Shown here one piece after another: positions 1 to 64,000 of a stretch of 64,000 nucleotides of DNA. A program made the position numbers and the translations under genes. Within the stretch, counting starts at the first letter, position 1. Every line of letters starts with the position of its first letter. The notes below the pieces were generated by a model. That model was not told the origin of the DNA. It saw nothing but the letters and a program-made list of their open reading frames with translations, and did not search any database. This DNA comes from Candidatus Saccharimonadales bacterium (GTDB taxonomy: Bacteria > Patescibacteriota > Saccharimonadia > Saccharimonadales > UBA4665). The stretch covers positions 603,396 through 667,395 of the forward strand of contig DASVRW010000002.1 of NCBI GenBank assembly GCA_036388415.1. The letters are read 5' to 3'.

Positions 1-119
1 TCTTTTATTTCCTAACCACGCTTCATTGAAAATTATTCAAGAATGCAGCGGTTGTCGATAACAGCCTTTACCATTTCTCCAAATTATATTCGCCAGTACA
101 ATGCAAATTCTTTAGCAAT

Positions 120-692
120 TCAATGCAGTTTCTTGCCTTGCGCAAGCATCTCTAGCAGTCTCTCCGTTCTACGATTCCTCGTCTGCTCCGTCTTCGCAGT
201 CTGCAATCTCCAAGCGATAGCGTAAGTATTTGTTTTATTCAGTGTGCCGTAGAATTCCAGCGCTTGAGGATTCTTCTTTAGAGCATCCAGAAAATAGTCA
301 GGAGCTACCATTTCACTGGGCTTATCGTATGCCTGATCCCACCTGCCGTCTTCTTTTGCCCTAAAAACTTCAGATAATCCAGCGGGCGTCATTCGTCCTG
401 CAGCTTCCAGTCTCGCGACATACTCTATGTTGCGCTTGGACCACATACTGTTTTTACGTCTCGGCGTGAATTTTTGGATATAAGACACATCGTCTTTTTT
501 CTTCATCTGCCCATCTATCCATCCGTAGCACAATGCCTCATCCAGGGCATCCGCATATGTGACCGACATAATACTAGAAGCTTTCTTATACATACGCAAC
601 CAGACACCGTCCGTATCTGCGTAATGTGCGTCCAGCCAGGCTTTCCATAGCTGGGCATTTTCAAATTCTACTTCTAGGTATTCTGCTTTCAT
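120..692 (-). CDS. YdeI/OmpD-associated family protein
   Basis: This 190-residue protein matches the bacteriocin-protection YdeI/OmpD-associated family. The visible family pattern is an early segment with VWLRMYKK, then YADALDEALCYGWIDGQ at about residues 47-63, then FTPRRKNSMWSKRN, and a C-terminal basic helix with TEQTRNRRTERLLEML. The biochemical role of the family is not settled; it has been linked to resistance to cationic peptides. The gene lies 9 bp behind the DUF1428 gene on the same strand and is probably cotranscribed with it. The nearest purine-rich ribosome site is about 13 bases from the ATG, so the start is reasonable but not certain. Full length for the family. Confidence 0.85.
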   Translation of the reverse strand: MKAEYLEVEFENAQLWKAWLDAHYADTDGVWLRMYKKASSIMSVTYADALDEALCYGWIDGQMKKKDDVSYIQKFTPRRKNSMWSKRNIEYVARLEAAGRMTPAGLSEVFRAKEDGRWDQAYDKPSEMVAPDYFLDALKKNPQALEFYGTLNKTNTYAIAWRLQTAKTEQTRNRRTERLLEMLAQGKKLH

Positions 693-701
693 GAATTAAT
701 A

Positions 702-1082
702 CTATCCTTCAACCGCTACCTCAAACCCACCGTATGCCATCTTTTTCATGTCAGCAGGCATTTCGAAATCAATCTGATCGCTATATGAGTCCTCCATCTC
801 AGCAATAACTTTTTTGTTTACTTCATCGCGGTGCTCTTTTGATTCAAACACAATGAACGAAAACCAAACGTTTTCCTCATCGCTTGCGCCAGTCACTTCT
901 TGAAAAGCTCGTGATTTTTCGTCTCCCATTTCTTGCTGCTTGAGATCTTCACCCCTACACTCAAAATATTGAAGGGCACCATGCTTCATCCAGGAATCGC
1001 GTCCTTGTTTCGCCATTTCCTCATACTCTGCTTCTTTGCCTTTCGGTACTACCAGAACAAATCCATCAACGTATTTAGCCAT
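702..1082 (-). CDS. DUF1428 family protein (YbaA-like)
   Basis: A 126-residue protein with the hallmarks of DUF1428: an N-terminal YVDGFVLVVPK strand, a central ALQYFECRGED segment, WFSFIVFES, and a C-terminal KMAYGGFEV strand. The family adopts a dimeric alpha-beta barrel fold and has no established function. It is the first gene of a two-gene unit with the YdeI-like gene downstream. An AGGT ribosome site lies just upstream of the ATG. Nothing in the sequence shows regulation. It lies to the left of the first tRNA-Gly-tail-like repeat at 1174. Confidence 0.85.
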   Translation of the reverse strand: MAKYVDGFVLVVPKGKEAEYEEMAKQGRDSWMKHGALQYFECRGEDLKQQEMGDEKSRAFQEVTGASDEENVWFSFIVFESKEHRDEVNKKVIAEMEDSYSDQIDFEMPADMKKMAYGGFEVAVEG

Positions 1083-1173
1083 TTTACCTACTCCCTATAT
1101 TACAGTTGCATCCTTTATGATTTTAGCACTCTGAGTAAAGCGGCAGGACGTCGGAGCATCCCGTGATTAATAT

Positions 1174-1182
1174 TTGGTGCAG
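1174..1182 (-). repeat. tRNA-Gly tail-like att scar, copy 1
   Basis: This is the leftmost copy of the 9-mer TTGGTGCAG (minus-strand reading CTGCACCAA). The longer match ATTTGGTGCAG is shared with the copy at 9727-9737. It resembles the 3' end of tRNA-Gly(GCC) at 20929-20937, which differs by one base. It lies between genes, upstream of DUF1428 and downstream of map. No clear hairpin with T-run follows it on the minus strand, unlike the other copies, so this is the weakest of the four. Confidence 0.5.
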
Positions 1183-1304
1183 ATATACAGCATTTGCTTA
1201 AACTTTTTGATTGGTTACTTAGTGAACCTAACCGTCCATTCAATATAGCTTTGACCGAGAGGACTGGCATTGTTAGCTCAATTATATATTGAGTGTATGC
1301 TGCC

Positions 1305-2063
1305 TTAAAGAACGGTCAGAATTTCTACGCCATTTTCAGTTACCATAACGGTATGTTCAAAATGCGCTGATAAACTGCCGTCTTCAGTTGAAACTGTCCA
1401 ACCATCATCTTCGAGGATAACTTTTTCACTTCCTAATGTAGTCATCGGCTCAATAGCTATCGTTGTTCCTGGCGTCAGCATTATGCCCGTACCTTGATGA
1501 CCATAATTCGGTATATTCTCAGGCTCCTGATGCATATTATGCCCTATACCGTGTCCAACCAGATCACGAACAATACCTAATTTTGCCCTATTCAATTCCT
1601 TCTCTATGGCTGCCCCTATGTCACCAATACGTGTAGGACCATTTATTGCGTTAATGCCAGCATACAGACTACGTTGAGTTGCACGTAATAAGTGTTCTTG
1701 AATGTCTGTCGGCTCGTCTCCTACCGTCATTGTAAATGCGCTATCCGTCTTCATGCCTTTATAGGTCAATACCAAATCAAAACTGACTAGGTCACCTTGT
1801 TGCAGTATGTAATTTGTAGGTATGCTATGTACCACTTGATTATTAACAGAAATACAAATGGATCCCGGAAAATTCACCTCATTAGTTCTATACGTCGCAA
1901 TAGCACCGTAACGCGTAATCTCTTTTGCCGTCCAGTCATCCAGTACTTTCTCACTAACACCTGGTACGACTTTATCGCGCAAATCTAGTAATATAGTGGC
2001 TAGAATTCTACCGCCATCACGCATTGCCTGTATTTCTGCCGCCGTCTTGTGTGGACCTATCAT
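1305..2063 (-). CDS. map: Methionine aminopeptidase, type I
   Basis: Removes the initiator methionine from nascent proteins in the cytoplasm. The 252-residue protein carries the pita-bread metallopeptidase signatures: SFDLVLTYKGMKTDSAFT with the two metal-binding aspartates, LVGHGIGHNMHQEPENIPNY, IEPM, and HFEHTVMVTENG with the last glutamate ligand. I start at the ATG at 2063; a TTG three bases upstream is also in frame. TATCAT lies six bases before that ATG, so the mRNA may be leaderless. The gene sits alone between two tRNA-Gly-tail-like repeats (1174 and 2118), which suggests it may be a mobile single-gene cassette rather than the only housekeeping copy. That is inference. Confidence 0.93.
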   Translation of the reverse strand: MIGPHKTAAEIQAMRDGGRILATILLDLRDKVVPGVSEKVLDDWTAKEITRYGAIATYRTNEVNFPGSICISVNNQVVHSIPTNYILQQGDLVSFDLVLTYKGMKTDSAFTMTVGDEPTDIQEHLLRATQRSLYAGINAINGPTRIGDIGAAIEKELNRAKLGIVRDLVGHGIGHNMHQEPENIPNYGHQGTGIMLTPGTTIAIEPMTTLGSEKVILEDDGWTVSTEDGSLSAHFEHTVMVTENGVEILTVL

Positions 2064-2080
2064 CAATAAATGATAACAAA

Positions 2081-2098
2081 AAACACGCCAATAGGCGC
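2081..2098 (-). terminator. Weak intrinsic terminator after tRNA-tail-like repeat
   Basis: On the minus strand a short CGCC-TATT-GGCG stem extended by wobble pairs is followed by GT6. It lies about 20 bases after the CCA-like end of the repeat at 2118-2126 and just upstream of the map promoter. This is the place where a displaced tRNA terminator would be expected. Confidence 0.45.
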
Positions 2099-2117
2099 AT
2101 TTGTCATATTAGCTAAA

Positions 2118-2126
2118 TTGGTGCAG
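2118..2126 (-). repeat. tRNA-Gly tail-like att scar, copy 2
   Basis: Second copy of TTGGTGCAG, in the intergenic region between map and hsp20. The minus strand reads CTGCACCAA followed by a hairpin and T-run at 2098-2081. It is interpreted as the junction left by integration at the tRNA-Gly 3' end. Confidence 0.55.
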
Positions 2127-2224
2127 CACAGTTACTGAAGTTATAACCATACTAACATATACAAACAGTCGTTCGGCTGCTTAAGTTGCATAAACAACGT
2201 TAAACCATATACAAACATTGTTAA

Positions 2225-2262
2225 TTAGCACTCTTGACATGAGAGTGCCAGTTTGATATATA
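2225..2262 (+). promoter_or_regulatory. CIRCE operator overlapping the hsp20 promoter
   Basis: TTAGCACTC (2225-2233), nine bases, then GAGTGCCAG (2243-2251) is a near-perfect CIRCE inverted repeat, the binding site of the heat-shock repressor HrcA. The nine-base spacer begins with a perfect -35 TTGACA (2234-2239). A -10 TATATA follows at 2257-2262 after 17 bases, so bound HrcA would cover the promoter. The hsp20 gene lies 174 bases downstream. hrcA itself is not in the window. Confidence 0.9.
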
Positions 2263-2436
2263 AATAATAGGTGGGTTTAAGCAAACCACCACTGTAAATT
2301 AAACGTTTAATGTCTGTCATTTCTCCGCTAGCTATGGTTATCGGAGTTGGGAGATGCATTAATAGCCCAACTACCGTAGGCGCATCACTCCGAAGCTAAA
2401 AGTAGCAAGAGAGGTGTACAGGAAAGGAGGATAATT
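2263..2436 (+). promoter_or_regulatory. Long structured 5' leader of hsp20
   Basis: The leader of about 170 bases contains a GGTGG...CCACC hairpin at about 2270-2290 and two mutually exclusive pairings at about 2350-2396. In one, AGTTGGG pairs with CCCAACT. In the other, CGGAGT plus GATGC pair with GCATC plus ACTCCG. A strong AAAGGAGG site follows close to the ATG at 2437. Competing folds before a heat-shock gene suggest an RNA thermometer or another conformational control, but I see no sequence that directly masks the ribosome site. Confidence 0.4.
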
Positions 2437-2910
2437 ATGTTTGATCTAACTCGTCGGCCAAGCAGCAATTTAGGATTATCCACTTTTGAAGAGATGGATA
2501 AGCTGTTTGATAACTTTTTCCGATCAGCTGGTCTGCCAACAAAAGCTTTCAACTTGCCATCAGTAGATATCTACAGCGAGGATGATAAGCACATGGTTGT
2601 CGAGATGCCTGCTCCAGGATTTGATGTCAATGACATCGATATTAATATCCGAGAAGGTGTACTTGAAATCAAAGGTCAGATTACTGAAAAAGACGAGCAG
2701 AAAAAAGACGGACGCAACTATATTGTTCGTGAAAGCAATGCAAGTTTTGCACGTCGAGTAGTTCTGCCTGAAGGTGCGGATGCAGATAATATTGAAGCTG
2801 AGCTTGATAAAGGTCTGCTGAAAATCAAAGTGCCTGTTCACCGCCCAGAAGCAAAACAGGTAAAGGTTCAGGCCGGTAAAAGCTCCGGTGCTAAAAAGAT
2901 TGCAGCTTAG
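2437..2910 (+). CDS. Hsp20/alpha-crystallin small heat-shock protein
   Basis: ATP-independent holdase that binds unfolding proteins in the cytoplasm and forms oligomers. The 157 residues show a short N-terminal arm (FDLTRRPSSNLGLSTFEEMDKLFDNFF), the alpha-crystallin domain from about residue 42 (VDIYSEDDKHMVVEMPAPGFD), the A-x-x-x-R-R-V-V-L-P-E-G-A signature near residue 105, GLLKIKVP near residue 128, and a lysine- and alanine-rich tail. A strong AGGAGG site precedes the ATG. Control is predicted through CIRCE/HrcA. The gene stands alone between two tRNA-Gly-tail-like repeats (2118 and 3146). Confidence 0.95.
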   Translation: MFDLTRRPSSNLGLSTFEEMDKLFDNFFRSAGLPTKAFNLPSVDIYSEDDKHMVVEMPAPGFDVNDIDINIREGVLEIKGQITEKDEQKKDGRNYIVRESNASFARRVVLPEGADADNIEAELDKGLLKIKVPVHRPEAKQVKVQAGKSSGAKKIAA

Positions 2911-2931
2911 GCTTAATGCTTAAGGCACTAT

Positions 2932-2961
2932 AAAGCCCCTGTATTTATAGCAGGGGCTTTT
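2932..2961 (+). terminator. Intrinsic terminator after hsp20
   Basis: AAAGCCCCTG and CAGGGGCTTTT form a ten-base stem around a nine-base loop, with the T-run at the 3' side. The flanking A-run could let it also work on the minus strand. Confidence 0.9.
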
Positions 2962-3324
2962 AACTAATGTCTTATGAAGTACTAAAGAATAAGTTCGAAC
3001 GCCCAACTTAATCTATATAATCTGACAGATATAAAATGCCGCGCAGAGAATCACAGATAATGTTAGAACCGAGACTATAACCAGTAACAGATAAGTGCAA
3101 AATATATAGCGCACCCTAATGATTTGCTATATCTATAAATTCGGCTTGGTGCAGCAGGTAGAAAAAGTTTTCACTCTATCAGAGATGAATACCATAGATG
3201 GAGAGCCATTTTAGATAAACCTTATCAGATGTTTGCAAGCATCAGGTGAGTCCTAGTACTTACACTACTATATAGAGGGCTTGTACTCTTCTAGAAGCAA
3301 ATAAACTAATACCTACGATGAAAG
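2962..3324. other. Intergenic region, no gene seen
   Basis: I see no coding frame with a ribosome site in this 363-base stretch. It holds the third tRNA-tail-like repeat (3146-3154). On the minus strand that is followed by an ATATAGC...GCTATAT hairpin and a short T-run at about 3097-3132. The rest is AT-rich with nothing recognisable. Confidence 0.5.
3146..3154 (-). repeat. tRNA-Gly tail-like att scar, copy 3
   Basis: Third copy of TTGGTGCAG in the same orientation as the others. The minus strand reads CTGCACCAA, then about 14 bases, then a 7-base-pair hairpin with ATTTTG, as for a tRNA tail and terminator. It marks the left edge of the segment that holds the HEPN and restriction genes. Confidence 0.55.
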
Positions 3325-3999
3325 CTACTCACCAAGCGGCTTGATTGGCATAGACTCTGCAAGCATATTGACAGCACCGTCAGCACGAAACTCAACCATC
3401 AGAGTACCCTGGCCATATCGGTCAGCAGACAGCATTTCAGAATAGGGGTATACTTGCACATCAGCCTCATCAAGCCTAGCCTGTACAGTTAGTGTCAAAA
3501 GATTGGTGATTAGTTCATCTCTCGGAACCATAGCCCACTTAACAGACGGATCTTGCGTCCATTCTCCTGGCGTCATCACTACTGCCCTGACATTTGAAAC
3601 CCCGTCAGTTGCGAAGCGGTCTACTGCTTCCGCTAACGTGCTGGCACCTAACTGATCATTGAGGGGGCTGTAGTGTTGTACGTAACCTTTGCGTGTCCCA
3701 TCGGGTAATTCTGCCGAAATTGCTACGGCATTACAGCCACCAAGACCAAAGGTAGCAATTCGCTTCTCTTCGCCGTTATCAGCAGTAATGTCACCTCGTG
3801 CATCCATATCTACTAACACTGTTCCCCGTCCTTTTTCTATCTCATAGAAGCTAGGGCGGTGATACGAGGGTTCCATTTCAATACAACCTCTACCGAGGGT
3901 AGAGCGACCAAGACTTTGAGCATAGTCAGTCTTTTCATAAGGACTTACTGACTTTTCAAATGCAGGTAGGTCAAACTTTGGCTTTGGAATATCAGACAT
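3325..3999 (-). CDS. Unknown protein with CheD/CNF-like Cys-His pattern
   Basis: I do not recognise this 224-residue protein by family. It contains TFGLGGCNAVAISAELPDG with Cys89, followed by GYVQHYSP with His109. The pattern GLGxCxAV...(17-20)...H resembles CheD and CNF-type cysteine deamidases, where a Cys-His pair removes amide groups from glutamines. The rest (VRAVVMTPGEW, VQARLDEADVQVYPY) has no match I can name. I use the ATG at 3999; a TTG six bases upstream is also open. It lies downstream of the HEPN gene in the accessory block. The deamidase idea rests on one short motif. Confidence 0.5.
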   Translation of the reverse strand: MSDIPKPKFDLPAFEKSVSPYEKTDYAQSLGRSTLGRGCIEMEPSYHRPSFYEIEKGRGTVLVDMDARGDITADNGEEKRIATFGLGGCNAVAISAELPDGTRKGYVQHYSPLNDQLGASTLAEAVDRFATDGVSNVRAVVMTPGEWTQDPSVKWAMVPRDELITNLLTLTVQARLDEADVQVYPYSEMLSADRYGQGTLMVEFRADGAVNMLAESMPIKPLGE

Positions 4000-4067
4000 A
4001 AGCAATATTGTATCATTATTCTCGTGTATTGTCTATAGTGAAACACCTGATATGGTGGTCGCGATTA

Positions 4068-4727
4068 TTACTCAGCCGATTTAAGCCATTTTGACTTGCC
4101 ATCACTAAACACACCGCTAATATATTCAACGTCAATCTCGCTAATTCTACTGGCTTCTCCGCGAAGTAAATTGTTCATTAGGTCATGCGTGTCCTTGATG
4201 GCTTCTCTAGCGTCACCGTCCATGTACCATACCGTGTTTCCATAAACATTATTCAACTTATTGACTAAATCTTTCACATCTTCAAACAACTTAATATAAT
4301 CATCCTCTGATACAGTGTTAATTGTCTTCAGATCAACGTCACCAAGGTGAGCAAAATAGTCCATTCTTAATTCGGTTATCGTTTTGAGCGTGGTGTTATG
4401 TTTTTGTCTCAATTTTTCTAAGTCAGCTGTAAAATTACCTTCTCCTGCGGCTTGCATTTTGTTGATTACCTTCTCTAGTGACTTCTTATCATTGCTTGAT
4501 ACAAGGCGATTAAGGTTATTCATTGTGTATGACAGAGCGCCTTCTAGTAGTGGTAAGAAAAAACCCTTGTGGCTAGTAATCACTTTAAGGTATGCTTCCG
4601 CCGCATCTGCGTTCACTGCTTTATTGAAATGTAGATAGACTTCACGCCTAACTAAGTATGCATTTTCAATATGAAACACTTTTTGGTTAATGTCATTAAG
4701 CAATTTCTGATTTTCATTTTCGGCCAT
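4068..4727 (-). CDS. HEPN domain protein, AbiU2-like
   Basis: A 219-residue, mostly helical protein. It has the HEPN ribonuclease motif R-x(5)-H as RMDYFAH (Arg121, His127), preceded by the helix FFLPLLEGALSYTMNNLNRLV, in the style of AbiU2-type abortive-infection proteins. HEPN proteins of this kind often cut RNA during phage infection, alone or with a partner. TATACT lies six bases before the ATG, so the transcript may be leaderless and separate from the upstream restriction genes (183-base gap). No antitoxin such as an MNT nucleotidyltransferase is adjacent. Family call good; function inferred. Confidence 0.7.
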   Translation of the reverse strand: MAENENQKLLNDINQKVFHIENAYLVRREVYLHFNKAVNADAAEAYLKVITSHKGFFLPLLEGALSYTMNNLNRLVSSNDKKSLEKVINKMQAAGEGNFTADLEKLRQKHNTTLKTITELRMDYFAHLGDVDLKTINTVSEDDYIKLFEDVKDLVNKLNNVYGNTVWYMDGDAREAIKDTHDLMNNLLRGEASRISEIDVEYISGVFSDGKSKWLKSAE

Positions 4728-4909
4728 ACTGTTAGTATAAATGATATTGCTGCATCTAAATGTCGCACAATGAATCTTGTACGACAGCGATTAACAGCGG
4801 TAGAGTCATTTTTTTCTGATAAAACGTCTTGTCAAGTATCTGTAATATCTTTGCCCACCCCTGTTAGATAACATATTATACAATAATGGGGTTCCAGTCT
4901 AAATAATCG

Positions 4910-6079
4910 CTATCTATTGCCTTTTGCCCGGTTGTGAGACTTGCAGAGCAATTCACAATTCTCTTTTCCTGTAGAACCACCCTTGCTCCATGCAGTGACA
5001 TGGTCAGCATCCATATCACTTAACGCCCAGACTTTGTCCTTGTTTGCGTCATGTCCTATAGCGCAGTATGAGCAATTAGATATGCCCTTTTCTTCAGCGG
5101 CCTTAGTCTGCTCTGAATAAACTGCTCTTTTTGTGGGCTCATCAAATACACGGATATTTAGTAATTTAGTGTCAGTGGAGCCGCCAAGAATATATTCGTA
5201 TACACCACGACGGTCTTTGACCTCATAACTACCCAACAGCTTATGTAATTCCGCAGATACCGCCTGGGGATCGTAGCTCTTGTTATAGTATGTTTCGTAT
5301 AGCCTGCCCCATTCCAAGCCCTTCATCTCACTTTCGACGTCGCTAAAGACGTTTGATACCCAGTTGATTACAGTATTGAAATGCGTTTTCAGCTCGTTAA
5401 TATTATCGTCATAGCGGTGTTTGCTCATATAGTCACCGATATTACCTCGGCTCACCCAATTAAGCGCCCGTTCCAAAAAATCTTGCCGAATAGCACTGCC
5501 ATTAATAAACGTGCTCCATTTATTGATGTTAGCATTCTGACTATTGCTAAATTCTTCTTTAGCAAGCGTAACGAACGGTCCAGAATACACGGCGTTCAAA
5601 AGTTCCTGTTCATTGAGCGGAACGCCGACAATGTTAATGGTCTTAAACCATTCTTTAATTTCGCTTTCGGTGCCATGACATTCATATATCAATAGCCTAC
5701 TGTTCATTATCAATTCGCGTTTGTCATCGGCCATGCCACTAAAGTACTGCTCATGACCGTTCTCGTCGCGTACGGCAAATTTGCCGGTAACAAACCGCCC
5801 CACACTTGTTATACGCTGCTGTCCATCAAGCACCTCATATTTACCATCGCTGACTTTATTGAAATATATAAGACCCAGGGGGTAGTCCTTCAGTAAACTT
5901 TCGATAACAGCCTGTTCTCGTCTACCACTGTCGCTGGCATAGATGTAATTCCGTTGGTATTCGGGCTGAATGGTTAGCTTACCGCCTAAACCAAACAGTC
6001 CCTTACCCTCTAATTCGTTGTATACAAAGCCATCAACGACTTCCCGAACGGTAGTGTTTGTCCAAAGGTTAGTAATCAT
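4910..6079 (-). CDS. DUF262 protein with C-terminal HNH nuclease
   Basis: A 389-residue predicted restriction-type nuclease. The N-terminal DUF262 (ParB-like, GmrS-type) domain shows QPEYQR at residues 38-43 and [11 protein letters not shown] at about 82-92, which in relatives handles NTP. The C-terminal HNH motif is DADHVTAW...N...LLCKSHN within the last 45 residues, preceded by a CSYC pair. The ATG overlaps the stop of the EcoRI-like methylase by four bases, so the two are translated as a unit. This pairing suggests a restriction-modification or modification-sensing system. DUF1524, the usual partner domain in GmrSD enzymes, is absent. Confidence 0.85.
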
Positions 6080-7311
6080 GCGGTTGCCTTTCTGTGTTGA
6101 ATAAAAATGCGGGCGTACAGTTGCTTGTAATATTTACCATCAACTATGTAATAAGTATCTCCCAACGGCGGCGTATCGAACTGAATCGTCACGCCGTCAT
6201 TTAATTTCGAGACAGTGCTTGTTGCGCCGTTTTTACTAACTTGGATTTGTGCCGGGTAGATTTTATTGGCAAAATTGTACCAAGTCTTGGATATTCCCAA
6301 AATTTCAAATTGCTCTGGATCATATTTATCCAAAAAAGTAATCGGTACTCCCATCACGCCATTGCAATCGCTTGGTATCGAATCTGTAAAAGGCACCTCG
6401 ATAGCGTCATAATTATCAAAACGGTCATAGTCTGTTTTACCCGCCATCTTTTTGTTGAACTTCAGATTATCCGACATAGTCATCAGACTGAGCGGTTGGT
6501 GACGACGGCCATGATCAAGATTAGTGAACCAGTGGACTCCTGGTACTCGAACAAATTTATTTCCTTTTTCATCAGTTCGCTGACTCGAAGAATGCAACAC
6601 CACTCCTGCCGGTACTTGGAATTCTCTATCGCCTCCCGTAATACTTGGCCCATACCAAACTTTATTCTCTTTGATTAATGGAAATATCTCTTTATATGTG
6701 ACAGCATTTTTATTACCAATTATGCAGAATTTCTTATTATGCTCTACTAACTGCGCCATATATTCTCTAAATAAACTGAACGGCGGATTCGTCACAACTA
6801 TGTCACTTTGTTTGAGTAACTCCACGCATTCATCGCTCCTAAAATCACCATCTTCATCAAGAGGCGACCACTCATTATGCTTATTGTCCTTTAGCTGCTT
6901 AGCAACGTCTTGCAAACTGAATTGCCCGTCACCATCATAATCCCCAACATCGGAGATTATGAATTTGTTGGCAGTAACTTTTGGCCGTCCCTTTATTTCA
7001 ATCTTTTTTTCTGTCGGTTTTTCGCCGTTAAATACTTCTAGAGTAAGCTGAACTTCGGTGTTCGCGATCGGAGATGGCTTATAACTCGTAGTAATCAATT
7101 TCTTCAGTCCCAGCCGTTTAAAATTCAGCACAAAATAGCGAAAGAAGTTACTCTCGTATGGATCGTCGCAATTACAGTAGACCACCTTGTCCTTAAATGT
7201 GTTGGGGTCAAACTCCAGGTATGCCTCGATCTCCTTCTGAATGTCAGCGTATTGTGTGTAGAACTCGTCGTTTTTTGCTTTCTTTGCTGTACCAAGATTT
7301 TTATTTGCCAT
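6076..7311 (-). CDS. EcoRI-type adenine-specific DNA methyltransferase
   Basis: A 411-residue protein of the EcoRI methylase family (PF13651). The start [15 protein letters not shown] and VVYCNCDDP at about residues 43-51 are typical. The catalytic motif IV is NPPF at 175-178 within [15 protein letters not shown]. It would transfer a methyl group from SAM to the N6 of adenine in a short DNA site; the site cannot be read from the protein. A perfect TATAAT lies at 7323-7328, 11 bases before the ATG, leaving almost no leader. It is directly coupled to the DUF262-HNH gene. Confidence 0.92.
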
Positions 7312-7406
7312 ATGTAAGGATAATTATACTGTATATCTGACTATTTTACTGACCGTATTTTCTGACAGCACATCCCTTAAAAAGGTGTCAAAACCATGCA
7401 AGTTTT

Positions 7407-7637
7407 CTAATGAATTGTCAGAAAACTCATAACTAATTTATCTTGGTTGGCTTTAGCGGCTGCGATCTTATCGGCGAACATATCATTGTCCAGGTGCCGA
7501 TAGAATGTATCCCTGCTGATTCCAGCATACCGACAAGCGTCAGTAACATTCGCATTGTGTTGTATAGCGTCAGCCAGCTTAATAATGATTTTTAGATTAA
7601 CTTTTGGTGGCCTGCCTACAGCTTTTTTCGCAGTCAT
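7407..7637 (-). CDS. Small helix-turn-helix DNA-binding protein
   Basis: A 76-residue protein with VGRPPKVNLK, then a helix-turn-helix of the resolvase/terminase-small-subunit type (NVTDACRYAGISRDTFYRHL, about residues 31-50). Such proteins occur in phages and integrative elements as small regulators or packaging-like factors. AGGAG lies five bases before the ATG. It lies 95 bases upstream of the methylase on the same strand and could regulate it. No partner or operator is visible. Confidence 0.6.
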   Translation of the reverse strand: MTAKKAVGRPPKVNLKIIIKLADAIQHNANVTDACRYAGISRDTFYRHLDNDMFADKIAAAKANQDKLVMSFLTIH

Positions 7638-7661
7638 ATAACTCCTTTTGTTTTTACGCTT

Positions 7662-7898
7662 CTATCTATTCATTATGACAGGTGGGCACTTTATCAACTT
7701 TCGTTTAAAAACCCGTCCTAGACGCTCCTCCTGTGTTTCAGAGGGTAATCGAAGTCGTTCATCTTTTGCCTTATCAGAAAGCAGAGCAACCCCTCCCAAA
7801 TTTTTTTCCGAGATAACGTTGTCAATTTGACTGTAATGATAGCTTGTATTTCGACAAGCATAAGCGTATAGTAGATGACAAACTATAGGTTTAGCCAC
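7662..7898 (-). CDS. Possible small protein, unknown
   Basis: An open frame of 78 codons starting at GTG, with AGGGAGG nine bases upstream (7908-7914), followed 24 bases later by the helix-turn-helix gene. The protein is basic at its C-terminus (VFKRKLIK) and has two cysteines in its first 20 residues. I recognise no family. The ribosome site is the main support; it could also be a remnant. Confidence 0.35.
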   Translation of the reverse strand: MAKPIVCHLLYAYACRNTSYHYSQIDNVISEKNLGGVALLSDKAKDERLRLPSETQEERLGRVFKRKLIKCPPVIMNR

Positions 7899-8004
7899 TC
7901 GCTGGTTCCTCCCTTCTACTCAGAGTCAGCTAACCCGAAAATCATCATAATAATCCTATATCAGAAACCACGTCGTTCAACGGGGTAAACGATAGGATTT
8001 TTTT

Positions 8005-8211
8005 ATGTATGACTTCGGTCAGTCGGCTAACCCACTGACACATAAAGCAACAAACAAAAATACGGTTGTCGAGAGACCCGTACTCACACCAAAACAACTA
8101 CAAAAGCAGGACGCACTGGATCTTGCAGAACTCATCTATGACATGTATAAGGATGGTTTGTCCAGTGCTAACATGGAAGAAAATAACGAAAAGGACAATA
8201 ACAATGGCTAA
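8005..8211 (+). CDS. Small protein preceding a recombinase
   Basis: A 68-residue polar protein with a central amphipathic helix (LTPKQLQKQDALDLAELIYDMYKD) and an acidic asparagine-rich tail. AGGA is followed by seven Ts directly before the ATG. Its end overlaps the start of the broken serine recombinase by eight bases. The same layout (hairpin, ribosome site, T-run, ATG, short polar protein, recombinase operon) recurs at 17801-18042, so it is probably an accessory or control protein of this recombinase family. Function unknown. Confidence 0.5.
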   Translation: MYDFGQSANPLTHKATNKNTVVERPVLTPKQLQKQDALDLAELIYDMYKDGLSSANMEENNEKDNNNG

Positions 8212-9695
8212 AGAATTCTCTATATCAAGCTGTAGGGTTTCCACGCCGGAACAACTTGAAAATAACAGCTTAACTCGTCAGCACGAAAACGTTCTGAGAG
8301 CGTCAGATGAACTTGGTGCGCCAATTATTAAGTATTGGTCTGGCAATATGTCTAGCAAACGTGGCACAATATTGATCGTACCGACATCAAAGATATGATA
8401 ACTTTCTGTAAAAAGAATAAGCAGGTAAAATACCTGATCGTAGATGAGCCAGATAGGTTCATGCGCTCTGTAGACGAAGGTATATATTTTGAAGTTGTGT
8501 TTCAGTAATTAGGCGTTAAGGTTTGGTATGCTTCAGACCCGATCTTGAATGGTAATAATCTTTCCGCGAAACTACTAAAATTTCTAAATATTTCTCTGCT
8601 GAAGGCAGCAACGATGAGCGAATATTAAAATCTATTAACGGGCAAACCACAGCTCTTAAATCAGGTAGGTATCCCTTCTCGCCGAAGCCTGGTTATATGA
8701 AAGGTGCTCGAACTGGTGTACCCGAAGTGCATCCAGTCAGAGGACCCGCATTACGTGATATTTTAGTAAGAGTCGCTGAGCATAGAATAACACCCACACA
8801 AGGTCTTATTGAGCTAAATAAAAGTGATTACACCCAAGAACGTGCATTATTAAAAATGGATAAGTTTCGTAAGATAGCGACTGATCCATTTTATGCGGGG
8901 ATTACAGATATTAGCAAACAAGTGACTGTTCGTAATGAGAGTGCGCTGCATGAACCGCTAATCACCCTGGCATATCACAAAGAGCTTATAAGGGTATTCA
9001 CTGCAAAGAAAAAGAATCAGTCAGGACCACGTAAAAACGGCAATCCGGAATATCCACTAAACATAATCACAATACACGACACATGCCTCGAATATAAAAA
9101 CAAAGGTAAGTTCGTTGGATTCCAACATAGCAATGGAAAAAATCCCAATCTCATATACAAGAAATACCGTTGTCGCTCATGCAAATTTTATGTTGGCCGG
9201 GATGAGCTACACTCAAAAGTAGCTCAACTGTTCGCCGACAACCCTATAACATTCGAAGGCGTTAAAAGACTCTTAGAAGCTTTGGAAACCGTATGGAAAA
9301 CGAAGGAATCTCAAGCCAGACAGGACAGTATACGTATTAGCCAAAAGATTAGCTCTCTGAGGGAAGATATAAGTAATCGTGCTCTGGCCGCTATTGATCC
9401 ATCAAACATTTCAATTAAATCAGAGATACTGGCCAATATAGAGATGATGAAAACAGAAGTAACCGATTACGAAGAACAGCTGACGACGTTAAATCAAAAA
9501 GCTGATACCGACAAGCAACGTTTCCTAGAATTCGCGTTCAACTTTGTCATTAATATGAAGGATAGCTACTTCTCTTTAACACCTGAAAATGCCAAAAAGT
9601 GTAAACAAATCATTTTTCCAGCTGGTTTTTACATGGACGCTAACAAAAATGTTTACACCCCCGAAATAAGCCCTCTCATCAGATTAGCGACAAAC

Positions 9696-9716
9696 AAAAA
9701 GGACACCGAAGTGTCC
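9696..9716 (-). terminator. Terminator beside att scar copy 4
   Basis: GGACAC-CGAA-GTGTCC preceded by A5 on the plus strand is a terminator for the minus strand. It follows the CCA-like end of the repeat at 9729 by about 13 bases. The flanking AAACAAAAAGG is identical to that beside the terminator of tRNA-Gly at 20897, which suggests a displaced copy of the same tRNA tail. Confidence 0.7.
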
Positions 9717-9728
9717 GATAAAGCTCAT

Positions 9729-9737
9729 TTGGTGCAG
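9729..9737 (-). repeat. tRNA-Gly tail-like att scar, copy 4
   Basis: Fourth copy of TTGGTGCAG, inside the 3' end of the decayed recombinase gene. With ATTTGGTGC at 20927-20935 it forms a direct repeat exactly 11,200 bases apart. That repeat brackets the segment with the CBASS-like pair, the nine-gene operon, the replication protein and the intact recombinase. I take it as the left attachment junction of that element. Confidence 0.65.
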
Positions 9738-9865
9738 GATAGCCGACGCATTTCAAACGTCAGCCATGAACGCCAGTGAGGATTATAAACTCAAGAACTT
9801 GGTAGAGATATTCGGATTGTCAGGTAATCTACTCGACACTTAATGCCGATCGGGGTAATTAAGCG

Positions 9866-10288
9866 TTAAGCAGGCTTCTTGTTTGCTGAATCGCGATTAT
9901 ATTGTCGCATGTTGAATATCTGAACCGGCTTCAGTTCACGCTCGGTATAAGCAGGTTCAACCTTGTTGCCAAAACCAGTCACTCTTAGCCATGTTGCAGC
10001 TCTTACATCGCCACCCATTGCTTTCAGCATCATGACCGTGACAATTGCGTACGCAAAGTTCTTATTAGGTAGATGTTGCCAGTAACTTGGTTTACGCGCC
10101 AAAACCTTACCTGCAAGGTCTTCATCATCAAGAAGTTGTTTGACGATTGTAGCTATGTTTTGAGAGCCTTTAGGGCGGCCTTTTATATTGCCACTAACAC
10201 CGGGTTTAAACCTCGTTTTTATGCCGTGCTCTGCTATATCAGGATTTGCCATATACCTTGATAATAGCCTGTTTTTCGTAACTTTCAT
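9866..10288 (-). CDS. DUF5681-like protein
   Basis: A 140-residue protein with the DUF5681 signature FKPGVSGNIKGRPKGSQN at about residues 27-44, a basic glycine- and proline-rich motif found near terminase and mobile-element genes. The C-terminal part is helical, with a charged tail. No function is established. It lies just inside the left end of the 11.2 kb element and is transcribed away from the SLATT gene; the 60-base gap must hold promoters for both. Confidence 0.6.
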   Translation of the reverse strand: MKVTKNRLLSRYMANPDIAEHGIKTRFKPGVSGNIKGRPKGSQNIATIVKQLLDDEDLAGKVLARKPSYWQHLPNKNFAYAIVTVMMLKAMGGDVRAATWLRVTGFGNKVEPAYTERELKPVQIFNMRQYNRDSANKKPA

Positions 10289-10348
10289 ATCCTCTTATGC
10301 TTGCCTAAACGCAGTCATAAAATCATAATTGTTTGCAAGGAAACTGTT

Positions 10349-10849
10349 ATGCCTACAAATACCAAGCAAGAAATGAAAAAAGAAGCCAAACGCGTTGAAG
10401 AAAGCGCTAAGTATAGTGCGCAGACACAGTTTGAATACTCTAAAACCTGGAGATCGGTAGATCGTTGGATCAGCGCTATTGCTGCATTGATCGCTGCAAT
10501 ATCTGGTGCTGGCGGCCTAGCTGACGTGATACCAGGAAAATGGGCCGGGTTAATCACTCTTATCTCAGCTGGGCTTAGTGCCATCGCCGTTTCGCTAGGC
10601 GCTCCCAAAACCAAGACATTAGCTCACGCCTCTGCAAACGCATACCTTGCGCTTCAACAAGATGCGAGGGCTTTCATAAACATTGACCTTGACCTTCTGC
10701 CTACCGATGAGGCGCGCGAAGTACTTGCAAAGCTGATTGCACGACACCAAGAGCTTAATAATACCGCCGAAATACCTTCCTCACGAGCATGGAAGAAAGG
10801 TAAAAACAATGTTGAGGCGGGCGATCAAAAGTATGAAGTTGACGGCTAA
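10349..10849 (+). CDS. SLATT-domain 2TM effector
   Basis: A 166-residue protein of the SLATT type (SMODS- and SLOG-associating two-TM effector). It has an N-terminal amphipathic helix (residues 5-30), two hydrophobic helices at about 41-60 and 65-84, and a helical C-terminal tail. In CBASS-like defence such proteins respond to a nucleotide signal and damage the membrane. I start at ATG 10349 because AAGGAA lies six bases before it; an in-frame ATG at 10301 lacks a site. The stop overlaps the start of the CD-NTase gene (TAATG), so the pair is translationally coupled. Confidence 0.75.
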   Translation: MPTNTKQEMKKEAKRVEESAKYSAQTQFEYSKTWRSVDRWISAIAALIAAISGAGGLADVIPGKWAGLITLISAGLSAIAVSLGAPKTKTLAHASANAYLALQQDARAFINIDLDLLPTDEAREVLAKLIARHQELNNTAEIPSSRAWKKGKNNVEAGDQKYEVDG

Positions 10850-11727
10850 TGGCAACGACAACAATACAAGCGTTTAAGGAATTCGCTGAAAAAATCAAGC
10901 CAACATCAAATCAGCTTGAGACGATCCAGACCAAACGCAGCGCAACCCATAATTATCTCTTAGAAGGCTTTGACGCAAGCGACGAAATGCCGCTGGATCG
11001 CACAGTTATTATTGGCTCTGCTAGCCGCGACACTATCATTAGGCCGCTCGATGATATCGATATATTAGCCGTATTCTCAGATGCGACCAACATTTACGAG
11101 AATAAGTACATATACGATTCGCATGCCTTTATCAATCGTGTTCGGAATGTCTTAGGGCAGAACTTTACTGATACAGTCGTTGGTACACGCGGGCAAGCAG
11201 TAAGGCTATTTTATAAATCTGGGCCACATGTTGATATTGCCCCAGTCTTTATGGACTCCGGCGGCGGATACTTGCTACCTAGCGGTAACGGTGGCTGGTT
11301 AAAAACCGATCCTGACGTTCAGGCGGCGTGGTTTTCTGAGCAAAATAAGGAACTCGATTATCATCTGCGACCGCTCGTGCGCCTGCTAAAGCGCTGGAAC
11401 AATGAGCATAGCAAAGATATCAAGTCATACCACTTAGAAGTAATGGTAGCAAATACTTTCAAAACGCTAGGTGGCAATTCGCGCAATGCGATAAATAAGT
11501 TTTTTACGTGGTCGCAGTCGCATATCGATGTTTATGACCCTGCTGGCCACAGCGGCAATTTATCCAACTACCTGACATGGAACACAAGAAGGGACTTAAT
11601 CGCTCGATTAACAAGCGCGGCCGAACGCACACAAAAAGCACTCGATGCTGAAGATGCCGGCGATCATGCAGAAGCTATTAGACTTTGGAGAATTGAGCTT
11701 GGTTCCGAGTTCCCCTCCTATGGCTAG
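10849..11727 (+). CDS. CD-NTase (SMODS) nucleotide second-messenger synthase
   Basis: A 292-residue nucleotidyltransferase of the CD-NTase/SMODS class, predicted to make a cyclic or linear oligonucleotide signal upon infection. The active-site pattern is complete: GS at residues 56-57 (VIIGSASRDT), DxD at Asp69 and Asp71 (PLDDIDIL), and the third aspartate at 129 (HVDIAPVF). The C-terminal half is the helical OAS-like core (RPLVRLLKRWNNEH). It is coupled to the SLATT effector upstream, giving a minimal type I CBASS layout. The product nucleotide cannot be predicted. Its end overlaps the convergent kinase gene by four bases. Confidence 0.85.
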   Translation: MATTTIQAFKEFAEKIKPTSNQLETIQTKRSATHNYLLEGFDASDEMPLDRTVIIGSASRDTIIRPLDDIDILAVFSDATNIYENKYIYDSHAFINRVRNVLGQNFTDTVVGTRGQAVRLFYKSGPHVDIAPVFMDSGGGYLLPSGNGGWLKTDPDVQAAWFSEQNKELDYHLRPLVRLLKRWNNEHSKDIKSYHLEVMVANTFKTLGGNSRNAINKFFTWSQSHIDVYDPAGHSGNLSNYLTWNTRRDLIARLTSAAERTQKALDAEDAGDHAEAIRLWRIELGSEFPSYG

Positions 11728-12284
11728 ACTTCATTATCGAAAATAAAGTCAGCGTAGCGCTCGGGATGATACTTTTGCTGATATGCTAAATCATTCTCAG
11801 CCCATAGATCCCAATGTTGTTCGTTTTCATTACCCGCATCTCTTAGCTTGCCGCGTTGCTTCGCAACCTCGATAGGTGTTTCTATCCAGATTTTATAATC
11901 GTAATAGCTGGCGATGGCAGGATGGAATGCGGATATGCCCTCTATAATTAGGTAGTCACTATCCGGCACCTTGATTGGATCACTGAGCTTATTCTGTTCC
12001 CATTCTAGCCGATGATACGTAACGGGCTGGCCCGTTGTTGCAGGTATCAAAACCTCTTTCTCGAGCCGGTCACGATCGAAACCAACCTTATCAGGTGAGC
12101 GATCAGTCAGCTTGTCTTTAATTATAAAATCGTCAATGTTGATAACTTGAGCAACCCCAAGAGCTTGCTTGAGCATCTCGGCGACAGTAGATTTACCCGA
12201 GCCGCCATAACCCTCGATCGCAATTATAATGGGTGTAGTAGCTGTATCAGATTTTATCTCTGCAATTATTTCTTCAAACGTCAT
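11724..12284 (-). CDS. Uridine-kinase-like P-loop kinase
   Basis: A 186-residue P-loop kinase with Walker A GYGGSGKST at about residues 24-32 and INIDDFI after it. The lid and substrate segments are VTYHRLEWEQNK and DYLIIEGISAFHP, typical of the uridine kinase/phosphoribulokinase family. It would phosphorylate a nucleoside or another small hydroxyl compound; the substrate is unknown. It is the last of nine same-strand genes running from 16917, 20 bases after the SLOG gene. Confidence 0.8.
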   Translation of the reverse strand: MTFEEIIAEIKSDTATTPIIIAIEGYGGSGKSTVAEMLKQALGVAQVINIDDFIIKDKLTDRSPDKVGFDRDRLEKEVLIPATTGQPVTYHRLEWEQNKLSDPIKVPDSDYLIIEGISAFHPAIASYYDYKIWIETPIEVAKQRGKLRDAGNENEQHWDLWAENDLAYQQKYHPERYADFIFDNEV

Positions 12285-12304
12285 TTATGTTCTTAATTTC
12301 CATT

Positions 12305-12814
12305 CTAGGTATCTATGGTGTATTGTTTTTGCATTACGGGCATACCCATACTTAATGCTTTATCAATTGTATCCTGAGTTCCTAAAGAACTATTGACCTG
12401 AAAAGCTAGAAGCTGGTCGGCATCCTCTAGTACTTTTGTATTACGATCGTAATAGCTTTCTTCATTCAAGATAGAATGGCCCATTTCAATCAGCGATTGT
12501 TCCCTGCGCTGTTTGACGGTGCTTAACAAGCCGATAAGCGCTTCAGATTGCTCAAGCGTAATAACACCTTCATCGGCTCGTTTACGATAGTGAGCGGCAT
12601 AAATATCAAGCGTGGTCGTCAGTATAATGGTTATGCGGTCGGCTTCTGGGTTGCGTTTAATGGCTTCCTCTGTGGCAACATAATCTACACCTAAAGCACC
12701 GCCAATAACAATACCGTTACCCCGCTCAATTACGTCAGCTACATCATCTCGTACATCCTGTACGATCTCAGGACTTGATCGACGCCACGAGCCGGAGATT
12801 GCAACCCACTTCAT
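12305..12814 (-). CDS. SLOG-like Rossmann nucleotide-binding protein
   Basis: A 169-residue protein with an N-terminal strand WVAISGSWR and the glycine-rich loop VIGGALGVDYVATEEAIKR at about residues 36-54, as in the SLOG/DprA-like superfamily. Its C-terminal TQDTIDKALSMGMPV is typical of the nucleotide-binding crevice. SLOG proteins bind or cleave nucleotide-derived ligands, and some work with SLATT effectors, which makes the neighbouring SLATT/CD-NTase pair notable. It abuts the kinase-like gene upstream with no gap. Confidence 0.6.
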   Translation of the reverse strand: MKWVAISGSWRRSSPEIVQDVRDDVADVIERGNGIVIGGALGVDYVATEEAIKRNPEADRITIILTTTLDIYAAHYRKRADEGVITLEQSEALIGLLSTVKQRREQSLIEMGHSILNEESYYDRNTKVLEDADQLLAFQVNSSLGTQDTIDKALSMGMPVMQKQYTIDT

Positions 12815-13696
12815 TTAGTAGCCGTGCCTTTCCAGCAGTTCCAAACATAGGCGCACATTTTCAGCCTGAGCTTGTCGGCGACTCAGATCGCGGTCTTCAT
12901 CAATATCGCGACCGCTTAGTATTGAATCCAGCCAAAAACTAACCAAATATGCCAACATCTGTGGATCATATTTTTCCGGGTGCTTCTCGTATGGGTCAAA
13001 ACCGAACTTATACATATTGATAAACAGCGGGGTGGTGTCTAGACTAGCGTCTCCTATACAAAGCCAATTCCAATCAATCAACTTGCCCGTTTTTGTTTTA
13101 GGATCGTAGCCGAAGTTGTCTGCCCGTATATCTTGATGGGTTAAGGTATCGGCCTGAAAAGACCAGCCCTCGTTCATGGCGGCTAACTTCGTTAAAGTAT
13201 CGTAATTTACATCTATGCTCGTGCCAAGTTCAGGCACACGCTTGCTTAGCCATTCGACTGATTCGTCCTGTAGCAATGTTGGCCACTTATTATCCAAACT
13301 AACCACGCTATTTGGGCTAAAATCCTCATCGCCTTTAAATAGGTATGCAAATGGTTTCAAAGCCTCTTGAGCTTCAATAACAGCGTTTAGCTTGTCATCG
13401 TCCCATGTGTCTTCAAAACTATAATCACGTAAGTACTCTATCGCCATGCCGGTGTCGTTATCATTTACTGCGTATAGCATCGGTACGTGCGGGTAACCGG
13501 CCTCATTGAGTTTTTGATAAACCTTCACTTCTTTTGCAAGCCACTTCTTAGTCTGCTCTCCCGTTCCAACCTTAACAAATAACTTAGTACCATCCTCTAT
13601 GATGATAAAACCACGCTGCGCAGGAGAATAGCCGCCCGATACCTCACCCATAGACTCAAGGCGAGGAATAATATCGCTATTCCAGTTGTATTTCAT
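12815..13696 (-). CDS. Aminoglycoside phosphotransferase (APH) family kinase
   Basis: A 293-residue small-molecule kinase of the APH/choline-kinase fold. The catalytic loop is THQDIRADN with His187, Asp189 and Asn194; the metal-binding aspartate is Asp208 in KLIDWNW. The N-lobe has KLFVKVG with the ATP-binding lysine and AKEVKVYQKL with its glutamate. It would phosphorylate an alcohol or aminocyclitol. Whether it confers antibiotic resistance cannot be told from sequence. Its start overlaps the stop of the hydrolase gene upstream by four bases. Confidence 0.85.
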   Translation of the reverse strand: MKYNWNSDIIPRLESMGEVSGGYSPAQRGFIIIEDGTKLFVKVGTGEQTKKWLAKEVKVYQKLNEAGYPHVPMLYAVNDNDTGMAIEYLRDYSFEDTWDDDKLNAVIEAQEALKPFAYLFKGDEDFSPNSVVSLDNKWPTLLQDESVEWLSKRVPELGTSIDVNYDTLTKLAAMNEGWSFQADTLTHQDIRADNFGYDPKTKTGKLIDWNWLCIGDASLDTTPLFINMYKFGFDPYEKHPEKYDPQMLAYLVSFWLDSILSGRDIDEDRDLSRRQAQAENVRLCLELLERHGY

Positions 13697-14253
13697 GCCT
13701 TTAGTAACTCCTTGAGCAAAGCAAACTCTCTATAAGGCTGATTAAACGAACCCGAACCCATGTGGCCTTGCCCGCTCGCTAGTATAAACTCAGCGCCTAA
13801 TTTCTCGGCTACCGGACGAGCTTGCTTATCATTACAGCCCCAAGGATCGTTATCGGAGTTGATCAGTACAATCTCTTTAGCAGCTTGTTTTATTGCTTGC
13901 CAGTCGTACTCTTCTTTTTGCAACATTAACTCAGAAAAACCCTCATCATCTATTGATTGATAAAAGCCAGAGACTAAGATCAACTGCTTGATAGGCACTT
14001 GAACATACTGCATCAGTGTCAGCAGAAGCGGGCAAGCCGACGAGTGGCCAATGACAATAGTTTCTTCATCAAATGGAGGCATATTATCTTCAATATAGTT
14101 TCGGCTTTCCTCAAGCTCTGGCTTGTCGGTGTTTGGCAGTAACGGCCACCAAACAGTGTATCCCTTAGACTCTAGGTACTTCTTTGTATCCGCAAACCAG
14201 AAGTAGTCCGTGTTACTCCCGCCCGTTCCGTGAAGTAGCCATGCCGTCTTCAC
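13693..14253 (-). CDS. RBBP9/YdeN-type alpha/beta hydrolase
   Basis: A 186-residue serine hydrolase of the RBBP9/YdeN family. The nucleophile elbow is GHSSA (about residue 109), the acid is in INSDNDPWG (about 151) and the histidine is in GQGHMGSG (about 163). The oxyanion strand is WLLHGTGGS. The substrate is unknown. It overlaps both neighbours by four bases, which indicates coupled translation in the nine-gene operon. Confidence 0.85.
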   Translation of the reverse strand: MKTAWLLHGTGGSNTDYFWFADTKKYLESKGYTVWWPLLPNTDKPELEESRNYIEDNMPPFDEETIVIGHSSACPLLLTLMQYVQVPIKQLILVSGFYQSIDDEGFSELMLQKEEYDWQAIKQAAKEIVLINSDNDPWGCNDKQARPVAEKLGAEFILASGQGHMGSGSFNQPYREFALLKELLKA

Positions 14254-14579
14254 GCCTGCTCCAGTCTATAAACGTCGATCGCAGGCTCTTCGTACGAGTG
14301 TGCCTCCCGAATTGTTTTAACAACTTCTTTTAGGCTGTCACCGTCACAGGTAATTTCAATACGCTCTTCTACAACTTGCTCTAGTTTACCTACTTCACCT
14401 ATTGCTGGGTTTGCGTCGTCGCCGGGTAGAAATCTACCGATACCTTTTACAGAGAAGCTACAGTGCGTATACTTGCCAACTCTGCCACCGCCAGCGTTAC
14501 CAATAGCATCCCTTAGCTTGTCAGCTTCGCCTTCGGGTACGGTAACGACTACCTTGTAAATTGTCATCGGCTCGTTCAT
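14250..14579 (-). CDS. NIF3/YqfO C-terminal-like (PII-like fold) protein
   Basis: A 109-residue protein equivalent to the ferredoxin-like insert domain of YqfO/NIF3 (DUF34) proteins. It has YKVVVTVPEGEADKLRDAIGNAGGG, then YTHCSFSVKGIGRFLPGDDANPAIG, then a VEERIEI strand and AHSYEEPAIDVY. The domain resembles PII and CutA1 and is thought to sense small ligands. Here it stands alone without the metal-binding NIF3 halves. It sits in the operon with four-base overlaps on both sides. Confidence 0.8.
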   Translation of the reverse strand: MNEPMTIYKVVVTVPEGEADKLRDAIGNAGGGRVGKYTHCSFSVKGIGRFLPGDDANPAIGEVGKLEQVVEERIEITCDGDSLKEVVKTIREAHSYEEPAIDVYRLEQA

Positions 14580-15712
14580 TGACCGGCCTTTCTGACCATT
14601 TCAATTTCAGGGATATGCGTATTACCATACACATTACCCTCATCAACAATTTGCGCATCCGTTTGCTCAAAACCAAAGCGTTTGTAAAAATCTATAGCGT
14701 TTTGATTGTAGCTAGCAACGCGAAGATAAATATCATCACTGTTGCCATGCCACTCAAGTATCTTATCTATGAGCTTGCTACCTACACCCATACCTTGTGC
14801 GTCGGGTGAAACATATAATGCTCCTACATGTTTTCTGCCATCAATAAAGCCAGGCCCAGCCATGCCAATTATCTTGTTCCCCGCACGTGCGACAAATACA
14901 GCTCCCGTTCCATCCTCACTCTCGATTCGTTTACGCCAGTTTTCTATATTTTTTGGAATACGTTCACCATTTGCGCCTTCAGTACGAAGTCGGATATCTT
15001 CTTCCGTAATGCCCTCAGCTTCATTAGGGTAGGTTGCCATCCAAGTACGTCTTAATAAATCCGAAACGGCCTCAGCATCTTGCGAGACAGCTCTCTCAAT
15101 AGAGACGCTACGTTTATCGGCTTCTCGGTTATTTACATCTGCTTTTAGCACCATTTCAATTTGAGGCAACGACTTCATAAAATCAGGTCGACCCGGCTCG
15201 TCAGTCACCACTGCGTCAGTCTTCACAAAGCCAAAACGATTATAAAAATTGATAGCATTTTGATTATAGGCAACGACCTCAAGGAATATGTCATCGCAGG
15301 GTCCATGCCACTCAATTGCTCGTTGTATAAGCCTACTACCTATGCCAACTCCTTGAGCTTCCGGTGAAACGTAAATAGCGCCTATGCGACGTTTGCCGTC
15401 TTCTATAGACGGATCGACATAGCCAACAACTTTACCATCGACCTTAGCAACAAATGTGTCTCCGTCGGGTCTGTCGGTTTTTCCGAGCTTTTCTTTTAGA
15501 TAGGCGATCCTGCGTGGCACAAACTCGCCCTCAAGGCCCTGCGCATTCACTTTGATATCTTCAGGCGTGATTCCAAGCTCGGGGTTAGGATAGGCTTCAA
15601 TCCAAGCTCGGTCTCTGATGTCACAAATAACTTCAGCATCTTCGGGTAACGCTCGCTCAATTTCAACTGATTGTTTATCGTACTCTGGCTTTGGCATAGT
15701 TGTTTCGCTCAT
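14576..15712 (-). CDS. Tandem GNAT acetyltransferase
   Basis: A 378-residue fusion of two GNAT domains. Each carries the acetyl-CoA loop: GAIYVSPEAQGVGIGSRLIQRAIEW at about residues 111-135, and GALYVSPDAQGMGVGSKLIDKILEW at about 294-318. Each is followed by the YNQNAI(N/D)FY(N/K)RFGF signature. The halves are clearly an internal duplication and remain similar along their length. Both would transfer an acyl group from CoA to an amine; the substrate is unknown. The gene is separated from the NUDIX gene by two bases and overlaps the NIF3-like gene by four. Confidence 0.9.
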   Translation of the reverse strand: MSETTMPKPEYDKQSVEIERALPEDAEVICDIRDRAWIEAYPNPELGITPEDIKVNAQGLEGEFVPRRIAYLKEKLGKTDRPDGDTFVAKVDGKVVGYVDPSIEDGKRRIGAIYVSPEAQGVGIGSRLIQRAIEWHGPCDDIFLEVVAYNQNAINFYNRFGFVKTDAVVTDEPGRPDFMKSLPQIEMVLKADVNNREADKRSVSIERAVSQDAEAVSDLLRRTWMATYPNEAEGITEEDIRLRTEGANGERIPKNIENWRKRIESEDGTGAVFVARAGNKIIGMAGPGFIDGRKHVGALYVSPDAQGMGVGSKLIDKILEWHGNSDDIYLRVASYNQNAIDFYKRFGFEQTDAQIVDEGNVYGNTHIPEIEMVRKAGQ

Positions 15713-15714
15713 AT

Positions 15715-16125
15715 TTAAGTATGTAATTCTGGATTATAGATCTTTATAAACTCTTTAACCTGCGGGAATAGATCCTCTTTATCAGCCTCGTCTTTATTAA
15801 AGAATCGCAGCTCAATACACTCGTCAGATGGAGTAAAGTTAAGGTCTTTTAGTTTTATCTCATAAATAATGTTTGCAACATAACCCTCTCGCCCAACTTT
15901 AGGCGCAGTTACGAAGTACTTTGGAGTCGAGGATACTTTGATTATTTCAAGGCCAGTCTCTTCTTTTATTTCTCGTTTCAGGGCTGCGATCGGATCTTCG
16001 CCGTGGTCTAAGCCGCCGCCAAGTAGTTCCCATTTACCATTATCTTCTTTCGCCAATAAGAATCTGCCCGTTTCGTCTATCGCAATCCCTTTGACGCTAA
16101 CTCGAAAGTGGTTCTGATCGTTCAT
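15715..16125 (-). CDS. NUDIX hydrolase
   Basis: A 136-residue pyrophosphohydrolase. The Nudix box starts at GGGLDHGEDPIAALKREIKEETGL (about residues 36-59), with the REIKEE core that binds metal. NUDIX enzymes cleave nucleoside diphosphates linked to another group. The specific substrate is unknown. It overlaps the HAD gene upstream by four bases and is the third gene of the operon. Confidence 0.88.
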   Translation of the reverse strand: MNDQNHFRVSVKGIAIDETGRFLLAKEDNGKWELLGGGLDHGEDPIAALKREIKEETGLEIIKVSSTPKYFVTAPKVGREGYVANIIYEIKLKDLNFTPSDECIELRFFNKDEADKEDLFPQVKEFIKIYNPELHT

Positions 16126-16727
16126 CTTTGCGCCTCATTGAGTAGATCCTTTATCTGCTGATTGGATTTAAAGAGTCTAGCATCTATGCCTAGTGCTTTC
16201 GCTGTATTGATCTTTGACTCGCTATCGTCAAAGAAAATAACTTCATTCGGCTTCAAGTCAGGATAATCGTCACCTAACTTTTGCAGCACTAGCTCAAAAA
16301 ATCTTGAATCTGTTTTTGTGACACCAAGTTCGGCCGAAACAAAATAGCCACTAAATAAGTCTTTGAACATTACATTTTTCATATACTCTGCGCGATACTT
16401 TTCTTGGTCGGTAGCGAGATAGCAAGGAATGCCTCTGCCCTTAATGTCGGCAATAATTTTGAGAAGTTCTTCGTTGCGTACGTCTTCGGTTTTGAACCAG
16501 TATTCAAGGAGTTCGTCTACACTACCCTCCCATTGCCATAGCTCAGGGTTGGCAACCATATGCTCTTTTAGATCCTTCGCACCTGTCACAATTGACTGCC
16601 ACTCGTTTCTAAAAAAGTCTTCAAATAACTCCGGGTCAAGCGCATGAGAGCGCGCATAAACAATTGAAAATACGTCTTCAGGTAATGTTAAAACGCCATC
16701 AGCGTCGAATAAAATACACTTAGTCAT
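16122..16727 (-). CDS. HAD-superfamily hydrolase
   Basis: A 201-residue HAD phosphatase with motif I LFDADGV (nucleophile Asp near residue 8 and acid Asp two residues later), motif II at YLATDQEKYR (threonine), motif III lysine in VTKTDSRFF, and motif IV in VIFFDDSESKI. The cap inserted between motifs I and II is helical, as in the beta-phosphoglucomutase-like subfamily. It dephosphorylates an unknown small molecule. It overlaps the MerR-like gene by eight bases. Confidence 0.88.
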   Translation of the reverse strand: MTKCILFDADGVLTLPEDVFSIVYARSHALDPELFEDFFRNEWQSIVTGAKDLKEHMVANPELWQWEGSVDELLEYWFKTEDVRNEELLKIIADIKGRGIPCYLATDQEKYRAEYMKNVMFKDLFSGYFVSAELGVTKTDSRFFELVLQKLGDDYPDLKPNEVIFFDDSESKINTAKALGIDARLFKSNQQIKDLLNEAQR

Positions 16728-16917
16728 TTTTACCCCTATTTAAGAGCTTCATTATATCTTCCCGCCTGTAGCGCCTGTCGCCCCGTGTGCCGAAACGTAC
16801 GGCAACTAGGTAGCCTTTAGCGTCCCATGCCCGCAATGTGTTCGCGTGGCAATTTAATAGCTCACACGCTTGCTTGAGCGTTAGGAGCTTCGGTTCTTTT
16901 TTCTCTGGATGTGGCAT
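16720..16917 (-). CDS. MerR-type helix-turn-helix protein, likely operon regulator
   Basis: A protein of 65 residues with a MerR/excisionase winged helix: LLTLKQACELLNCHANTLRAWDAKGYL, then GDRRYRREDIMKLL. It is the first gene of the nine-gene operon. I prefer the ATG at 16917 because TATAGT lies exactly six bases upstream, giving a leaderless start; an in-frame TTG at 16932 is open too. It may control its own operon or act as an excisionase for the element. The 256-codon gene is divergent from it, with only about 50 bases between. Confidence 0.7.
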   Translation of the reverse strand: MPHPEKKEPKLLTLKQACELLNCHANTLRAWDAKGYLVAVRFGTRGDRRYRREDIMKLLNRGKND

Positions 16918-16970
16918 ACTATAACTATACAATACTTACCAGCAGGAAGATAAACTAGCAGATACGAATT

Positions 16971-17741
16971 ATGGATGCTTTAGAAGACCTCGCCGATTTT
17001 TATAAAGTATTTTTATTATCAGAATATGCCATCAGAATTTACAAAATATATGATGCTTTCTTTGCAGATAACGATATACCGCAGGAAGATGATCATCTCA
17101 ACAATTTATATGCAGCCCTGGTTATAAAAACTGACAAGTTGCTTGAGCATCCGAGACTAGCTGGCTATCGTAGCTCACGCCCGAATATACACCGCAGTTT
17201 TGCAGGAAGGCTTAATGAGATATCAAAAGAGTACGACGCCGACTTCAAGACAAGGCTCTGGAAATTCTATGAGAATGCGAACAGTATGGTAGCTGAATTA
17301 GCCGCGGATATGGGAGGCTATCATATAGGAGACCCTAACATACGTTTGTTCTTTGAGGACATAGATTTTTCTATCAAGGATCATGTAGCAATGCTCAGAG
17401 GTTTAGATAACGGCCTCACTAAACACTCTGAGCCATCGTTTAAGCTAAGAGCCAAAATTAAATTTAACTCCAATACAAGCATTCTTACTTTAGATCGCAG
17501 AACCTGTGATATACCCGATGAAACGCTTGAGCATTATATTTGTAAGCTCACTTTCAAAAATCGTAATGTTGCTGCACTAGAAGATGATATTTTAGAAAAA
17601 TCAGTAAAAAGTCAGAATAGCCAACGAGCAGTTTATGATGCAATGTTGCGTGTAAATAAGAAGGCGAAAGCCGAGTTAGGTATCGACAAGCTGCTGGTTT
17701 ACAAAGCAGCTAAGCTACGCATAAATAAAAAATATCAGTAG
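16971..17741 (+). CDS. Uncharacterised helical protein
   Basis: I do not recognise this 256-residue protein. It is largely charged and helical, with FYKVFLLSEYAIRIYKIYDAFF near the N-terminus and a basic C-terminus (LRVNKKAKAELGIDKLLVYKAAKLRINKKYQ). It has no signal peptide or membrane helix. No ribosome site is visible before its ATG. It is transcribed divergently from the MerR-led operon and is followed by a hairpin with a T-run at 17801, so it forms its own unit. Confidence 0.6.
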   Translation: MDALEDLADFYKVFLLSEYAIRIYKIYDAFFADNDIPQEDDHLNNLYAALVIKTDKLLEHPRLAGYRSSRPNIHRSFAGRLNEISKEYDADFKTRLWKFYENANSMVAELAADMGGYHIGDPNIRLFFEDIDFSIKDHVAMLRGLDNGLTKHSEPSFKLRAKIKFNSNTSILTLDRRTCDIPDETLEHYICKLTFKNRNVAALEDDILEKSVKSQNSQRAVYDAMLRVNKKAKAELGIDKLLVYKAAKLRINKKYQ

Positions 17742-17800
17742 TAATTTGTGAGTGAACTGTGAGTCAGTGAGCCTCTAACTCCAGTCGTATTCCCCCCACG

Positions 17801-17826
17801 TAGTCTCATAAATGAGGCTATTTTTT
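17801..17826 (+). terminator. Terminator or attenuator before the recombinase operon
   Basis: TAG-T-CTCAT, a two-base loop, then ATGAG-G-CTA, followed by T6, is an intrinsic terminator. The T-run ends directly at the ATG at 17827, and the GAGG ribosome site is inside the 3' arm. The hairpin could end the upstream gene, attenuate the downstream operon, or mask its ribosome site. Confidence 0.6.
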
Positions 17827-18042
17827 ATGTCCACACAAAATCAACCACAACCAGCAGAACCACCAAAGCATACCGAACAAGGCGTGGCTGTTGAGTTGAG
17901 TGCGGAAGCACTGCACAACCTGACTGGTTATTTTGATGTGCTCATTCAGATGGACTTTGCACAAAAGCAACGTAACAAACTGAGGAGTCAAAGCAATGAC
18001 CGAGTTAGAACTACAAAAGATAATGGCGCGAGTGGCGCGTGA
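17827..18042 (+). CDS. Small protein, first gene of the replication/recombinase operon
   Basis: A 71-residue polar protein with a proline-rich N-terminus, then a helix (ELSAEALHNLTGYFDVLIQMDFAQKQRN) and a basic tail. GAGG lies ten bases before the ATG at 17827; an ATG 15 bases upstream lies inside the hairpin. It parallels the 68-residue protein in front of the decayed recombinase at 8005. Its 3' end overlaps the next small gene in another frame. Function unknown. Confidence 0.5.
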   Translation: MSTQNQPQPAEPPKHTEQGVAVELSAEALHNLTGYFDVLIQMDFAQKQRNKLRSQSNDRVRTTKDNGASGA

Positions 18043-18187
18043 ATGTCACATACAGCGATCGGTTGCCATCAAGCGCGGCATACAACGCATGCGCACTAAA
18101 AGTGGAGCTGTGATCGCTTACCAATTTGAAGATAACGGATCATATGTTCGTTTGGGGAGGGTCGGAAATGAAAAAGCTAGCATATAA
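17996..18187 (+). CDS. Small basic protein of the element operon
   Basis: A 63-residue basic protein (ARECHIQRSVAIKRGIQRMRTKSGAVIAYQF). GAGGAG stands about ten bases before its ATG, which is good support for translation. It overlaps both the previous gene and the next. The arginine/lysine spacing suggests nucleic-acid binding, but no family is recognised. It belongs to an operon running 17827-20995. Confidence 0.5.
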   Translation: MTELELQKIMARVARECHIQRSVAIKRGIQRMRTKSGAVIAYQFEDNGSYVRLGRVGNEKASI

Positions 18188-18290
18188 CCTTCTGCAGCGC
18201 AGTCTTCGAAAGCTGATCGACTGGCTCATGACAGCATGGCTCTGGGCCAACAAGCGTGAGAAGCAAGTTGAAGAAAGTTATCGGAAATAG
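18168..18290 (+). CDS. 40-residue amphipathic small protein
   Basis: A very short gene with a strong site: GGAGG at 18156-18160, seven bases before ATG 18168. The product (MKKLAYNLLQRSLRKLIDW, then LMTAWLWANKREKQVEE) is an amphipathic or membrane-associating helix with a charged tail. It overlaps the previous gene by 20 bases and ends two bases before the replication gene. Function unknown; tight packing supports it being real. Confidence 0.5.
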   Translation: MKKLAYNLLQRSLRKLIDWLMTAWLWANKREKQVEESYRK

Positions 18291-18292
18291 TC

Positions 18293-19420
18293 ATGGTAGA
18301 TACGATCAAGTTACTGCTAAAAATCGACGACCCTATGGTTCTTAGCAAAGGTGCTTTTACGCCATTAAGCGTCAAGCAGCTCATGCGAGCGGGAGGCATG
18401 ACAAGAACTTTTCTAAATCCCTCGTCGAAGTATGCTTCGCACCTCGGTAAGTATATGCCGCGCCTGACACTACATAGACGGGCCGCAAAAACCATCGGTG
18501 TCGTTTACCAGTTAGCCGTTGAGTTCTCAGCGCCCAAGCTGCTATACGGTAATAACTTCAGCGAGGTGGAAGAAGAGGATTTCATCATGATCCTGATGGT
18601 GTTGCGGGATAGGATTCACGAGCTCACGAGTTACAAATTCACTCTTAGCGAGCTGGCAGCGGCAGATGTTGGGTCATGGCACCCATGTAAAAACGTCATC
18701 TTTAGGGGCTACATATCAGCTCAGACAATCCTTGGCACCGTCCCCAAGCTAGATGTCAGCAGACTCTACGATGTGCAACGCACTAACTTTCGGGACGGTC
18801 ATGTCGTGCATATCCACTGCAATTCAGTAGATGTCGCCTTTTACGATAAGCTAGCCGATCTTCGCAAAGCAGCAGTCAGTGATAAGCGAGCATTCGAGGA
18901 CGATAGCGCGATCCAGCTAAGGCATCTGGCGAGTCTTGAGAAAAGTGGGGTCACGATACTACGTCAGGAGGTGCGCTTGGGTGGTAGGCAGGCCATTAAG
19001 CGAGCCTTCTCTGATTTGGACAGCTGGACGTTTGAGTCACTATATAAGGCCGAGTTATGTCAGGCAACGCTACTAAAGCATTGGCATCGACTTAGTAATT
19101 CGGTGGATATGCTTAGCCTCGATGCCGCCAGACCCTATGAGCTATTGCAAAACTACATGCTCGATAGTCCAGACGCATCAGCCAAAGACGCATTAGCAGC
19201 CATTGGTAGCCTGTTGGTGTGTGGGCAGGAGGGCGTACTCGGTCTACGTAACTTGATAGAGCCACAGTACGGTTCTAATGTGTGGTATCGCATTAAGAAA
19301 CTGGTACGTAATCCTTCCGCACACCGTTTTACGCATTTTCAACATGTGCAAAACACCCTTGAAACATTCAAACCGCTACGGATGTCAGACATAAAATTGT
19401 TTGAAGATGATAGTAAGTAA
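18293..19420 (+). CDS. Gene II/X-like phage/plasmid replication initiation protein
   Basis: A 375-residue protein resembling the phage/plasmid replication protein gene II/X family, rolling-circle initiators. Visible elements are LAVEFSAPKLLYGNNFSEVEEEDF, a VVHIHCNSVDVAFYDKLADL block with the HxH-like HIH pair and YDK, and conserved VLRQEVRLGG. The catalytic tyrosine cannot be assigned by eye. With the recombinase 24 bases downstream, this suggests that the element excises and replicates. The gene follows three small overlapping genes with a two-base gap. Confidence 0.6.
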   Translation: MVDTIKLLLKIDDPMVLSKGAFTPLSVKQLMRAGGMTRTFLNPSSKYASHLGKYMPRLTLHRRAAKTIGVVYQLAVEFSAPKLLYGNNFSEVEEEDFIMILMVLRDRIHELTSYKFTLSELAAADVGSWHPCKNVIFRGYISAQTILGTVPKLDVSRLYDVQRTNFRDGHVVHIHCNSVDVAFYDKLADLRKAAVSDKRAFEDDSAIQLRHLASLEKSGVTILRQEVRLGGRQAIKRAFSDLDSWTFESLYKAELCQATLLKHWHRLSNSVDMLSLDAARPYELLQNYMLDSPDASAKDALAAIGSLLVCGQEGVLGLRNLIEPQYGSNVWYRIKKLVRNPSAHRFTHFQHVQNTLETFKPLRMSDIKLFEDDSK

Positions 19421-19444
19421 TGGTAAGTTAGTAAGGAGTAATAT

Positions 19445-20995
19445 ATGGAAAAACGAATTCTTATAGCCAGAGTATCAGACGTTGAGCAGCGCAAAGCACT
19501 GCCTGCACAACGCCAAAGGCTAGAGAACTATGCCAAACAACTTGGCGGCCCCTACGAGTATTTTGAGTTTGATGAGAGCGCCTATAAAGAAGCTCGGCAA
19601 AAGTTCTCTCAGCTCGTAGAGAAAATCAGAACCCTCGACCACTTTGCGATTATTGTCTTCGATAAAATAGATCGTTTTACCCGTGACGCTTCGCAGTCTG
19701 AAGTGCGAATAATGGGTGGCTTGGTCGAGAAGGGCAAGATCGAGATGCACTTCCCGTCTGATAACTTGGCGATCACCAAGGACTCACCTGCTACCGATCT
19801 CTTCCGACTGGGTATTGGCATGCTGCTGGCAAAGTACTATTCGGATGCCAGCCGTGATAATGTGAAGCGCCGCTTCGAACAAATGCTAAACGATGGCATA
19901 TGGGTACACCGCGCGCCGACTGGTTACAAAAATGTGATCACGGGTGGCACGCCTCAGCGCCCCACTAAAGACATAGAAGTCGATCAAGCCAAAGCTCACT
20001 TTGTGGTTAAAGCATTCGAGATACGGGCGCAGGGTATCTCGTACGGCATGATCGCAAAAGAACTTGGCAAGATGGGCTTCAGTAGCAATGTCGCTGGCAA
20101 CAAACCGCCGACTAAAGCATTTCTAGAGCGCATGCTTAATAACAAGTTCTACTACGGAGTAATGACGCACTCGGGTAGAGATTACCCTCACAAATACGAA
20201 CCCTTAATTGAGCGCTCCCTATTTAACCAATGCCAGTCGGTGCGTGATAAACGCAAACACGACAAGACCAAATATGACAGCATCGACTATACCTTTAAGA
20301 AGATCGTGAGCTGCGGCGTATGCGGTCGCGCCGTATCACCTTTTAAGGCGCGGAATACGGTCTATTTACGATGTGCCAGCGCCGGTAAGTGTGGTGATCC
20401 GAATACGGCGGAGAGTTTGGTGATAGATCCCGTGTCCGCCGATATGAGCTTTGTCGGCATACCAGAAGAATGGTTAGAACAGATAATTACTGAGCTGCGC
20501 AAGCGTCATGACGACCAGCAGCAATACTATGGTAAAAACATTGAGCAGACTAGAGCGGAATACGATCGCCTAAAGTTGAAGATGAAGCGACTCTATGATG
20601 ATTACCTCGACGGGCGTATTACTCAGCAGACTCACGACGATTACGCCAACGAGATGGAATCTAGGCAACAAGAACTCAATGATCGCCTAAAAGTTCTAAC
20701 AAAGGACAATAAGAGCTTTCAAGTGACCGCTTCATACCTGTTAGACCTAGCACAGCGAGCTGAACTGCTCTTCAAAACCAGTGACGAAGGGCTAAGACAG
20801 AAGCTCCTTGAATACGTACTTTCAAACATTGAATTAAAGGATAAGAAGTTGTCGTATATGTTCAATAACCCCTTTGGAACAATCGTCGAGGCAAACAAAA
20901 AGGCCCTTGCGGGCCAAAATGATACTATTTGGTGCGGGTCAGGGGACTCTAACCCCTGGCCTCGTCCTTGGCAAGGACGCGCTCTAAACAACTGA
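19445..20995 (+). CDS. Large serine recombinase (integrase)
   Basis: A 516-residue recombinase. The resolvase domain has the catalytic serine in LIARVSDVEQ (about residue 11) and VFDKIDRFTRD at about 69-79. The recombinase domain (GTPQRPTKDIEVDQ onward), a zinc ribbon (SCGVCGRAVSPFKARN...LRCAS) and a coiled coil at about 360-430 follow. It should integrate and excise the 11.2 kb element at tRNA-Gly. The last 20 or so codons, after Trp near 20932, are the antisense of the tRNA, so the C-terminus (CGSGDSNPWPRPW onward) is host-encoded in the integrated state. No frameshift is seen. Confidence 0.93.
   Translation: MEKRILIARVSDVEQRKALPAQRQRLENYAKQLGGPYEYFEFDESAYKEARQKFSQLVEKIRTLDHFAIIVFDKIDRFTRDASQSEVRIMGGLVEKGKIEMHFPSDNLAITKDSPATDLFRLGIGMLLAKYYSDASRDNVKRRFEQMLNDGIWVHRAPTGYKNVITGGTPQRPTKDIEVDQAKAHFVVKAFEIRAQGISYGMIAKELGKMGFSSNVAGNKPPTKAFLERMLNNKFYYGVMTHSGRDYPHKYEPLIERSLFNQCQSVRDKRKHDKTKYDSIDYTFKKIVSCGVCGRAVSPFKARNTVYLRCASAGKCGDPNTAESLVIDPVSADMSFVGIPEEWLEQIITELRKRHDDQQQYYGKNIEQTRAEYDRLKLKMKRLYDDYLDGRITQQTHDDYANEMESRQQELNDRLKVLTKDNKSFQVTASYLLDLAQRAELLFKTSDEGLRQKLLEYVLSNIELKDKKLSYMFNNPFGTIVEANKKALAGQNDTIWCGSGDSNPWPRPWQGRALNN
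20897..20915 (-). terminator. Terminator of tRNA-Gly inside recombinase gene
   Basis: On the minus strand GGCCC-loop-GGGCC followed by T5 lies 14 bases after the tRNA CCA end. On the plus strand the same bases encode recombinase residues near the C-terminus (KKALAGQ), so tRNA terminator and coding sequence overlap. Confidence 0.75.
20929..20937 (-). repeat. Right attachment core at tRNA-Gly 3' end
   Basis: TTGGTGCGG contains the CCA end and the first acceptor bases of tRNA-Gly. It differs at one base from the four TTGGTGCAG copies to the left. If crossover occurs within GGTGC, an element with attP GGTGCAG would leave GGTGCGG at the tRNA and GGTGCAG at its far end, as observed. Confidence 0.6.
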
Positions 20996-21006
20996 GCTAG
21001 ACCCGC
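20930..21006 (-). tRNA. tRNA-Gly(GCC)
   Basis: A 77-base cloverleaf with encoded CCA. The acceptor stem is GCGGGTC/GACCCGC, and the anticodon stem CGTCC/GGACG encloses TTGCCAA, giving anticodon GCC. The T-arm is AGGGG-TTAGAGT-CCCCT. Two normally invariant bases are changed together: G19 is T in the D-loop (AGTTGTTTA) and C56 is A in the T-loop, so the tertiary 19-56 pair would be U-A instead of G-C. Its 3' half is the integration target of the element to the left. Confidence 0.95.
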
Positions 21007-21226
21007 ATAACTAACTTGCTTGATTATACGTAACAGAGGCGACTATTGCAAGACCGTCTCACTTTGAATCATCTTGTTGTTTCTTTAGCTCTCTATAAAC
21101 ACTATACGTTATAGATCCACCCGCCGCGTCTTCGACATATGAGTTGTGAGTTAGTTCCAGGACCGCTAATATACAAATAACGGTTGTGTATCGAGGTCAT
21201 CACTGCCACATGTATCGTCATCACGT

Positions 21227-21254
21227 AAAAACCGGTCGATTATGACCGGTTTTT
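21227..21254. terminator. Bidirectional terminator between two tRNA genes
   Basis: AAAAACCGGTC-loop-GACCGGTTTTT is an 11-base perfect stem with A- and T-runs, so it can act on both strands. On the minus strand it lies about 22 bases after the CCA of tRNA-Phe. Confidence 0.85.
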
Positions 21255-21276
21255 ACAATTCTTAGGAAACTAACTG

Positions 21277-21352
21277 TGGTGGCTCCTCCCAGACTCGAAC
21301 TGGGGACACGCGGCTCTTCAGGCCGCTGCTCTACCAACTGAGCTAAAGAGCC
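21277..21352 (-). tRNA. tRNA-Phe(GAA)
   Basis: A 76-base cloverleaf with encoded CCA. The anticodon stem GCGGC/GCCGC encloses CTGAAGA (anticodon GAA). The D-loop AGTTGGTA and T-loop TTCGAGT are canonical, unlike the neighbouring tRNA-Gly. Confidence 0.96.
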
Positions 21353-21594
21353 GTTTGACGTACAACAGAGGTCATTTTACCTGATAAAGTGCCCCGAGGC
21401 AAGCTAACCAGCCGGTATTGTCTTGATTTACCCGCATGAAGAGCAATATTGCCTTGGTGCGTAATAAATCAGTAGCTATACATCTTGCTAGCAACAAACT
21501 CGCTATTGAATATTGTCACAAAACTGGGAATCAAAGCTTTGTCAGTACCGAGAGCTGTCATCTGCGCCGTTATAATTCATGAAGAAAAAGGAAC

Positions 21595-21975
21595 TTATCG
21601 TAGCGTCGGGTCCCCCGCCTGCTGTTGCAGCCCCTGAGCCTGACTCTTCAAATCCTGCATGGCACCTTCTTTGCTGCGGGCTTCCTGCTCGAGACTGGCG
21701 GACTTCTGCTGGACCTCGGTTTTTTTGTTGTTTATCTCGGTTTGTAGATATTGGACTCGGGCAGATAATACTGCAATGCGCTGCGCATCGTCGCCAGCCC
21801 GGTCCAGCTCAAGCTGCCGTACTTTGAGTTCGGTCTGCATGGTCGTGATGTCATTGTCAGTCCGATACTTGAAATTGGTCGCTTCACTGCGGAGTTGATC
21901 TGCCGACTGCTTGACGGCGGTTGCGGCTTGCTGCAGATTCGATGCTGCGACTTTGAGATATGCGTCTGCTGCCAT
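21595..21975 (-). CDS. Coiled-coil protein, unknown
   Basis: A 126-residue protein rich in Ala, Gln and charged residues. It is predicted to be helical and coiled-coil almost throughout (LQYLQTEINNKKTEVQQKSASLEQEARSKE in its second half). There is no signal peptide or membrane segment. I see no family signature. It lies downstream of the trehalase gene on the same strand after a 116-base gap and may be a separate unit. Confidence 0.6.
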   Translation of the reverse strand: MAADAYLKVAASNLQQAATAVKQSADQLRSEATNFKYRTDNDITTMQTELKVRQLELDRAGDDAQRIAVLSARVQYLQTEINNKKTEVQQKSASLEQEARSKEGAMQDLKSQAQGLQQQAGDPTLR

Positions 21976-22091
21976 TATTTCTCCTATCGTTTTATTGATG
22001 ATTAGAGTTCAGTATAGGGCGGCCAACGATATCTGGCGATGAGAATATTCACAGTATAGAGAACCGTGCAGTCATGCAGCTCTCTACAGGC

Positions 22092-23402
22092 CTATTGCTT
22101 GGGTGGCGTATCGATATAATCTTGGCAGAGGCGTTCGAAGACGGCGTTCGTCCAGCCAAAGCCAGTTTGCGACGGATAAACGCCTTTGACAGGGGGTTTC
22201 TCAGGATTTACGACATGGTACTTTTCCAGGAAAACGCCGTTGGCATTAAACCAGTTGAGATTTGTCTTCAGCCATTTCATGGCAATCCGGCGTGCATCGT
22301 CGTGATAACCATAGCGCTCCAGCGCTTGAATGACGATAAACTGCAGTGGCGCCCAGCCGTTAGGATAGGCCCACTGTGTTGGCAGCGAACCCGGCGTTAG
22401 CTGCTGGCCGAGCGGTAGAGCATCAGTTGTCGCTAGACCACCCTTATTTTCAAACTTACGAAGTGCCCGCACCATTTGTTTGGCCTGTGCTTCGGTGACC
22501 ATACCGGCCCACATCGGAAAATATGCCGCCAGCGAGCTGATCGATCCGCGCTTCAGGCGCTTATAGTCGTAGTCGTAGTATAAGCCGCGAACCTTGTCCC
22601 ACATCAAGTCATTCATCGAGCGTTTGCGGGCATCAGCTGCCTGTTCCCAGCGGATGGCATCGCGCTTGTCACCGTAGATACGAGCTGCCCGGGCAAAGTC
22701 CATCTCATATTTATACAACAGTGCATTCAGATCAACAGGTAAATAATTTAGCGCCTTCCGGCCGAAGCGCGGCGTCATGTCCCAGCCGCTTTCGGCTTCA
22801 GCCAGATCATGGAGATAATTGATATCGTAATACCGAGACAAACCGTTGTGCACCAGCCGCTCATTCGGCTTTTTGATACCCATCCACACGATAGCGTACT
22901 CTTCTTTGGCAATTTCAATTGCCCGTGCCAGCCATTCGTCGCCCGGGTCATATGCCTGATAGACGTCAAATATAAAAGTTGTCAGAAAGGGCGGCTGCGA
23001 ACGACCCATCAGATACATCCGGGAGGCGTTCGGGATGACTCGGAACCGTTCGAAAAGATGTAGTAAATCTTCGAGAATGCCCATGACTAGCTTCTTGTGA
23101 TCTTTGTCGATCATACCCTGGACCATGAAGAAACTATCCCAATAGTACAGCTCATTGTAGTCAAATCCAGCGTCTTCGGTAAAAGACGGTACTAAATACG
23201 GATGCGGAACACCCAGCAGACTTTCGTCGTCCTTTGGATGATACCGTTCAAGCTTCGGCCAGTAGGCCGTGATGTAGTCGCGGGCGATTTGAACATCAGT
23301 GGCCGTCAGTTCAGCATCTGGCCTGAACGGAAACAAACCCTTGCCCCGCAAGGCAAGAATTCGAGCTTGATCTTTAGCTTGATTAGCAGCATCTCGTAAC
23401 AT
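22092..23402 (-). CDS. treA: Trehalase, GH37 family
   Basis: A 436-residue glycoside hydrolase that should split trehalose into two glucose molecules. GH37 signatures are present: DYNELYYWDSFF at about residue 80, NGLSRYYD, ESGWDMTPRF with the likely catalytic aspartate (about 210), and the second signature TQWAYPNGWAPLQ at about 352-364. FLEKYHV carries the likely base glutamate. No signal peptide is seen, so it acts in the cytoplasm or leaves by another route. The MarR-family gene lies 77 bases upstream on the same strand and may regulate it. Confidence 0.9.
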   Translation of the reverse strand: MLRDAANQAKDQARILALRGKGLFPFRPDAELTATDVQIARDYITAYWPKLERYHPKDDESLLGVPHPYLVPSFTEDAGFDYNELYYWDSFFMVQGMIDKDHKKLVMGILEDLLHLFERFRVIPNASRMYLMGRSQPPFLTTFIFDVYQAYDPGDEWLARAIEIAKEEYAIVWMGIKKPNERLVHNGLSRYYDINYLHDLAEAESGWDMTPRFGRKALNYLPVDLNALLYKYEMDFARAARIYGDKRDAIRWEQAADARKRSMNDLMWDKVRGLYYDYDYKRLKRGSISSLAAYFPMWAGMVTEAQAKQMVRALRKFENKGGLATTDALPLGQQLTPGSLPTQWAYPNGWAPLQFIVIQALERYGYHDDARRIAMKWLKTNLNWFNANGVFLEKYHVVNPEKPPVKGVYPSQTGFGWTNAVFERLCQDYIDTPPKQ

Positions 23403-23479
23403 AATATATTCAGCCTACCATAGGAGGTCCTGCCCGCGTCAAGCAATATAATTCAATATTGCTCATTCTACAGACTTCT

Positions 23480-23932
23480 CTAAGCCGGACTCCCGACCAT
23501 ACTTTGCAGTACCTTGAAATAGGTTTGTAAATCCTGCAGTGAGACGTCCTTGGTCATACCGGCAACTTGCTTCTGGAGGCGCGACTCAACAACCTCGATA
23601 ATTTCCTTTGCCTTGCTGGTGACATTCAGTACCTTCTCTCTCTTATCGGGCGTGCGTACTACGCTAGTAATGAGACCTCGTTTGCGGAGTGGGCGCGACA
23701 TCATGGTGACAAGCGGCACTTCAACATGCATGAATTTAGCCAAATCCGTCGTGCGTAGTCCCGCCCTGATATCGTTCAGACGGCTGATTATCAGCCACTG
23801 CGTCAGATTCAGCTCATACTCTTCGAGAATAACCTTTATGCGTGACTGCAGTTTTTTGTTTGCAATCACCTGCAAGGCAGCACCTCCGTATAATATTGGC
23901 GCTTCTTGGAGTTTTTTCTTTGTCATCGTCAC
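23480..23932 (-). CDS. MarR-family transcriptional regulator
   Basis: A 150-residue winged-helix regulator. The recognition region LRTTDLAKFMHVEVPLVTMMSRPLRKRGLI at about residues 58-87 and the wing VVRTPDKREKVLNVTSKAKEI are typical of MarR. A GGGGGTG ribosome site precedes the ATG closely. It is likely to bind as a dimer; the ligand is unknown. It is placed upstream of the trehalase gene on the same strand. Confidence 0.85.
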   Translation of the reverse strand: MTMTKKKLQEAPILYGGAALQVIANKKLQSRIKVILEEYELNLTQWLIISRLNDIRAGLRTTDLAKFMHVEVPLVTMMSRPLRKRGLITSVVRTPDKREKVLNVTSKAKEIIEVVESRLQKQVAGMTKDVSLQDLQTYFKVLQSMVGSPA

Positions 23933-24111
23933 CCCCTTTCGGCATTATTTGTTCAATAGACTGAAAGCAAAGATAATACATCCTCGTACGTCCAGCATAC
24001 AACATATAAATTAGTTAGTGCTGTTAATTAAATTACTTAAACATAGACAAAAAGAGTTATACTGATTTTATCAGGCAAAATGCTTGAATATAAACTCAAC
24101 AGGAGGTTCTC

Positions 24112-24498
24112 ATGTTAAAGAAAGCAGCTCTCGCTACAGGGATAGTGTTTTTGCTTATTGGAATTCTGGGTCTATTCGACGCTTTTACTCCAGACGGTAA
24201 ACTACTCGGAATTTTCCTCGTAGATGGCGTACATAACGCAGTGCACATCTTGTCTGGCCTGGCAGCTCTTGCCGCTTCACAGCGCGCTGACTGGTCGAAG
24301 CTGTTTTTCAAAGTCATGGGTGTCGTCTACGCACTTGTCACTGTTCTCGGCTTTCTTGCCGGTGACGGCGGACAGGTCCTCGGCTTGTTCCATGTGAACA
24401 CCAACGACAACTTCCTGCACCTCGTGCTGGCAGCAGCCTTCCTGTACCTAGGTTTTGGCGTTCCTGCTGACCGCGAGAGCACAGCAGCTCGAGTCTAG
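24112..24498 (+). CDS. DUF4383 membrane protein
   Basis: A 128-residue protein with four hydrophobic helices (about residues 5-23, 38-55, 66-84, 96-114). It has the DUF4383 pattern DGVHNAVHILSGLAAL followed by GLFHVNTNDNFLHLVLAAAFL. Conserved histidines lie at the membrane interface. No function is established. AGGAGG stands a few bases before the ATG. It is a single gene closed by the terminator at 24520. Confidence 0.88.
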   Translation: MLKKAALATGIVFLLIGILGLFDAFTPDGKLLGIFLVDGVHNAVHILSGLAALAASQRADWSKLFFKVMGVVYALVTVLGFLAGDGGQVLGLFHVNTNDNFLHLVLAAAFLYLGFGVPADRESTAARV

Positions 24499-24519
24499 TC
24501 AGATTCGAATTGCGATGAT

Positions 24520-24550
24520 AAAAAGTCCGGGCTTGCTGCCCGGACTTTTT
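24520..24550 (+). terminator. Intrinsic terminator after DUF4383 gene
   Basis: AAAAAGTCCGGGC-TTGCT-GCCCGGACTTTTT is a perfect stem with T5. Confidence 0.93.
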
Positions 24551-24593
24551 AATTGCTAAGATTTCGAACCAAGCGGACCGTACAATTGTAACC

Positions 24594-24738
24594 GGTACCC
24601 AACCTGAATCTCAAAATCTCCGCCTAGAGTGGCAACCTGCGGGGCTGCCCCAAAATTGTTTTATCCCTAAAGATAAAAAATTTTAGGGGCGGACAGGTTG
24701 ACGAGGCTCATGGGGAGGTTTTGAGATTCAGGTTTACC
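24594..24738. repeat. 145-base imperfect palindrome between convergent genes
   Basis: The outer arms at 24601-24621 and 24714-24734 match at 20 of 21 positions. Inner pairs include CAACCTG/CAGGTTG and GCCCC-AAAATT/AATTTT-A-GGGGC, and the outside extends to GGTA/TACC. The whole region could fold into one long hairpin. It ends six bases before the stop of the GH5 gene. It might be a terminator on both strands, a structured RNA or a MITE-like insertion. No coding frame is inside. Confidence 0.8.
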
Positions 24739-24744
24739 TATACT

Positions 24745-25794
24745 TTAGAGCCAGCCTTGCTCGACACAGTCACGGAAACTCCAAACATTCGGGCTACTTT
24801 CTGTACGGTAGGTCCAGTAAAACCACGCCGAGGACTGGCTATACGTCAGTAACTGCGTCGCTCCGTACGCCCGCCGAGCGGCAGCAACCTGCTGAGCATC
24901 AAGCCCCTTGAGAGATTCAGGATCAAGTGCGAGACTCCATTCCCCTACAATAATAGAGTGATGCCGCCGCATTGCAGCTAGCTCTCTCGGAATTTTGTGC
25001 AGTGTCTTATCTATATGGCCGGTTATGTCCAGTTTTTTATCTTTTTTGTTAAATGTCTGATACTGATGCGTATCCATTAACATATTTGAATATTTGTTAC
25101 CGGTAAGCTTACGTTTCCAGCGGCGGGGACGAAAATTGTCGCTAAACACTACCCAGACATTCGGGCCACATTCCTTACGGATCAGTTGATAGGCCGCTTC
25201 GTAGTAATGCAATAGCGGGGCCCGCGGAACAGTCCACTTCGGTTCATTTAGCAGCTCGATACCAAGTAGCTGCGGATGCCGGGCATAGCGCTTTGCTAGC
25301 TTGCCGACGACAGTTAGTGTTTTGATAATATTTTGTTCATCAGTATGCCAGCCGCATACGCCGCTTCGCCCGCTATGGTCCCATCCGTTCTGCGAACCGG
25401 GGGCGGCGTGCATATCCAGCAACACAAATAGACCGGTTTCCGCGGCCCAGGCAAATACATTGTCAACGTACTCAATTGTTTTCATATACGGCGCCTCGTC
25501 ACCGAACGTCCAGTAACCGACAGGGAGACGCACAGCGTCAATGCCATTGGCTTTCAGCCATACAAAATCATCTTTTGTGATAAACGTATCCCGGTGCTTT
25601 CGAATTCGGCTGACGGTAGCCGCACCGCCGTGCGTACACAAACTATATTCGTCGTTTGCCGTCATATTGCCAAACAAACCAGGTGTAATCCACTTTTCTA
25701 ATACTAACCAGCCACCGAGATTGACGCCTCGTAATGGCGGATGCGAGACGGGCGCTCGTTTGCGCTTAAAAAACATATTGTAAAACCTCGTCAT
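24745..25794 (-). CDS. GH5 glycoside hydrolase, exo-beta-1,3-glucanase-like
   Basis: A 349-residue GH5 enzyme. It opens with RGVNLGGWLVLEKWITPGLF, as in fungal-type exo-beta-1,3-glucanases. The acid/base glutamate is in GIELLNEPKW (about residue 184) and the nucleophile glutamate in IIVGEWSLAL near the C-terminus; DMHAAPGSQNGWD is also typical. The ATG at 25794 is preferred, because the upstream ATG at 25806 overlaps a perfect TATAAT (25805-25810). No clear signal peptide is seen, only a short basic start (FYNMFFKRKRA). It probably attacks host or environmental beta-glucan. Confidence 0.88.
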   Translation of the reverse strand: MTRFYNMFFKRKRAPVSHPPLRGVNLGGWLVLEKWITPGLFGNMTANDEYSLCTHGGAATVSRIRKHRDTFITKDDFVWLKANGIDAVRLPVGYWTFGDEAPYMKTIEYVDNVFAWAAETGLFVLLDMHAAPGSQNGWDHSGRSGVCGWHTDEQNIIKTLTVVGKLAKRYARHPQLLGIELLNEPKWTVPRAPLLHYYEAAYQLIRKECGPNVWVVFSDNFRPRRWKRKLTGNKYSNMLMDTHQYQTFNKKDKKLDITGHIDKTLHKIPRELAAMRRHHSIIVGEWSLALDPESLKGLDAQQVAAARRAYGATQLLTYSQSSAWFYWTYRTESSPNVWSFRDCVEQGWL

Positions 25795-25855
25795 GTTGCC
25801 TGACATTATACACGTCGTGCAGAGTGGTCAAAACTGCTTCTCGCTGGGCAGTAGG

Positions 25856-26041
25856 TCAGTCGGCGCTGCCACTCGCCAGATGCCATAGATGACAATATTT
25901 GCATTTGTAGGCATGTACAGTTGTTCCATGCATATATTTCACGACGTTGGCCGATGCATCCGCTTCGCGCTTAGTGTCAAATGCTAGCTTGTTATTGCAC
26001 GGCAATTCAGGTTCTTCATCATACTGCGAATCAAAATTCAT
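25856..26041 (-). CDS. Small putative zinc-binding protein
   Basis: A 61-residue protein ending in AYKCKYCHLWHLAS, a compact Cys-x2-Cys-x3-His pattern that also occurs in small phage and bacterial zinc-ribbon proteins. The N-terminal half (NNKLAFDTKREADAS) looks like a short helical lead. It is a single gene with no visible partner. Function unknown. Confidence 0.55.
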   Translation of the reverse strand: MNFDSQYDEEPELPCNNKLAFDTKREADASANVVKYMHGTTVHAYKCKYCHLWHLASGSAD

Positions 26042-26193
26042 ATTCGTATAGTACCTTCATAGTCTTATGGCGGGATTGGCAATGAGTACTATTCGCATTA
26101 TACTAATATTCTGTTAATTATTTGATGGCCGACACAAAATTCTATAGGTAATCTATAAATATATCGTATGATAATAAATTACGGAGGAATGTA

Positions 26194-27165
26194 ATGAAGC
26201 GGTTATTTTTAGTAGGTAGTTTGCTGGCCGTAAGCGTGCTCGCGCTTGTTACGAACGGCACTACACAAGCACAAAGCACTACGCAAACGACGACGAATCA
26301 GACGCAGAGCAGCGGCAGTATCATATGGGATGGTCTATGGTCGGGACACAACTTTGACTTTAGCAATTTGGGATTCCCGGCATCGCCCCGACAGTCACCG
26401 ACAACTTCTCCCAGTCCTGATGCAACGCGGACGTATGCTGCACTCGGAGATTCAGTTGCAGCCGGTCTCGGATTGCCCGGCATGTCTACGCCCACTGGCA
26501 CCGACACGCGCTGCGGACGATCGACGCAGTCATACGCCTACGCAGTTGCGAGTTCAACAAACATGCCCCTGCTGCATGTTGCCTGCAGCGGCGCAAAAGT
26601 AGGAGACTTGTTTACCAAACAAGCTGTTGAGGGACCCAATATCACTGCCCAGCTCGACAGTGCATACGCATCCGGTACGCCGGAGTTGATTACTATTACC
26701 GCCGGTGCGAATGACGCACATTGGGATGAGTTTATCCGTGGCTGCTATGCCGCTAACTGCTCCAACCGCGCCACAACATTGCTCGCCAATGGTTATCTCG
26801 TGTCACTTCGCACAAAATTACATGTTGCATTGACCGCAATTGCTGAGCGAAGTAACAATAAGCCGCCACAGGTAATCTTGACTGGCTATTACAACCCCTT
26901 GTCGGCAACCTGTACGCAGTATCAGTCAAACATCACTGCCAGTGAGATTGCCTGGCTGACATCTGAAACCGATGCACTCAACAAAACCATCCAAAACGTC
27001 GTCAAAAAGTACCCATTTGCCAGCTTTGCTCCAGTCGACTTTACTGGTCATGACATATGTTCAGGCGATTCCTGGGTACAGGGACTGACTGATCCGGCAC
27101 CGTTCCACCCGACTGCACAGGGTCAGCAAGCCATCGCCCAATCAGTGCTACGTGCCGTTAATTAA
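26194..27165 (+). CDS. Secreted SGNH/GDSL-type hydrolase
   Basis: A 323-residue secreted esterase or lipase. A signal peptide (MKRLFLVGSLLAVSVLALVTNG, cleaved after TQAQA-like residues) is followed by a Thr/Ser/Pro linker to about residue 85. The SGNH blocks follow: block I YAALGDSVAAGLGLP (catalytic Ser near 92), block III GAND, and block V DPAPFHPTAQGQQAIAQ with the Asp/His pair. Cysteines occur in pairs and may form disulfides. GGAGG precedes the ATG. Substrate unknown; it could de-acylate host surface lipids or glycans. Confidence 0.88.
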   Translation: MKRLFLVGSLLAVSVLALVTNGTTQAQSTTQTTTNQTQSSGSIIWDGLWSGHNFDFSNLGFPASPRQSPTTSPSPDATRTYAALGDSVAAGLGLPGMSTPTGTDTRCGRSTQSYAYAVASSTNMPLLHVACSGAKVGDLFTKQAVEGPNITAQLDSAYASGTPELITITAGANDAHWDEFIRGCYAANCSNRATTLLANGYLVSLRTKLHVALTAIAERSNNKPPQVILTGYYNPLSATCTQYQSNITASEIAWLTSETDALNKTIQNVVKKYPFASFAPVDFTGHDICSGDSWVQGLTDPAPFHPTAQGQQAIAQSVLRAVN

Positions 27166-27254
27166 CGCATGTATTCTATTTCGTTTGATACATTAACTCA
27201 GACAGATATCACTACGCTCAACAGCGCTAATAGGCATGAAGTTGTGATTCGTTA

Positions 27255-27638
27255 TCAATGGTTGATGCCCGTCGGACTGAGGCTGCGGGCAGTCTCTGGG
27301 GGCTTTACGTATTTTTCTACTACCGAATAGCCGTCTTCTTTTTTTACAATCTGCTCGATTTTGTTCGTTTCGTGGCCATTCAAAATAATAAACCGGCTGC
27401 GGTTTTGGTGTATTTCGTTATATAAACTGGGTTTCATCTGTATGCGATTACGGCAATTCTCGTCGGAACATTCACAGTAGAAATGCAGCGGCGTATCATC
27501 TTCTGGGATTAGATACTCTTGGCCACTCTGTTTTGCTTCTTTGACGATTTCATCAAAATTCTGTCGGACCCGTTCATTGTATTGACGAAACACAACTTCA
27601 TTTTCTGCCATCCTGCGGTGAGATACTGTCTCGCTCAT
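27255..27638 (-). CDS. Conserved hypothetical protein with CECxxxxC motif
   Basis: A 127-residue protein with NEVVFRQYNERV, then FYCECSDENCRNRIQM at about residues 53-68, RSRFIILNGHE and YSVVEKY. This pattern is found in uncharacterised proteins of actinobacteria and Saccharibacteria. The three cysteines may bind a metal. No function is known. It is a single gene opposite to the SDR gene. Confidence 0.65.
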   Translation of the reverse strand: MSETVSHRRMAENEVVFRQYNERVRQNFDEIVKEAKQSGQEYLIPEDDTPLHFYCECSDENCRNRIQMKPSLYNEIHQNRSRFIILNGHETNKIEQIVKKEDGYSVVEKYVKPPETARSLSPTGINH

Positions 27639-27809
27639 ATGTACATAATATCAAAAATATAGCGTAATGAAAGCAACCGTTCCGGTAACGGTAAGATATT
27701 ACAGCCAGTCTTACGCTCTCTAAACAAGCAGCGTGAAATATTGGACAGCCATTATTACGGTGAGCGGATATGCTACAGGCAATAATCGTAATACCCATAG
27801 GAGCTGTCA

Positions 27810-28817
27810 ATGGTAACAGAAAAAACATCGGGCAAGGTAGCAGTTATCACGGGAGCCAGCAGTGGCATAGGCTTGGCGACTGCGCTGGCTTTTGCCGAAC
27901 AGGGATACAACGTAGTTTTGGCAGCTCGCCGCTTACAAGAGTTGGAACAAGCTGCCGCCGAATGCAAAGCTCATGGTGTCGGTGCACTGGCAGTAGCCGT
28001 TGACACCACTGATGATCAGGCCGTGCACCAGCTGGGCCAAGTTGCCGTACAAACCTTCGGCCACATTGATATATGGGTCAATAATGCAGCCGTCTATCTG
28101 ACGGGTAAGTTCGAAGATGTTCCAATCGGTGACATGCGGCGGCTGATGGACACCAATTTCTTCGGTTATGTACACGGCAGCATGACCGCCCTGACACTGT
28201 TCAGGGCCCAGACATACGGCACTTTGATCAATGTCAGCTCGGTGAATGCTGCCGCCCCGCAGCCGTACGTCAGTATTTACAGTGCTAGTAAGGCCGCGGT
28301 CCGTACGCTTGACGAAAGCCTGCGGATGGAACTGCGGCTGGACGGCCTGCACAAACAAATCCATGTCTGTACTGTCATGCCTGCGTCAGTAGACACGAAC
28401 CTGTTTCAGAATGGAGCCAATTATAGTGGCCGACGCGTCCAGGCCATCGAACCGGTATACGATCCACAGTATGCTGCCAAACATATCGTAGGGCTTGCGC
28501 ACACGCCAAAGCGTGAGATTATCATAGGTCCTGCCGGTAAGCTTATGGCGCTGCACAATGCGCATATGCCCGCCAGCTACGAAAAGCAGGTTGGACGCTT
28601 TACGCGTGCCGATCTCCTAGACAGCGAACAGGCCGCGCCGCTATCTACTGGCAACTTGTACGCGCCGCTAGAAGAAAACCGCGGTATGCGCGGCGGCTGG
28701 CGTGAGGAGCGCGTCCGGGCTGACAAGCTTAATGCGGGTATGGGTATCGGGCTGGCAGTTGCTGCTGGCATGGCCGGACTTGGATTTTGGCTACTGCGGC
28801 GCTCATCCCGTTCGTAA
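27810..28817 (+). CDS. Short-chain dehydrogenase/reductase with C-terminal anchor
   Basis: A 335-residue SDR oxidoreductase. The NAD(P) loop is TGASSGIG (about residues 14-21), followed by NNAA, the catalytic serine in NVSSVN, and Tyr/Lys in YSASKAA. After the Rossmann domain a C-terminal extension ends with a hydrophobic helix (GIGLAVAAGMAGLGFWLLRR), so the protein is likely membrane-anchored. The substrate is unknown. AGGAG precedes the ATG. Confidence 0.9.
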   Translation: MVTEKTSGKVAVITGASSGIGLATALAFAEQGYNVVLAARRLQELEQAAAECKAHGVGALAVAVDTTDDQAVHQLGQVAVQTFGHIDIWVNNAAVYLTGKFEDVPIGDMRRLMDTNFFGYVHGSMTALTLFRAQTYGTLINVSSVNAAAPQPYVSIYSASKAAVRTLDESLRMELRLDGLHKQIHVCTVMPASVDTNLFQNGANYSGRRVQAIEPVYDPQYAAKHIVGLAHTPKREIIIGPAGKLMALHNAHMPASYEKQVGRFTRADLLDSEQAAPLSTGNLYAPLEENRGMRGGWREERVRADKLNAGMGIGLAVAAGMAGLGFWLLRRSSRS

Positions 28818-28827
28818 TGCTCTACGC

Positions 28828-29397
28828 TTATTCGGGCGGGTAGGCTTGTTCGATGTAGCGTATCAGTTCATTGAAATCCTGGCGTTTCTCGAAGTGACCA
28901 CCACCAGGGATTTTGAACTTATCCGGACCAAGATGCACAGCGATATACGCAAATTCTGATTGCGGAATGTACGGATCGTCGTCGCCGTAGACGAGCGCGA
29001 TTTTCTTTTGGTTTGCTTTGATGGCTTTCCAGTCCCACGGCGCGTCATAGTAGCCGCTTTGCTTTTCCAGCTCATCGCCAAGATCGGTATAGCATGGAGA
29101 CATCAAAATAGATCCGCGCAGTTTATATAGTTCTGCATAGCGCATAGCTGCAACCGCCCCGGATGACCAGCCGATCAATACATCAGTCGGACCGACTTTT
29201 ACTTCATCGTGGAGATATGGCAGCCAAATGTCCTTACGGGCGATATGCGGGTCGGGCATGGTCTCGAAGTGCGTATCGTAACCCATCCCTGTTAAATTCA
29301 TTTTGAGCCACACAGCCCATGGCACCTGCCAGGTCGACGACTGATTGCCATGTACAAACACGAATCTAGGTTTCATGACCTCAGTATAGCAAACCAT
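28828..29397 (-). CDS. Alpha/beta hydrolase, RBBP9-like
   Basis: A 189-residue (or 182-residue) serine hydrolase. The nucleophile is in GWSSGAV (about residue 88), the acid in VYGDDDPYIP and the histidine in PGGGHFEK. FVFVHGN forms the oxyanion strand. An internal ATG at 29376 is a likely alternative start because the HxN strand follows it closely. It converges on the SDR gene with a ten-base gap. Substrate unknown. Confidence 0.82.
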   Translation of the reverse strand: MVCYTEVMKPRFVFVHGNQSSTWQVPWAVWLKMNLTGMGYDTHFETMPDPHIARKDIWLPYLHDEVKVGPTDVLIGWSSGAVAAMRYAELYKLRGSILMSPCYTDLGDELEKQSGYYDAPWDWKAIKANQKKIALVYGDDDPYIPQSEFAYIAVHLGPDKFKIPGGGHFEKRQDFNELIRYIEQAYPPE

Positions 29398-29449
29398 TTG
29401 GCAGCATTACTGTATAAGCACCGACGTGCGTACACATTGACCAAGCGGA

Positions 29450-30655
29450 CTAAATTTTACCGTAATCCATCGGCATGGCCTGCATTCTGTCCCACGGGAA
29501 GTTCCTCATGATATTGTATCCGGGCACACCCTGCCGTAATCCATCCCATGGATTAACACCAGTGGCCTCATATGCCGGCTGGCCAGATTCACACACGATC
29601 GACACAGCGCCACTCTTGTCCTGAATGATAAATCCATATTGTTGCGCGGCGATTGCGATCGTTCTGGCAATAGGAGTCAGGTCGAGACTACTCACATTGA
29701 CGGCCGGGTCAAGTCGAAACCTGATTCCCTCTGGAATTGTATGTGTTCCGTTCGGATCGTAGCCGTCACTGCGCTGCGCCGGCCAGGAAAAGATGTTGTA
29801 TGCCTTAGCATCGACAACATTAAGGGACATGGCATGATCAATCTTGCCCGCCTGAATTTCTTTGATACGAATAACATTTCCAGAGTGCGGCAACCCTGTT
29901 GCTGTCGTGCCAAATCCACCACTGAACCAGCCTGGGTTAGTCGACACGTTATCTATCCGGCCTCCCCAGCAAGCTTGCCATTTTGGCGCAGCCGCCGTGC
30001 CTTGATTGGACGCTTTCCAGTATTCCCAAACCTTGTCGCTCGAAGGGCTGTAGATAGTCAGATTACCGTCAGCACCTGAGGCTGGATGAGCATCACTCGG
30101 AATCGGAACTTGTTTCCACTGTGCCGTTCCGGTATAGACATTCGACGGTATATAGCCTTTGTTCTGACAGTCATAAAACGCTATGTCAACTTTTGGCACT
30201 TCTGGACCAACGGTATATATTGCAGCCGAATAATCCCAGGTATTGAACGCCGCAACGCCGTTGTAACGACTAATGATTTGATTGCGCAGGTCAGCTACCA
30301 TAGCCGGGCTGTTGGGATGAAGTGGTGCTCCAACAAGGGTTTTCCGCAGCCAAGATGATGTTGGAAAAATACTCGTCAGCGGCGCCATCCGGCTGTCAAA
30401 GCTGCTGGCAGTACGGGTTGAAAACTTAACTGCTCCGCCGGCTGACGCAGTGGTGTCGGTGACTTTGACTGCTGGCGCCGTTATCATACCCTGCTCAGGC
30501 TCGGTCAACGTTGAGGTGGCGGCCTGCGACACATACACCAGACTTGCCCCGATAATGCCGACGACCGCAACAGTGCATAGCATGACCAAATTTTTTTTCT
30601 TACTTTTGTGGATTTTAGATTTGGATTTCGGCACTGAAATTTGATTCCCTCTCAT
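29450..30655 (-). CDS. Membrane-anchored secreted protein of Saccharibacteria type
   Basis: I place the start at ATG 30655, giving 401 residues; the open frame continues to 30832 but the extra part has no gene-like features. A lysine-rich start (SKSKIHKSKKKN) precedes one hydrophobic helix (VMLCTVAVVGIIGASLVYVS). Next comes the segment TLTEPEQGMITAPAVKVTDTT, which is also seen in the xylanase at 34335 and is characteristic of exported Saccharibacteria proteins. The rest (about 300 residues) is rich in Trp and Tyr and has four cysteines; I recognise no catalytic family. It is likely displayed outside the cell. Confidence 0.7.
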   Translation of the reverse strand: MRGNQISVPKSKSKIHKSKKKNLVMLCTVAVVGIIGASLVYVSQAATSTLTEPEQGMITAPAVKVTDTTASAGGAVKFSTRTASSFDSRMAPLTSIFPTSSWLRKTLVGAPLHPNSPAMVADLRNQIISRYNGVAAFNTWDYSAAIYTVGPEVPKVDIAFYDCQNKGYIPSNVYTGTAQWKQVPIPSDAHPASGADGNLTIYSPSSDKVWEYWKASNQGTAAAPKWQACWGGRIDNVSTNPGWFSGGFGTTATGLPHSGNVIRIKEIQAGKIDHAMSLNVVDAKAYNIFSWPAQRSDGYDPNGTHTIPEGIRFRLDPAVNVSSLDLTPIARTIAIAAQQYGFIIQDKSGAVSIVCESGQPAYEATGVNPWDGLRQGVPGYNIMRNFPWDRMQAMPMDYGKI

Positions 30656-30915
30656 CCAATCATATCTACAAACGGAGATATGATTGTTGGCAAATATCTT
30701 ATGCTTATATTGTATACGATGAGCATCTACATGCGCAACGACAAGACTCACCAAGCAACTGGCTCTGCCGCAATGCGGCCGTAATCGTACTAGAATTATG
30801 CCAGAAAATTGCTTATTGCACTTTATATTCATTCGGACCGTTATTTAATTGATAATCTGAGTAGCCGACATATGGTATAGTTTTTACTTGTTTGTAAATA
30901 ACGGAGGGCCAACTT

Positions 30916-31368
30916 ATGAATATATTACGAAACCGATGGTCCGTCGCTACAGTCGGAGTATTGAGCTCAACATTAGCCGTAGCCGCGTGTTCTTCGTCGG
31001 CCGAAGACAATCCACAGCCCGTACCTTCAGTCATGCAGTTGAACCCGCAGCCAACTCCAGTTATTGAAACAGTCTGTAAGGCCGATCGGCCAGAAAAATG
31101 GGGAAGTATCCCTGAATATTTAAATATAGAGAGATTAGCCGGTCGCCTGGCTGTGCCTTTTGATAATATTGTCCAAAACGGCAAATTTGGCCCGGCAATC
31201 TGTGAAATACCACTCAGTACAGATCGTATCAGTTCGATCGAAGCACCAATAGTAGAAGTAAGCAATATGGGTAGCCCCTGTGTTGTAATGGGCACTCAGG
31301 AACGTCCTGTTCCAGGTACCGTAACTCAGAGAATTCTGGCAGCCTGCGCCGATATACGTCGTATTTAG
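30916..31368 (+). CDS. Putative lipoprotein
   Basis: A 150-residue exported lipoprotein. A short basic start (MNILRNRWS) and hydrophobic stretch lead to the lipobox LAVAAC near residue 25, after which a Ser/Pro/Gln-rich linker follows. The mature part has four cysteines that could pair. An extended -10 (TGGTATAGT) and GGAGGG ribosome site precede it. No family recognised. Confidence 0.7.
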   Translation: MNILRNRWSVATVGVLSSTLAVAACSSSAEDNPQPVPSVMQLNPQPTPVIETVCKADRPEKWGSIPEYLNIERLAGRLAVPFDNIVQNGKFGPAICEIPLSTDRISSIEAPIVEVSNMGSPCVVMGTQERPVPGTVTQRILAACADIRRI

Positions 31369-31383
31369 ATTTTGCTCGCAAGT

Positions 31384-32379
31384 CTATGTGCGCAAAATTG
31401 TTGTAGCAACTTGGCTGACGTTCTCTAAAGCTACCGCACCTAAGGCTGCGGATGCATCAGCTTTAACTACTTCAATGACCGGTGACGACCCTTCAGCGGG
31501 GGCAGCATAATATACAGCTTTGTAATCGTGCGGATTGACCCAGACCTTTGTAAAGGCCTTCGTTAATCGTAGCGATGTTCCAGGCTTTCTTTGAATAGCC
31601 ATTATTTTAATACGACTCGGATCGAGACGTGGTCTAATACCATTTTGCCAGTCTGGCTCATATGTTGCTGCGTGGTCAACGCTGGCCGTAGACAGGTGGT
31701 CTAGCAAATGTTTCGCAGGCGTTTCATCTCGGTCAATATTACCTGGCTCGTTGTCATAACGTATCCAGCTAGTCCAGCTGTGTTCAGTAGCAATAATCAT
31801 TATACCGTTGTCCGTTAGCTGGTTGTACCAATTCGCAATAGCTTCCAGGGGATTATTGAGATACTGCAGCGTTTCGACAGATGTAATAATATCCACTGGC
31901 TCTGGCAATTTAACCGTTTCAATGTTGTCGGTGATCAAGCTTGGCTCGGCACCTGGTTCGGTCACTCCAGGCACAAGACTTTCAATGTACTCAAGCTCAT
32001 TTGGCTGTAAACCGTCTAGTCCATAGTTAAATAAATCTACATTGGTCATCTTTAGCTTCTGCTTGAAGCCTGGCATACTGCCGAGTTGCCTCATTACTAA
32101 CGCGCGGCCACCGCCCATATCTACCCAATCAACCGATTCTCCACCTTTTGTTTTGATTAAACCTTCAAGTACACCCTGTAGCGTGGTACGCTCTGCATCA
32201 CCGATGGTTGATTTAATAAAATCAACTACAGCACTTCCCCGAGGTTCACGCCATTCCTGACCCGGAAAAATATAGTTATTGTATTCCGCAAGCAATCTGC
32301 CTTGAAATTTTTCAGCTTGCACGACCGTTTGTTCGGCAACGAGCGCATCATGGCTAGGTAATTCGAAATCAGTTGACAT
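31384..32379 (-). CDS. Class I SAM-dependent methyltransferase
   Basis: A 331-residue protein with a Rossmann methyltransferase core: motif I VDWVDMGGGRALVMRQLG at about residue 80, acidic loop TNVDLFNYG, and motif IV DIITSVETLQYLNNPLEAIANWY. The DNGIMIIATEHSW strand is typical of motif post-II. A C-terminal region of about 100 residues is not assigned. Substrate unknown. It converges with the lipoprotein gene. Confidence 0.75.
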   Translation of the reverse strand: MSTDFELPSHDALVAEQTVVQAEKFQGRLLAEYNNYIFPGQEWREPRGSAVVDFIKSTIGDAERTTLQGVLEGLIKTKGGESVDWVDMGGGRALVMRQLGSMPGFKQKLKMTNVDLFNYGLDGLQPNELEYIESLVPGVTEPGAEPSLITDNIETVKLPEPVDIITSVETLQYLNNPLEAIANWYNQLTDNGIMIIATEHSWTSWIRYDNEPGNIDRDETPAKHLLDHLSTASVDHAATYEPDWQNGIRPRLDPSRIKIMAIQRKPGTSLRLTKAFTKVWVNPHDYKAVYYAAPAEGSSPVIEVVKADASAALGAVALENVSQVATTILRT

Positions 32380-32571
32380 AATATATATTATATAATAAAT
32401 GTATTGGCTATACTATGCGCCACTATTAACATTATTAGCAGCCAAAGTTACGAGCTCATAATGTATCCGACCGTTGCTGGCCCCTTTCTCTACACAGCTT
32501 TCGTCCTTTTGGACTCATCAGCATAAGCACACACTTATGAAGCAGTGTAACAAGCAAAAAGTATAGGAGTA

Positions 32572-32624
32572 GATACGAGAGAGGCGTAGCACCTGTGATA
32601 GCGTGCCACGCCTCTCTTCGTATC
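32572..32624. other. Long 16-bp hairpin behind the GIN-domain gene
   Basis: GATACGA-GAGAGGCGT pairs with ACGCCTCTC-TTCGTATC through 16 bases with one bulged A, and GCAC/GTGC extends it inward. No T-run follows on either strand, so it is not a classical intrinsic terminator. It lies a few bases after the stop of the gene at 32630-33574 and might stabilise its 3' end. Confidence 0.7.
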
Positions 32625-32629
32625 CACAC

Positions 32630-33574
32630 TCACCAGCGTGGGCGATACGTGCGGCCGTTGGCCACGATGTTGCCCATCCCTGATACGCGTGCATCGACGT
32701 CACCGGAAACCCGGTTGGCATTGATGCTGCCCATCCCCGAGACCCTTAGGTTCGCGCTGTCGAGGACGGTACCACGGTGGTCGATCGAACCCTGGCCGGA
32801 GACGCGGGCACGCATGGAACGCGAGCTGCCACCGGCGACACGAATGTTGCCTTGACCCGACACGCGCGCGTCGAACTTGCCACTCACCGAACCGAGGATG
32901 AAATTGCCCTGGCCGGAGACATGGACGTCAGCCGACTCCTGGACGAGTTGCACCTCGGCATGACCTTGGCCAATAACCTCACCAGTGAGTTCGGTGACGT
33001 CGTAGGCGAAGATGTGTGTGTCGAAACGTGCAGTGAAGTCCAGAGCACCGCCCAGGTTCGGACCGATGCCGACCGCGCCGACTATATCGCCTACTCGGAC
33101 GTTGGTACCGACCGGGACGATGATCGCAAGCTGGATGTGACGCGACAGGTCGACTTCACGTCCGCCAACGATCAGCCTGCGCTGTCCGCCACGACCATTG
33201 GTCGAGAAGCTGCCACCACCGATGTAGGCCGAACCGCTCATGATGACTACGTTGTCCCCGAACACGTTGTGCGAACCACCACCGGATTGACCCGGCTTGA
33301 ACGGCAGCTCGCCCTCGATGTTCAGGACACCGCTCTGCACGTTGGCGCGCAGTCGACTGATCATCTCCTCGTCACCACCGAAGCCGGCGAGCGACACATG
33401 GTCGGTCTGCTGTGGCATGATGGCGACTTGTCCGAGCATGGTTTCCAGCTTGATGGTGTGCACCTCGTGGGGGTTCCAGCTCTCGATGATGCGCGGACGC
33501 GTCGTCGGCAGACCCTTGCGGTCGGCCAAGTCGCGGCCTGCGCCCAGGAACTGCTCGATCTCGGTACCGGCCAT
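32630..33574 (-). CDS. GIN-domain (DUF2807-like) beta-helix protein
   Basis: A 314-residue protein whose second half is a run of short repeats, (R/H)VSGQGN(I/F) and RVSGMG(S/N)I, about every 15-20 residues from residue 220 on. This is the putative head GIN domain (DUF2807) beta-helix style. The first half has GSAYIGGGSFSTNGRGGQRR and no signal peptide. Bases are clearly more GC-rich than the neighbours, and the opposite strand is open as a result. A CTGAGGAG ribosome site and a 160-base leader with hairpins precede it. It may be a surface or scaffold protein; transfer or very high expression could explain the composition. Confidence 0.75.
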   Translation of the reverse strand: MAGTEIEQFLGAGRDLADRKGLPTTRPRIIESWNPHEVHTIKLETMLGQVAIMPQQTDHVSLAGFGGDEEMISRLRANVQSGVLNIEGELPFKPGQSGGGSHNVFGDNVVIMSGSAYIGGGSFSTNGRGGQRRLIVGGREVDLSRHIQLAIIVPVGTNVRVGDIVGAVGIGPNLGGALDFTARFDTHIFAYDVTELTGEVIGQGHAEVQLVQESADVHVSGQGNFILGSVSGKFDARVSGQGNIRVAGGSSRSMRARVSGQGSIDHRGTVLDSANLRVSGMGSINANRVSGDVDARVSGMGNIVANGRTYRPRW

Positions 33575-33740
33575 GAGGATCTCCTCAGATAGAAAGTGAA
33601 TGAAACGGGTGGTTAAATAGAATGCTCATAGAGAGCCTACGATACAGATGATTTCTGCACACTAGGCTCCCTACGAACTCTTATACTTATTTGCTTGTTA
33701 ATGTACCTCGGAGTAAATTTTACTCTACGAAGTACCTTAC

Positions 33741-33769
33741 ATATTGTCATATTTTGTACATTATGTCAA
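33741..33769 (-). promoter_or_regulatory. Promoter of the GIN-domain gene
   Basis: TTGACA (33769-33764), 17 bases, then CAATAT (33746-33741) on the minus strand. It gives a leader of about 160 bases that contains a GAGCCTA/TAGGCTC hairpin (33633-33669) and a GAGTA/TACTC palindrome (33711-33725). Confidence 0.65.
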
Positions 33770-33792
33770 TATGTAACACCTCACGGACAAAG

Positions 33793-33814
33793 AAAAAGGC
33801 CCTCATTGAGGACC
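33793..33814 (-). terminator. tmRNA terminator
   Basis: GGTCCTC-AAT-GAGGGCC followed by T5 on the minus strand, 12 bases after the tmRNA CCA end. Confidence 0.9.
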
Positions 33815-33826
33815 GAAAATCTTATT

Positions 33827-34246
33827 TGGAGGAGCTGGCGGGCACCGCCCCCGCGTCCGCCGGTTTATCTTGGTTAGTCGTCTACAGGCATAGTCTCGCT
33901 CTGTTCTCCTGGGCGAACCATGGAGTCTTAAGGAACGACATATGAACGGACGAGTTGTTCATTCCAGCAATCCTAAGTCTTAGCGGACGCTATGGATCAT
34001 AGAATCCGAGCAACCAGATGAATTGGCGCGCACTTTGGATATCTGACGTCTCCGCGTGCACGGCTACTAGTAAACTAGGCAGCTAGTGCGAATGCACTCT
34101 TTGGAGCGAGCTTTGCAGCAAGCGTATCAATGAGTGATTCGCGGTCTTCAGTAGATGTTGCATCTAGAAGGTTTTTGTCTATAACGCTGACAAGCGACCT
34201 GCTGATCTAACCGATAAAGTCCAACGTCAAGCTTAAAGTCAGCCCC
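33827..34246 (-). ncRNA. ssrA: Transfer-messenger RNA (tmRNA)
   Basis: A 420-base one-piece tmRNA that rescues stalled ribosomes. The 5' end GGGGCTG pairs with CAGCTCC before T-CCA at 33827. A GCGGACGCGGG segment precedes the T-arm, as in other tmRNAs. The tag frame ends in ...AFALAA and TAG at 34077-34075. The probable resume codon GCA at 34161-34159 (about base 86) gives a 28-residue tag starting ATSTEDRESL, which is long. The T-loop is GGCGGTG instead of TTCRANT, and the D-loop lacks the usual GG pair (AAGCTTGAC instead of GGATTCGAC). No gene annotation would show this because the region has only chance open frames. Confidence 0.93.
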
Positions 34247-34334
34247 GTACGTGTTTACTTGGCATTGTAACCAAGCTAATGATTATTATAGCACATTTGT
34301 CGATATAAGCATAAGTTTTCTCTGCCGACTCGGT

Positions 34335-35507
34335 TTAGTAACCAATGATATTTCGCACGGTCGTGTAGGCAGGCTTCGGCTGGTAACTGGTGTTGAACAT
34401 GAGCGGCATTTCACCGGCGCCAAGCCAGGTGTGGCCATCATCGACGCCCCAAACTGTAATCCGGGTGCAACGGCTGACAGCCTGGCAGGCATTGGCAATA
34501 TTCGCATACATATTCGCCTGGGCCTTCAGCTTCTGAGCAGTCGTGCCGCCAGTCGGCGATGTTTTTACGTCCAGTTCGGTAAATTCTACGTCAACACCAA
34601 GATCAGCGAAGCGCTGGACATTGGCTTGGACTTCTTCGCGGGTCGGCGACCAGCCGCCCGGCTCTGTCTCTAAATGAGCCTGGAAGCCAACACCATGAAT
34701 CGGGACACCTTGGGCTTTGAGGTTTTTAACGAGATTATACATAGCCGTACTTTTGGGGTTGATCCACTCGACGCCGTAATCGTTCAGGAAAAGTTTGGCG
34801 GTTGGATCAGCTTCGTGGGCATACCGGAAAGCATTGGCGATATAGTTCGGGCCAAGAGCGTTATACCAGACGGTCTGCCGCCAGCCACCGTTATCGTCAA
34901 AGGGTTCGTTAACTACATCCCAGACAGGTACCTTTCCTCTGAAATGCGCCAGTACTGTCTGAATGTGGGTTTTCATAACTGGATCAAGCGTGGCAGCAGT
35001 CCAGCTGCGACCGGTGAGCCAGCCTGGGTTAGATACATGCCAGACGGTCGTGTGGCCGCGGATTTGCTTGCCGTTTGTTAGGGCGAAATTGACCATGGCG
35101 TCAGCAGTCCCAAAATTGAATTGTCCCTGCTGCGGTTGTAATGGCTCCATTTTCATTTCCCACTCAGCAGATAATGAACTGAAGTTCTGCAGGAAGGTAT
35201 TCCGGTAGGTAGCATTGCTGTTGATAGTGCCGATTTGGATGGCAGCACCCAGCGTGACCTTGCTGCGGCTGGCGCCGAACGTAACCGCATTGCCTCCAGA
35301 AGCAGTCGTATCCCTCACGACTGACGCCGGCGCCGACAATGTGCCGCCCTCCGGCTCAGCTGCGACGAGAGGAGTTGCGGCTTTACTTATCATCAATGTG
35401 ACGATGCCAGCCGCTACAATCATCAGGACAATACAGATCGCCACAATATTTGGTCGTCGTGAGCTGAGCTTAGTAGTATGTCGGTTTTTTTTAGTTTTTG
35501 TGGCCAT
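34335..35507 (-). CDS. Membrane-anchored GH10 endo-beta-1,4-xylanase
   Basis: A 390-residue secreted or anchored xylanase. A basic start and one hydrophobic helix (IVAICIVLMIVAAGIVTLMIS, residues 21-41) are followed by the Saccharibacteria-type segment AAEPEGGTLSAP...DTTASGGNAVTFG. The GH10 barrel starts near residue 84. The acid/base is Glu201 in VWDVVNEPFDD and the nucleophile Glu311 in VEFTELDV; GHTTVWHVSNP and GVGFQAHLE are also typical. It should cut xylan or related glucans outside the cell. It is transcribed in the same direction as ksgA. Confidence 0.93.
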   Translation of the reverse strand: MATKTKKNRHTTKLSSRRPNIVAICIVLMIVAAGIVTLMISKAATPLVAAEPEGGTLSAPASVVRDTTASGGNAVTFGASRSKVTLGAAIQIGTINSNATYRNTFLQNFSSLSAEWEMKMEPLQPQQGQFNFGTADAMVNFALTNGKQIRGHTTVWHVSNPGWLTGRSWTAATLDPVMKTHIQTVLAHFRGKVPVWDVVNEPFDDNGGWRQTVWYNALGPNYIANAFRYAHEADPTAKLFLNDYGVEWINPKSTAMYNLVKNLKAQGVPIHGVGFQAHLETEPGGWSPTREEVQANVQRFADLGVDVEFTELDVKTSPTGGTTAQKLKAQANMYANIANACQAVSRCTRITVWGVDDGHTWLGAGEMPLMFNTSYQPKPAYTTVRNIIGY

Positions 35508-35542
35508 ATAACTATTAGCCTATCATGCTAATGCTTTGGTAT

Positions 35543-36334
35543 TCAACCCTTTTTTACATAGGCACTGTAGAGTTCGTGCCATTGATCCAGCGACAGATTC
35601 TGTGCCCGTAGCTGCGGGCTGATACTGGCTTGTTCGAGCAGCGCAGTTGTTTGTTGTTTGTCCAGATGCAGGCCGGCACTGAGCGAATTAAGCAGTGTCT
35701 TACGCTTGGCGCCAAACCCGGCTTTGACGAGACGGAAATACTGTTTGCTATCAACGTCAGGAAACAGCAGTACGTCCCGGCGTTTTAGTACCACAATCTG
35801 TGAATCCACCTTTGGCGGCGGCGTAAACAATTCGGCGCCAACAACTGGGCCGAGTGATACTTCCCAGTAATACTGGCTGGTTACGCCGAGTATCGACAAC
35901 TGCCCTGGGGACGCTGCCAGCCGCTCGGCGACTTCTTTTTGCACGAGCAAGGCAGCAATAGCTGGCGAGTTGGAGGACTCAGACAGCACACGGACAAGTT
36001 TACTCGTCAAATAATACGGAATGTTAGCGACAACCTTATAATCAGTCGCCATCGTCGTCAGGTCAAACCGCAAAATGTCACTCTGTACAACCCGAAGGTT
36101 TGCAGCCGGCACACGCTTCGCGAGATCACGTGCCAATGCTGGATCGAATTCAACTGCCGTGACTGCCGCTGCCGACTGTACGAGTAGCCGGGTGAGCGCA
36201 CCGGGGCCTGGACCAATTTCGAGTACGACGTCGTCGGGCTGAACGTCGGCAGCAATCAGCATATTTTCGAGGCTGAGCTCGTCGTCAAGCCAATGTTGGC
36301 CAAGAGACTTGTTAGGTATCGGATTGTTTGTCAT
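35543..36334 (-). CDS. rsmA: 16S rRNA dimethyladenosine transferase KsgA/RsmA
   Basis: A 263-residue methyltransferase that dimethylates two adjacent adenines near the 3' end of 16S rRNA. Motifs: SLGQHWLDD at the start (usually GQNFL), SAM loop VLEIGPGPGALTRLL at about 40-54, VVQSDIL, the catalytic NIPYYLTSKLV at about 107, and FTPPPKVDSQIVVLKRR. TTATAT lies seven bases before the ATG, so a leaderless start is possible. The gene is 35 bases upstream of the xylanase gene. Confidence 0.95.
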   Translation of the reverse strand: MTNNPIPNKSLGQHWLDDELSLENMLIAADVQPDDVVLEIGPGPGALTRLLVQSAAAVTAVEFDPALARDLAKRVPAANLRVVQSDILRFDLTTMATDYKVVANIPYYLTSKLVRVLSESSNSPAIAALLVQKEVAERLAASPGQLSILGVTSQYYWEVSLGPVVGAELFTPPPKVDSQIVVLKRRDVLLFPDVDSKQYFRLVKAGFGAKRKTLLNSLSAGLHLDKQQTTALLEQASISPQLRAQNLSLDQWHELYSAYVKKG

Positions 36335-36490
36335 AGGAGTTATATAAGAATACGTTATTACCAGTCTGTCGTGAAGTCCGAACCTTGGAAGCTATGCGAG
36401 ATTATGCAGTAATTCATGACAGCGCGCGATGCAAGTCGATGTGGTACCGAGCCAGCCCAGCGAATCGGTCTTACCGGGCTATCGAAAACA

Positions 36491-37780
36491 TTACCAGTGG
36501 TGGTTGCGCAGCCAGTAGTTATAAGCCCCAGCCCAGCCGCCATGACGCGTCACGGCGTAGTGGTTGCACCATCGCAGCTGCGTGACGGGATTAGTGCCCC
36601 AATCCGGGCCGCCACCCCTAGAAGCGTTCGCCATTTTACTACCCGGTGTTGACTGGCAGAGGCCATAGCCAACGCTCGGGTCTGTTGGTGTGCCATGGTA
36701 CGGCGGGCAGCCGCCGTATTCACCCTGCCACTTTGTCGGACACCAGCCAGATTCACGGCCAATGATATAGTCGGCGTACTGGTAGTCACTCGGTGCGATG
36801 CCAGCCAGTGCCATATCACCTTTGATGCCGCTGAGGTTAGCGCCTTGTGCGGTAATCTGCGTCACTGGCTGCTGGACGATGACCGTCTGCATGGCCTTGC
36901 GGCTGACCTCGACACCATTCTGCGTATTGATTTCGTACGTTACCGCACGCTTACCAGGCGCGCCCTGCTGCCGGACAGCTGATACGCCGTAGGACAGTGT
37001 GTTGTCAGGCACCAGCTGCACCGGCATCGGGATGTCTTCCTGGACTGTTGCCGTCGTCAGCCCGTTACGGATAATAGCAATCCGAGCGTCAGCTGTAATC
37101 GGCGCGTCAATCCCTGGGTTAACGATATCCTGTGGCTTGAGATTTACTTTCTTCTCGGCCAGCAGTTGTCGAATCGTCGTAGCGTGAGTCCGCATGACGA
37201 TTGGTGCGCCATACAAATTCACATTAATTGGCGTCGCCCGGTCAATGATCACCTCATGGCCAATACTGCCGTCAGCCACAAAATTACTGACTGGCCGGGT
37301 TTCTATAGTGTCCTCAGGATAAATAGTCAGCCCGGCCTGGCGGGCGACGCTGCGCGATGTTGTCGCTGCGCTGAAGGCAAATTGTTTTTGGTCGCCGTCC
37401 ACGATTGCCACTGGTACGGCACGGTAAATATTGATCCGGAAATCATCCTGCTGTATCGGCGTTGACAGCACCGGTTCGACGATGTCACCGTCATTGACTT
37501 TGAGATTAAGCTTTTTGAGCAAAGCGCCGACAGTCGGTTCTTTGCTTGATACGATCTGTTGCTGCGAATCGTGTGATATATACACAACATTCGGACTGAT
37601 CGTTGCTGGCTGGCGATTGAAAATGGCGAGTAGTAATCCGGTAATACCGATAAGGCAGAGCAGCGTAAACACTGGCACCGCAAACGGGTGGCGGGCAGCC
37701 AACCGGGCACGCTTGACGTGTTTACTGTGATTTTGGCGATACGTATTGCGGTAGCGCTGATACTGTTTCTTCATAGGCAT
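36491..37780 (-). CDS. Cell-wall protein with DUF348, G5 and transglycosylase-like domain
   Basis: A 429-residue exported cell-wall protein of resuscitation-promoting-factor style. After a basic N-terminus, one hydrophobic helix (VPVFTLLCLIGITGLLLAIF) anchors or exports it. Three DUF348 repeats follow (VGALLKKLNLKVNDGDIVEP; ARQAGLTIYPEDTIE; IRQLLAEKKVNLKPQDIV), then a G5 domain (AVRQQGAPGKRAVTYEI...). The last 100 residues are a lysozyme/transglycosylase-like domain with the likely catalytic glutamate in IIGRESGW and four cysteines. It should cleave peptidoglycan glycan strands. Confidence 0.88.
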   Translation of the reverse strand: MPMKKQYQRYRNTYRQNHSKHVKRARLAARHPFAVPVFTLLCLIGITGLLLAIFNRQPATISPNVVYISHDSQQQIVSSKEPTVGALLKKLNLKVNDGDIVEPVLSTPIQQDDFRINIYRAVPVAIVDGDQKQFAFSAATTSRSVARQAGLTIYPEDTIETRPVSNFVADGSIGHEVIIDRATPINVNLYGAPIVMRTHATTIRQLLAEKKVNLKPQDIVNPGIDAPITADARIAIIRNGLTTATVQEDIPMPVQLVPDNTLSYGVSAVRQQGAPGKRAVTYEINTQNGVEVSRKAMQTVIVQQPVTQITAQGANLSGIKGDMALAGIAPSDYQYADYIIGRESGWCPTKWQGEYGGCPPYHGTPTDPSVGYGLCQSTPGSKMANASRGGGPDWGTNPVTQLRWCNHYAVTRHGGWAGAYNYWLRNHHW

Positions 37781-37970
37781 AGCTTGCGAGATGTTAGGAA
37801 GTTATAACGGTAAAACCTCTCGATAACTACGCCTCATTGTAGCAAAACCGGGATGGTATGACAAAGTCGGCCTGCAGCCAGTGTGTGTCTCGGTGTGTCT
37901 CTGTTTCTATTTCGTTGTAGGCTTCAGTTGCGACTACGCGGCTCACTATCTTTGTACCGTCCAGCTCGCA

Positions 37971-38426
37971 TTACAAGCGGGCAGCCGCAACCGCCGTGTG
38001 AACATCAAGCCCAAACTGCTCAGGTGTTACCTGCTTTGGATTCACCCAGCTGGCATCGGTAATCTCAAATCGCTGCAAATCAAGCGCTGGCTTTTGCGGC
38101 AACTGCACAGTGTAATAATGACACATGAAGCGTAAGCCGCGTGAGCGGTATAATTCGCTCCTTAGAAATTCAATATCAGCTGACTGCAACGTCAGGCCGA
38201 TCTCCTCTCGAACTTCACGCAGCAATCCACTCGTCTTGTCTTCGCGGCGATGCAACCCTCCGCCGGGCAGTGACCAGCGGCCATCCCCAAGCCAGGTTTT
38301 CGTGACCAAAATCTCATCTTCGCAGACAATGAGCAATCTGGTTCGCTGGCTCCATCGCAGATACAGCCATAGTCCGGGCCAGCTCAGCCAAAAGGCGACA
38401 ATGCCAAGTCGCGTTGGCAGCCGCAT
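37971..38426 (-). CDS. NUDIX hydrolase with N-terminal hydrophobic segment
   Basis: A 151-residue NUDIX protein. The box is GGGLHRREDKTSGLLREVREEIGL at about residues 54-77. The N-terminus (LGIVAFWLSWPGLWLYLRW) is hydrophobic and could associate with the membrane. The first base of its start codon overlaps the end of the helicase gene, so the two are cotranscribed. Substrate unknown. Confidence 0.85.
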   Translation of the reverse strand: MRLPTRLGIVAFWLSWPGLWLYLRWSQRTRLLIVCEDEILVTKTWLGDGRWSLPGGGLHRREDKTSGLLREVREEIGLTLQSADIEFLRSELYRSRGLRFMCHYYTVQLPQKPALDLQRFEITDASWVNPKQVTPEQFGLDVHTAVAAARL

Positions 38427-40669
38427 TACAGCTTTTCAAGCGGCGCAAAACCGATGTTTAGTTTTTTGGCGCCTTTGCCTTTGAAATATATCGTTGCGAC
38501 ATCGCCATCCAGCTCCATAATCTGCCCAACCCCGAAGACCTGGTGACGCACTGCATCGCCCTCGTCCAAATCAGGCACGTAGCGCGGTTCGCCGTTGTCA
38601 GGTTCGGCCGGTGCTCCCAGTATGCCTGGCGCTGGCGTATTGCGAATACTGTCAAGCGCGAAGCCGCCGAAGGCTCCACCACCGCTACCGTGGCCCCCAG
38701 ACTGGCCGTAGACGCCGCGGTCACCGCCGGTGAATCCGAAGCTGCCTGCGTCCGACTGGATATCGCCGCCTATTTCACTCAGGAACCGTGATGGTGGATT
38801 GTGCTGGACACCGCCGTACAGCATACGACTGGTCGCGCACATCAGGTACAGCTCTTCGCGGGCTCTGGTCATACCGACGTAACACAGACGGCGCTCCTCC
38901 TCCATTTCCGCTTGATCATAGAGGGCGCGGGAATGTGGAAAGATGGTTTCTTCAAGTCCGGCCATGAACACCACCGGGAATTCCAGGCCTTTGGCGGCAT
39001 GCAGCGTCATCATCGTCACAGCGTCACCACTGAGGTCGGCACTGTCGATATCGCTGACCAGACTGATTTCCTCAAGAAAACCATCCAGTCCGACTTCGGC
39101 ATAGCTCTGCGCGACACTGAGCAATTCACGGACATTTTCCTGGCGAGATTCGCCCTGCGGCGTGCCATCGTCCAGATAATGCAGATAATCAATCCGCCGC
39201 AGGAGCGAATCGAGCAGCCCGGTGACCGGCACTTCGTCCACCATCCGGCGCAGACTGAGCAGAATATCACCGAGCTCTGTGAGCGCCTTACGGGCTTTAG
39301 CCGTCACGTCCATGCAGGTTGCTGCCTGTGTCAGCGCCTGCGACATACTGAGATCAAGCGACCGCTGCCAGGCAAAGAAATTTTGCAATGATTTCGCACC
39401 GACACCGCGGGTTGGCACATTAACGATCCGCTCAAAACTAATGCGGTCGTCAGGTTGATAGATCAGTCGTAGATAGGCAACGATGTCTTTGATTTCCTTG
39501 CGGTCATAAAAGCGCTGGCCACCGACGATGCGGTACGGCACGCCGTAATGAATAAACGCTTCTTCCAGCGACCGGCTCTGGGCGTTCGTGCGGTACAGTA
39601 CAGCGTAATCCCGGTAGGAGCGCGTGCCGCTGTCGATGCCGCGGCGCATAGCAACCACAATAGCTTCACCTTCGGCCCGCTCATTGATGACCTGCTTGAG
39701 CTGCACCGGCAGTCCATTGCCAGCCTGAGTCCACAGTTCCTTGTCGGACCGCTGCGCATTTTTGGATATGATGGCATGAGCAGCATCAAGAATATGCTTC
39801 GTCGAACGGTAATTCTGTTCAAGCTTAATTACGGTACATTCCGGATAATCCCGTTCGAAGTTCAAAATATTACGGAAATCGGCACCTCTCCAACTATAAA
39901 TCGATTGCCAGTCGTCACCGACTACAGCAATATTATTATCAGGATTTGTCAATAATTTGACCAGTTTGTACTGCGCCAGGTTGGTATCCTGATACTCGTC
40001 AATCATGATGTATTTGAACTGAGTGCGCCATTTTTGGCAGACTTCGGCGTGGTTTTCGAGCATACCGACGGTGCGGTTAATCAGATCATCAAAATCAAGC
40101 GCTGAGGCGTCCTTCAGTATTCGCTGGTATATCGGGAAGACCTGAGCCGCTGTCTGCTGCGCCGGGCTGTTCGCTACGCCCTTGTATTCGTCAGGACTCA
40201 GCATTTCATTTTTGGCATTGCTAATCAGGCCCGATATCATCCGGGCCGGAAAGGCTTTTTCATCGAGCATCAGTTGCTTGCTGGCCTGTTTGACCGCTGA
40301 TTGGCGGTCTGATTCATCAAATATGACGAATGTTTTCGGAATACCGATATAGTCACCGTCTTGGCGTAGCAACCGGACGCAGATACCGTGAAAGGTGCCC
40401 ATGTACGGCATAAAGCTGCGATTGTCAGAATTTTGTCCAACCAGCTCGCCGACGCGGTGCCGCATTTCTTTGGCTGCCTTGTTGGTGAAGGTGACGGCCA
40501 GGATGTTATACGGCGTCGCCCGATGGGAAGCGATCAGATAGGCGATGCGGTGCGTCAACGTCTTGGTCTTACCTGATCCGGCGCCGGCCTGGATGAGGAG
40601 CGGCCCTTCAGTCGTTTCAACGGCTCGCCGCTGCTCTGGGTTCAACCCCGTCAATAAGTCATCAAGCAT
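38426..40669 (-). CDS. pcrA: UvrD/PcrA-type superfamily 1 DNA helicase
   Basis: A 747-residue 3'-5' helicase for repair and replication restart. Motif I is GAGSGKTKTLTHR (about 31-43), motif II DEYQDTN (about 224-230), motif III VGDDWQSIYSWRGA, motif IV EQNYRST, and motif VI YVGMTRAREELYL. The C-terminus is glycine-rich, then ends in a Tudor-like segment (HQVFGVGQIMELDGDVATIYF) as in PcrA. Whether it is UvrD or PcrA in role cannot be fixed from sequence. Confidence 0.95.
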   Translation of the reverse strand: MLDDLLTGLNPEQRRAVETTEGPLLIQAGAGSGKTKTLTHRIAYLIASHRATPYNILAVTFTNKAAKEMRHRVGELVGQNSDNRSFMPYMGTFHGICVRLLRQDGDYIGIPKTFVIFDESDRQSAVKQASKQLMLDEKAFPARMISGLISNAKNEMLSPDEYKGVANSPAQQTAAQVFPIYQRILKDASALDFDDLINRTVGMLENHAEVCQKWRTQFKYIMIDEYQDTNLAQYKLVKLLTNPDNNIAVVGDDWQSIYSWRGADFRNILNFERDYPECTVIKLEQNYRSTKHILDAAHAIISKNAQRSDKELWTQAGNGLPVQLKQVINERAEGEAIVVAMRRGIDSGTRSYRDYAVLYRTNAQSRSLEEAFIHYGVPYRIVGGQRFYDRKEIKDIVAYLRLIYQPDDRISFERIVNVPTRGVGAKSLQNFFAWQRSLDLSMSQALTQAATCMDVTAKARKALTELGDILLSLRRMVDEVPVTGLLDSLLRRIDYLHYLDDGTPQGESRQENVRELLSVAQSYAEVGLDGFLEEISLVSDIDSADLSGDAVTMMTLHAAKGLEFPVVFMAGLEETIFPHSRALYDQAEMEEERRLCYVGMTRAREELYLMCATSRMLYGGVQHNPPSRFLSEIGGDIQSDAGSFGFTGGDRGVYGQSGGHGSGGGAFGGFALDSIRNTPAPGILGAPAEPDNGEPRYVPDLDEGDAVRHQVFGVGQIMELDGDVATIYFKGKGAKKLNIGFAPLEKL

Positions 40670-40776
40670 CAGTTTGCTACCTTGTTATCCCTCGTCATCA
40701 TCCTTGTCATCATATTATTTTAACAAGCAGCAGCGACTTCAGCTTGTTGTTGAATTGTTTGAACCCATTTCAAGTC

Positions 40777-41655
40777 TTAATTACTGAAAAAATGCGTGAT
40801 CGGCCGGATGCCGTCTATCATGATAAAGCCGGCATCAAGTGCCAGGTCAATCCACAGCAGCGCCAATAAGATAATCAAAATTAATCCGAATATAAAGACG
40901 TGCTTGCTACGGCGCTTTTCGACAGCATTGATTGGCAAGAAGTATGATTTCTGTTCGACCAGCGTATCAATCTCATCTTGCGCCCGAGCATCGGCTTCCA
41001 GCTTGGCGGCATCCCTGTCAATGGCGGCAACTGGTGACGGATCGGCGTCCATCGGCAGCTGGTCTGACTGCGAATCAGGTGACGGTGCCACATCAGGCGT
41101 GGATTTTGTATCAGCCGAAGCGGGTAAGTCAGTTGTTGGCCTCGAACCAGCACTGGCTGGTTTTTTTGCCGACGGCGTGTCCGCGACCGACACCGCGGCT
41201 GCTGTATCGGTCGACTTGCCGACGTGCGATGTTTCAGCGGGAGTCGTCCCACTAAATGCCGCCGTTGCCAGCGCCACGGTATCAATTTTCTGTGGAACAG
41301 CGTGGTCGCGGCCGACCGTATGATCAACCACGCCATCAGCATCAATGTCCTGACCGTCTCGTCCATTTAATCCCATAGCTTCTGCTGCTGGTGCGGCAGA
41401 AATCTCTTCCAGCGGCGTAATGACAAGTTTTGGAGCGGCTAATGCCTGCGGCTCGGCTTCAGCAACGGGCGCATTGACGGCAGGCTTTTGAACAACCATC
41501 GGATCTTGCATAATCGTCCGGTTCGTCACGATCACCGGCCGGGCGGATGACCCCGCTGGCTGGAGTGTACCTGGCCGAGCTACGTCAAAAATGCGCACCG
41601 GCTGGCTCGAGAGGTTATCTGGCTTATTGTCTGGTTTTGTTTTTTTTGTCGGCAT
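40777..41655 (-). CDS. Low-complexity protein with C-terminal membrane helix
   Basis: A 292-residue protein typical of Saccharibacteria. A basic, disordered N-terminus contains RPVIVTNRTIMQDPMVV near residues 39-55, then a long Ala/Pro/Asp/Ser-rich region. A basic stretch (NAVEKRRSKH) and one hydrophobic helix (VFIFGLILIILLALLWIDLAL) lie near the end. It is probably anchored with its long tail in the cytoplasm. Function unknown. It is upstream of the helicase and downstream of tpiA on the same strand. Confidence 0.7.
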   Translation of the reverse strand: MPTKKTKPDNKPDNLSSQPVRIFDVARPGTLQPAGSSARPVIVTNRTIMQDPMVVQKPAVNAPVAEAEPQALAAPKLVITPLEEISAAPAAEAMGLNGRDGQDIDADGVVDHTVGRDHAVPQKIDTVALATAAFSGTTPAETSHVGKSTDTAAAVSVADTPSAKKPASAGSRPTTDLPASADTKSTPDVAPSPDSQSDQLPMDADPSPVAAIDRDAAKLEADARAQDEIDTLVEQKSYFLPINAVEKRRSKHVFIFGLILIILLALLWIDLALDAGFIMIDGIRPITHFFSN

Positions 41656-41670
41656 AACAATTCTCTGGGA

Positions 41671-42444
41671 CTATTCATGCAGCGCACGGTAGGCGCTATC
41701 AACAATTGCGCTGAATTTTGCATAATTCAAGCTAGCGGCGCCGACGAGCACGCCATTGCAGCCTGGCAGATCCAGATAAGCCCGTGCGTCTTGCTCGTCA
41801 ACACTGCCACCATACACTATTCGGACATTTTCGGCAGCCGTCGCCCCGTAGAGCTCTTTGATCTGGAAACGAATATAATTAAATGCCTTTTGCATATCAT
41901 CCGGCTTGGCAATTTCGCCCTGAAAAGTTGAGATGGCCCAAATTGGCTCATAGGCAATGACGATATTATCAATATCATCAGAGGTCACGTTGCTCAGTGC
42001 GGTCGTTAATTGATCGTGGATAACCTGTTTGGTCTCGCCGGCGTCGCGCTCTTGCTTGGTTTCACCGATACAGAGAATCGGCGTGATGCCGTTCCGGACA
42101 GCGGCAGTCACCTTGTCGCGGATGAGCTCCAGCGATTCACCGAAGTAGACCCGGCGGGCTGAGTGTCCAACAATACTGTAATGAACCAAGCCTTGCAGCA
42201 TCGCAAACGACACTTCGCCCGTAAAGGCGCCTTCGTCGACTGGGTAACCGTCTTGGGCGCACAAGCGGAACTTGCGGCGGTCCAGCTCAACACTGAGTGG
42301 CTGCAGGCTGAGCATGCTCGGAGCTACGACAATTTCAATATCGCGGTGCGCCTGGATCCGTTCGCTATATCGGTGCAGCAGCGCGCTCGCTTCGTGTGTC
42401 CGAAGGTGCATTTTCCAATTGGCAATGATGAGTGTTTTTTTCAT
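41671..42444 (-). CDS. tpiA: Triose-phosphate isomerase, atypical motifs
   Basis: A 257-residue enzyme interconverting dihydroxyacetone phosphate and glyceraldehyde 3-phosphate. Present are Asn9/Lys11 (IIANWKMH), His94 (GHSARR) and catalytic Glu166 (IAYEPIWAI). Two positions deviate: the nearly invariant GHSERR is GHSARR (Ala96 for Glu), and loop 6 reads AISTFQGE instead of AIGTGK. VYGGSV and GVLVGAASL near the end are normal. It may be less active or differently tuned. It is adjacent to pgk and pyk on the same strand. Confidence 0.93.
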   Translation of the reverse strand: MKKTLIIANWKMHLRTHEASALLHRYSERIQAHRDIEIVVAPSMLSLQPLSVELDRRKFRLCAQDGYPVDEGAFTGEVSFAMLQGLVHYSIVGHSARRVYFGESLELIRDKVTAAVRNGITPILCIGETKQERDAGETKQVIHDQLTTALSNVTSDDIDNIVIAYEPIWAISTFQGEIAKPDDMQKAFNYIRFQIKELYGATAAENVRIVYGGSVDEQDARAYLDLPGCNGVLVGAASLNYAKFSAIVDSAYRALHE

Positions 42445-42494
42445 AGCTTATACTTCTAATGCTTGCATTTTATACCATTGTACAATGGACAGCA

Positions 42495-43811
42495 CTATTT
42501 TGCACCTTTCAGGTCGTTAAGAGCCTCGACACCAGGCAGTTTGCGGCCGGCCATCAGTTCCAGGCTGGCGCCGCCACCAGTCGAGACATGTCCGAAAGCC
42601 TGCACCAGCCCACGGTTTTGTACATATCCGACAGTATCACCGCCGCCAACCAGACTAAACGGCTTTGTTGAACCATTACCAAATTGTCCAAGCATTGCCT
42701 CCATGATCAGGTTCGTGCCGTGGGCATACGGACCAATTGGCCCCTGCAGTCCCCTGGTCTCGGTAACACCCATTGTTCCGTTCCAAACCACCGTTTCAGC
42801 CAGCTGCAAGGCGCCAGCAATAAAGGCGCCGGTAAACGGCCCGATATCCAAGATCATTTCGTGCTCAGCGATAGAACCGCTACTCACTGGCGCCCGCTTC
42901 GGGTAATGTTCTATGTCGGCAATAACGTGTGCACTCCAGTCAACGATGCGGGTCGACGCGGCCGGGTCAATCTTGCTGGCTACCACCCCGTCCTGAGGTA
43001 CATAGAATACAAACTTGCGCTTGGCGGCTTCTTTTTGGGCTTTGGCTATAATGTCTTTGGCTACGCCTATTTCGTCACTGTCCACCAGGCTGGCCGCCAC
43101 ATCTATGCCTTGCGCTTTGAGAAATGTATTAGCCATCGCACCACCAACTGCCACAAAATCAGCAATCTCAATAAAGCGGTGCAGTATGTCTATTTTGTCG
43201 GCAATCTTGGCACCGCCAATGACAGCCGCCAGTGGCCGCTCAGGATTCTGCATAACACGGGTGATCGTGCCGACTTCACGCTCCAACAGCAGCCCGGACA
43301 CGCTAGGGAGATATTGCGTCACGCCCGCGGTGCTGGCGTGCGCCCGGTGCACAACCCCAAACCCGTCCTGCACAAATACATCGGCGATACTGGCCAACTG
43401 CTTGGCAAATTCTGCATCATTGGCTTCTTCTTCAGCATAAAACCGCAGGTTATCAAGTAGTAGTACCGTACCCGGTTTTGCCGTCTGTACAGCTTTTGTG
43501 ACTTTCGGACCAATACAGTCCGGTACGAACTGTACGTTGGTATTCAATAGTTCTTGCAGCCGTTTAGCTACCGGCAAGAGACTAAAGGCGTCATCGTGTT
43601 TGCTCTTTGGCCGTCCAAGATGCGAACATATAACGACTTTCGCGCCGTGCTCCAGCAGATATTGCACTGTCGGCAGGGATTGCTGTATGCGGTAATCATC
43701 TGTGATAGTTCCGTTTTCGAGCGGCACGTTATAATCAGCGCGCAGCAGCACTGTCTTATTCTGCAGCTGGATATCCCGGATTGTCTGCTTTGTAAACAAA
43801 TTGTCAGTCAT
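42495..43811 (-). CDS. pgk: Phosphoglycerate kinase
   Basis: A 438-residue glycolytic kinase that makes ATP from 1,3-bisphosphoglycerate. Motifs are LLRADYNVPLENG (about 20-32), ICSHLGRPK, LLLDNLRFYAEEEAND, AAVIGGAKIADKI, and the C-terminal SLVGGGDTVGYV nucleotide loop. The ATG at 43811 has AGGTGGG eight bases upstream; a GTG 12 bases further up is less likely. It is longer than the usual 390-400 residues by insertions in the C-domain. It lies between pyk and tpiA in one strand-wise block. Confidence 0.95.
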   Translation of the reverse strand: MTDNLFTKQTIRDIQLQNKTVLLRADYNVPLENGTITDDYRIQQSLPTVQYLLEHGAKVVICSHLGRPKSKHDDAFSLLPVAKRLQELLNTNVQFVPDCIGPKVTKAVQTAKPGTVLLLDNLRFYAEEEANDAEFAKQLASIADVFVQDGFGVVHRAHASTAGVTQYLPSVSGLLLEREVGTITRVMQNPERPLAAVIGGAKIADKIDILHRFIEIADFVAVGGAMANTFLKAQGIDVAASLVDSDEIGVAKDIIAKAQKEAAKRKFVFYVPQDGVVASKIDPAASTRIVDWSAHVIADIEHYPKRAPVSSGSIAEHEMILDIGPFTGAFIAGALQLAETVVWNGTMGVTETRGLQGPIGPYAHGTNLIMEAMLGQFGNGSTKPFSLVGGGDTVGYVQNRGLVQAFGHVSTGGGASLELMAGRKLPGVEALNDLKGAK

Positions 43812-43874
43812 ATCACATCCCACCTATGCGTTTATGCTAATTCTACTCCAAAAGCCGGTTACTGCCTAGCTCGG

Positions 43875-45314
43875 CTATTCAAGGACCCGGACTTTTATCG
43901 TGTCAGTCGCACCGGCCAGTCCTGGATACTGTCCGGAAACGGTGATAACGACGTCACCTTTGCTCAGCACTTTATTTTGCCCCAGCCAGCTCGTCAGCTT
44001 ATCGGCTGCCTTGGCGTCTACCGGCCGCAGGTAGCTTTTGACACCGTAGAGCAGCGTCAGTTGCTGCAGGGTGCGAATATCACTAGTGACGGCTATCTGG
44101 ATGATACTTGGGCGGCGCGACGATATCTGCAGTGCCGTTGCACCGGTGCGGGTCTCGGCGACGATCGCCCGGGCCTGGATACTGCTGGCAAGGCTAATTA
44201 TCGCCCTTGAGATCGAACCGGAGCGGCTATGGTCTTCGTACTCCGGATACGTCACTTTCAGTGGCATATTGTCTTCAGTGTAGCGAATCACCCGCTTCAT
44301 AACCTGCACCGCTTCAATCGGGTATTTACCGGCGGCCGTCTCTTCGCTGAGCATCACGCAATCCGCACCGAGGAATACTGCCGTTGCCACGTCCGACACT
44401 TCTGCCCTGGTCGGTTCCGGCATTTCGGTCATACTGACTAGCATCTGCGTCGCGACAATCGTCGGTTTGCCGAAGCGCAGTCCCATACCAATGATCTTGC
44501 GCTGCACCACAGGGACTGATTCAGCTGGCGTTTCGTATGCCAGGTCACCGCGAGCTATCATCGCCATATCGGTTGCTTCCATAATCTCTTCCAGGTTCTC
44601 GACTGCTGCCTGCGTCTCAATCTTGACGATCACTTTAGCATTAAAGCCAAGGTTTTTCATGCGGCGGCGCAGGTCATGCACATCGTCAGCTGTCTGGACG
44701 AAGCTCAGCGCCACATAGTCGATATCCTGCTTGGAGCCGAAGGCTAGATCAGCTTTGTCTTTGGTCGTAAAGATATCGCCGCCAAAGTCGGTGTCGGGCA
44801 GGTTCATGCCCTTTCGCTTCAGGAAGAGCCCGTCGTTCTCAATTTTGGCATAGACGATGCCGTCTTTGACGCTGGATATATTCGATTTTATTCGACCGTC
44901 ATATATGTACAACCGTTCGCCGCGCTTGACCTTTTTACTTAGGTCATACTGAATCGGTACGATGCCGTCTTTCAAGTCGGCGGCACTCGGATTGTACTTG
45001 AAGCGGACTGTTTGGCCTTTGGTCACATTGATAAAGCCGTCAAAATCACCGAGTCGCACCTTGGGGCCCTGCAGATCCTGTATGATGGCGACCGGCTTGC
45101 CGAGTTCCTTAGAAGCTTTGCGAATCCAGGTAATGCGCCGGGCGTGCTCTTCGTGCTCACCGTGGCTGAAATTCAGCCGGAGGCCATTGGCGCCGCTTTT
45201 GATAAGCTCCCGAATGGTTTCATAATCATCAGACGCCGGACCGACCGTAGCCACAATTTTCGTTCGTTTATAATCGTCCAGCGAGACTGCTGGAACTGTT
45301 TCAGTAAATTTCAT
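43875..45314 (-). CDS. pyk: Pyruvate kinase
   Basis: A 479-residue enzyme that makes pyruvate and ATP from phosphoenolpyruvate. Features are KIVATVGPASDDYETI, RLNFSHGEHEEH (about 45-56), MIARGDLAYETP (about 256-267), and the signature ATQMLVSMTEMPEPTRAEVSDVATAV. The C-terminal domain (VAETRTGATALQISSRRPS onward) is complete. AAGGT precedes the ATG. It is first in the pyk-pgk-tpiA run; together these are the ATP-producing lower glycolysis steps. Confidence 0.96.
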   Translation of the reverse strand: MKFTETVPAVSLDDYKRTKIVATVGPASDDYETIRELIKSGANGLRLNFSHGEHEEHARRITWIRKASKELGKPVAIIQDLQGPKVRLGDFDGFINVTKGQTVRFKYNPSAADLKDGIVPIQYDLSKKVKRGERLYIYDGRIKSNISSVKDGIVYAKIENDGLFLKRKGMNLPDTDFGGDIFTTKDKADLAFGSKQDIDYVALSFVQTADDVHDLRRRMKNLGFNAKVIVKIETQAAVENLEEIMEATDMAMIARGDLAYETPAESVPVVQRKIIGMGLRFGKPTIVATQMLVSMTEMPEPTRAEVSDVATAVFLGADCVMLSEETAAGKYPIEAVQVMKRVIRYTEDNMPLKVTYPEYEDHSRSGSISRAIISLASSIQARAIVAETRTGATALQISSRRPSIIQIAVTSDIRTLQQLTLLYGVKSYLRPVDAKAADKLTSWLGQNKVLSKGDVVITVSGQYPGLAGATDTIKVRVLE

Positions 45315-45428
45315 ATCGCTACCTTTACGTTGTTTAGAAGTTATCTCGCTTGTGCTTAAACTCTACTGTTTAGTATAAACCTTGAACTTATAATGTACAT
45401 ATAATCGTATACGTATCAAATTATTTAT

Positions 45429-45456
45429 TTTACAAAATTCTAATCGGGTGTATGAT
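45429..45456 (+). promoter_or_regulatory. Promoter of the L,D-transpeptidase gene
   Basis: TTTACA (45429-45434), 16 bases, TATGAT (45451-45456), about 28 bases before the ATG at 45485. AGGGAG serves as ribosome site. Confidence 0.7.
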
Positions 45457-45484
45457 AGCAACACAAATTCAGGGAGCGCACACT

Positions 45485-46258
45485 ATGACTGTCAATATAG
45501 CTATTACTCGTATCAAGCTTTTTATCGCAGCATTTATCATAGCGACCATGGCAGCGACACAATTGCTGACCGCACAGGCATCAGCCGCCTCGGCAAATGT
45601 GAAGACGGCTCAAGACATACTGACAAAATTCACTATTCCCGTCGGAACAGCTGATGGTGTATTCGGTGCCCAGACAGCCCGCGGACTATGCGCCTACCGT
45701 TATATTGCCGGCATGACGACCAGCCGCAGCAATGTTTCCACCAGCTTCATGACCAGCCTCAATTCATTCAATTCTAAGTACAAGTCCCTGGCACAAGTTC
45801 CAGCACCAGCCAAGGGCGGCAATACAACCTACCTGGTGGTCGAGAAAAAATGTCAGGTTATGTTCTACGTGCAAAACGGCCGCTATGTTAAAGTTCTTCC
45901 TGTTTCTACCGGTATACAAGGCCACCGTACGCCGAACGGCAGCTTTTTGCTAGGGAACACCAACCGCGGTTGGAGCTGTAGCAACCTTTACGAAGGCTCC
46001 TGCAGAACACAGACATCTGGCAGATTCGCCAGCGTCAAACAAACAACAGGCAAATTCGCTGGTAAAAGCAATTACGGCAACATGTACAATAAACGCTTCT
46101 TCAAGAGCGGTGGTTACTTTATCCATGGATCGACTTCCGTACCGACCTCTCCTGCCAGTCACGGCTGTATCCGTGTCACCGTCGCTGCTTCCGATTGGAT
46201 GTACGATAATGTCGGCAACAACGGCGCCGTTCGGCTCTATGTCGTCAACGAATATTAA
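45485..46258 (+). CDS. Secreted L,D-transpeptidase (YkuD)
   Basis: A 257-residue cell-wall cross-linking enzyme. A signal peptide (LFIAAFIIATMAATQLLTAQASAAS) precedes a peptidoglycan-binding-like segment (DGVFGAQTARGLCAYRY). The YkuD domain (TTYLVVEKKCQVMFYVQNGRY onward) ends with FIHGSTS...SHGCIRV, with catalytic Cys in HGC and the upstream His. It links or trims peptidoglycan with a sulfhydryl mechanism. I start at ATG 45485, which follows AGGGAG; the open frame extends 33 bases upstream. Confidence 0.93.
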   Translation: MTVNIAITRIKLFIAAFIIATMAATQLLTAQASAASANVKTAQDILTKFTIPVGTADGVFGAQTARGLCAYRYIAGMTTSRSNVSTSFMTSLNSFNSKYKSLAQVPAPAKGGNTTYLVVEKKCQVMFYVQNGRYVKVLPVSTGIQGHRTPNGSFLLGNTNRGWSCSNLYEGSCRTQTSGRFASVKQTTGKFAGKSNYGNMYNKRFFKSGGYFIHGSTSVPTSPASHGCIRVTVAASDWMYDNVGNNGAVRLYVVNEY

Positions 46259-46315
46259 ACATAGATTTCCGATACGTAACTTAGCTCGAACACATCACCT
46301 TTCATAATCTAAGCA

Positions 46316-46346
46316 ATCCAGCGGTCCGCACGGTCGCTGGATTTTT
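46316..46346 (+). terminator. Intrinsic terminator after L,D-transpeptidase
   Basis: ATCCAGCG and CGCTGGAT form an eight-base stem around 11 bases, followed by T5. Confidence 0.92.
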
Positions 46347-46581
46347 GTTATACCTGCTTCGAACACGCTTCAAAAAATTTATTAAATCATTGAATCAACT
46401 GTATAGCATAAGCTTTTTGACCGTATGTACAACTTGTATTACTACGGCTTCATTGATACTATCAAAAGGTTGCACTTCTGCCACTTGCTCGCAGCCAAAA
46501 CGAAATCGAACAGCAGAACAGCATAGCGCCCGAGTGGACACCGTAGCGGGTGAGGCAACAATTATAAGTGAATGGAGGGAT

Positions 46582-47814
46582 ATGGGTAGTCGGTTTATTA
46601 TTATGCGCGGCCGGAACATTTTGCGGAGCGCGCGTCTGCTCGCAGCCGCCTTTGTCATACTTAGTGTTGTCAACATGGCAGCTCCGGCATCAGCTGCAAT
46701 CAACTATAATGCTGAGATCAAACGGCTTGAAGCCGAAAAGTCATCAAACGCTTCGTCACGTGCCGCACTCGAAGATACGGCTCTGACGCTCGAACAAAAG
46801 ATTAGCAATTTACAGACTACTATCACATCACTTGATGCTCAAATCCGAACTAACCAGGCATCACAGGCTGATCTTACCGCTAAAATTCTCCAGACGACCC
46901 GCCAGATTCAAGAGGAACAAGCAGCCCTCGGCAAGCTCATTCGTCAAATGTATATCGATAACGATATCAGCATGCTGGAAAAGATGGCTTCCAGTAAAAA
47001 CATGAGCGATTACGTCGAAAAAGAAGAATACGCCCGCTCTATGCAAACCCAGATCAAGCAAACAATCGACCGTATCAATGCACTGAAGAAACAACAGGAA
47101 AGTCAGAAAGTACTTGTCGACAAGCTCGTCGCCGACAACAAAGCGATGCAGGTGCAGGTTACTGCCGAAAAGCAAGAAGTCACAACACTCCTGGCCATGA
47201 ACCAACAACAACAATCCGCCTACACCCAGAGCATCACCACAGCCAGCACCCAGATAAACAGTTTGGAGCGCGAACAAGCCGAAGAAAACCTGCGTTTTCA
47301 ACGTGAACAAGCCGCTCTAGCCGAAGCCGCCCGCAGGAAAGCCGCCGCAAATCCACCTGCTGCCACCGGCAATAACTCCGCAGCAGCTCAGCAGGCACCT
47401 CAGGCTGCCACTCCCTCGTCGAGTGGTCGTGCCGTCAATGGCCGTGCCTATCCATATGCCAATGCACCATTCCCAAATGAAACATCTGACTCCTGGGGTA
47501 TGTATCAGCGCCAATGTGTCTCCTACACCGCCTGGGCTGTCGCTACCTCCGGACGCCACATGCCATATTGGGGCGGACGCGGCAATGCCAAGCAATGGGA
47601 CGATAATGCCCGCGCAGCCGGCATACCCGTCGACCGCAACCCCCGTTCCGGTGACGTCGCCGTCAGCAACCGCGGCACCTACGGCCACGTAATGTACGTC
47701 GAAAGCGTCAACGGCGACGGCTCAATCAACATCAGCCAATACAACGCCGCCTGGGATGGCCGCTACAGCGAAGCCCGCATATTCCCTGGCGACCTCGTGT
47801 TTATACACTTCTAA
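46582..47814 (+). CDS. Secreted PcsB-like coiled-coil CHAP peptidoglycan hydrolase
   Basis: A 410-residue secreted hydrolase. A signal peptide (ILRSARLLAAAFVILSVVNMAAPASAA) is followed by a long coiled coil (about residues 40-245, with LIRQMYIDNDISMLEKMASS in the middle, as in PcsB/RipC regulators), an Ala/Pro/Gln linker, and a C-terminal CHAP domain. In that domain QCVSYTAWAV holds the catalytic Cys and GTYGHVMYVESV the His. Such proteins split daughter cells under FtsEX-type control. I start at ATG 46582, just after GGAGGG; an open frame of 79 more codons upstream has no signal-like features. Confidence 0.88.
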   Translation: MGSRFIIMRGRNILRSARLLAAAFVILSVVNMAAPASAAINYNAEIKRLEAEKSSNASSRAALEDTALTLEQKISNLQTTITSLDAQIRTNQASQADLTAKILQTTRQIQEEQAALGKLIRQMYIDNDISMLEKMASSKNMSDYVEKEEYARSMQTQIKQTIDRINALKKQQESQKVLVDKLVADNKAMQVQVTAEKQEVTTLLAMNQQQQSAYTQSITTASTQINSLEREQAEENLRFQREQAALAEAARRKAAANPPAATGNNSAAAQQAPQAATPSSSGRAVNGRAYPYANAPFPNETSDSWGMYQRQCVSYTAWAVATSGRHMPYWGGRGNAKQWDDNARAAGIPVDRNPRSGDVAVSNRGTYGHVMYVESVNGDGSINISQYNAAWDGRYSEARIFPGDLVFIHF

Positions 47815-47950
47815 GGCCTCATACTGAACATCTCAGCTAGCTCGTAGCTATAGCGCTACTAATACCTGCCCAACGTGCAGCAATGCGATTTGCAAATAAC
47901 ACATACCATTAAGAAAGTTCAGTCTTCGAAACATCAGTCCTTAAAAATAA

Positions 47951-47975
47951 AAAACTTCCCAAATCGGGAAGCTTT
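47951..47975 (-). terminator. Terminator beside tRNA-Glu tail-like repeat
   Basis: CTTCCC-AAATC-GGGAAG flanked by A-rich sequence on the left and CTTTT on the right. On the minus strand it follows the CCA-like end at 47988 by about 17 bases, as would a displaced tRNA terminator. Confidence 0.75.
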
Positions 47976-47987
47976 TAGTCACATAAT

Positions 47988-47997
47988 TTGGTGACCC
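47988..47997 (-). repeat. tRNA-Glu tail-like att scar
   Basis: TTGGTGACCC is an exact ten-base copy of the 3' end of tRNA-Glu at 48546-48555. The two copies are 558 bases apart, in the same orientation, and enclose only the NUDIX gene. Confidence 0.65.
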
Positions 47998-48053
47998 ACA
48001 TCAAAATAAATTGGCACGAATTGGTTGAGGAACTAGTTCGATGGAATGAGATT

Positions 48054-48497
48054 CTATCGGGATTCAACACGACTCATCGCATCGTATATCCAGTCGACTC
48101 GTAGCTTATTGTCCTCTTTCATTGCTGTGATTTCATCGAAACTGAACCATTTTGCATCAAGGATTTCATCTGGCTGAACTTTCAGCTCACCCCCGATAAT
48201 CGTAGCGACGAAAGCATGCCGGACAGGCGATTCAATGGTCTCGTGATAGATACCAATCTTGTCTCCAAGCTCGACATCATAACCTGTCTCTTCCTTGGCT
48301 TCTCGAACCGCCGCAGCTTCAATAGACTCGCCTTTGTCTACATGTCCTGCCGGGAGATTCCATAACCCATATACTTTTGGCTGCTTTTCCTGAACCAGCA
48401 GATACTTGCCATCATCACGGCGTACAACGCAGCCAGCAACTACTCTCGACCATGCTATACTCGCTTCCCATTCTTCTGTATTCATATAGGTAATCAT
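48054..48497 (-). CDS. NUDIX hydrolase on a tRNA-Glu-bounded cassette
   Basis: A 147-residue NUDIX enzyme. The box is AGHVDKGESIEAAAVREAKEETGY at about residues 50-73; WNLPAG precedes it. It resembles ADP-ribose pyrophosphatase or MutT-like proteins; the substrate is unknown. The gene is the only one between tRNA-Glu (48547-48621) and a copy of that tRNA's 3' end at 47988, which suggests it moved in as a single-gene cassette. Confidence 0.88.
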   Translation of the reverse strand: MITYMNTEEWEASIAWSRVVAGCVVRRDDGKYLLVQEKQPKVYGLWNLPAGHVDKGESIEAAAVREAKEETGYDVELGDKIGIYHETIESPVRHAFVATIIGGELKVQPDEILDAKWFSFDEITAMKEDNKLRVDWIYDAMSRVESR

Positions 48498-48545
48498 ATC
48501 AGAAATAAAAATAACCCCAGATGAATGGAGTTATTATTCTTATGC

Positions 48546-48555
48546 TTGGTGACCC
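48546..48555 (-). repeat. tRNA-Glu 3' end, attachment core
   Basis: TTGGTGACCC, containing the tRNA CCA end, matches 47988-47997 exactly. Confidence 0.65.
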
Positions 48556-48621
48556 CAAGGAGAGTCGAACTCCTCTTGCCGGGATGAAAACCCGATGTCC
48601 TAACCGATAGACGATGGGGCC
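48547..48621 (-). tRNA. tRNA-Glu(TTC)
   Basis: A 75-base cloverleaf with encoded CCA. The anticodon stem TCGGG/CCCGG encloses TTTTCAT (anticodon TTC). The T-loop TTCGACT is normal. Its 3' ten bases recur at 47988. Confidence 0.95.
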
Positions 48622-49139
48622 ATGTTCTGAATATAAGTGAGTCGTACAAACTATTGGGCTATTACTTGTATGTTTTATAGCACAAATACAGCCACTAACA
48701 CCGGAAAATTGTAGCATAACAGAGACAATTTTACAAATCGACTATAGCATGTAGCTACATTGCAAATACTAAACAGCGATTTTTGAGCAAATCGCAAATT
48801 ACATAATAGATTTTCTTTCGAGCGGCCAGTCAGGGCTTTTGAAACTGTCTGGATTTTAGCACAAAGACACGCTATAAGCTAGAGCTTATCCACAGGACGC
48901 CTGAAACTGCCCTGATGCCACTCAGTTATTAGCATGGACTGGAGTACAAAATCCAAATCGAATCATGACAAAACACATACATAAATGGGGGGGGTAAAGC
49001 GAGGGTGAACATAAAACATGGAGAGTGGTGTGACGTTGCCGTCTTATCAATCAACTGCATTGATTACTCATCCTGTGCCTGTTCACTCCTCGCTTGTCGT
49101 ACTACATTCGTACTGTTCGCTGTCTGAACGACATAACCA
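48622..49139. other. Intergenic region, no gene seen
   Basis: This stretch of about 520 bases shows no convincing coding frame. It contains a GCGATTT/AAATCGC hairpin near 48777-48796, one perfect DnaA-box 9-mer (TTATCCACA, 48886-48894) and a run of eight Gs near 48988. The right part is GC-richer and leads into the hairpin behind the gene at 49219. Confidence 0.5.
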
Positions 49140-49214
49140 CGAGGGGTCCGGGACTAGATAGCCGAAGCTACACTGCATCGCTGGATGCGACACACCAGTC
49201 CCGGAACCACCTCG
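49140..49214. other. Imperfect 16-bp hairpin at the end of the membrane-protein gene
   Basis: CGAGG, GGT and CCGGGACT pair with AGTCCCGG, ACC and CCTCG, with single A bulges, around a 41-base loop. The loop itself holds GCATC/GATGC and TAGC/GCTA pairs. It begins four bases after the stop codon (minus strand) and lacks a T-run, like the hairpin at 32572. Confidence 0.65.
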
Positions 49215-49218
49215 ATGA

Positions 49219-50013
49219 TTAGTTGCCTGCGACTGCGATGTGCTGCGATGCGCCCACTTGACGACCGTAGACGTCAGTGCCGTAGACCTCGGGCTCGTAC
49301 TGACCGGGGTCAGTATAGGTGTAAGAGCCGATCGGGTCTTCGTCTGTCAGACGCAAAGTTTTTGCGCTGATGTCTTTCGTGAGTACCTCGTACGTCATGT
49401 CGTCACCGATTGAATCCGAGACATCGAACGTAACCGTCAGACCACCTTCGACAGCGATAGCGCTGAAGATGACCTTCGGCCATGGGTAGTCCTTCAGACA
49501 CTCTGGGTGGCTTCCCAGGGCAATCAGCTCCTTCTTCAGCTCGGCATCAGTCGAACGGACAGTCCGCTCAGCCTTGAGGGCTGCCTCGGTGCCATCAGGC
49601 GTGTAGGACTGCGCGGTACGTGCTGCTTGGTCGGTTTGCTTGGCCTTCCCGACGGCTTGCACAAACGGCTTGCAGTACTCCTGCGTGTTCGTCGTTGCTG
49701 GAGCTGTCGACTCATCACGAGACCCGCGGGACACACCAAGCCAGATGAGTGAAAGCAGACACACGACCACGAGCATGATCATGAGCGTACGCGTCAATTT
49801 CGGCCATTTACCGAACACAACACAGATGGCCGCGACGATCCAGATCAGCCATAGCCATGACTGGAAGGGTGGCGTGATCGAAAACAGCCGGGTCACCAGG
49901 TACATGAGCGGGAAGCCCAGCAGCTTAATCAACGATGGCCATGTGGCCAACCAGATAGCTACGGCCGTCACGAGAGCGATCACGATGATCTGCCAGAGAG
50001 CGAATCCAAACAT
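49219..50013 (-). CDS. Membrane protein with exported C-terminal domain
   Basis: A 264-residue protein with four hydrophobic helices in the first 110 residues (FALWQIIVIALVTAVAIWLATW; IKLLGFPLMYLVTRLFSI; WLWLIWIVAAICVVFG; TLMIMLVVVCLLSLIWLGV). The rest is a soluble domain of about 150 residues with two cysteines and a beta-rich end (VYGRQVGASQHIAVAG). No family recognised. Bases are more GC-rich than the surroundings, as for the gene at 32630, and both have CTGAGGAG-type ribosome sites and end in long hairpins. Confidence 0.65.
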   Translation of the reverse strand: MFGFALWQIIVIALVTAVAIWLATWPSLIKLLGFPLMYLVTRLFSITPPFQSWLWLIWIVAAICVVFGKWPKLTRTLMIMLVVVCLLSLIWLGVSRGSRDESTAPATTNTQEYCKPFVQAVGKAKQTDQAARTAQSYTPDGTEAALKAERTVRSTDAELKKELIALGSHPECLKDYPWPKVIFSAIAVEGGLTVTFDVSDSIGDDMTYEVLTKDISAKTLRLTDEDPIGSYTYTDPGQYEPEVYGTDVYGRQVGASQHIAVAGN

Positions 50014-50041
50014 GACTATTCCTCCTCAGGAACAGGCTGTC

Positions 50042-50324
50042 GATTACCGGCTGGTAATCTATACATATCGCTTGTCCCAAAGGGAGCGACTTGCTACGGA
50101 CAAGTGTTATCCGCACCGAGCCGCTCCCTATCTTGGAAACGTCAAACCTAAAAGTACATATATGTAGTACGCACTGCACATAATGAGTGTTCGGAGCTAC
50201 CTACCGTGCCTATGCATCAGCGTCTCACAAACACAACAATCAGTGCAGTCCATAGTCACAGAAACATTACTTCTGCCACCCTGGACTGCACTGAAGCCTA
50301 TTTCTTGCAGCAATACTGCGTACT
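50042..50324. other. Highly structured non-coding segment
   Basis: Upstream of the gene at 49219 (minus) several perfect pairings occur. GATTACC-ggct-GGTAATC lies at 50042-50059. CTTGTCC (50071) with GGACAAG (50098) is interleaved with AGGGAGCG (50081) and CGCTCCCT (50122), which is pseudoknot topology. A 13-base arm pair lies at 50240-50252/50282-50294, inside an outer pair AGTACGCA/TGCGTACT (50166/50317). No coding frame with a ribosome site is inside. It is likely a leader RNA or a separate structured RNA; the strand is not certain. Confidence 0.55.
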
Positions 50325-50490
50325 GTCATGATTCGAATTGTAAATGAACACCCGTATTACCTGATTGTAGACTAGCCGGATAGACCATACCTACATCCTT
50401 CAGGCAACATAAAGTCATATAATAGTACAACTTACGTTGTATTTTGTCAATGATCCAAATTGTTGTTTACAGAGGTAAACTGCCGCTAAT

Positions 50491-52650
50491 TTATGCTTGG
50501 GATTTAGGAAGCAGCTTCGCCTTCGGTATCGTAAAGCCAAATGTACTGCCCTTGTTTTCTTTACTTTCGAAAATTACCGCGCCACCCTGTGCCACAATCA
50601 CCTTTTTCGCCATAAAGAGGCCAAGGCCGGTTCCATCTGGCCGTTCACGGCGGGCATTAATCGCCCGGTAAAATTTTGTAAACAAATGATGCTGCTCCAA
50701 TTTCGGCACCCCGATGCCGTCGTCTATGACACGAAGCTCGACAGCATTTGGCCGGTCTTTTAGCTCCACCCTGACATGTCCCCCGGACGGCGTATAATGC
50801 AGCGCGTTGTCGATAAAGTTCATGACTACCTGCCGGGTTTTGGTCTCATCAAGCAGCAGCATTGGGAATTCCTTGGGTTTATCAAACGTCAACTCCAATG
50901 ACCGGCTAGCCGCTGTCTCCCGCAACTGCCCAATCTCTTCACTAATCAAATGCGCTAGATTGAGCGGTACCGGGTCAATTACAAACTTACCCGTCTTGAG
51001 CCGCGACACGTTTAGCAGATCAGCAATCAAGAACACCATCCGCTGCGAACTCATAAACGCCTGATTCAACATCTTCTTCTGCAGCGGCGTCACCGTCCCC
51101 GCATCACCCTCGATCACCATACTCAAATAGCCCTTCACCGCCGTCAGCGGCGTCCGCAACTGATGCGAAGCCATGGATATGAAGTCGTCTTTCGTCTCGT
51201 CAAGAGCTTCGAGCTTGGCGTTCGTGTGGCGAAGCTGCATCGTTGCGTCGTCCACCCGCTGCTGCAGAGTAACGTTGAATTTTTGAATTTCTTCAAATCT
51301 AAGCGCGTTTTGGATGGCTATCGATAATACGTCAGACATGGCTTCAAGTGCGGTTGCGTCTTTTGTATTATAGCTATTTCCACTTTTCTTGTATCCCAAT
51401 AGAATGTAACCGAAACCATTTTCATCATCAGATACATTACTTGATAATTTCACCAATACGGCAACATTATTTTTTATAAGCATCTGCTTTAGCTCGTGTT
51501 GATCTATGTCAATATGGTCTGCAATAACAACATGAGATCCAGGCGTAAGAACTATAGTTTGCACTCTGTTCATATCAGATGCAGAAATCTTTTTGTTGTC
51601 TGTGCCTATAAATCTTAGACGGGATATTTTTGTTTCATTAAGCGCAAAAATACAAAATTCAGCCTTTAGTGCCTGGGCTATGAGACTTGAGCTGTTATGC
51701 AGTAGATGGCTCAGATCTACAGTCGATGCTAGTACTTTATTGAGATCCCCAAGAACGACTGCGGCGTCGTATGAATCTCGGAAAAATATTTTTGACGTTG
51801 TTTTGTCAAACCAAGATCTCAGATTTCCAAAATTCAATGCGGCTATTGTCCCGAATACAACCCCCACTAAAAATTTAGATAACTCGAATTCAAATCCCAT
51901 AATCACTATGCCCAGGATATATACGGCAGGAGCAATATAAACCACGCTCAGCACTAATACGGTCAACGTGTAGGCAGCAGCACGTATTGCGAAGAATTTT
52001 ATATCAAAAAGCCGCTTGTAGACCATTGCATAGCTAATGATTGCTATCATTATGAACGCCGATAGGGGCCTTAGAAATTGTGCATTTTGATTGTTAGCGA
52101 ATACAATACCGGACAATAATGTGCCTATGAGAAAAGGGAGAAATGCAGCAAAAAACAAATATGTCTGATTTTTTTCCTGTTGCGAAAGTTTACGAAGCCG
52201 AATTGCCAGCACGATAAAGCCAGCAACAATATATGCTAGCACCATGAGTGTCTGGTATTTATACAACGGCCCGAAAAGTAGTGAAGCGTTACCGCTTTGT
52301 TCTGACTCTATTATGAGTAGCTTGGAAAAAGAATATGGTCCAAACAATAATAATGGAGCTGCAAGGATTAAGCCGTACCGCTTATAATCAAACTTATAAG
52401 ACGGATACGCAAAAGTAAAAGCCAAGAAAATTGGCGTAATGATTTCTGTTGCAATGAATCCCAAACCCAGCCAAAAAGTAGTATTAACATTCTGATCAAT
52501 AAAATATTGGGTTATGAGCCAGAGAGCTACGCTGTACGAAAAAAGTGCATAGTATACATGCGCTTGCTTTTTTTGTCTTGACAGCACAAATGTACCGGTT
52601 AGTAGAATTCCGACTATACTCATCCAATATAAAATTGTCTGCAAAAGCAT
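50491..52650 (-). CDS. Sensor histidine kinase with 7TM and GAF domains
   Basis: A 719-residue sensor kinase. The first 260 residues hold about eight hydrophobic helices of the histidine-kinase N-terminal 7TM type. A GAF-like domain lies near 290-440. The HisKA box is DDFISMASHQLRTPLTAVKGYLSM (phospho-His in SHQLRTP). The HATPase has MNFIDNALHYTPSGG (N box), VIDDGIGVP (G1) and PDGTGLGLFMAKKV (G2). No response regulator is adjacent on this strand; the lone receivers at 56139 and 56610 are candidate partners. Confidence 0.93.
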   Translation of the reverse strand: MLLQTILYWMSIVGILLTGTFVLSRQKKQAHVYYALFSYSVALWLITQYFIDQNVNTTFWLGLGFIATEIITPIFLAFTFAYPSYKFDYKRYGLILAAPLLLFGPYSFSKLLIIESEQSGNASLLFGPLYKYQTLMVLAYIVAGFIVLAIRLRKLSQQEKNQTYLFFAAFLPFLIGTLLSGIVFANNQNAQFLRPLSAFIMIAIISYAMVYKRLFDIKFFAIRAAAYTLTVLVLSVVYIAPAVYILGIVIMGFEFELSKFLVGVVFGTIAALNFGNLRSWFDKTTSKIFFRDSYDAAVVLGDLNKVLASTVDLSHLLHNSSSLIAQALKAEFCIFALNETKISRLRFIGTDNKKISASDMNRVQTIVLTPGSHVVIADHIDIDQHELKQMLIKNNVAVLVKLSSNVSDDENGFGYILLGYKKSGNSYNTKDATALEAMSDVLSIAIQNALRFEEIQKFNVTLQQRVDDATMQLRHTNAKLEALDETKDDFISMASHQLRTPLTAVKGYLSMVIEGDAGTVTPLQKKMLNQAFMSSQRMVFLIADLLNVSRLKTGKFVIDPVPLNLAHLISEEIGQLRETAASRSLELTFDKPKEFPMLLLDETKTRQVVMNFIDNALHYTPSGGHVRVELKDRPNAVELRVIDDGIGVPKLEQHHLFTKFYRAINARRERPDGTGLGLFMAKKVIVAQGGAVIFESKENKGSTFGFTIPKAKLLPKSQA

Positions 52651-52696
52651 ATGCTACTTTAAGCATAATCTTTTCAAGTAAAAATACTAGAGCAAA

Positions 52697-53635
52697 CTAA
52701 GCCAACTCGCTTGCAGCTACTGTGTATTTCTTATAATAGCCGATTGGCTGTTGATTTCGCTTGCTTTGTCGTAACCCTTCAATTCCTAAATCCTGTTCAT
52801 TGTTAACATAGTCGACACCATGTTCAGAATATATATATCTTAACGTCTGAACCATCAGGAATTCATATGCTTTATTATAGATCACATTTGCTTTGCCGAA
52901 ATGAGTAATTGCATAATCATCATGAACTTCGTATATACAGAAACCTTCCATCTTGCCGTCTATATATATCGCTAAGCATTCAATTTTCAGTTTTTCACTT
53001 AAGCACGTGGCAGCATTGAGAATTCTACTGATTGCGCTAAGTTCATTTTGTGCATTTATCGAGCCTTCCGTTCCCATAAAGGCCCATTCATAAGCCAATT
53101 TTTTAATTTCATTCAGTACAAAATCATCAGACAAGTCAACGATTTTAACTACTGTCCGATCACCATACAATTTTTCGAATTTATTAATGTTCTTGCGTTT
53201 ATTTGCAAATTCTTTGCCTTCCAGCATCATGTATTTTTTTGCCGATAAAATGTAGTCATGATTGTCAGGATCTTCGTCTACGTGAAGATTTTGGTCACTG
53301 ATGAGCTGTTTTGCCACAGTCTCGGGCACGCATACTAGTTTATTACTGTACACATCGTTATTTTTTGCGAATTCAAGAAGCGCACGGCTCGTACCTCCTA
53401 TATCGCTATCTCCAAGCACGCTCAAAACCCAGGTATCCTGTAGATAATCCTTAAACGACAAAACAAGATTATCATTATGTAGGCTTAATCGGCATGCGTT
53501 GTCGGTATCCCAGCTATAAAGGCTCACATAATTAAAATCGGAATACGGCTCGTATTTATCTACGTAAGCTGCGTATGTCTCATAATCAACGTCATGAAAA
53601 TCTATGAAATCCGGGAAAGTAGGTATGTATGTCAT
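52697..53635 (-). CDS. DUF2156-like (LPG-synthase C-terminal) acyltransferase
   Basis: A 312-residue protein of the GNAT-related DUF2156 fold, the catalytic domain of phosphatidylglycerol lysyltransferases. The C-terminal part shows GFCIYEVHDDYAITHFGKAN and VDYVNNEQDLGIEGLRQSKRNQQPIGYY, matching the family ending where an N-x-E-Q-D-L-G-x-x-G-L-R motif precedes the lysine-rich tail. It likely transfers an acyl or aminoacyl group. There is no membrane flippase domain. GAGG precedes the ATG. It is the third gene of the decarboxylase operon, ten bases after the second. Confidence 0.75.
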   Translation of the reverse strand: MTYIPTFPDFIDFHDVDYETYAAYVDKYEPYSDFNYVSLYSWDTDNACRLSLHNDNLVLSFKDYLQDTWVLSVLGDSDIGGTSRALLEFAKNNDVYSNKLVCVPETVAKQLISDQNLHVDEDPDNHDYILSAKKYMMLEGKEFANKRKNINKFEKLYGDRTVVKIVDLSDDFVLNEIKKLAYEWAFMGTEGSINAQNELSAISRILNAATCLSEKLKIECLAIYIDGKMEGFCIYEVHDDYAITHFGKANVIYNKAYEFLMVQTLRYIYSEHGVDYVNNEQDLGIEGLRQSKRNQQPIGYYKKYTVAASELA

Positions 53636-53645
53636 GATATAGCCT

Positions 53646-55370
53646 CTACTCTTCTCGATTTCTAATCGCGTAATAATTCAAGCGGGACTTTGGTTGTTGT
53701 ATGTCACTGATCTTGCCCGCTCCAGACTTCCAAATGCATAGGCGTACGCCTTTGGGAACATATTTGGCGCTTATGTCACCACATTCAAAGGTGAGGACAG
53801 ATGACGAATCTTTAAGCCGCGCAGTTTGCATCAGCAGCTTAATCAGAGAATAACTATGGAAGCCAGCTCGATGCTCCTTGTCTGTTACTATTCCCGTAAA
53901 TATGTAAATATTTTCGGTATCAAAAGCCTCAGGATATTGATCTCGGTAGTATGTTTCATCTAACCATGGGCAATGCGAAAAATCCGTTACAAATAGCGCA
54001 AGTCCCGTGACCTTACCCTCTTCCCTGTGCACGACCTTTACAACATTCGGGTCTTTCAAAACAGTCATAAAAGCCTTATGGTCGAAGCCTGCATTTATTG
54101 GGTGCTCTTTTCCGAGATGAGCAAAAGGCATGTCATACATATCCCATAACTTTTCAGCATCTTCACCCTCGATCGTTTCAACCATAGCCGGTCCGGACGA
54201 TGGGTCAAAATTAATTTCTCCATTCTCAACCGCTTCTACATATTGATCAAAAAGTCGCTTTCCAGGCTTGAACTCAAGACTCTCTTGATCTTTATACTGT
54301 ATGGTTCCCGAGTACTGATCGAGGTAACGGTCTTGACTGCCGCCGCCCAGTTTTTCACGCACCATACCGTTTGCATTTGCCATCGTTTCAAAAAGATCGC
54401 CATGAACTTCTTCATCGCTCGTTACCGTATCATAGACAATGACTCCACCATCATGCACGACAGATTCAATGATTTGTTGTGCATTGTCATTTTGGGTTAT
54501 CTCAATTGGAGGATGAGCATAATAATACAATTTGTCCGTATCGTACTGTTCTTCTAGGTATTTTCTGTTATACCAATACAGTTCTTTTAATGGAACAAGC
54601 ATCGGCTCAAACCTTTTTTTGCCCGTATTCTTATCTTCAACGCATATTTTGATGACATCTGGGTTCTGAAGGGCTTGGTCCCTATCTTCAATTGACAAGC
54701 CGAGTCTCTGCGGTGCTAGTCGATGAGGCTTTGGTTCGCTTTCAGTATCTTCTGATACAGAAAATTTATTCTTACCCCATTTATATGCGCCCAATACCGT
54801 GCCGACAGCCAATGCGCCAGCCGCTAGTTCGGTTGTAGAAATATGCTGTATGCCTTCAGCTGCTAAAATCGCTTGACCAGTTGTTACGACACTGATGCCA
54901 GCCGCAGAAGTAAGGCCGTATTTACGATTCAGCCAGCGAGAGCGATGAGGGTCCTGAACATGCTTTGCGAGCGTTACTACAGCCGAGCCACCAGTTAGAG
55001 CAAGAACAGATTCAGCCATCAATCCAGTTTTGGGTATTTTGTTACCCGTCATATTACGGAATCTGGCATTTACTTTGTCGATTATGCCGCCGCCACTTTT
55101 CGTATCGAGCACATCTGCCGTAGTAATCGCAGCTGCGCCTTCAATTGCAAATGTTGACGCTCCAGCAATCACAGCAGCCGAGGCTGAGTCACCATACTTT
55201 AACGCAGCACCAAAAGCAGCTAAACGCATCGCTTCATTGAGCGGTGTAATTTCTGCAATCAAAATAGAACTTGCAACCATTTTACCGGCAACATTGCTTG
55301 TCCAGTTTGTATACTGAACCGCCGGCTGAGCATATTCGCCAATTACTAAGTTGTCTTGAGGGTGTTCCAT
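53646..55370 (-). CDS. Membrane-associated protein with GNAT-like C-terminus
   Basis: A 574-residue protein. The first 220 residues contain several weakly hydrophobic, Ala/Gly-rich helices (AAVIAGASTFAIEGAAAITT; AESVLALTGGSAVVTLA; ELAAGALAVGTVLGAYKW). The C-terminal 350 residues are soluble, with VTGLALFVTDFSHCPWLD and IYIFTGIVTDKEHRAGFHSYSLIKLLMQTA, which look like the core of a GNAT fold, though the CoA loop is not canonical. It lies between the arginine decarboxylase and the DUF2156 gene with gaps of 20 and 10 bases. Function unknown. Confidence 0.6.
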   Translation of the reverse strand: MEHPQDNLVIGEYAQPAVQYTNWTSNVAGKMVASSILIAEITPLNEAMRLAAFGAALKYGDSASAAVIAGASTFAIEGAAAITTADVLDTKSGGGIIDKVNARFRNMTGNKIPKTGLMAESVLALTGGSAVVTLAKHVQDPHRSRWLNRKYGLTSAAGISVVTTGQAILAAEGIQHISTTELAAGALAVGTVLGAYKWGKNKFSVSEDTESEPKPHRLAPQRLGLSIEDRDQALQNPDVIKICVEDKNTGKKRFEPMLVPLKELYWYNRKYLEEQYDTDKLYYYAHPPIEITQNDNAQQIIESVVHDGGVIVYDTVTSDEEVHGDLFETMANANGMVREKLGGGSQDRYLDQYSGTIQYKDQESLEFKPGKRLFDQYVEAVENGEINFDPSSGPAMVETIEGEDAEKLWDMYDMPFAHLGKEHPINAGFDHKAFMTVLKDPNVVKVVHREEGKVTGLALFVTDFSHCPWLDETYYRDQYPEAFDTENIYIFTGIVTDKEHRAGFHSYSLIKLLMQTARLKDSSSVLTFECGDISAKYVPKGVRLCIWKSGAGKISDIQQPKSRLNYYAIRNREE

Positions 55371-55390
55371 AATAGTAAGATTAGACGGAT

Positions 55391-55915
55391 CTAACTGATG
55401 AGCGTAGCATTGTTTTGCCAGTCACTCGACTGGTATACGGCAACAACCATGGCGCAAATTGGAGTACCCGTACATATCCCGCCTGTCACTTCCATATGAA
55501 TGGGGCTAAAGTCGATTCCACGGGTTTTCATAAGCGCGTTCAAGCTATCTTCAATATCGCGCCGCACAGCTGTTTCGCTTTCACCTTCGTGTTCAACGAA
55601 CAAGCCCTTGTTTGTTTCGGGATCTTGCACCCAACCAATGCCAGCCCACGCTTCCACATTAGGCGTATCAACGCGGTGTTCAGCCATAACAACATACAGT
55701 CTGTCACCCCAACCGCCTGGCATGAGGCTAGGTGGAATAGCTGTTCCTGATTGCTGGATTGTTACTTTCGAATTAGGAGGGATTACTGAACTTAGGCACA
55801 GAATATTGTAGTTAGCGATACCGGTAATATTGAGCGCTGCATCGAATGCTGCAAGCGTTGTAGGACCGGTGCCGATTCCAGATGCTAGTTGTATATTCAT
55901 TGGTTGATTTGACAT
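55391..55915 (-). CDS. pdaD: Pyruvoyl-dependent arginine decarboxylase
   Basis: A 174-residue enzyme predicted to turn arginine into agmatine, the first step of one polyamine route. The family start SGIGTGPTTLAAFDAALNITG and NYNILCLSSVIPPNSKV carry the self-cleavage pair Ser42-Ser43, where the second serine becomes the pyruvoyl cofactor. GDRLYVVMAEHR and AWAGIGWVQ follow, and the glutamate-containing ME-VTGG segment is near the end. It is first in a three-gene operon. The promoter TTGACA-17-TAATAT lies so close that the mRNA should start at the ATG. Bacterial symbol use varies; the family call is firm. Confidence 0.88.
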   Translation of the reverse strand: MSNQPMNIQLASGIGTGPTTLAAFDAALNITGIANYNILCLSSVIPPNSKVTIQQSGTAIPPSLMPGGWGDRLYVVMAEHRVDTPNVEAWAGIGWVQDPETNKGLFVEHEGESETAVRRDIEDSLNALMKTRGIDFSPIHMEVTGGICTGTPICAMVVAVYQSSDWQNNATLIS

Positions 55916-55921
55916 AGTGTT

Positions 55922-55950
55922 ATATTAGCATTATTGTTACAATTTGTCAA
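55922..55950 (-). promoter_or_regulatory. Leaderless promoter of the decarboxylase operon
   Basis: TTGACA (55950-55945), exactly 17 bases, TAATAT (55927-55922), then six bases to the ATG at 55915. Transcription would begin at or next to the A of the start codon, and no ribosome site is present. Confidence 0.85.
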
Positions 55951-56021
55951 TAAAGTTATACTCATCGATAAATTGAATTATCTGATCTTTGGGTTATCCA
56001 GTTTTTCGGAAACCTCGAGTT

Positions 56022-56062
56022 ATAAAAAAGGCGTACAGACCTGTGTGATGTCTGTACGCCTT
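56022..56062 (-). terminator. Perfect 13-bp hairpin with T-run on the minus strand
   Basis: AAGGCGTACAGAC and GTCTGTACGCCTT pair perfectly around nine bases. The A6 on the left gives a T-run on the minus strand. It separates the decarboxylase promoter from the receiver gene; no minus-strand gene directly upstream is visible. Confidence 0.75.
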
Positions 56063-56138
56063 AGGCTCGTAATGTGCTGATAACTAGTGGCAATATAGCA
56101 CGCTATGTGGTACAAAACAAGTACACGGAGTACACGGC

Positions 56139-56519
56139 ATGAACAACGGACAACCAAAGCGTGTCCTTCTCGTGGAGGATGACGAACCTATTCGAGCATT
56201 ATATTCCCTGAAGCTATCGCAGGAGGGATTTATCACGACGACGGCCAGCAATGGCCAGCTAGGGCTGCAAGCGGCGCAGCGCGATATGCCCGATTTGATA
56301 CTTTTAGACCTGCGCATGCCCGTCATGAGCGGCGACGAGATGTTGGCCCATATGCGAGCGACGGATTGGGGCAGCAGCATACGCGTGATTATACTCACGA
56401 ACATCAGCAAGAGTGAAGCGCCCCACGCGCTGCGGTTCCTGCATGTCGACCGCTATGTCACCAAAGTCCACCACACACCGTCACAGATTGTGGCCATTAT
56501 TCGTGAAGTGCTCAGCTAG
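56139..56519 (+). CDS. Stand-alone response-regulator receiver protein 1
   Basis: A 126-residue CheY-like protein: acidic pair VEDDEP, phospho-accepting Asp in LILLDLRMP (about residue 57), Thr in IILTN and Lys in YVTKVHH. There is no output domain, so it acts by protein contact. It is followed after 90 bases by a second receiver. The kinase at 50491 is the only histidine kinase in the window. Confidence 0.9.
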   Translation: MNNGQPKRVLLVEDDEPIRALYSLKLSQEGFITTTASNGQLGLQAAQRDMPDLILLDLRMPVMSGDEMLAHMRATDWGSSIRVIILTNISKSEAPHALRFLHVDRYVTKVHHTPSQIVAIIREVLS

Positions 56520-56609
56520 CAGCCGGGCGACGTATCGGTTACCAGCGCATAATGGCCCTGGTAAGCCGTTTGTTGCACTCCTTGAACCATATCGTATACA
56601 ATACCCTTC

Positions 56610-56993
56610 ATGACACAGTCTCACTACAAAATTGCGATTATCGAAGATGACCAGGCTATTTCACAGATGTACCGCTTCAAATTTGAGGCTGAGAATTTTA
56701 CAGTTAACACCGCCGAAAATGGCAAGCTCGGCTTGGAACTGATCGAGAAGATGAAGCCGGACATTATTTTGCTCGATATTATGATGCCGGAAATGACAGG
56801 CGACGAAATGCTGATCAAGCTGCGCGAGCTACCATGGGGTAAAGACATCAAAGTCATCATCCTGACCAATAAGGGCGAGCAGGAAATTCCAGATTCTATC
56901 AAGACGCTCAATGTCAGCGCCGTGGTACTAAAATCGGACATGACACCACGCCAAGTCGCCGAACTGGTCAAAAAACAACTCGCCGCGGCATGA
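56610..56993 (+). CDS. Stand-alone response-regulator receiver protein 2
   Basis: A 127-residue receiver: IEDDQAI, phospho-Asp in IILLDIMMPEMTG (about residue 54), Thr in IILTNKG, Lys in VVLKSDMTP. No output domain. Its stop overlaps the start of the MurD-like ligase by four bases (ATGA), so both are made together. This coupling suggests a link between signalling and cell-wall precursor synthesis. Confidence 0.9.
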   Translation: MTQSHYKIAIIEDDQAISQMYRFKFEAENFTVNTAENGKLGLELIEKMKPDIILLDIMMPEMTGDEMLIKLRELPWGKDIKVIILTNKGEQEIPDSIKTLNVSAVVLKSDMTPRQVAELVKKQLAAA

Positions 56994-58297
56994 AGATAGC
57001 GATTCTTGGTTACGGACTACAGGGCCGCTCCGCATACGACTATTGGAAGTCGAACGACAACCAGATTACAGTGTGCGACATAAACCAGTCCCTTGAGCTG
57101 CCAGCAGACATCACGCCTCAGCTTGGTCCCAACCACCTGCACGAGCTCGACCAATATGATCTGATCGTCCGGTCGCCGATTGTACATCCGCACGATATTG
57201 TGGCGGCCAACTCACCTGAAATTTTGCGTAAGGTTACGACGGTTACGAATGAGTTTATGAATATCTGCCCGACGCGCAATATTATCGGCGTGACCGGTAC
57301 CAAAGGCAAAGGCACCACCAGCACTATGATAGCCGACATGCTTGCGGCAGCCGGCAAAACGGTCCACCTGGGCGGCAACATCGGCACGCCACCGCTCGAC
57401 CTGCTAAAGAATGGCATCCAGCCAGACGACTGGGTAGTATTAGAGCTGGCAAATTTTCAACTGATTGACCTAAAAGTATCGCCGATGATCGGTGTCTGCC
57501 TGATGGTCGTCCCGGAACACCTCAACTGGCATGCCGACATGGCGGAGTACGTGGCAGCCAAACAGCAGCTGTTCGTATGGCAAACGTTTGATGATATCGC
57601 GATTTATTATCATCGTAATGAATACTCGGTGACTATCGCCGGAGCCGGCAACGGCGCCAAGCTTCCCTACTTTGCGGCACCCGGCGCGGTCATCGACGAG
57701 GGCTGCATTAGTATCGGCGGGCAGATCATTTGCCATACTGATGAGCTGCAGCTACTGGGCGAGCATAATTGGCAAAACGCCTGTGCCGCCGTCACGGCTG
57801 CTTGGCAAATTACACACAGCGTTACGGCGCTTCGAAGCGTCCTGACAACGTTTACTGGGCTTGAGCACCGGCTGGAGCACGTCCGTGAACTGCACGGCGT
57901 CAACTATTATGATGATTCATTCGGCACGACTCCCGAGACTGCTATCGTTGCCATTCAGGCCTTTGCGCAGCCAAAAGTCATCATCCTGGGAGGTTCTGAT
58001 AAAGCTGCCGATTACAGCGAGCTGGCAGCCATCGTCAAGAAATGTAATGTTCGCAAAGTAGTACTGATCGGCGATCAGGCCCCGCGCCTACAAGCAGCCT
58101 TAGAAGCTGCCACATTCACCGACTTTGTCGCTGGTGGTTCAAACATGGACGAGATTGTCCAGACTGCTCGCAGTGCCGCCCAACCAGGCGATGTTGTACT
58201 GCTGTCAACCGCTTGCGCCAGTTTTGATATGTTCAAAGATTACAAAGACCGCGGTGACAAATTTACATCGGCAGTCGAGAAACTATCTACCGGTTGA
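56990..58297 (+). CDS. murD: Mur ligase, MurD-like
   Basis: A 435-residue ATP-dependent ligase of the MurD type, which adds D-glutamate to UDP-MurNAc-Ala. The N-terminal Rossmann part (KIAILGYGLQGRSAYDYW) precedes the ATP loop GVTGTKGKGTTSTMIADML at about 103-121 (the usual GTNGKTTT is changed to GTKGKGTT). Next come GGNIGTPPLD, ELANFQL (usually ELSSFQL), PEHLNWH, the central LLGEHNWQNACAA and FTGLEHRLE. The C-terminal KVIILGGSDKAADYSEL is typical of MurD. Confidence 0.9.
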   Translation: MKIAILGYGLQGRSAYDYWKSNDNQITVCDINQSLELPADITPQLGPNHLHELDQYDLIVRSPIVHPHDIVAANSPEILRKVTTVTNEFMNICPTRNIIGVTGTKGKGTTSTMIADMLAAAGKTVHLGGNIGTPPLDLLKNGIQPDDWVVLELANFQLIDLKVSPMIGVCLMVVPEHLNWHADMAEYVAAKQQLFVWQTFDDIAIYYHRNEYSVTIAGAGNGAKLPYFAAPGAVIDEGCISIGGQIICHTDELQLLGEHNWQNACAAVTAAWQITHSVTALRSVLTTFTGLEHRLEHVRELHGVNYYDDSFGTTPETAIVAIQAFAQPKVIILGGSDKAADYSELAAIVKKCNVRKVVLIGDQAPRLQAALEAATFTDFVAGGSNMDEIVQTARSAAQPGDVVLLSTACASFDMFKDYKDRGDKFTSAVEKLSTG

Positions 58298-58299
58298 AT

Positions 58300-58551
58300 T
58301 TAATATTCTAGTACGAATTTAGTAGCGTTTTGCCCTAGATCAGCGTCATTAAGGATGAGGCGTCCGACGCCATCTCCGACAAAATCAGGCGTTACGGCGC
58401 TTAGGACCTTCCGGCTATTCGCGGTGAGATCAGTTATATTCGCAGCGCCAGTCAGAGCGACCAATGTGAGAGCGCCGATGGCGAACGCTTGTCTCGGTGT
58501 CGGTAGATTTTCAAATATATCGTGGTTACCTGTTCGAGAAACTATCTTCAT
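58300..58551 (-). CDS. Small protein with one hydrophobic helix
   Basis: An 83-residue protein with a hydrophobic helix (AFAIGALTLVALTGAANI) and a polar C-terminus (LILNDADLGQNATKFVLEY). I use ATG 58551: the ATG at 58560 lies inside the -10 box of a good promoter, while 58551 is where transcription should begin. It ends three bases from the MurD gene, convergent. No family recognised. Confidence 0.55.
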   Translation of the reverse strand: MKIVSRTGNHDIFENLPTPRQAFAIGALTLVALTGAANITDLTANSRKVLSAVTPDFVGDGVGRLILNDADLGQNATKFVLEY

Positions 58552-58558
58552 AGATAAC

Positions 58559-58586
58559 ATAGTACACTATTCTGCTGATTTGTCAA
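58559..58586 (-). promoter_or_regulatory. Leaderless promoter of the small membrane protein
   Basis: TTGACA (58586-58581), 16 bases, TACTAT (58564-58559), then seven bases to the ATG at 58551. No ribosome site. It lies just inside the 3' end of folD. Confidence 0.75.
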
Positions 58587-59403
58587 TGCTTATGCTTTTC
58601 TGCATTGTCTCGCGAGCCGCCCGGATGACATTGTCGAACAGAGCGCAGATGGTCAATGGGCCGACACCGCCCTTGGTTGGTGTAATCGTCAGATCATCGC
58701 GTTCGTAGACCTCCGCAGCCAAGTCGCCGACAGTCTTGCCCTGCTCGCCGGCCACACCAGCGTCAACGACAACAGCACCGTGCTTGATCATGTCCGGTGT
58801 AATCAGTCCGGGCCTGCCGGTGGCTGTGATAATGACATCTGCGGCCAGGCAGCTGGCCTGGATATCTGGAGTTTTGCGGTCAACTACTTCGAGATCAATT
58901 CCAGAACTGTTTAGCATTCGCTCAAGCGGTTGGCCGACCAGCTTGCCTCTGCCGACGAGCACGACTTTTTTGCCCTTCAGGTCGATATTGTAGCCGGCCA
59001 GCAGCCATAGAATTGCCATCGGCGTCGCCGGATCGTAGATGATATCCTGCCCCAGTCCATCAACATCTTTAATCGGTAAGACAGCATTGACGATCTCGTC
59101 GGTTTGCGATGGATCTTCAAGCGGCAATTGCACGATGATGCCATGCACCGCCGGGTCGTTATTGAGCGCGGCAATGGTTGTTAGCGCTTCCGATTGCTGA
59201 ATGCGGTGGATGTCGACGTCAATCAGAATGTCAGCACCGTATCTGGTTTTCATACGCATGTAGACATCGATGGCCGGGTGTTCAATCGTTACGACAATTG
59301 CAAGTTTCGGGAATATTTCGTGGGCTTGCCGCAGCGCCCGGACCTGCCGGGCTTGGCGCTCTTGAATAAAATCCGCTAGTTCGCGGCCATTTAACATCTT
59401 CAT
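58567..59403 (-). CDS. folD: Methylenetetrahydrofolate dehydrogenase/cyclohydrolase FolD
   Basis: A 278-residue bifunctional folate enzyme. Catalytic YMRMK (Tyr and Lys) follows AIDV; QLPLE, PIKDVDGLG, the NADP loop GRGKLVGQPLERML and GGVGPLT are all present with small deviations from consensus. The start at 59403 is chosen because an extended -10 (TG-T-TACAAT, 59416-59411) lies seven bases before it, giving a leaderless mRNA; the open frame continues 33 bases upstream. It is transcribed away from tRNA-Lys. Confidence 0.93.
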   Translation of the reverse strand: MKMLNGRELADFIQERQARQVRALRQAHEIFPKLAIVVTIEHPAIDVYMRMKTRYGADILIDVDIHRIQQSEALTTIAALNNDPAVHGIIVQLPLEDPSQTDEIVNAVLPIKDVDGLGQDIIYDPATPMAILWLLAGYNIDLKGKKVVLVGRGKLVGQPLERMLNSSGIDLEVVDRKTPDIQASCLAADVIITATGRPGLITPDMIKHGAVVVDAGVAGEQGKTVGDLAAEVYERDDLTITPTKGGVGPLTICALFDNVIRAARETMQKSISIDKSAE

Positions 59404-59497
59404 CACAACTATTGTAACAGATGCGGCCCCTTGCATGTGTGATAGCCCCGGACTTGCAATAACAGAGGTATTTTGCTAAAGTAGCACAGTTATCTAT

Positions 59498-59574
59498 GGG
59501 CCAGTAGCTCAGCTGGTTAGAGCACCTGCCTCTTAAGCAGGGTGTCGAGGGTTCGAGTCCCTCCTGGCCCTCCA
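59498..59574 (+). tRNA. tRNA-Lys(CTT)
   Basis: A 77-base cloverleaf with encoded CCA. Acceptor GGGCCAG/CTGGCCC, anticodon stem CCTGC/GCAGG around CTCTTAA (anticodon CTT), T-loop TTCGAGT. The 3' part (from 59533) is also the antisense end of the serine recombinase gene. Confidence 0.96.
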
Positions 59575-61206
59575 AGATTCGAAAACTTGTTCCAAAGCCG
59601 TTTCTTTATCCTTAGAAGCGGCTTTTTGGTTGGTTCTAGCCCAGAGGTAGCGTTTTTCAAGCTCCGGATATTGCTTACCGATAGGAATAAGCCATTCATT
59701 CGGTTCTACCGTAAGCAGTCTGTCTTTCAACACCAACTTGGTGCCAAGCGTTAAAAGTATATCCCGTTTTACCTTCAGGTCTTTGGTTTCCCGGAATCTG
59801 ATTTGGGCATATGTAGCAAAATCAAATGCCTTCTCTGTAAGCTCCATCCATTCATCTGCCCTATCTTCGGTTGTACGCAGCAGCTCATCAACCCTAAGCC
59901 GCTCTAATTTGAGTCGGTTCTTTTGCTCCGCATACTCTTCATCATCAATCAAATCACGTGTCCGCATATCGATAAGTTTGTCTAATTGAGTCTGGATTTC
60001 TTGGCGGCGCTTTTGCTGGGCTGCATAGATTTGCGAGCGGCTTTTTATCTCCGTTTTGTTACTTCGGCGCAAGATTTTCAATGCTAGATCCCGAAACTCT
60101 GGCAGTATTGTGTACTTTCCTAGCTCGCTGTCTATCTGTTCCTCAAGCTCCTTGAGAGTTGTGTATTTATTCTGAGTACAAGGCCTTACGTCACTTTTCC
60201 TTGTGCAACGATAATAAACGTATGTAGTCAGGCGGCCGGTACTTTTCACCATCTTATCTTTGCATTCTCCTACAATAGAGCAGCCACACTCACCGCAGAC
60301 CATGATACTGGCGTAAGCGAGGTCATCGCCTCTATCGCGTGGCTTGCCCTTATTGCCTAGTAGCTTCTGTACATAGTCGTACTCTTCCAGCGTTACCATC
60401 GGCCGCTGATTGCCAGGGTATACCTCGCCATTGTGGCTTATCAGACCCGCGTAGAAGACGTTGTTGAAGATTTTGTACATCATACTCGTCGTCAGTGGCT
60501 TGCCGCCAATCTTGGCCGACCTACGGGTCTTAAACTGCCATTCCTTGTTTGCTATGTCCCGAATCTCTGCGACAGAGTGTCTACCGGACGCCAGCATGAC
60601 CCACATCTGCCTAATCATGTCGTACCGTTCTGGATCTATGTCTGTCTTGGTGACGAGCTTATTGTCCTTGGGTTTTATGAGCGGCTGGCCATCAGCATCC
60701 ATTACCGGAACTTTGCGATATCCTTGGGGGACCTGTCCGGGACGTTCCTGCATCAATGCAACTTTCTGTTCCATGCCGCGCTTTACATCTCTTCCTTGCT
60801 TAGATGACTCATATTGCGATTGGCTCATTACCATCTGCAACATCATTATGCCTTCGGCCGAGTTATCGAAATTGAATGAACAAAACTTCAAATCTTTCAT
60901 CTCACCGGTTCGAAGCATGTATGTTATCTCAGCGGCCTCAATCTCATTGCGGCTCATTCTGTTCGGATGCCAGCCGACTAGGCCGTCAGCTTCTCCGGCT
61001 TTGATTCGGTCTAATGCCTGCCGGAATAATGGCCGATTGCCTGGTTTGAATGCACTTCGGTTTTCTTCGATGAAATCCACAATATCCAAATCTGAGAAAT
61101 GCTGAGCAATCTTTGATTTTTGTGCCGAGAGAGATAACATCTGTCGATCTTCTCGCTCTTCAGACTTGCGGATATAGGCTATGTACCGGTTGCGCTTGTT
61201 AATCAT
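59533..61206 (-). CDS. Serine recombinase (integrase) at tRNA-Lys
   Basis: A 557-residue recombinase. The resolvase domain has the catalytic serine in AYIRKSEERED (about residue 14) and LVGWHPNRMSRNEIEAAE. The recombinase domain (GQVPQGYRKVPV; MMYKIFNNVFYAGLI) and a zinc ribbon (MVCGECGCSIVGE...YYRCTRKSD) follow, then a coiled coil (about 395-465). The final residues (WRARRDSNPRHPA) are antisense tRNA-Lys, and the tRNA terminator lies in the codons before. It should mobilise the element extending right beyond the window. Confidence 0.94.
   Translation of the reverse strand: MINKRNRYIAYIRKSEEREDRQMLSLSAQKSKIAQHFSDLDIVDFIEENRSAFKPGNRPLFRQALDRIKAGEADGLVGWHPNRMSRNEIEAAEITYMLRTGEMKDLKFCSFNFDNSAEGIMMLQMVMSQSQYESSKQGRDVKRGMEQKVALMQERPGQVPQGYRKVPVMDADGQPLIKPKDNKLVTKTDIDPERYDMIRQMWVMLASGRHSVAEIRDIANKEWQFKTRRSAKIGGKPLTTSMMYKIFNNVFYAGLISHNGEVYPGNQRPMVTLEEYDYVQKLLGNKGKPRDRGDDLAYASIMVCGECGCSIVGECKDKMVKSTGRLTTYVYYRCTRKSDVRPCTQNKYTTLKELEEQIDSELGKYTILPEFRDLALKILRRSNKTEIKSRSQIYAAQQKRRQEIQTQLDKLIDMRTRDLIDDEEYAEQKNRLKLERLRVDELLRTTEDRADEWMELTEKAFDFATYAQIRFRETKDLKVKRDILLTLGTKLVLKDRLLTVEPNEWLIPIGKQYPELEKRYLWARTNQKAASKDKETALEQVFESWRARRDSNPRHPA
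59594..59627 (+). terminator. Terminator of tRNA-Lys inside recombinase gene
   Basis: AAAGCCG-TTTCT, eight bases, AGAAG-CGGCTTT with T5, 20 bases after the tRNA CCA end. On the opposite strand it is coding sequence of the recombinase. Confidence 0.85.
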
Positions 61207-61223
61207 TAACTTTATTGTAGTCT

Positions 61224-61598
61224 TTATTTTTCTGGAGTTGCCATAACCAATTTTTCCACCCCGTATTCTTCATTCATTTGAGTGGAGCCAATGGTGCGTG
61301 GTCCAATGCGAAAGCTCAGATTTTCGACTGTACCGTCTCTTACAAGTTGTAGCAGCTCTGGAGTAAAGACTTGTTTAACAAAGCGTATAAGCTGCTCGGC
61401 CATATCAGTCTCATCTTCGTAATCAAGTATGTTCACCTGTTCACAGGCATAGCCCGATGATATATCGGCATCTACAGATACCCATGAAGCATTTTTTGGC
61501 TGGTCTGTATCAATCCTGTACTTCAATTTTCCTGCATAACTCATTACATTCTCTTCTAACAAATCATTAGTTTTATCAAAATCATTATTCACTTCCAT
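61224..61598 (-). CDS. Uncharacterised element protein
   Basis: A protein of about 124 residues, acidic, with alternating strands (LKYRIDTDQPKNASWVSVDADIS; VENLSFRIGPRTIGS) and one helix (DMAEQLIRFVKQVFT). AAGGAG abuts the ATG at 61598; the in-frame GTG at 61592 has a better spacing and may be the true start. It ends 17 bases before the recombinase gene. No family recognised. Confidence 0.5.
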   Translation of the reverse strand: MEVNNDFDKTNDLLEENVMSYAGKLKYRIDTDQPKNASWVSVDADISSGYACEQVNILDYEDETDMAEQLIRFVKQVFTPELLQLVRDGTVENLSFRIGPRTIGSTQMNEEYGVEKLVMATPEK

Positions 61599-61710
61599 CT
61601 CCTTGTATAGTTATCCAATAACGGTAATCAATATTTGATATCTTTAGGACTAGCTTGATAACTAACCTAATAGATATATCTATATAGATATCAGTTATCT
61701 ATATAGATGG

Positions 61711-62073
61711 TCATGGCGGAAAGATATCGTCTACATTAAGCTCGGTATCCTCGATGATTTCCATTTCATTCAAATATCGGTCATAAGCCCGCAGCACTTC
61801 GTCTTCTATCAGTTGCTTAAGCAGGCTAGTACCTGGGAATTCCAACGGCGCAATCCAACGGTTATAAATAGGAAATTTTGGCATCTGCACCCATGGCTTG
61901 CCTTGCTCGGCGTACTTCGACGAACGTCTCACAGTTATGCTTGTAATGTATAAGTCTAAATCGGGTATATGGATTTTGACGTAGTAAACGCCCTTATCAC
62001 TGCGTTTATATACGCTCCCGTGTATTTTAGATAAATCGACTCGTATTATTTGTCCGTCCATTTTCATCTCCAT
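61711..62073 (-). CDS. Uncharacterised element protein, SpoVG-like strand pattern
   Basis: A 120-residue protein (116 if the ATG at 62061, which has GGAG upstream, is used). YYVKIHIPDLDLYITSITVRRS and KPWVQMPKF recall the strand arrangement of SpoVG-like proteins, but I cannot confirm the family. The C-terminus is acidic. It overlaps the 66-residue gene by 47 bases. Such genes cluster with serine recombinases in Patescibacteria elements. Confidence 0.5.
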   Translation of the reverse strand: MEMKMDGQIIRVDLSKIHGSVYKRSDKGVYYVKIHIPDLDLYITSITVRRSSKYAEQGKPWVQMPKFPIYNRWIAPLEFPGTSLLKQLIEDEVLRAYDRYLNEMEIIEDTELNVDDIFPP

Positions 62074-62227
62074 TTACATATGCGCTCTTCTTAATTGGTC
62101 GGTATACAAGCTCCATCTGTCTTACGAGCAGAGTCAGTTTCTTGAAGGCATCCTTCCTATCTATTGGCCTGCCGAACTGCTTTTCGTACAAACCCTGGAA
62201 TTCGGCCACATCCGCATCCGTAATCAT
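62027..62227 (-). CDS. Small conserved element protein
   Basis: A 66-residue protein starting MITDADVAEFQGLYEKQFG, with PIDRKDAFKKLTLLVRQMELVYRPI. This pattern is widespread in small proteins of Patescibacteria and Gram-positive mobile elements next to DUF5659 and recombinase genes. It is helical and of unknown function. It begins two bases after the DUF5659 gene ends and overlaps the next gene. Confidence 0.6.
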   Translation of the reverse strand: MITDADVAEFQGLYEKQFGRPIDRKDAFKKLTLLVRQMELVYRPIKKSAYVNGDENGRTNNTSRFI

Positions 62228-62229
62228 AA

Positions 62230-62463
62230 CTAGATCCCAGCATGAAGCCTGCCTTTCACAAGCTTGGCATTGGTTAATATCGTCCTTGGATTCAGGGTGA
62301 GCCTGTCCTGGAAAAATGCCTCGGCGTCATGCCTGATATGGCTGGCATGCTCAAATTGAAATAAGGCACGCGCGGGATTACTTTTATCAACATAGATAAG
62401 CCGATACCCTAATGCTGAAAGGGTTACGGCGAGTTGATAATCTGATGTGTCGAATGTATTCAT
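62230..62463 (-). CDS. DUF5659 domain protein
   Basis: A 77-residue protein of DUF5659 type: FDTSDYQLAVTLSALGYRLIYVD, then RALFQFEH, then a C-terminal RLTLNPRTILTNAKLVKGRL. The ATG at 62463 is preferred since GAGG lies six bases before it and family members begin this way; an ATG 21 bases upstream is open. It is the first gene of the small-protein run that leads to the serine recombinase. Function unknown. Confidence 0.7.
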   Translation of the reverse strand: MNTFDTSDYQLAVTLSALGYRLIYVDKSNPARALFQFEHASHIRHDAEAFFQDRLTLNPRTILTNAKLVKGRLHAGI

Positions 62464-62484
62464 TTGCAGCCTCATTTCCGCCAT

Positions 62485-62837
62485 TTCACCAGCAGTTCAT
62501 GCTAGAAGCGGACTCAATGCTGCCCATACTAACCACCAGTTTCTGAAGTGTAAAAGTTTATTAGACAACAATCTTGACAAAGCTCGTAAACTCTTGATAA
62601 CTCTTGGATATTGTTGTCGCGCTAATATTTAGGGCTTGGAATTGATATTATCGGTCGTTCAGTCGTTTTTACACCTTAAACCAACATGAAAAACGGACGT
62701 AGAAGTACAGCTACTACTTAGGGAGGCGTTAACGGAGACGACTTAGGCGCAATGATGTTAAAAGCACTTCAATCGACTTGTTTTTGCTACTAATTCAATT
62801 GGTATGACTGGCAGGAGGCTAGGAAACGTTTTGCAAC
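62485..62837. promoter_or_regulatory. Promoter/operator region of the element operon
   Basis: No gene is seen in this 353-base stretch. GACAACAAT (62564-62572) and ATTGTTGTC (62610-62618) are a perfect nine-base inverted repeat 37 bases apart. Between them is a direct repeat of AAGAGTT on the minus strand. A plausible minus-strand promoter (TTTACG and TCTAAT) overlaps the left arm. A two-site or looping repressor could act here. The right half shows nothing recognisable; it may hold an attachment site of the tyrosine recombinase. Confidence 0.45.
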
Positions 62838-63818
62838 CTAAAGCACGCCGGTGAATATACGGTCATGTATCGGATACTGTGCTTCGTGGAGTACCTCATC
62901 GTTATAAACCTGGAGCATCGCTAAGTTCTTATGGCGAGTAAACTGCATCACCCTGAACAAGTCTCCCCGATAAGCCTTAACAAGCTGCGTGCAGTAGTAA
63001 TGCCTAAAGCCATGAACGGTCCGGTCTATCTCCAGCCTTTCCAATACAGTCATGACTATGCGCCGTAGCCCTCTAGTGGTTAAGGGCATGCCGTAAGAAC
63101 TGTTACTGGTGCTAAAGAACAGTGGACCGCTCGCGACGGCATATTCAGCGCAATACAGCCGAAGGATTTCAATAACCGCTTCATGCAAGTGCACAGGCTG
63201 CTTATCATGCTGTCCCTTTCCTTGAACCATAGCCCTAGAGTTGTTGAAATCAATATCCTCATACCGAAGCCTGCATATTTCGATTTGGCGGAAGCCCTGG
63301 TAAGACAACAAAAGCAGCAGCGCATATGTGCGAATACGTCGGCTTGTAAGCGGTTGCCCATCATGGAACCAGTCCCTAATCTTTTTGATGTCGCGGCTAT
63401 CTAATCCATTGGTCTTGTGGAGACCACTTTGCTTGAAGTTCTTTACCCCTACCGTGATGTCACGATCCAACATGCCCCTCCGGTAAGCTTCTCTCAGAAT
63501 CAGTCGTGCAACGGTTAGACGTTTGTTTTTGGTAGAAACACTCGTGGAGTTATCAGTGGCAAGAAGCCGTTTATAGTCGAGCAACGAGTTAATATTCACT
63601 CCCTGCATCTGAAGAAGATGCATGAATTCAATTGAGCGTGCCTGATATTCAAGCTGGGTTTCAAAGCTAATGTCGGCCTTACTGAATACTTGCCCGAGAA
63701 ACCGCTCCAAGAGCGAATATTCAACCAAGCTGGTCTGCAACATCGATGAGTTCGGCTTTATGCGCTTCACGTTATTCACCGCTGGCTTCCAGTACCGGTA
63801 ATTGCGACTCTGAATCAT
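62838..63818 (-). CDS. Tyrosine recombinase
   Basis: A recombinase of about 326 residues from ATG 63818. The catalytic set is visible: Arg in YQGFRQIEICRLR, Lys in GKGQHDKQPVHL, HGFRHYY with His and Arg, TRHKNL with the second His, and the nucleophile Tyr in QVYNDEV. An N-terminal SAM-like DNA-binding domain precedes it (about residues 30-125). The open frame extends to 63992, but that part overlaps another gene in a different frame, so I do not include it. This is a second integrase type in the same element. Confidence 0.88.
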   Translation of the reverse strand: MIQSRNYRYWKPAVNNVKRIKPNSSMLQTSLVEYSLLERFLGQVFSKADISFETQLEYQARSIEFMHLLQMQGVNINSLLDYKRLLATDNSTSVSTKNKRLTVARLILREAYRRGMLDRDITVGVKNFKQSGLHKTNGLDSRDIKKIRDWFHDGQPLTSRRIRTYALLLLLSYQGFRQIEICRLRYEDIDFNNSRAMVQGKGQHDKQPVHLHEAVIEILRLYCAEYAVASGPLFFSTSNSSYGMPLTTRGLRRIVMTVLERLEIDRTVHGFRHYYCTQLVKAYRGDLFRVMQFTRHKNLAMLQVYNDEVLHEAQYPIHDRIFTGVL

Positions 63819-64000
63819 CCTGTCCCAGTAGCTCCTTATACTCCTCCCAGTATACAAAGAACTCCTCATCCGGATACTCGTCCGGGTCAAGCCTACCGTA
63901 CCTGTCCCATAGATACTTAGTCTTTTGCCTGCCAGCGTCCGTACCGCTGAATCTGTCGTCATACGCTCGGCCCTGTTTTTTAGCAATAGCACCTTTGGCT
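63772..64000 (-). CDS. Partial gene, C-terminus only, cut by window edge
   Basis: A frame entering from the right edge and ending in TAA at 63774-63772 encodes about 75 residues: a basic part (AKKQGRAYDDRFSGTDAGRQKTKYL), then an acidic aromatic stretch (DRYGRLDPDEYPDEEFFVYWEEYKE) and an acidic tail. Its composition looks like a real protein, unlike the competing frame that would extend the tyrosine recombinase. It overlaps the recombinase start by 47 bases. Not recognised. Confidence 0.6.
   Translation of the reverse strand, partial: AKGAIAKKQGRAYDDRFSGTDAGRQKTKYLWDRYGRLDPDEYPDEEFFVYWEEYKELLGQDDSESQLPVLEASGE

Follow-up and report, generated by a model that had tools for sequence, protein, structure and literature searches.

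The 64,000-nucleotide stretch of DNA analysed here (the window), from a Candidatus Saccharimonadales bacterium, raises the question of why a short repeat recurs in one orientation between genes beside a tRNA-Gly(GCC) gene, and whether these genes were acquired by repeated integration at that tRNA. The 9-mer core TTGGTGCAG is found four times on the plus strand (1174, 2118, 3146 and 9729), and the variant TTGGTGCGG at 20929 is the 3' end of the tRNA gene on the minus strand, exactly as an earlier note had placed and oriented all five copies. By chance, 0.59 copies of TTGGTGCAG are expected per window and at least four were obtained in 2 of 100 shuffles, so that the 9-mer on its own is merely suggestive. 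Genome-wide it occurs 18 times in 1.14 Mb (Poisson P of about 1e-5 for four copies in 8.6 kb), and no other G+C-rich 9-mer of the window has four copies so closely spaced. The remaining genomic copies, among them one at C2:599516 that lies 3.9 kb before the window begins, are without arms and were taken as chance occurrences. The features of the locus are listed in Table 1.

Table 1. Features of the array at tRNA-Gly(GCC), in window coordinates.
Feature	Position	Strand	Basis
Outermost core, left border of map cassette	1174..1182	+	Core exact
map (methionine aminopeptidase) paralogue, sole gene of 944-bp cassette	1305..2066	-	PF00557
Terminator-like left arm, right end of map cassette	2068..2117	-	Fold z -2.3
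Boundary: core and class-B tail (beginning WCSTVTEVITIL), left end of hsp20 cassette	2118..2165	+	
hsp20, sole gene of 1.03-kb cassette	2437..2910	+	PF00011
Boundary: core and class-A recombinase tail, frameshifted relic ending RDEYHRWRAILDKPYQMFASIR and stop	3146..3249	+	tblastn to tails of other genomes
Cargo of dead 6.6-kb element: HEPN AbiU2-like, GmrSD_N-HNH endonuclease, EcoRI-type methylase	4068..7311	-	Pfam
Decayed class-A large serine recombinase (frameshift/stop)	8198..9779	+	Reads into core 9729, LV frame
Boundary: core and intact class-C recombinase tail (WCRIADAFQTSAMNASEDYKLKNLVEIFGLSGNLLDT and stop), left end of 11.2-kb element	9729..9843	+	
CBASS-like cargo pair: 2TM/SLATT effector and oligonucleotide cyclase (CD-NTase)	10301..11727	+	PF18144; PADLOC Effector/Cyclase
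Variable cargo: phosphotransferase, double GNAT domain, other small enzymes	11724..16727	-	Pfam for some ORFs, ORF list for others
MerR/HTH_17 excisionase-like gene, conserved with recombinase type of 11.2-kb element	16720..16932	-	phrog excisionase
Conserved module ORF (375 aa) upstream of recombinase	18293..19420	+	
Intact large serine recombinase	19445..20995	+	PF00239, PF07508; last codons (GSGDSNPWPRPWQGRALNN) are antisense tRNA
tRNA terminator within recombinase 3' end (left arm)	20884..20928	-	Fold z -1.6
tRNA-Gly(GCC), integration target, core TTGGTGC at 3' end	20929..21006	-	ARAGORN (gene 20930-21006)

The decisive feature lies to the right of the core, in conserved coding sequence that the earlier note had missed. 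The core is followed there by a tail corresponding to the final 34-37 codons of a gene for a large serine recombinase, which would place attP inside the 3' end of that gene. A dyad-symmetry analysis of the reconstituted attP was set aside, its maxima, 10-16 nt to the right of where the core starts, being weak. Read from their sequence, the boundaries are hybrid att sites in which TTGGTGC from the tRNA side is joined to a conserved recombinase C-terminus. The repeats are not simple displaced tRNA tails, as had been proposed, and the idea of tRNA-derived scars was dropped once the right part proved to be coding. The flank AAACAAAAAGG, correctly reported as identical at 9691 and 20892, sits in homologous C-terminal recombinase codons (...NKK...). 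Minus-strand hairpins had also been described, and terminator-like folds are indeed present at 2118 (-13.6 kcal, z -2.3), 9729 (z -1.8) and the tRNA (z -1.6), whereas the hairpin at 3146 is unconfirmed because its fold (z -0.3), like that at 1174 (z -0.8), is no better than that of shuffled sequence.

The interval 9729-20929 is apparently an intact 11.2-kb element and has the layout of a tRNA-targeting integrative element, with a recombinase adjoining the target, a direct repeat at the far end and a restored tRNA. Its tail at 9729 matches the class-C tail query with 83% identity and has homologues in other genomes. The excisionase-like gene, the 375-aa ORF and the recombinase form a module conserved in G046 and G183, where the first of these genes is 73-85% identical; beside the same recombinase in G046, G183 and G039, the ORF is 60, 54 and 54% identical. 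The interval 3146-9729 is a dead 6.6-kb element, with a recombinase 44.7-53.7% identical to those of G005 and G055 and with cargo in which PADLOC called REase_II and MTase_II. Relatives bear out this pairing of one dead and one live element, as they do the claim of single-gene cassettes without a recombinase. The map and hsp20 intervals, like the cassettes of relatives, carry att sites at both ends and no recombinase (the left site of map being doubtful), a composition like that of CIMEs. The arm of the 2118 boundary recurs in G002 (three copies), G018 and G012, and class B is present in G001 too. The boundary at 1174 is the weakest of the array and appears decayed or doubtful; its right arm is at most a decayed class-C tail with a broken frame, to which the tail HMM gives no match. 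As the geometry of the map interval resembles that of other cassettes, map is probably a single-gene cassette as well. A second map, at C1:17179, is only about 50% identical to this cassette gene, whose best relative (65%) comes from another family.

According to our analysis, the locus is very likely an array built by serial integration at the tRNA-Gly(GCC) 3' end, composed of recombinase elements and of cassettes of about 1 kb that would be moved in trans. The core TTGGTGC, with which the tRNA gene ends, is where large serine recombinases would integrate circular DNA; in the autonomous elements the recombinase gene would occupy the side facing the tRNA and contain attP in its last codons. 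Integration would then remove the C-terminal tail of the recombinase and strand it at the far end, the gene henceforth ending in antisense tRNA, and the tRNA would gain a new terminator from the inserted element. The same ends also delimit the one-gene cassettes, with the tail on the left and the terminator or left arm on the right (hsp20 and probably map). Such cassettes would be moved by a recombinase acting in trans, presumably as circular intermediates, and each newcomer would be added next to the tRNA, so that the newest lies nearest to it and arrays grow as in integrons.

Among relatives, 94 recombinase-free cassettes bounded by tails were counted in 42 genomes (median 956 bp), although some boundaries may have been missed; 57 of the 94 contain exactly one ORF, giving ordered arrays of single-gene cassettes as in integrons, and some intervals contain 2-5 genes. 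ORFs of at least 100 aa are oriented 104:12, and only 2 of 129 boundaries fall within such an ORF, compared with 65% of random positions. It may be objected that the intervals are remnants of full-size elements which accreted and then lost their recombinase by deletion, small mobile cassettes being absent. Tandem islands at tRNAs are common, part of the window is itself a decayed element (8198-9779), and G003, G024, G229 and G085 have fragments of recombinases next to boundaries. We nevertheless regard this explanation as unlikely, since the intervals are compact, with the near end of the single ORF a median of 119 nt from the core, and since both ends are intact and matched in class: the left arm agrees with the cassette's own tail in 65 of 88 cases (shuffles: mean 44, maximum 55), and with the neighbour's tail class in only 36 of 56. 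The left arms are also cassette-specific and lack recombinase codons; two cassettes in G002 have a common arm of about 126 bp and otherwise share nothing. An S51-peptidase cassette of 0.83-0.85 kb is moreover present as a whole in three genera of two families (G021, G026 and G201), with 84-86% nucleotide identity from core to core at an rpoB identity of 70-73%. Whole cassettes have evidently spread horizontally, and this spread across families lends indirect support to mobilisation in trans, which the cassettes strongly suggest. Points that weaken the cassette reading are the intervals with several genes and the left arms of recombinase-free cassettes, which are unlike those of the elements found to bear a recombinase.

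The tails themselves were mapped 122 times in relatives (60 of class A and 62 of class C), with none on the opposite strand. Where the tRNA alone fixed the orientation of the locus (35 loci), every one of the 36 tails is 3' of the tRNA. The substitution pattern of the tails is that of a protein (pN/pS 0.16 and 0.14). Purifying selection on the tails of recombinase-free cassettes would also be expected if the tail were an independent gene of 34-37 codons travelling with the cargo, for example a regulator or a recombination directionality peptide, and class-A cores open with TTG GTG or ATG GTG, which are possible start codons. Classes C and D, on the other hand, begin with WC or WL and have no start codon, and tail frames match the recombinases that end at the core: LV readers go with LV-frame (A) tails and WC readers with C tails, G058 being the sole exception. 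In G229 the recombinase C-terminus continues into a C tail as one ORF, and nine chromosomal class-C recombinases lose their similarity to the tail-bearing model at the core, where the tail would begin. An independent tail gene is thus very improbable. A further point against the array as proposed is that no viral, phage or plasmid record carries an intact tail-bearing recombinase (viral contigs and plasmids searched), and a search of phage and plasmid records with the tail peptide found no intact excised form. Outside the order tails are rare: 287 genomes across the phylum gave only one match there to the class-A tail, in G452, and one to the class-C tail, in G482, a genome of the same taxonomic class.

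Content at this fixed locus varies: in congeners the right flank of the tRNA is syntenic, whereas its left side is unrelated and has no cassettes in common, in agreement with the claim of serial integration at one tRNA-Gly, and conserved boundaries in relatives were found only 3' of the tRNA. That the gene order is an ordinary one and the repeats are regulatory or arose by chance, a view to which an only mildly improbable 9-mer would be no obstacle, is already refuted by the conservation of the extended coding arms and can be set aside. The orientation of the arms is fixed, they lie on one side of tRNA genes only, congeners differ in content, and a class-D pattern matched 22 times at other tRNAs while reversed controls gave 0. 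Serial arrays are also present at tRNA-Gln and tRNA-Asn, and the genome of the window has two further ones, at tRNA-Gln(TTG) and tRNA-Gln(CTG). Full-length relatives of the live recombinase in G002-G004 were considered as fixed cassette integrases, an idea that was dropped because they belong to elements at tRNA-Gln and likewise end in antisense tRNA.

Integrons are the standard bacterial system of gene-cassette capture, are based on a tyrosine recombinase and collect resistance genes. The arrays described here resemble them (IntI, attC) in their ordered, one-orientation layout, mostly single-gene cassettes of about 1 kb, addition at one end and diverse cargo, and the recombinase-free arrays resemble CALINs. 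However, the recombinases at these arrays are of the serine type (PF00239, PF07508) and not tyrosine recombinases like IntI, and in place of an attI platform beside an integrase gene the arrays use a tRNA 3' end with no fixed integrase gene; each of their att sites has two ends, one arm being a recombinase tail and the other a terminator. CIMEs, ICE-IME accretion and tandem islands likewise combine att-flanked recombinase-free elements with related autonomous ones at the same site, but here as many as ten one-gene units of about 1 kb follow one another, each cassette has ends of its own, and such arrays occur at several tRNAs and in genomes across an order. Staphylococcal SCC elements (Ccr, orfX/rlmH) share large serine recombinases, serial one-orientation arrays and recombinase-free members, yet CcrAB/CcrC insert them at rlmH/orfX, whereas insertion here is at tRNA-Gly, with much smaller single-gene units and attP within the recombinase gene. 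In SSV-type archaeal integrases attP also lies in the integrase gene, which tRNA integration splits, but these are tyrosine recombinases, while here the exchange is confined to roughly the last 35 codons of a serine recombinase. Tycheposons of Prochlorococcus are tRNA-associated cargo elements with satellites too, but are larger and rely on tyrosine recombinases.

In Saccharibacteria, short single-gene cassettes placed behind a tRNA via serine-type integrases look like an independent counterpart of integrons, and within the open-access literature (subscription-only papers lying outside the search) we found no description of such a system. With some reserve, we favour the reading that it is a gene-capture system that arose by convergence with integrons: large serine recombinases of several families, with attP in their own gene and host tRNA-Gly, -Gln and -Asn genes as platforms, would build and shuffle promiscuous arrays of one-gene cassettes. 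Each insertion would swap the C-terminal tail, so that cassettes would carry and exchange a coding part of the recombinase responsible for their movement. This exchange suggests a testable way in which a serine integrase could be switched between the integrated and circular states. If true, the system would also be a source of many natural att pairs for serine integrases and of a naturally occurring cassette format, and it would be a second, independent capture system, in ultrasmall symbionts with reduced genomes, showing a route by which they take up single foreign genes.

The earlier note had placed four copies of the 9-mer TTGGTGCAG at 1174, 2118, 3146 and 9729, with a near copy at 20929 in the 3' end of tRNA-Gly(GCC); these positions are exact, and all lie on the plus strand. 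The 9-mer is expected 0.59 times per window, and four copies were reached in 2 of 100 shuffles; by itself it is not strong evidence. Given the 18 copies counted genome-wide, the Poisson probability of four within 8.6 kb is ~1e-5. Of the terminator-like hairpins also described there, the ones at the tRNA, 2118 and 9729 are convincing and the one at 3146 is not, nor is there a convincing one at 1174. The tRNA-Gly terminator (window 20884-20928) lies inside the 3' part of the recombinase coding sequence, on the opposite strand.

To the right of this core, ~100 bases are conserved in relatives and are coding, representing the last 34-37 codons of a large serine recombinase gene (the tail). Class-A tails read LVQQVGKSLHLIRDEIGRWRKILEVPYQEYLLSK*, class-C tails WC[RKS]IVDAFQTSAI...DYKLKNLVEIFGLSGNLL, and the shorter class-B tails are WCSIVNESITIL-like. 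Within the window, 9729 is class C, 2118 class B and 3146 a frameshifted class A, while the arm at 1174 is a decayed class C at best. Scanned with a profile, the fetched loci contained 60 class-A and 62 class-C tails, none of them on the opposite strand; in loci oriented by the tRNA alone, all 36 tails lay 3' of tRNA-Gly. Outside the order they are rare.

Recombinases of the large serine type at an element's tRNA end read the core in the same frame as the far-end tail. LV-frame recombinases accompany class-A tails (G005, G055, G060, G009 and the dead window copy) and WC-frame recombinases class-C tails (the live window copy, G046 and G183), with G058 as the exception. Similarity to a tail-bearing model ends at the core in nine class-C recombinases, and in genome G229 a class-C tail follows the recombinase C-terminus in one frame. 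No full-length recombinase joined to a tail was found in the chromosomes examined. The simplest reading of these sequences is that attP would lie inside the recombinase gene. On integration, the gene would come to end in antisense tRNA (in the window ...GSGDSNPWPRPWQGRALNN), and the tail would be stranded at the far end. This anatomy gives good support both to insertion at the tRNA end by a serine recombinase and to the structure of the integrated state. Tails evolve as protein-coding sequence (pN/pS 0.16 and 0.14), and purifying selection on those of recombinase-free cassettes would be explicable if recombination within arrays repeatedly re-joins tails to recombinase genes, as in G229.

Features of the tRNA-associated arrays
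Feature	Position	Content or context
11.2-kb element	9729-20929	intact recombinase, excisionase-like gene, 375-aa ORF, variable cargo
CBASS-like defence pair	window 10301-11727	2TM/SLATT effector + CD-NTase; cargo of 11.2-kb element
Older element	3146-9729	restriction-modification cargo, broken recombinase
hsp20 cassette	2118-3146	
Probable map cassette	1174-2118	
Own-genome array, four class-D boundaries (WLPLVDVLRN)	G000:C2:247190-249975 (L285 9191-11976), outside window	behind tRNA-Gln(TTG); a single small ORF in most intervals
Own-genome array, five boundaries	G000:C2:424520-431020 (L286), outside window	behind tRNA-Gln(CTG)
Recombinase relatives at tRNA-Asn	L268, L271, L272	G009, G019, G037

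The excisionase-like gene, 375-aa ORF and recombinase recur together in G046 and G183. The G058 element at tRNA-Gly carries a pair related to the window's CBASS-like pair. The window map gene is a second copy with its best match from another family. Decay rises with distance from the tRNA. Such a gradient would result from newcomers joining next to the tRNA, and we infer this insertion order. In the comparison with related genomes that the note had proposed, the 3' side of tRNA-Gly shares no cassettes among G002, G003 and G004, and the other side is conserved in all three (436-aa protein 87, 83 and 71%). At window 59498-61146, a further large serine recombinase (C2:663102-664541, minus) adjoins tRNA-Lys(CTT) (59498-59574), possibly as part of another tRNA element.

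Across 42 genomes, tails bound 94 recombinase-free intervals (200-4000 bp without a recombinase; median 956 bp), 57 of them with exactly one ORF (>=60 aa); G002 has ten boundaries within 8.9 kb. Random positions land in an ORF >=100 aa 65% of the time, boundaries in only 2 of 129 cases. Where a cassette holds a single gene, the median distance from the core to the left end of its ORF is 119 nt, which places that end just beyond the tail; from the right end to the next core the median is 78 nt. Cassette ORFs >=100 aa point toward the tRNA in 104 cases versus 12, so that a leaky tRNA terminator might allow transcription of the first cassette from the tRNA promoter. The genes carried are of many kinds (short-chain dehydrogenases, HD, DinB-like, DUF2726, CYTH, NTPase, peptidase S51, HIT, PIN, HAD, PhzF, trehalose synthesis and others).

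The left arm, preceding the core, predicts the tail class at its own cassette's other end in 65 of 88 cases (shuffles: mean 44, maximum 55) and does not do so for the neighbour's (36 of 56). Typical ends are ...GAGGTCATAATGCTTATG[GC] for class A and ...GTTTGAAAnTATACTGTTTnAAAAnCGTTTGGGTnnA for class C, and two otherwise unalike G002 cassettes have an arm of ~126 bp in common. An S51-peptidase cassette is 84-86% identical core to core among G021, G026 and G201, which represent three genera and two families (rpoB 70-73% identical); in G201 it does not adjoin the tRNA. Likewise, a PIN-gene cassette is 84% identical between G011 and G233 (rpoB 73%). These matched ends and the cross-family spread suggest mobilisation in trans for the recombinase-free cassettes. 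Searches of phage, plasmid and viral-contig collections yielded no excised form.

Relatives of the live recombinase at tRNA-Asn and tRNA-Gln have the same antisense-tRNA ending, and the arrays there carry class-D tails, whose pattern matched 22 times, in 13 of 60 genomes, and never in reversed controls. Most intervals of both own-genome tRNA-Gln arrays hold one gene. G009 also shows candidate boundaries with TTGGCTC cores.

We found no earlier description of such arrays in the open-access literature. The tRNA arrays differ from SCC and from known tandem or CIME-type accretion in the length of the array, in units of one gene each, in the use of several tRNAs as platforms and in an attP apparently inside the recombinase gene. 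The array works like an integron array; with its serine-type recombinases and tRNA platform, however, it is not an integron.

Follow-up and report, generated by a model that had tools for sequence, protein, structure and literature searches.

Few tertiary contacts of tRNA-like RNAs are as conserved as the elbow between the D-loop and the T-loop, and the canonical T-loop motif comprises a U54–A58 trans Watson–Crick/Hoogsteen pair and a U-turn at positions 55–57. How, then, might the elbow be held together in a tmRNA in which both loops have changed? The question is raised by a locus in the 64,000-nucleotide stretch of DNA from a Candidatus Saccharimonadales bacterium that we analysed (the window), for which a first-pass annotation had described a non-canonical T-loop and a D-loop without GG. 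Both descriptions proved accurate. The T-arm reads GCGGG-GGCGGTG-CCCGC, the loop GGCGGUG standing in place of UUCRANU, which is usual in tmRNA without being defining, and with G54 and G58 the canonical U54–A58 pair is not present; the D-loop ACUUUAAGCUU, which precedes the conserved GAC, has AG (A18–G19) rather than GG at positions 18–19.

The locus is a genuine and complete one-piece tmRNA gene on the minus strand (34246..33827; Table 1). Its RF00023 match spans positions 1–374 of the 374-position model (37.5 bits, E 3e-13), which aligns through the pseudoknot region, though parts of the alignment are of low confidence; its score stays below the gathering threshold of 47, and the gene was missed both by ARAGORN and by a gathering-threshold Rfam scan of the window. 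The low score and the ARAGORN miss would fit a decayed gene or a sequencing error, but we regard this explanation as exceedingly improbable, since the gene is the only full-length copy in a 99%-complete genome of 1.14 Mb, in which all other RF00023 matches are tRNA-sized or shorter, and its stems, resume signal, tag frame and CCA are intact. Furthermore, 71 other sampled tmRNAs have the same loop type, and it was on this conservation that decay or error was rejected; an error in the T-arm specifically, which the first-pass annotation had allowed for, is excluded by the occurrence of G54–G58 in 72 of 215 sampled tmRNAs with 7-nt T-loops, the window's own included. We also rejected a group I intron in the T-loop, as is known for tmRNA (PMC11915505), there being no insertion in a loop of 7 nt, and an alternative T-arm hairpin GGGC/GCCC, possible via G60, which is suboptimal (-7.1 versus -8.6 kcal/mol).

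The same genome encodes SmpB (PF01668, E 1.8e-41; G000:C2:206960-207379), which was found there and in 37 of the 40 genomes searched. The discriminator of the tmRNA, at 33830, is U73 where A73 is the usual base, and the genome's own tRNA-Ala(GGC) ends in ACCA. A Glycosyl hydrolase family 10 gene (34335..35507, minus strand; PF00331, E 1.6e-102) lies directly upstream of the tmRNA, and the neighbour of that gene, at 35543..36334, encodes a KsgA-like rRNA adenine dimethylase. Located 3' of the tmRNA CCA is a terminator-like hairpin that barely exceeds the shuffle level.

Table 1. Features of the tmRNA locus, in window coordinates.
Feature	Position	Strand	Basis
One-piece tmRNA gene (ssrA), 420 nt with encoded CCA	33827..34246	-	Full-length RF00023 match; sole full-length match in genome
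Acceptor stem 5' half GGGGCUG	34240..34246	-	7/7 pairs with CAGCUCC, including G3·U70
D-loop ACUUUAAGCUU; A18 = 34233, G19 = 34232	34229..34239	-	Sequence; numbered by alignment to RF00023 consensus GG-AUUC-GAC
Resume codon GCA	34159..34161	-	UAGAU directly before, as in relatives
Tag frame, 28 codons, ATSTEDRESLIDTLAAKLAPKSAFALAA	34078..34161	-	Stop UAG at 34077-34075; relatives 22–35 residues
T-arm, 5-bp stem (33854-33850 / 33842-33838) and 7-nt loop	33838..33854	-	Pairing; minimum-energy fold
Variant T-loop G54 G55 C56 G57 G58 U59 G60	33843..33849	-	Sequence; loop type conserved in relatives
Acceptor stem 3' half CAGCUCC	33831..33837	-	Pairing
U73 and encoded CCA	33827..33830	-	UCCA in 9/218 sampled tmRNAs, 6/29 in family
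Terminator-like hairpin, then TTTTTCTTTG	33798..33814	-	Weak: 1 found; shuffles mean 0.6, s.d. 0.8

The first-pass annotation had also placed the resume codon GCA at 34161 and read from it a probable 28-residue tag ending in ALAA, which it called long by comparison with about ten residues in E. coli. The reading holds, with UAGAU before the codon, UAG after the frame and ALAA at the end of the tag, and the tag is indeed long, but not unusually so among relatives. A motif search from the same starting place gave tags of 22–35 residues in 34 of 36 tmRNAs from this genome and its relatives, and the remaining two, read by eye, have 27 and 24 residues; a looser scan, which gave a candidate in 28 of 29 family members, put the family median at 27. 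Since the relatives span 22–35 residues and a review gives a known range of 8–35 (PMC3968760), 28 residues is a normal tag length in this clade. That 34 of the 36 tmRNAs show an open tag of this length from the same place also makes it unlikely that the resume codon lies much nearer to the stop. The ALAA at the end of the tag encoded in the window is uncommon in the family, where only 4 of 28 members have a tag ending in LAA.

The tmRNAs used for comparison were collected with RF00023. Among 40 genomes (the window's own and 39 relatives), 36 have a full-length tmRNA by this model; the other four (G020, G027, G035 and G039) may have missing contigs or more divergent genes. A class search matched 169 of 195 genomes at E 1e-14 and a phylum search 251 of 286, and among low scorers 35 of 40 genomes had any match at 1e-9, tRNA-sized matches included. 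The resulting 218 tmRNAs consist of the 36 above, 29 and 30 loci from the class and phylum searches, a further 40 and 60 hand-picked from the listed matches at about one per genus or family, and 23 low scorers, partial or tRNA-sized matches (L044, L045 and L228-L234) having been dropped beforehand. The sample is biased in that the hand-picked class and phylum rows are higher scorers and poor matches are under-sampled, the added low scorers coming mainly from the class. Counts over 215 rows refer to Patescibacteria tmRNAs with 7-nt T-loops, leaving out three with 6-nt loops behind 5-bp T-stems (L107, CTCATA; L122, ATCAAA; L160, TTCAAT). A 6-bp T-stem in front of a 7-nt loop is the best reading for L013, L019, L039 and L223, which are Saccharibacteria-like, and for L077, L083 and L099 from other Patescibacteria. 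The rule used to anchor positions favours G at 19, so that G19–C56 cannot count as independent evidence; for five rows the anchor was reset by hand, and the other register in L058 and L139 would yield G18.

The two loops do not vary independently of one another. Residues 18 and 55 are A–G in 140 of the 215 tmRNAs, G–U in 63, U–G in 5, C–G and A–U in 2 each, and U–U, G–C and C–C in 1 each, whilst residues 54 and 58 are U–A in 137, G–G in 72, A–U in 3, C–A in 2 and C–C in 1. Exceptions to the 18/55 rule are L018 and L201 (A18, U55), L136 (U18, U55) and seven tmRNAs with U18 or C18 facing G55. Fisher's test of G18 or other against U55 or G55 gave 5e-51 for all rows and 5e-28 for one row per family (108 families), deeper relatedness remaining in both. 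On a tree from which the elbow had been left out, 54 and 58 changed together in 8 of the 9 independent pairs that had support, with 0 opposite (p 0.008), and 18 and 55 in 4 of 5, with 0 opposite and 1 unchanged (p 0.125, too few pairs for significance). R57 and, nearly always, C56 are retained across loop types.

These data bear on the alternatives that the first-pass annotation had offered, namely that the elbow is held together differently or that the tmRNA depends on other contacts with SmpB. The covariation of 18/55 and 54/58 indicates the former. The T- and D-loop changes that it reported are real, but, as read from the aligned letters, they are paired replacements, 18 with 55 and 54 with 58, rather than losses. 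A weakened or lost elbow, with SmpB or the ribosome holding the tRNA-like domain by other contacts, is in our view unlikely: both classical loop signatures have changed, and SmpB, which is present, reportedly binds the elbow and stabilises the D-loop (PMC3968760), but drift would then be expected, whereas the residues of 54/58 and of 18/55 vary jointly, with conservation inside each loop type, and their combination turns up again in alphaproteobacteria (below).

Mutual information over 55 feature pairs ranked 54–58 first (1.045 bits, 0.99 of the maximum) and 18–55 second. Residues 54 and 60 covary too (0.603 bits), G54 occurring with A60 in 59 of 72 tmRNAs and U54 with U60 in 122 of 137, which would suit a different contact between the loops, with a GCRGU pentaloop closed by a sheared G54·A60 pair and no pairing of 54 to 58. 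We consider this geometry quite improbable, however, as 54–58 covaries more strictly and G54 is found also with G60 in 9 tmRNAs, G60 being the residue of the window tmRNA, and with U60 in 4.

The distribution of loop types suggests an order for the two replacements. Most of the 36 full-length tmRNAs share the window's loop type, and aligning the Saccharibacterial tmRNAs, a check proposed in the first-pass annotation, showed that the type is conserved in the order. G54–G58 is commonest in the order sample (46 of 69) and the family sample (25 of 29); in the class sample A18/G55 and U54–A58 each occur in 24 of 25; and at phylum level G18/U55 is commonest (62 of 92 7-nt loops), with A18/G55 in 25 of 92. 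UGCRANU T-loops belong to the class and some other Patescibacteria, GGCRGUR to the order. From this distribution and the RF00023 consensus, which has GG before aUUCGAC, we infer that 55/18 changed first and 54/58 second. The first step would have replaced U55 by G55 and, with it, G18 by A18 (UGCRANU), and the second would have exchanged U54–A58 as a pair for G54–G58, or sometimes A54–U58 (GGCRGUR).

In the usual elbow, U54–A58 closes the loop, the U-turn begins at U55, which is in contact with G18, a C56–G19 pair forms, and residue 18 lies between 57 and 58 (PMC7912444, PMC4810234). It is probable that the window encodes a working tmRNA in which the elbow is kept by matched substitute contacts between D-loop and T-loop, comprising a G-started turn, A18·G55, G19–C56 and G54·G58, the geometry of which we infer. 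Because U, G and protonated C can each begin a U-turn (PMC5311481), G55–C56–R57 could keep the turn, forming it as in GNRA loops. A18 would then take the place of G18 in contacting G55, and G54·G58 would form a trans purine–purine pair on the T-stem in place of U54–A58, a type of pair with precedent in the A54·A58 of eukaryotic tRNA (PMC7566577). Since D-loop/T-loop contacts are reported to be required for SmpB binding (PMC3968760), the pairs would be expected to be exchanged, not lost. Alanylation via G3·U70, SmpB binding and tagging with the 28-residue ALAA peptide would be expected as in other tmRNAs, and the variant loop could take neither m5U54 nor pseudouridine-55.

Within the window's genome the elbow swap is limited to the tmRNA among the RNAs examined, 35 distinct tRNAs (against 40 tRNA matches in the genome) all keeping T54, T55 and A58. 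Elbow requirements thereby become directly testable, the tmRNA having undergone a two-pair exchange and the examined tRNAs of the same genome having kept the old form. There is no support for a cause in lost modification enzymes, TruB being encoded in 20 of 21 genomes and a PF05958 protein, either TrmA or possibly a 23S rRNA methylase, in 15 of 21, the window's own included in both cases. Only 2 of 21 genomes have a GIDA family (PF01134; MnmG/TrmFO) match above the cut-off, and none was found in this one. Separately, the 19–56 contact of tRNA-Gly(GCC) (20930..21006, minus strand; T-loop TTAGAGT with A56, D-loop TAGCTCAGTTGTTTAGAGC) looks U–A, not G–C, and that of the genome's tRNA-Ala(GGC) (L250 1501..1577; T-loop TTTGAGT with U56, D-loop GA) looks A–U, which would be another compensated elbow pair.

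Detection of these genes varies with the start of the loop. Given artificial flanks, ARAGORN recovered 0 of 71 tmRNAs with loops starting GG, 50 of 71 starting TG and 55 of 64 starting TT, and for this reason GG-loop tmRNA genes are likely to be under-annotated. The Rfam gathering cut-off was passed in 32 of the 40 genomes of the nearest group.

A contig scan for the GG loop joined to a tmRNA 3' end returned at least 117 stretches, 80 of which were listed. Among the matches listed, 48 are one-piece, with a D-loop AG in 46 and UG in 2, whilst 30 are permuted and 2 were not classed; A18–G19 is present in all 30 permuted loci listed, which by their NCBI names comprise 24 Alphaproteobacteria, 5 other Pseudomonadota and 1 Micavibrio record filed under Bdellovibrionota. 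The consensus of alpha_tmRNA (RF01849), the two-piece form of Alphaproteobacteria, has T-loop GGCgGUA and D-loop AAAuAGGAUC-GAC, the same elbow letters as the window tmRNA, which for its part has both the GGCRGUR T-loop of RF01849 type and the A18–G19 D-loop. UUCRANU is hence not obligatory for tmRNA. The two differ in that alpha_tmRNA is a permuted two-piece gene, whereas the window tmRNA is one-piece, with its 5' acceptor half upstream of the T-arm, and belongs to another phylum, where its sampled relatives show UUC/GG, UGC/AG and GGC/AG stages. Because alphaproteobacterial two-piece tmRNAs carry the same combination, the elbow swap in Patescibacteria and alphaproteobacteria looks convergent, arisen at least twice in tmRNA. 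A broader proposition, for which we judge the chances to be evenly balanced, is that the tmRNA elbow (in the window's genome, that of the tmRNA only) was turned independently in Saccharibacteria and in alphaproteobacteria into a second stable form that would need no T-loop modification, with a G-started turn, A18·G55 and a closing G54·G58 pair. One pair would have been changed at a time, and the result would set tmRNA apart from the enzymes that modify tRNA and from the recognition of ordinary tRNA elbows.

Compared with the standard tmRNA of RF00023, the window tmRNA shares the acceptor G3·U70, a T-arm of 5 bp and 7 nt, the resume codon and tag, and CCA; UUCRANU and the D-loop GG are replaced, and the score falls under the gathering cut-off. 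Purine–purine 54/58 pairs are known as A54·A58 in eukaryotic tRNA-Ala and initiator tRNA and are described as not seen in bacterial tRNAs (PMC7566577); they resemble the pair proposed for the window tmRNA, but in tRNA and as A·A, not G·G. The open-access literature, covered mostly at the level of titles, yielded no statement of the Saccharibacterial variant or of 18–55/54–58 covariation in tmRNA, and the elbow is unmentioned in the part available of a tmRNA covariation paper (PMC7657543). Two guanines replace U341–U342 in the mitochondrial tmRNA of Reclinomonas americana and one guanine replaces U342 in the tmRNA of Caulobacter crescentus (PMC1168896), both RNAs being of alphaproteobacterial descent and the passage concerned leaving the D-loop counterpart unmentioned. 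The GG loop type is thus already known from alphaproteobacterial and mitochondrial tmRNA; what appears to be new is its occurrence in one-piece Saccharibacterial tmRNAs, the stepwise path to it and the 18–55/54–58 exchange rule.

Follow-up and report, generated by a model that had tools for sequence, protein, structure and literature searches.

Why are the final bases of a tRNA-Glu gene repeated exactly 558 bp away, with nothing but a NUDIX hydrolase gene in between? The locus lies in a window (the whole stretch of DNA analysed, 64,000 nt) of a 1.14 Mb, Saccharibacteria-like genome (G000), and the closest named homologues of the NUDIX protein come from Candidatus Saccharibacteria MAGs. Saccharibacteria are tiny, reduced epibionts whose modes of gene gain are poorly known. 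On the basis of sequence comparisons, the most probable answer, to which we assign a probability of about 0.85, is that these 558 bp constitute a mobile cassette with a single gene, which was inserted behind tRNA-Glu and represents a one-cassette example of a tRNA-anchored array system of Saccharibacteria.

Anatomy of the interval behind tRNA-Glu

The features of the locus all lie on the minus strand and are given here in the direction of the tRNA gene:

48547-48621, minus strand: tRNA-Glu (anticodon TTC, ARAGORN), the anchor, with the 3' end GGGTCACCA as putative insertion target
48546-48555, minus strand: tRNA-side copy of the repeat GGGTCACCAA
48539-48546, minus strand: flank AGCATAAG, directly 3' of CCA
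48510-48535, minus strand: terminator inside the putative cassette, between tRNA-Glu and the NUDIX gene
48054-48497, minus strand: NUDIX hydrolase gene, 147 aa, the putative cassette cargo
47997-48046, minus strand: left arm of the cassette-end site (TTCCATCG...TTCCTC...GTGC...TTTTGATGTG), alignable over about 50 nt to tRNA-Lys array sites of another family
47988-47997, minus strand: far copy of the tRNA-Glu end, GGGTCACCAA, the tail of the cassette-end site
47950-47976, minus strand: terminator 3' of the far repeat copy

The window contains exactly two copies of the word TTGGTGACCC (47988-47997 and 48546-48555, spacing 558 bp), as compared to 0.10 expected, and none of 100 shuffles contained two; the 3' part of the tRNA is thus present as a direct repeat at the distal end of the insert. 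The initial annotation described the repeat as the last ten bases of tRNA-Glu, which is right as to the exact copy and its distance, but the repeated word consists of the final nine bases of the tRNA plus one flanking A. The statement that only a NUDIX gene lies between the copies holds: the sole long open reading frame encodes a NUDIX protein with an intact NUDIX box, which matches PF00293 (E 2e-26) and has NUDIX hydrolases as nearest solved structures (E 6e-13 or weaker). The gene begins 50 nt past the CCA and ends 65 nt ahead of the next CCA, a layout within the range of the array members described below, and no tyrosine recombinase was found in the interval. Hairpins of the terminator type follow both tRNA-Glu (48535-48510) and the far repeat (47976-47950), of which only the latter had been reported before. 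As tRNA-Glu has a second terminator within the interval, the far one is not simply the displaced terminator of the tRNA, and the inner one is placed like the terminators that open other cassettes.

Sites, arrays and cargo beyond the window

Within the same genome, 4 of 40 tRNAs (Gln-CUG, Met, Ser and Glu) have their own 9-nt end repeated within 700 nt downstream, whereas 0.05 such recurrences per 40 tRNAs are expected when the ends of other tRNAs serve as control. The flank AGCATAAG stands directly past the CCA at two of the 40 tRNAs, namely tRNA-Glu and the array-bearing tRNA-Gln(UUG), and it is found in the same position at array-bearing tRNAs of other genomes, one exception being the tRNA-Pro of a relative (G036) that has the flank in this position without a repeat. 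As AGCATAAGC is common genome-wide (81 one-mismatch matches in 404 kb), it was not accepted as a marker of sites by itself, and only the position directly behind the CCA was used.

Arrays of several cassettes were seen in relatives and at the tRNA-Gln loci of the window genome, a single cassette only at tRNA-Glu, with array lengths being limited by MAG contigs. In one relative (G138), five cassettes follow tRNA-Asp, carrying a NUDIX gene, a methyltransferase, a GNAT acetyltransferase, an alpha/beta hydrolase on the opposite strand, and a cupin, and the repeat that closes each of them has the tRNA-Asp end GGCCCGCCA as its final 8-9 bases. Two tRNA-Lys genes of this genome carry cassettes as well. 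Behind tRNA-Asn of G036, successive sites have the tail GAGCCA, and a tRNA-Trp array with about eight sites, whose tails are mostly CTGCCA, is present in G161. Both tRNA-Gln genes of the window genome (UUG and CUG) are followed by arrays with the arm GTTGCGAAGTACGTC common to their sites, and the tail matches the respective tRNA in each case, being TAGCCA behind UUG and CAGCCA behind CUG. The cassettes have sizes of about 0.5-1.6 kb, and no recombinase was seen in those examined. The central proposal of the initial annotation, a general tRNA-targeted cassette system lacking a recombinase of its own, finds strong support. The parallel that it drew to tRNA-Gly in the window could not be upheld, as no second copy of the end CGCACCA was found in the 12 kb downstream, and a search allowing two mismatches gave 6 matches with 3.9 expected. 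The tRNA-Gln arrays (G000:C2:243000-250000, L083; G000:C2:424500-428500, L087) contain NUDIX genes, a zeta-toxin/kinase-like gene and unknown genes, and a NUDIX gene near the tRNA-Gly island (window 15715-16125) looks, by eye, like a NUDIX cassette of the tRNA-Gln(CUG) array.

The sites themselves can be followed through the class, of which 393 genomes were searched, a draw rather than a census. A common site type, termed B1 (AAGTACGTCAAYNANGGGNNNCCA, up to 2 mismatches), was found in 31 of these genomes with about 63 matches, whereas the reversed pattern gave 2; the arrays seen first served to derive B1 and thus count by construction, but most of the matching genomes are new. Among the 47 B1 sites that have a tRNA on the same strand less than 9 kb upstream, the tail agrees with the three bases before the CCA of this tRNA in 36, whereas permuted tRNA ends gave 9.2 agreements on average and 26 at most. 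The consensus of 41 junctions reads AaagtTsCGAAGTACGTC-ActAgGGG-NNN-CCAagcataa. The site in the window is not of this common type, as the window has only one chance-level match to the B1 motif. Its 57 nt from the NUDIX stop codon to the tail nevertheless give a 50-nt alignment with the first tRNA-Lys site of G138 at a score of 38, which is 8 SD above the background of 1218 post-stop windows of the genome (13.8 +/- 3.0); none of the 1217 other windows reaches 38, the single one that does being taken as the site itself. The second tRNA-Lys site scores 27, and the tail of the window site is, as in the arrays, the end of the upstream tRNA. A pattern made from the window site and the tRNA-Lys sites gave 9 matches in the 393 genomes and 1 in the control, with only the two in G138 and the window site at the expected distance behind a tRNA; a match in G248 has a tRNA-Met about 1 kb upstream, and the others may be chance matches.

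The cargo is patchily distributed. NUDIX homologues at E <= 1e-30 exist in only 15 of the 393 genomes, and identity reaches 73% to a genome of another family as compared to 70% within the same genus. The close homologues (65-73% identity) are rare and, in other families, stand behind tRNA-His, tRNA-Asn or tRNA-Asp. In G038 and G138, the homologue directly follows tRNA-His and tRNA-Asp, respectively, and in G036 and G167 it is located in the vicinity of tRNA-Asn and tRNA-Trp; the homologues at tRNA-Asp and tRNA-Asn belong to tandem arrays of small-gene cassettes, while those at tRNA-His and tRNA-Trp have no tRNA-end repeat behind them and are linked to the tRNA by adjacency only. At tRNA-Glu itself, the NUDIX gene is missing in all 15 relatives whose loci were read, several of which keep the neighbourhood of histidine kinase, tRNA-Glu and pyruvate kinase without it, and the insert varies between relatives, with G003 carrying a different small element there. 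A synteny of the NUDIX gene with tRNA-Glu across the phylum, which had been named as the arrangement that contradicts a cassette, is therefore not seen, and from these comparisons we regard the NUDIX cargo as mobile. None of the tRNA-Glu neighbourhoods of the 15 relatives showed an exact empty site, in which the 47951 terminator would come immediately after tRNA-Glu; the right-hand flank with CHAP and L,D-transpeptidase genes is kept in none of them, and the chromosomal side itself also differs between relatives. More distant homologues (50-63% identity) occur on contigs labelled Berkelbacteria, Nomurabacteria, Moraniibacteriota and Shapirobacteria (L117, L120, L121, L124). Another NUDIX gene of the window genome lies between tRNA-Cys and tRNA-Leu (L090 8083-8622; G000:C2:570898-571440), where no end repeat was found.

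Competing explanations and a possible mechanism

Could the interval have arisen in another way? It might be an ordinary tRNA-targeted islet, that is, the degraded remnant of a larger integrative element with a serine or tyrosine integrase, of which one passenger gene has been left between attL and attR. Such a view would draw on the fact that tRNA islands with 3'-end repeats are common in bacteria, and large serine recombinase genes indeed lie just behind tRNAs in several genomes, including tRNA-Gly of the window. A random remnant would, however, not be expected to share its site arm with intact tandem single-gene arrays, to carry a cargo family that recurs as a cassette behind other tRNAs, or to have a regular cassette size and layout, and the islet is therefore disfavoured and appears unlikely. 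Even less probable is the idea that the tail-like sites are RNA signals, i.e. tRNA-like 3' ends and terminators that end or process the mRNAs of the cassettes. Every site indeed comes immediately after a stop codon, and a hairpin terminator usually follows it, but RNA signals leave unexplained why the tail copies one particular upstream tRNA and why sites are arrayed on the same strand behind tRNAs; moreover, some cassettes have genes on the opposite strand, and the sites show no excess folding (DNA parameters).

A chance 10-bp repeat beside a normally inherited NUDIX gene has its basis in the shortness of the repeat, as 9- to 11-nt matches to tRNA end regions occur within 12 kb of many tRNAs. 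At the distance observed here, the 0.05 own-end repeats expected in 40 tRNAs leave hardly any room for it, and together with the 50-nt site homology, the flank motif directly past the CCA and the absence of the NUDIX gene at tRNA-Glu in relatives, this excess leads us to judge a chance repeat refuted. Several observations also count against a member of the array system: the window contains one cassette only and its site is not of the B1 type, no exact empty site was found in the relatives, whose chromosomal side differs as well, the 10-bp repeat by itself is short, the homologue at tRNA-His of G038 has no tRNA-end repeat, and the first interval of the tRNA-Asn array in G036 contains two genes rather than one, including the NUDIX homologue.

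In the array system, a cassette is made up, in this order, of the flank AGCATAAGC, a terminator, usually one small gene, a site arm of 20-60 nt, and a copy of the 3' end of the local tRNA. The most probable mechanism is that a site-specific recombinase joins a circular cassette to the tRNA end, the exchange taking place within the NNNCCA region that both have in common. In this way, the tRNA would be restored in full with a terminator behind it, the previous tRNA end would come to lie beyond the insert, and repeated insertion could build up the arrays. While the anatomy, the homology of the sites, the match of tail and tRNA, the patchy cargo and the arrays are apparent from the sequences, the circular intermediate, the point of exchange and the direction of growth are deduced, and the same applies to the recombinase, for which Xer or serine recombinases acting in trans are candidates. 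An Xer-type enzyme is encoded in all six genomes examined and is the sole tyrosine recombinase found in four of them (G003, G036, G138, G167), and each of these four has array sites or a tRNA with a NUDIX homologue in its vicinity; serine recombinases are likewise present in 6/6 genomes, several just behind tRNA genes. The 6-bp tail, which would have to match between the partners, resembles the overlap region of tyrosine recombinases, which would favour Xer. It is tempting to speculate that Saccharibacteria possess an integron-like gene capture at tRNA 3' ends that is run by a single housekeeping Xer enzyme, and in which the exchange core, namely the 6-bp NNNCCA tail, binds every cassette to a single type of tRNA; we consider this tentative and give it clearly less than even odds. 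Large serine recombinase genes, mostly convergent with the tRNA genes, were also noted close behind tRNAs at window 19445-20995, at G000:C2:664155-664577, on contigs C48, C78 and C100 of G036, and on C4 of G138.

Relation to known systems and other tRNA-associated elements

The closest systems described are additive flexible genomic islands, which grow through repeated insertion, and tRNA-targeted gene cassettes with the tell-tale tRNA repeat are known from Ca. Actinomarinales (PMC7771536) and Ca. Methylopumilus (PMC10872708). The Saccharibacteria system can be seen as a variant of this known kind of islands with tRNA-fragment repeats. It differs in that only the last 6-10 nt including the CCA are repeated, in that this repeat is preceded by a conserved arm of 20-60 nt that is common to different tRNAs and families, in that the cassettes are mostly single-gene and each start with a terminator, and in its recurrence across many Saccharibacteria families. 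Tycheposons of Prochlorococcus and Methylophilaceae are likewise tRNA-anchored, cargo-carrying insertions, but they have sizes of 4-200 kb and contain a tyrosine recombinase (PMC10872708), in contrast to the far smaller cassettes found here. With integrons and CALINs, the arrays share tandem small cassettes, mostly on the same strand and with single genes, and a recombination site after each gene, but the sites are anchored on tRNA genes, the tail follows the tRNA, and the sites do not fold as single-strand hairpins as attC sites do (six sites, z -1.03 to +0.94 with DNA parameters, no excess). The integron integrase IntI (TIGR02249) was over the cut-off in 0 of 60 relatives, which raises the question of which enzyme acts. 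Rows of small gene modules without their own recombinase are also formed by the dif/pdif modules of Acinetobacter, which are thought to be moved by the host Xer and have a 6-bp core between two arms (PMC12907356); the Saccharibacteria sites are instead built on tRNA ends, Xer is here a candidate enzyme, and visual inspection of the B1 consensus revealed no dif-like pair of inverted 11-bp arms. A literature search that covered few subscription journals found no paper on such arrays in Saccharibacteria or Patescibacteria. With a recognisable site, captured genes can be listed across Saccharibacteria genomes, and the match between site tail and tRNA provides a rule on the recombination core that can be tested directly.

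Other short elements are associated with tRNAs in these genomes. An Rfam scan of five loci with such elements, two of them of the GAGAAnTGCCAGTGGCAnTTnGCAAGG type described below, gave no match to the elements. One separate family is located behind the terminator of the tRNA and consists of a conserved 56-nt hairpin (20 predicted pairs, of which 4 show compensatory changes) whose first bases, GGTTCGG, resemble a T-arm, and of the adjoining tRNA 3' part from the T-loop, mostly down to the CCA and degraded in some cases. It was found at tRNA-Met (L096), tRNA-Ser (L098) and tRNA-Gln (L083) of G000, in G003 (L148, L151, L153-L158), G002 (L144), G018 (L145) and G007 (L146). G003 has nine copies, one of them at tRNA-Glu, the tRNA that bears the NUDIX gene in the window genome, and the copy in G002 closes an interval with an exonuclease-like gene. 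A further type, with the conserved stretch GAGAAnTGCCAGTGGCAnTTnGCAAGG, lies near displaced tRNA ends at tRNA-Val of G000 (L088), in G167 (L170, L179, L185) and in G036 (L220).
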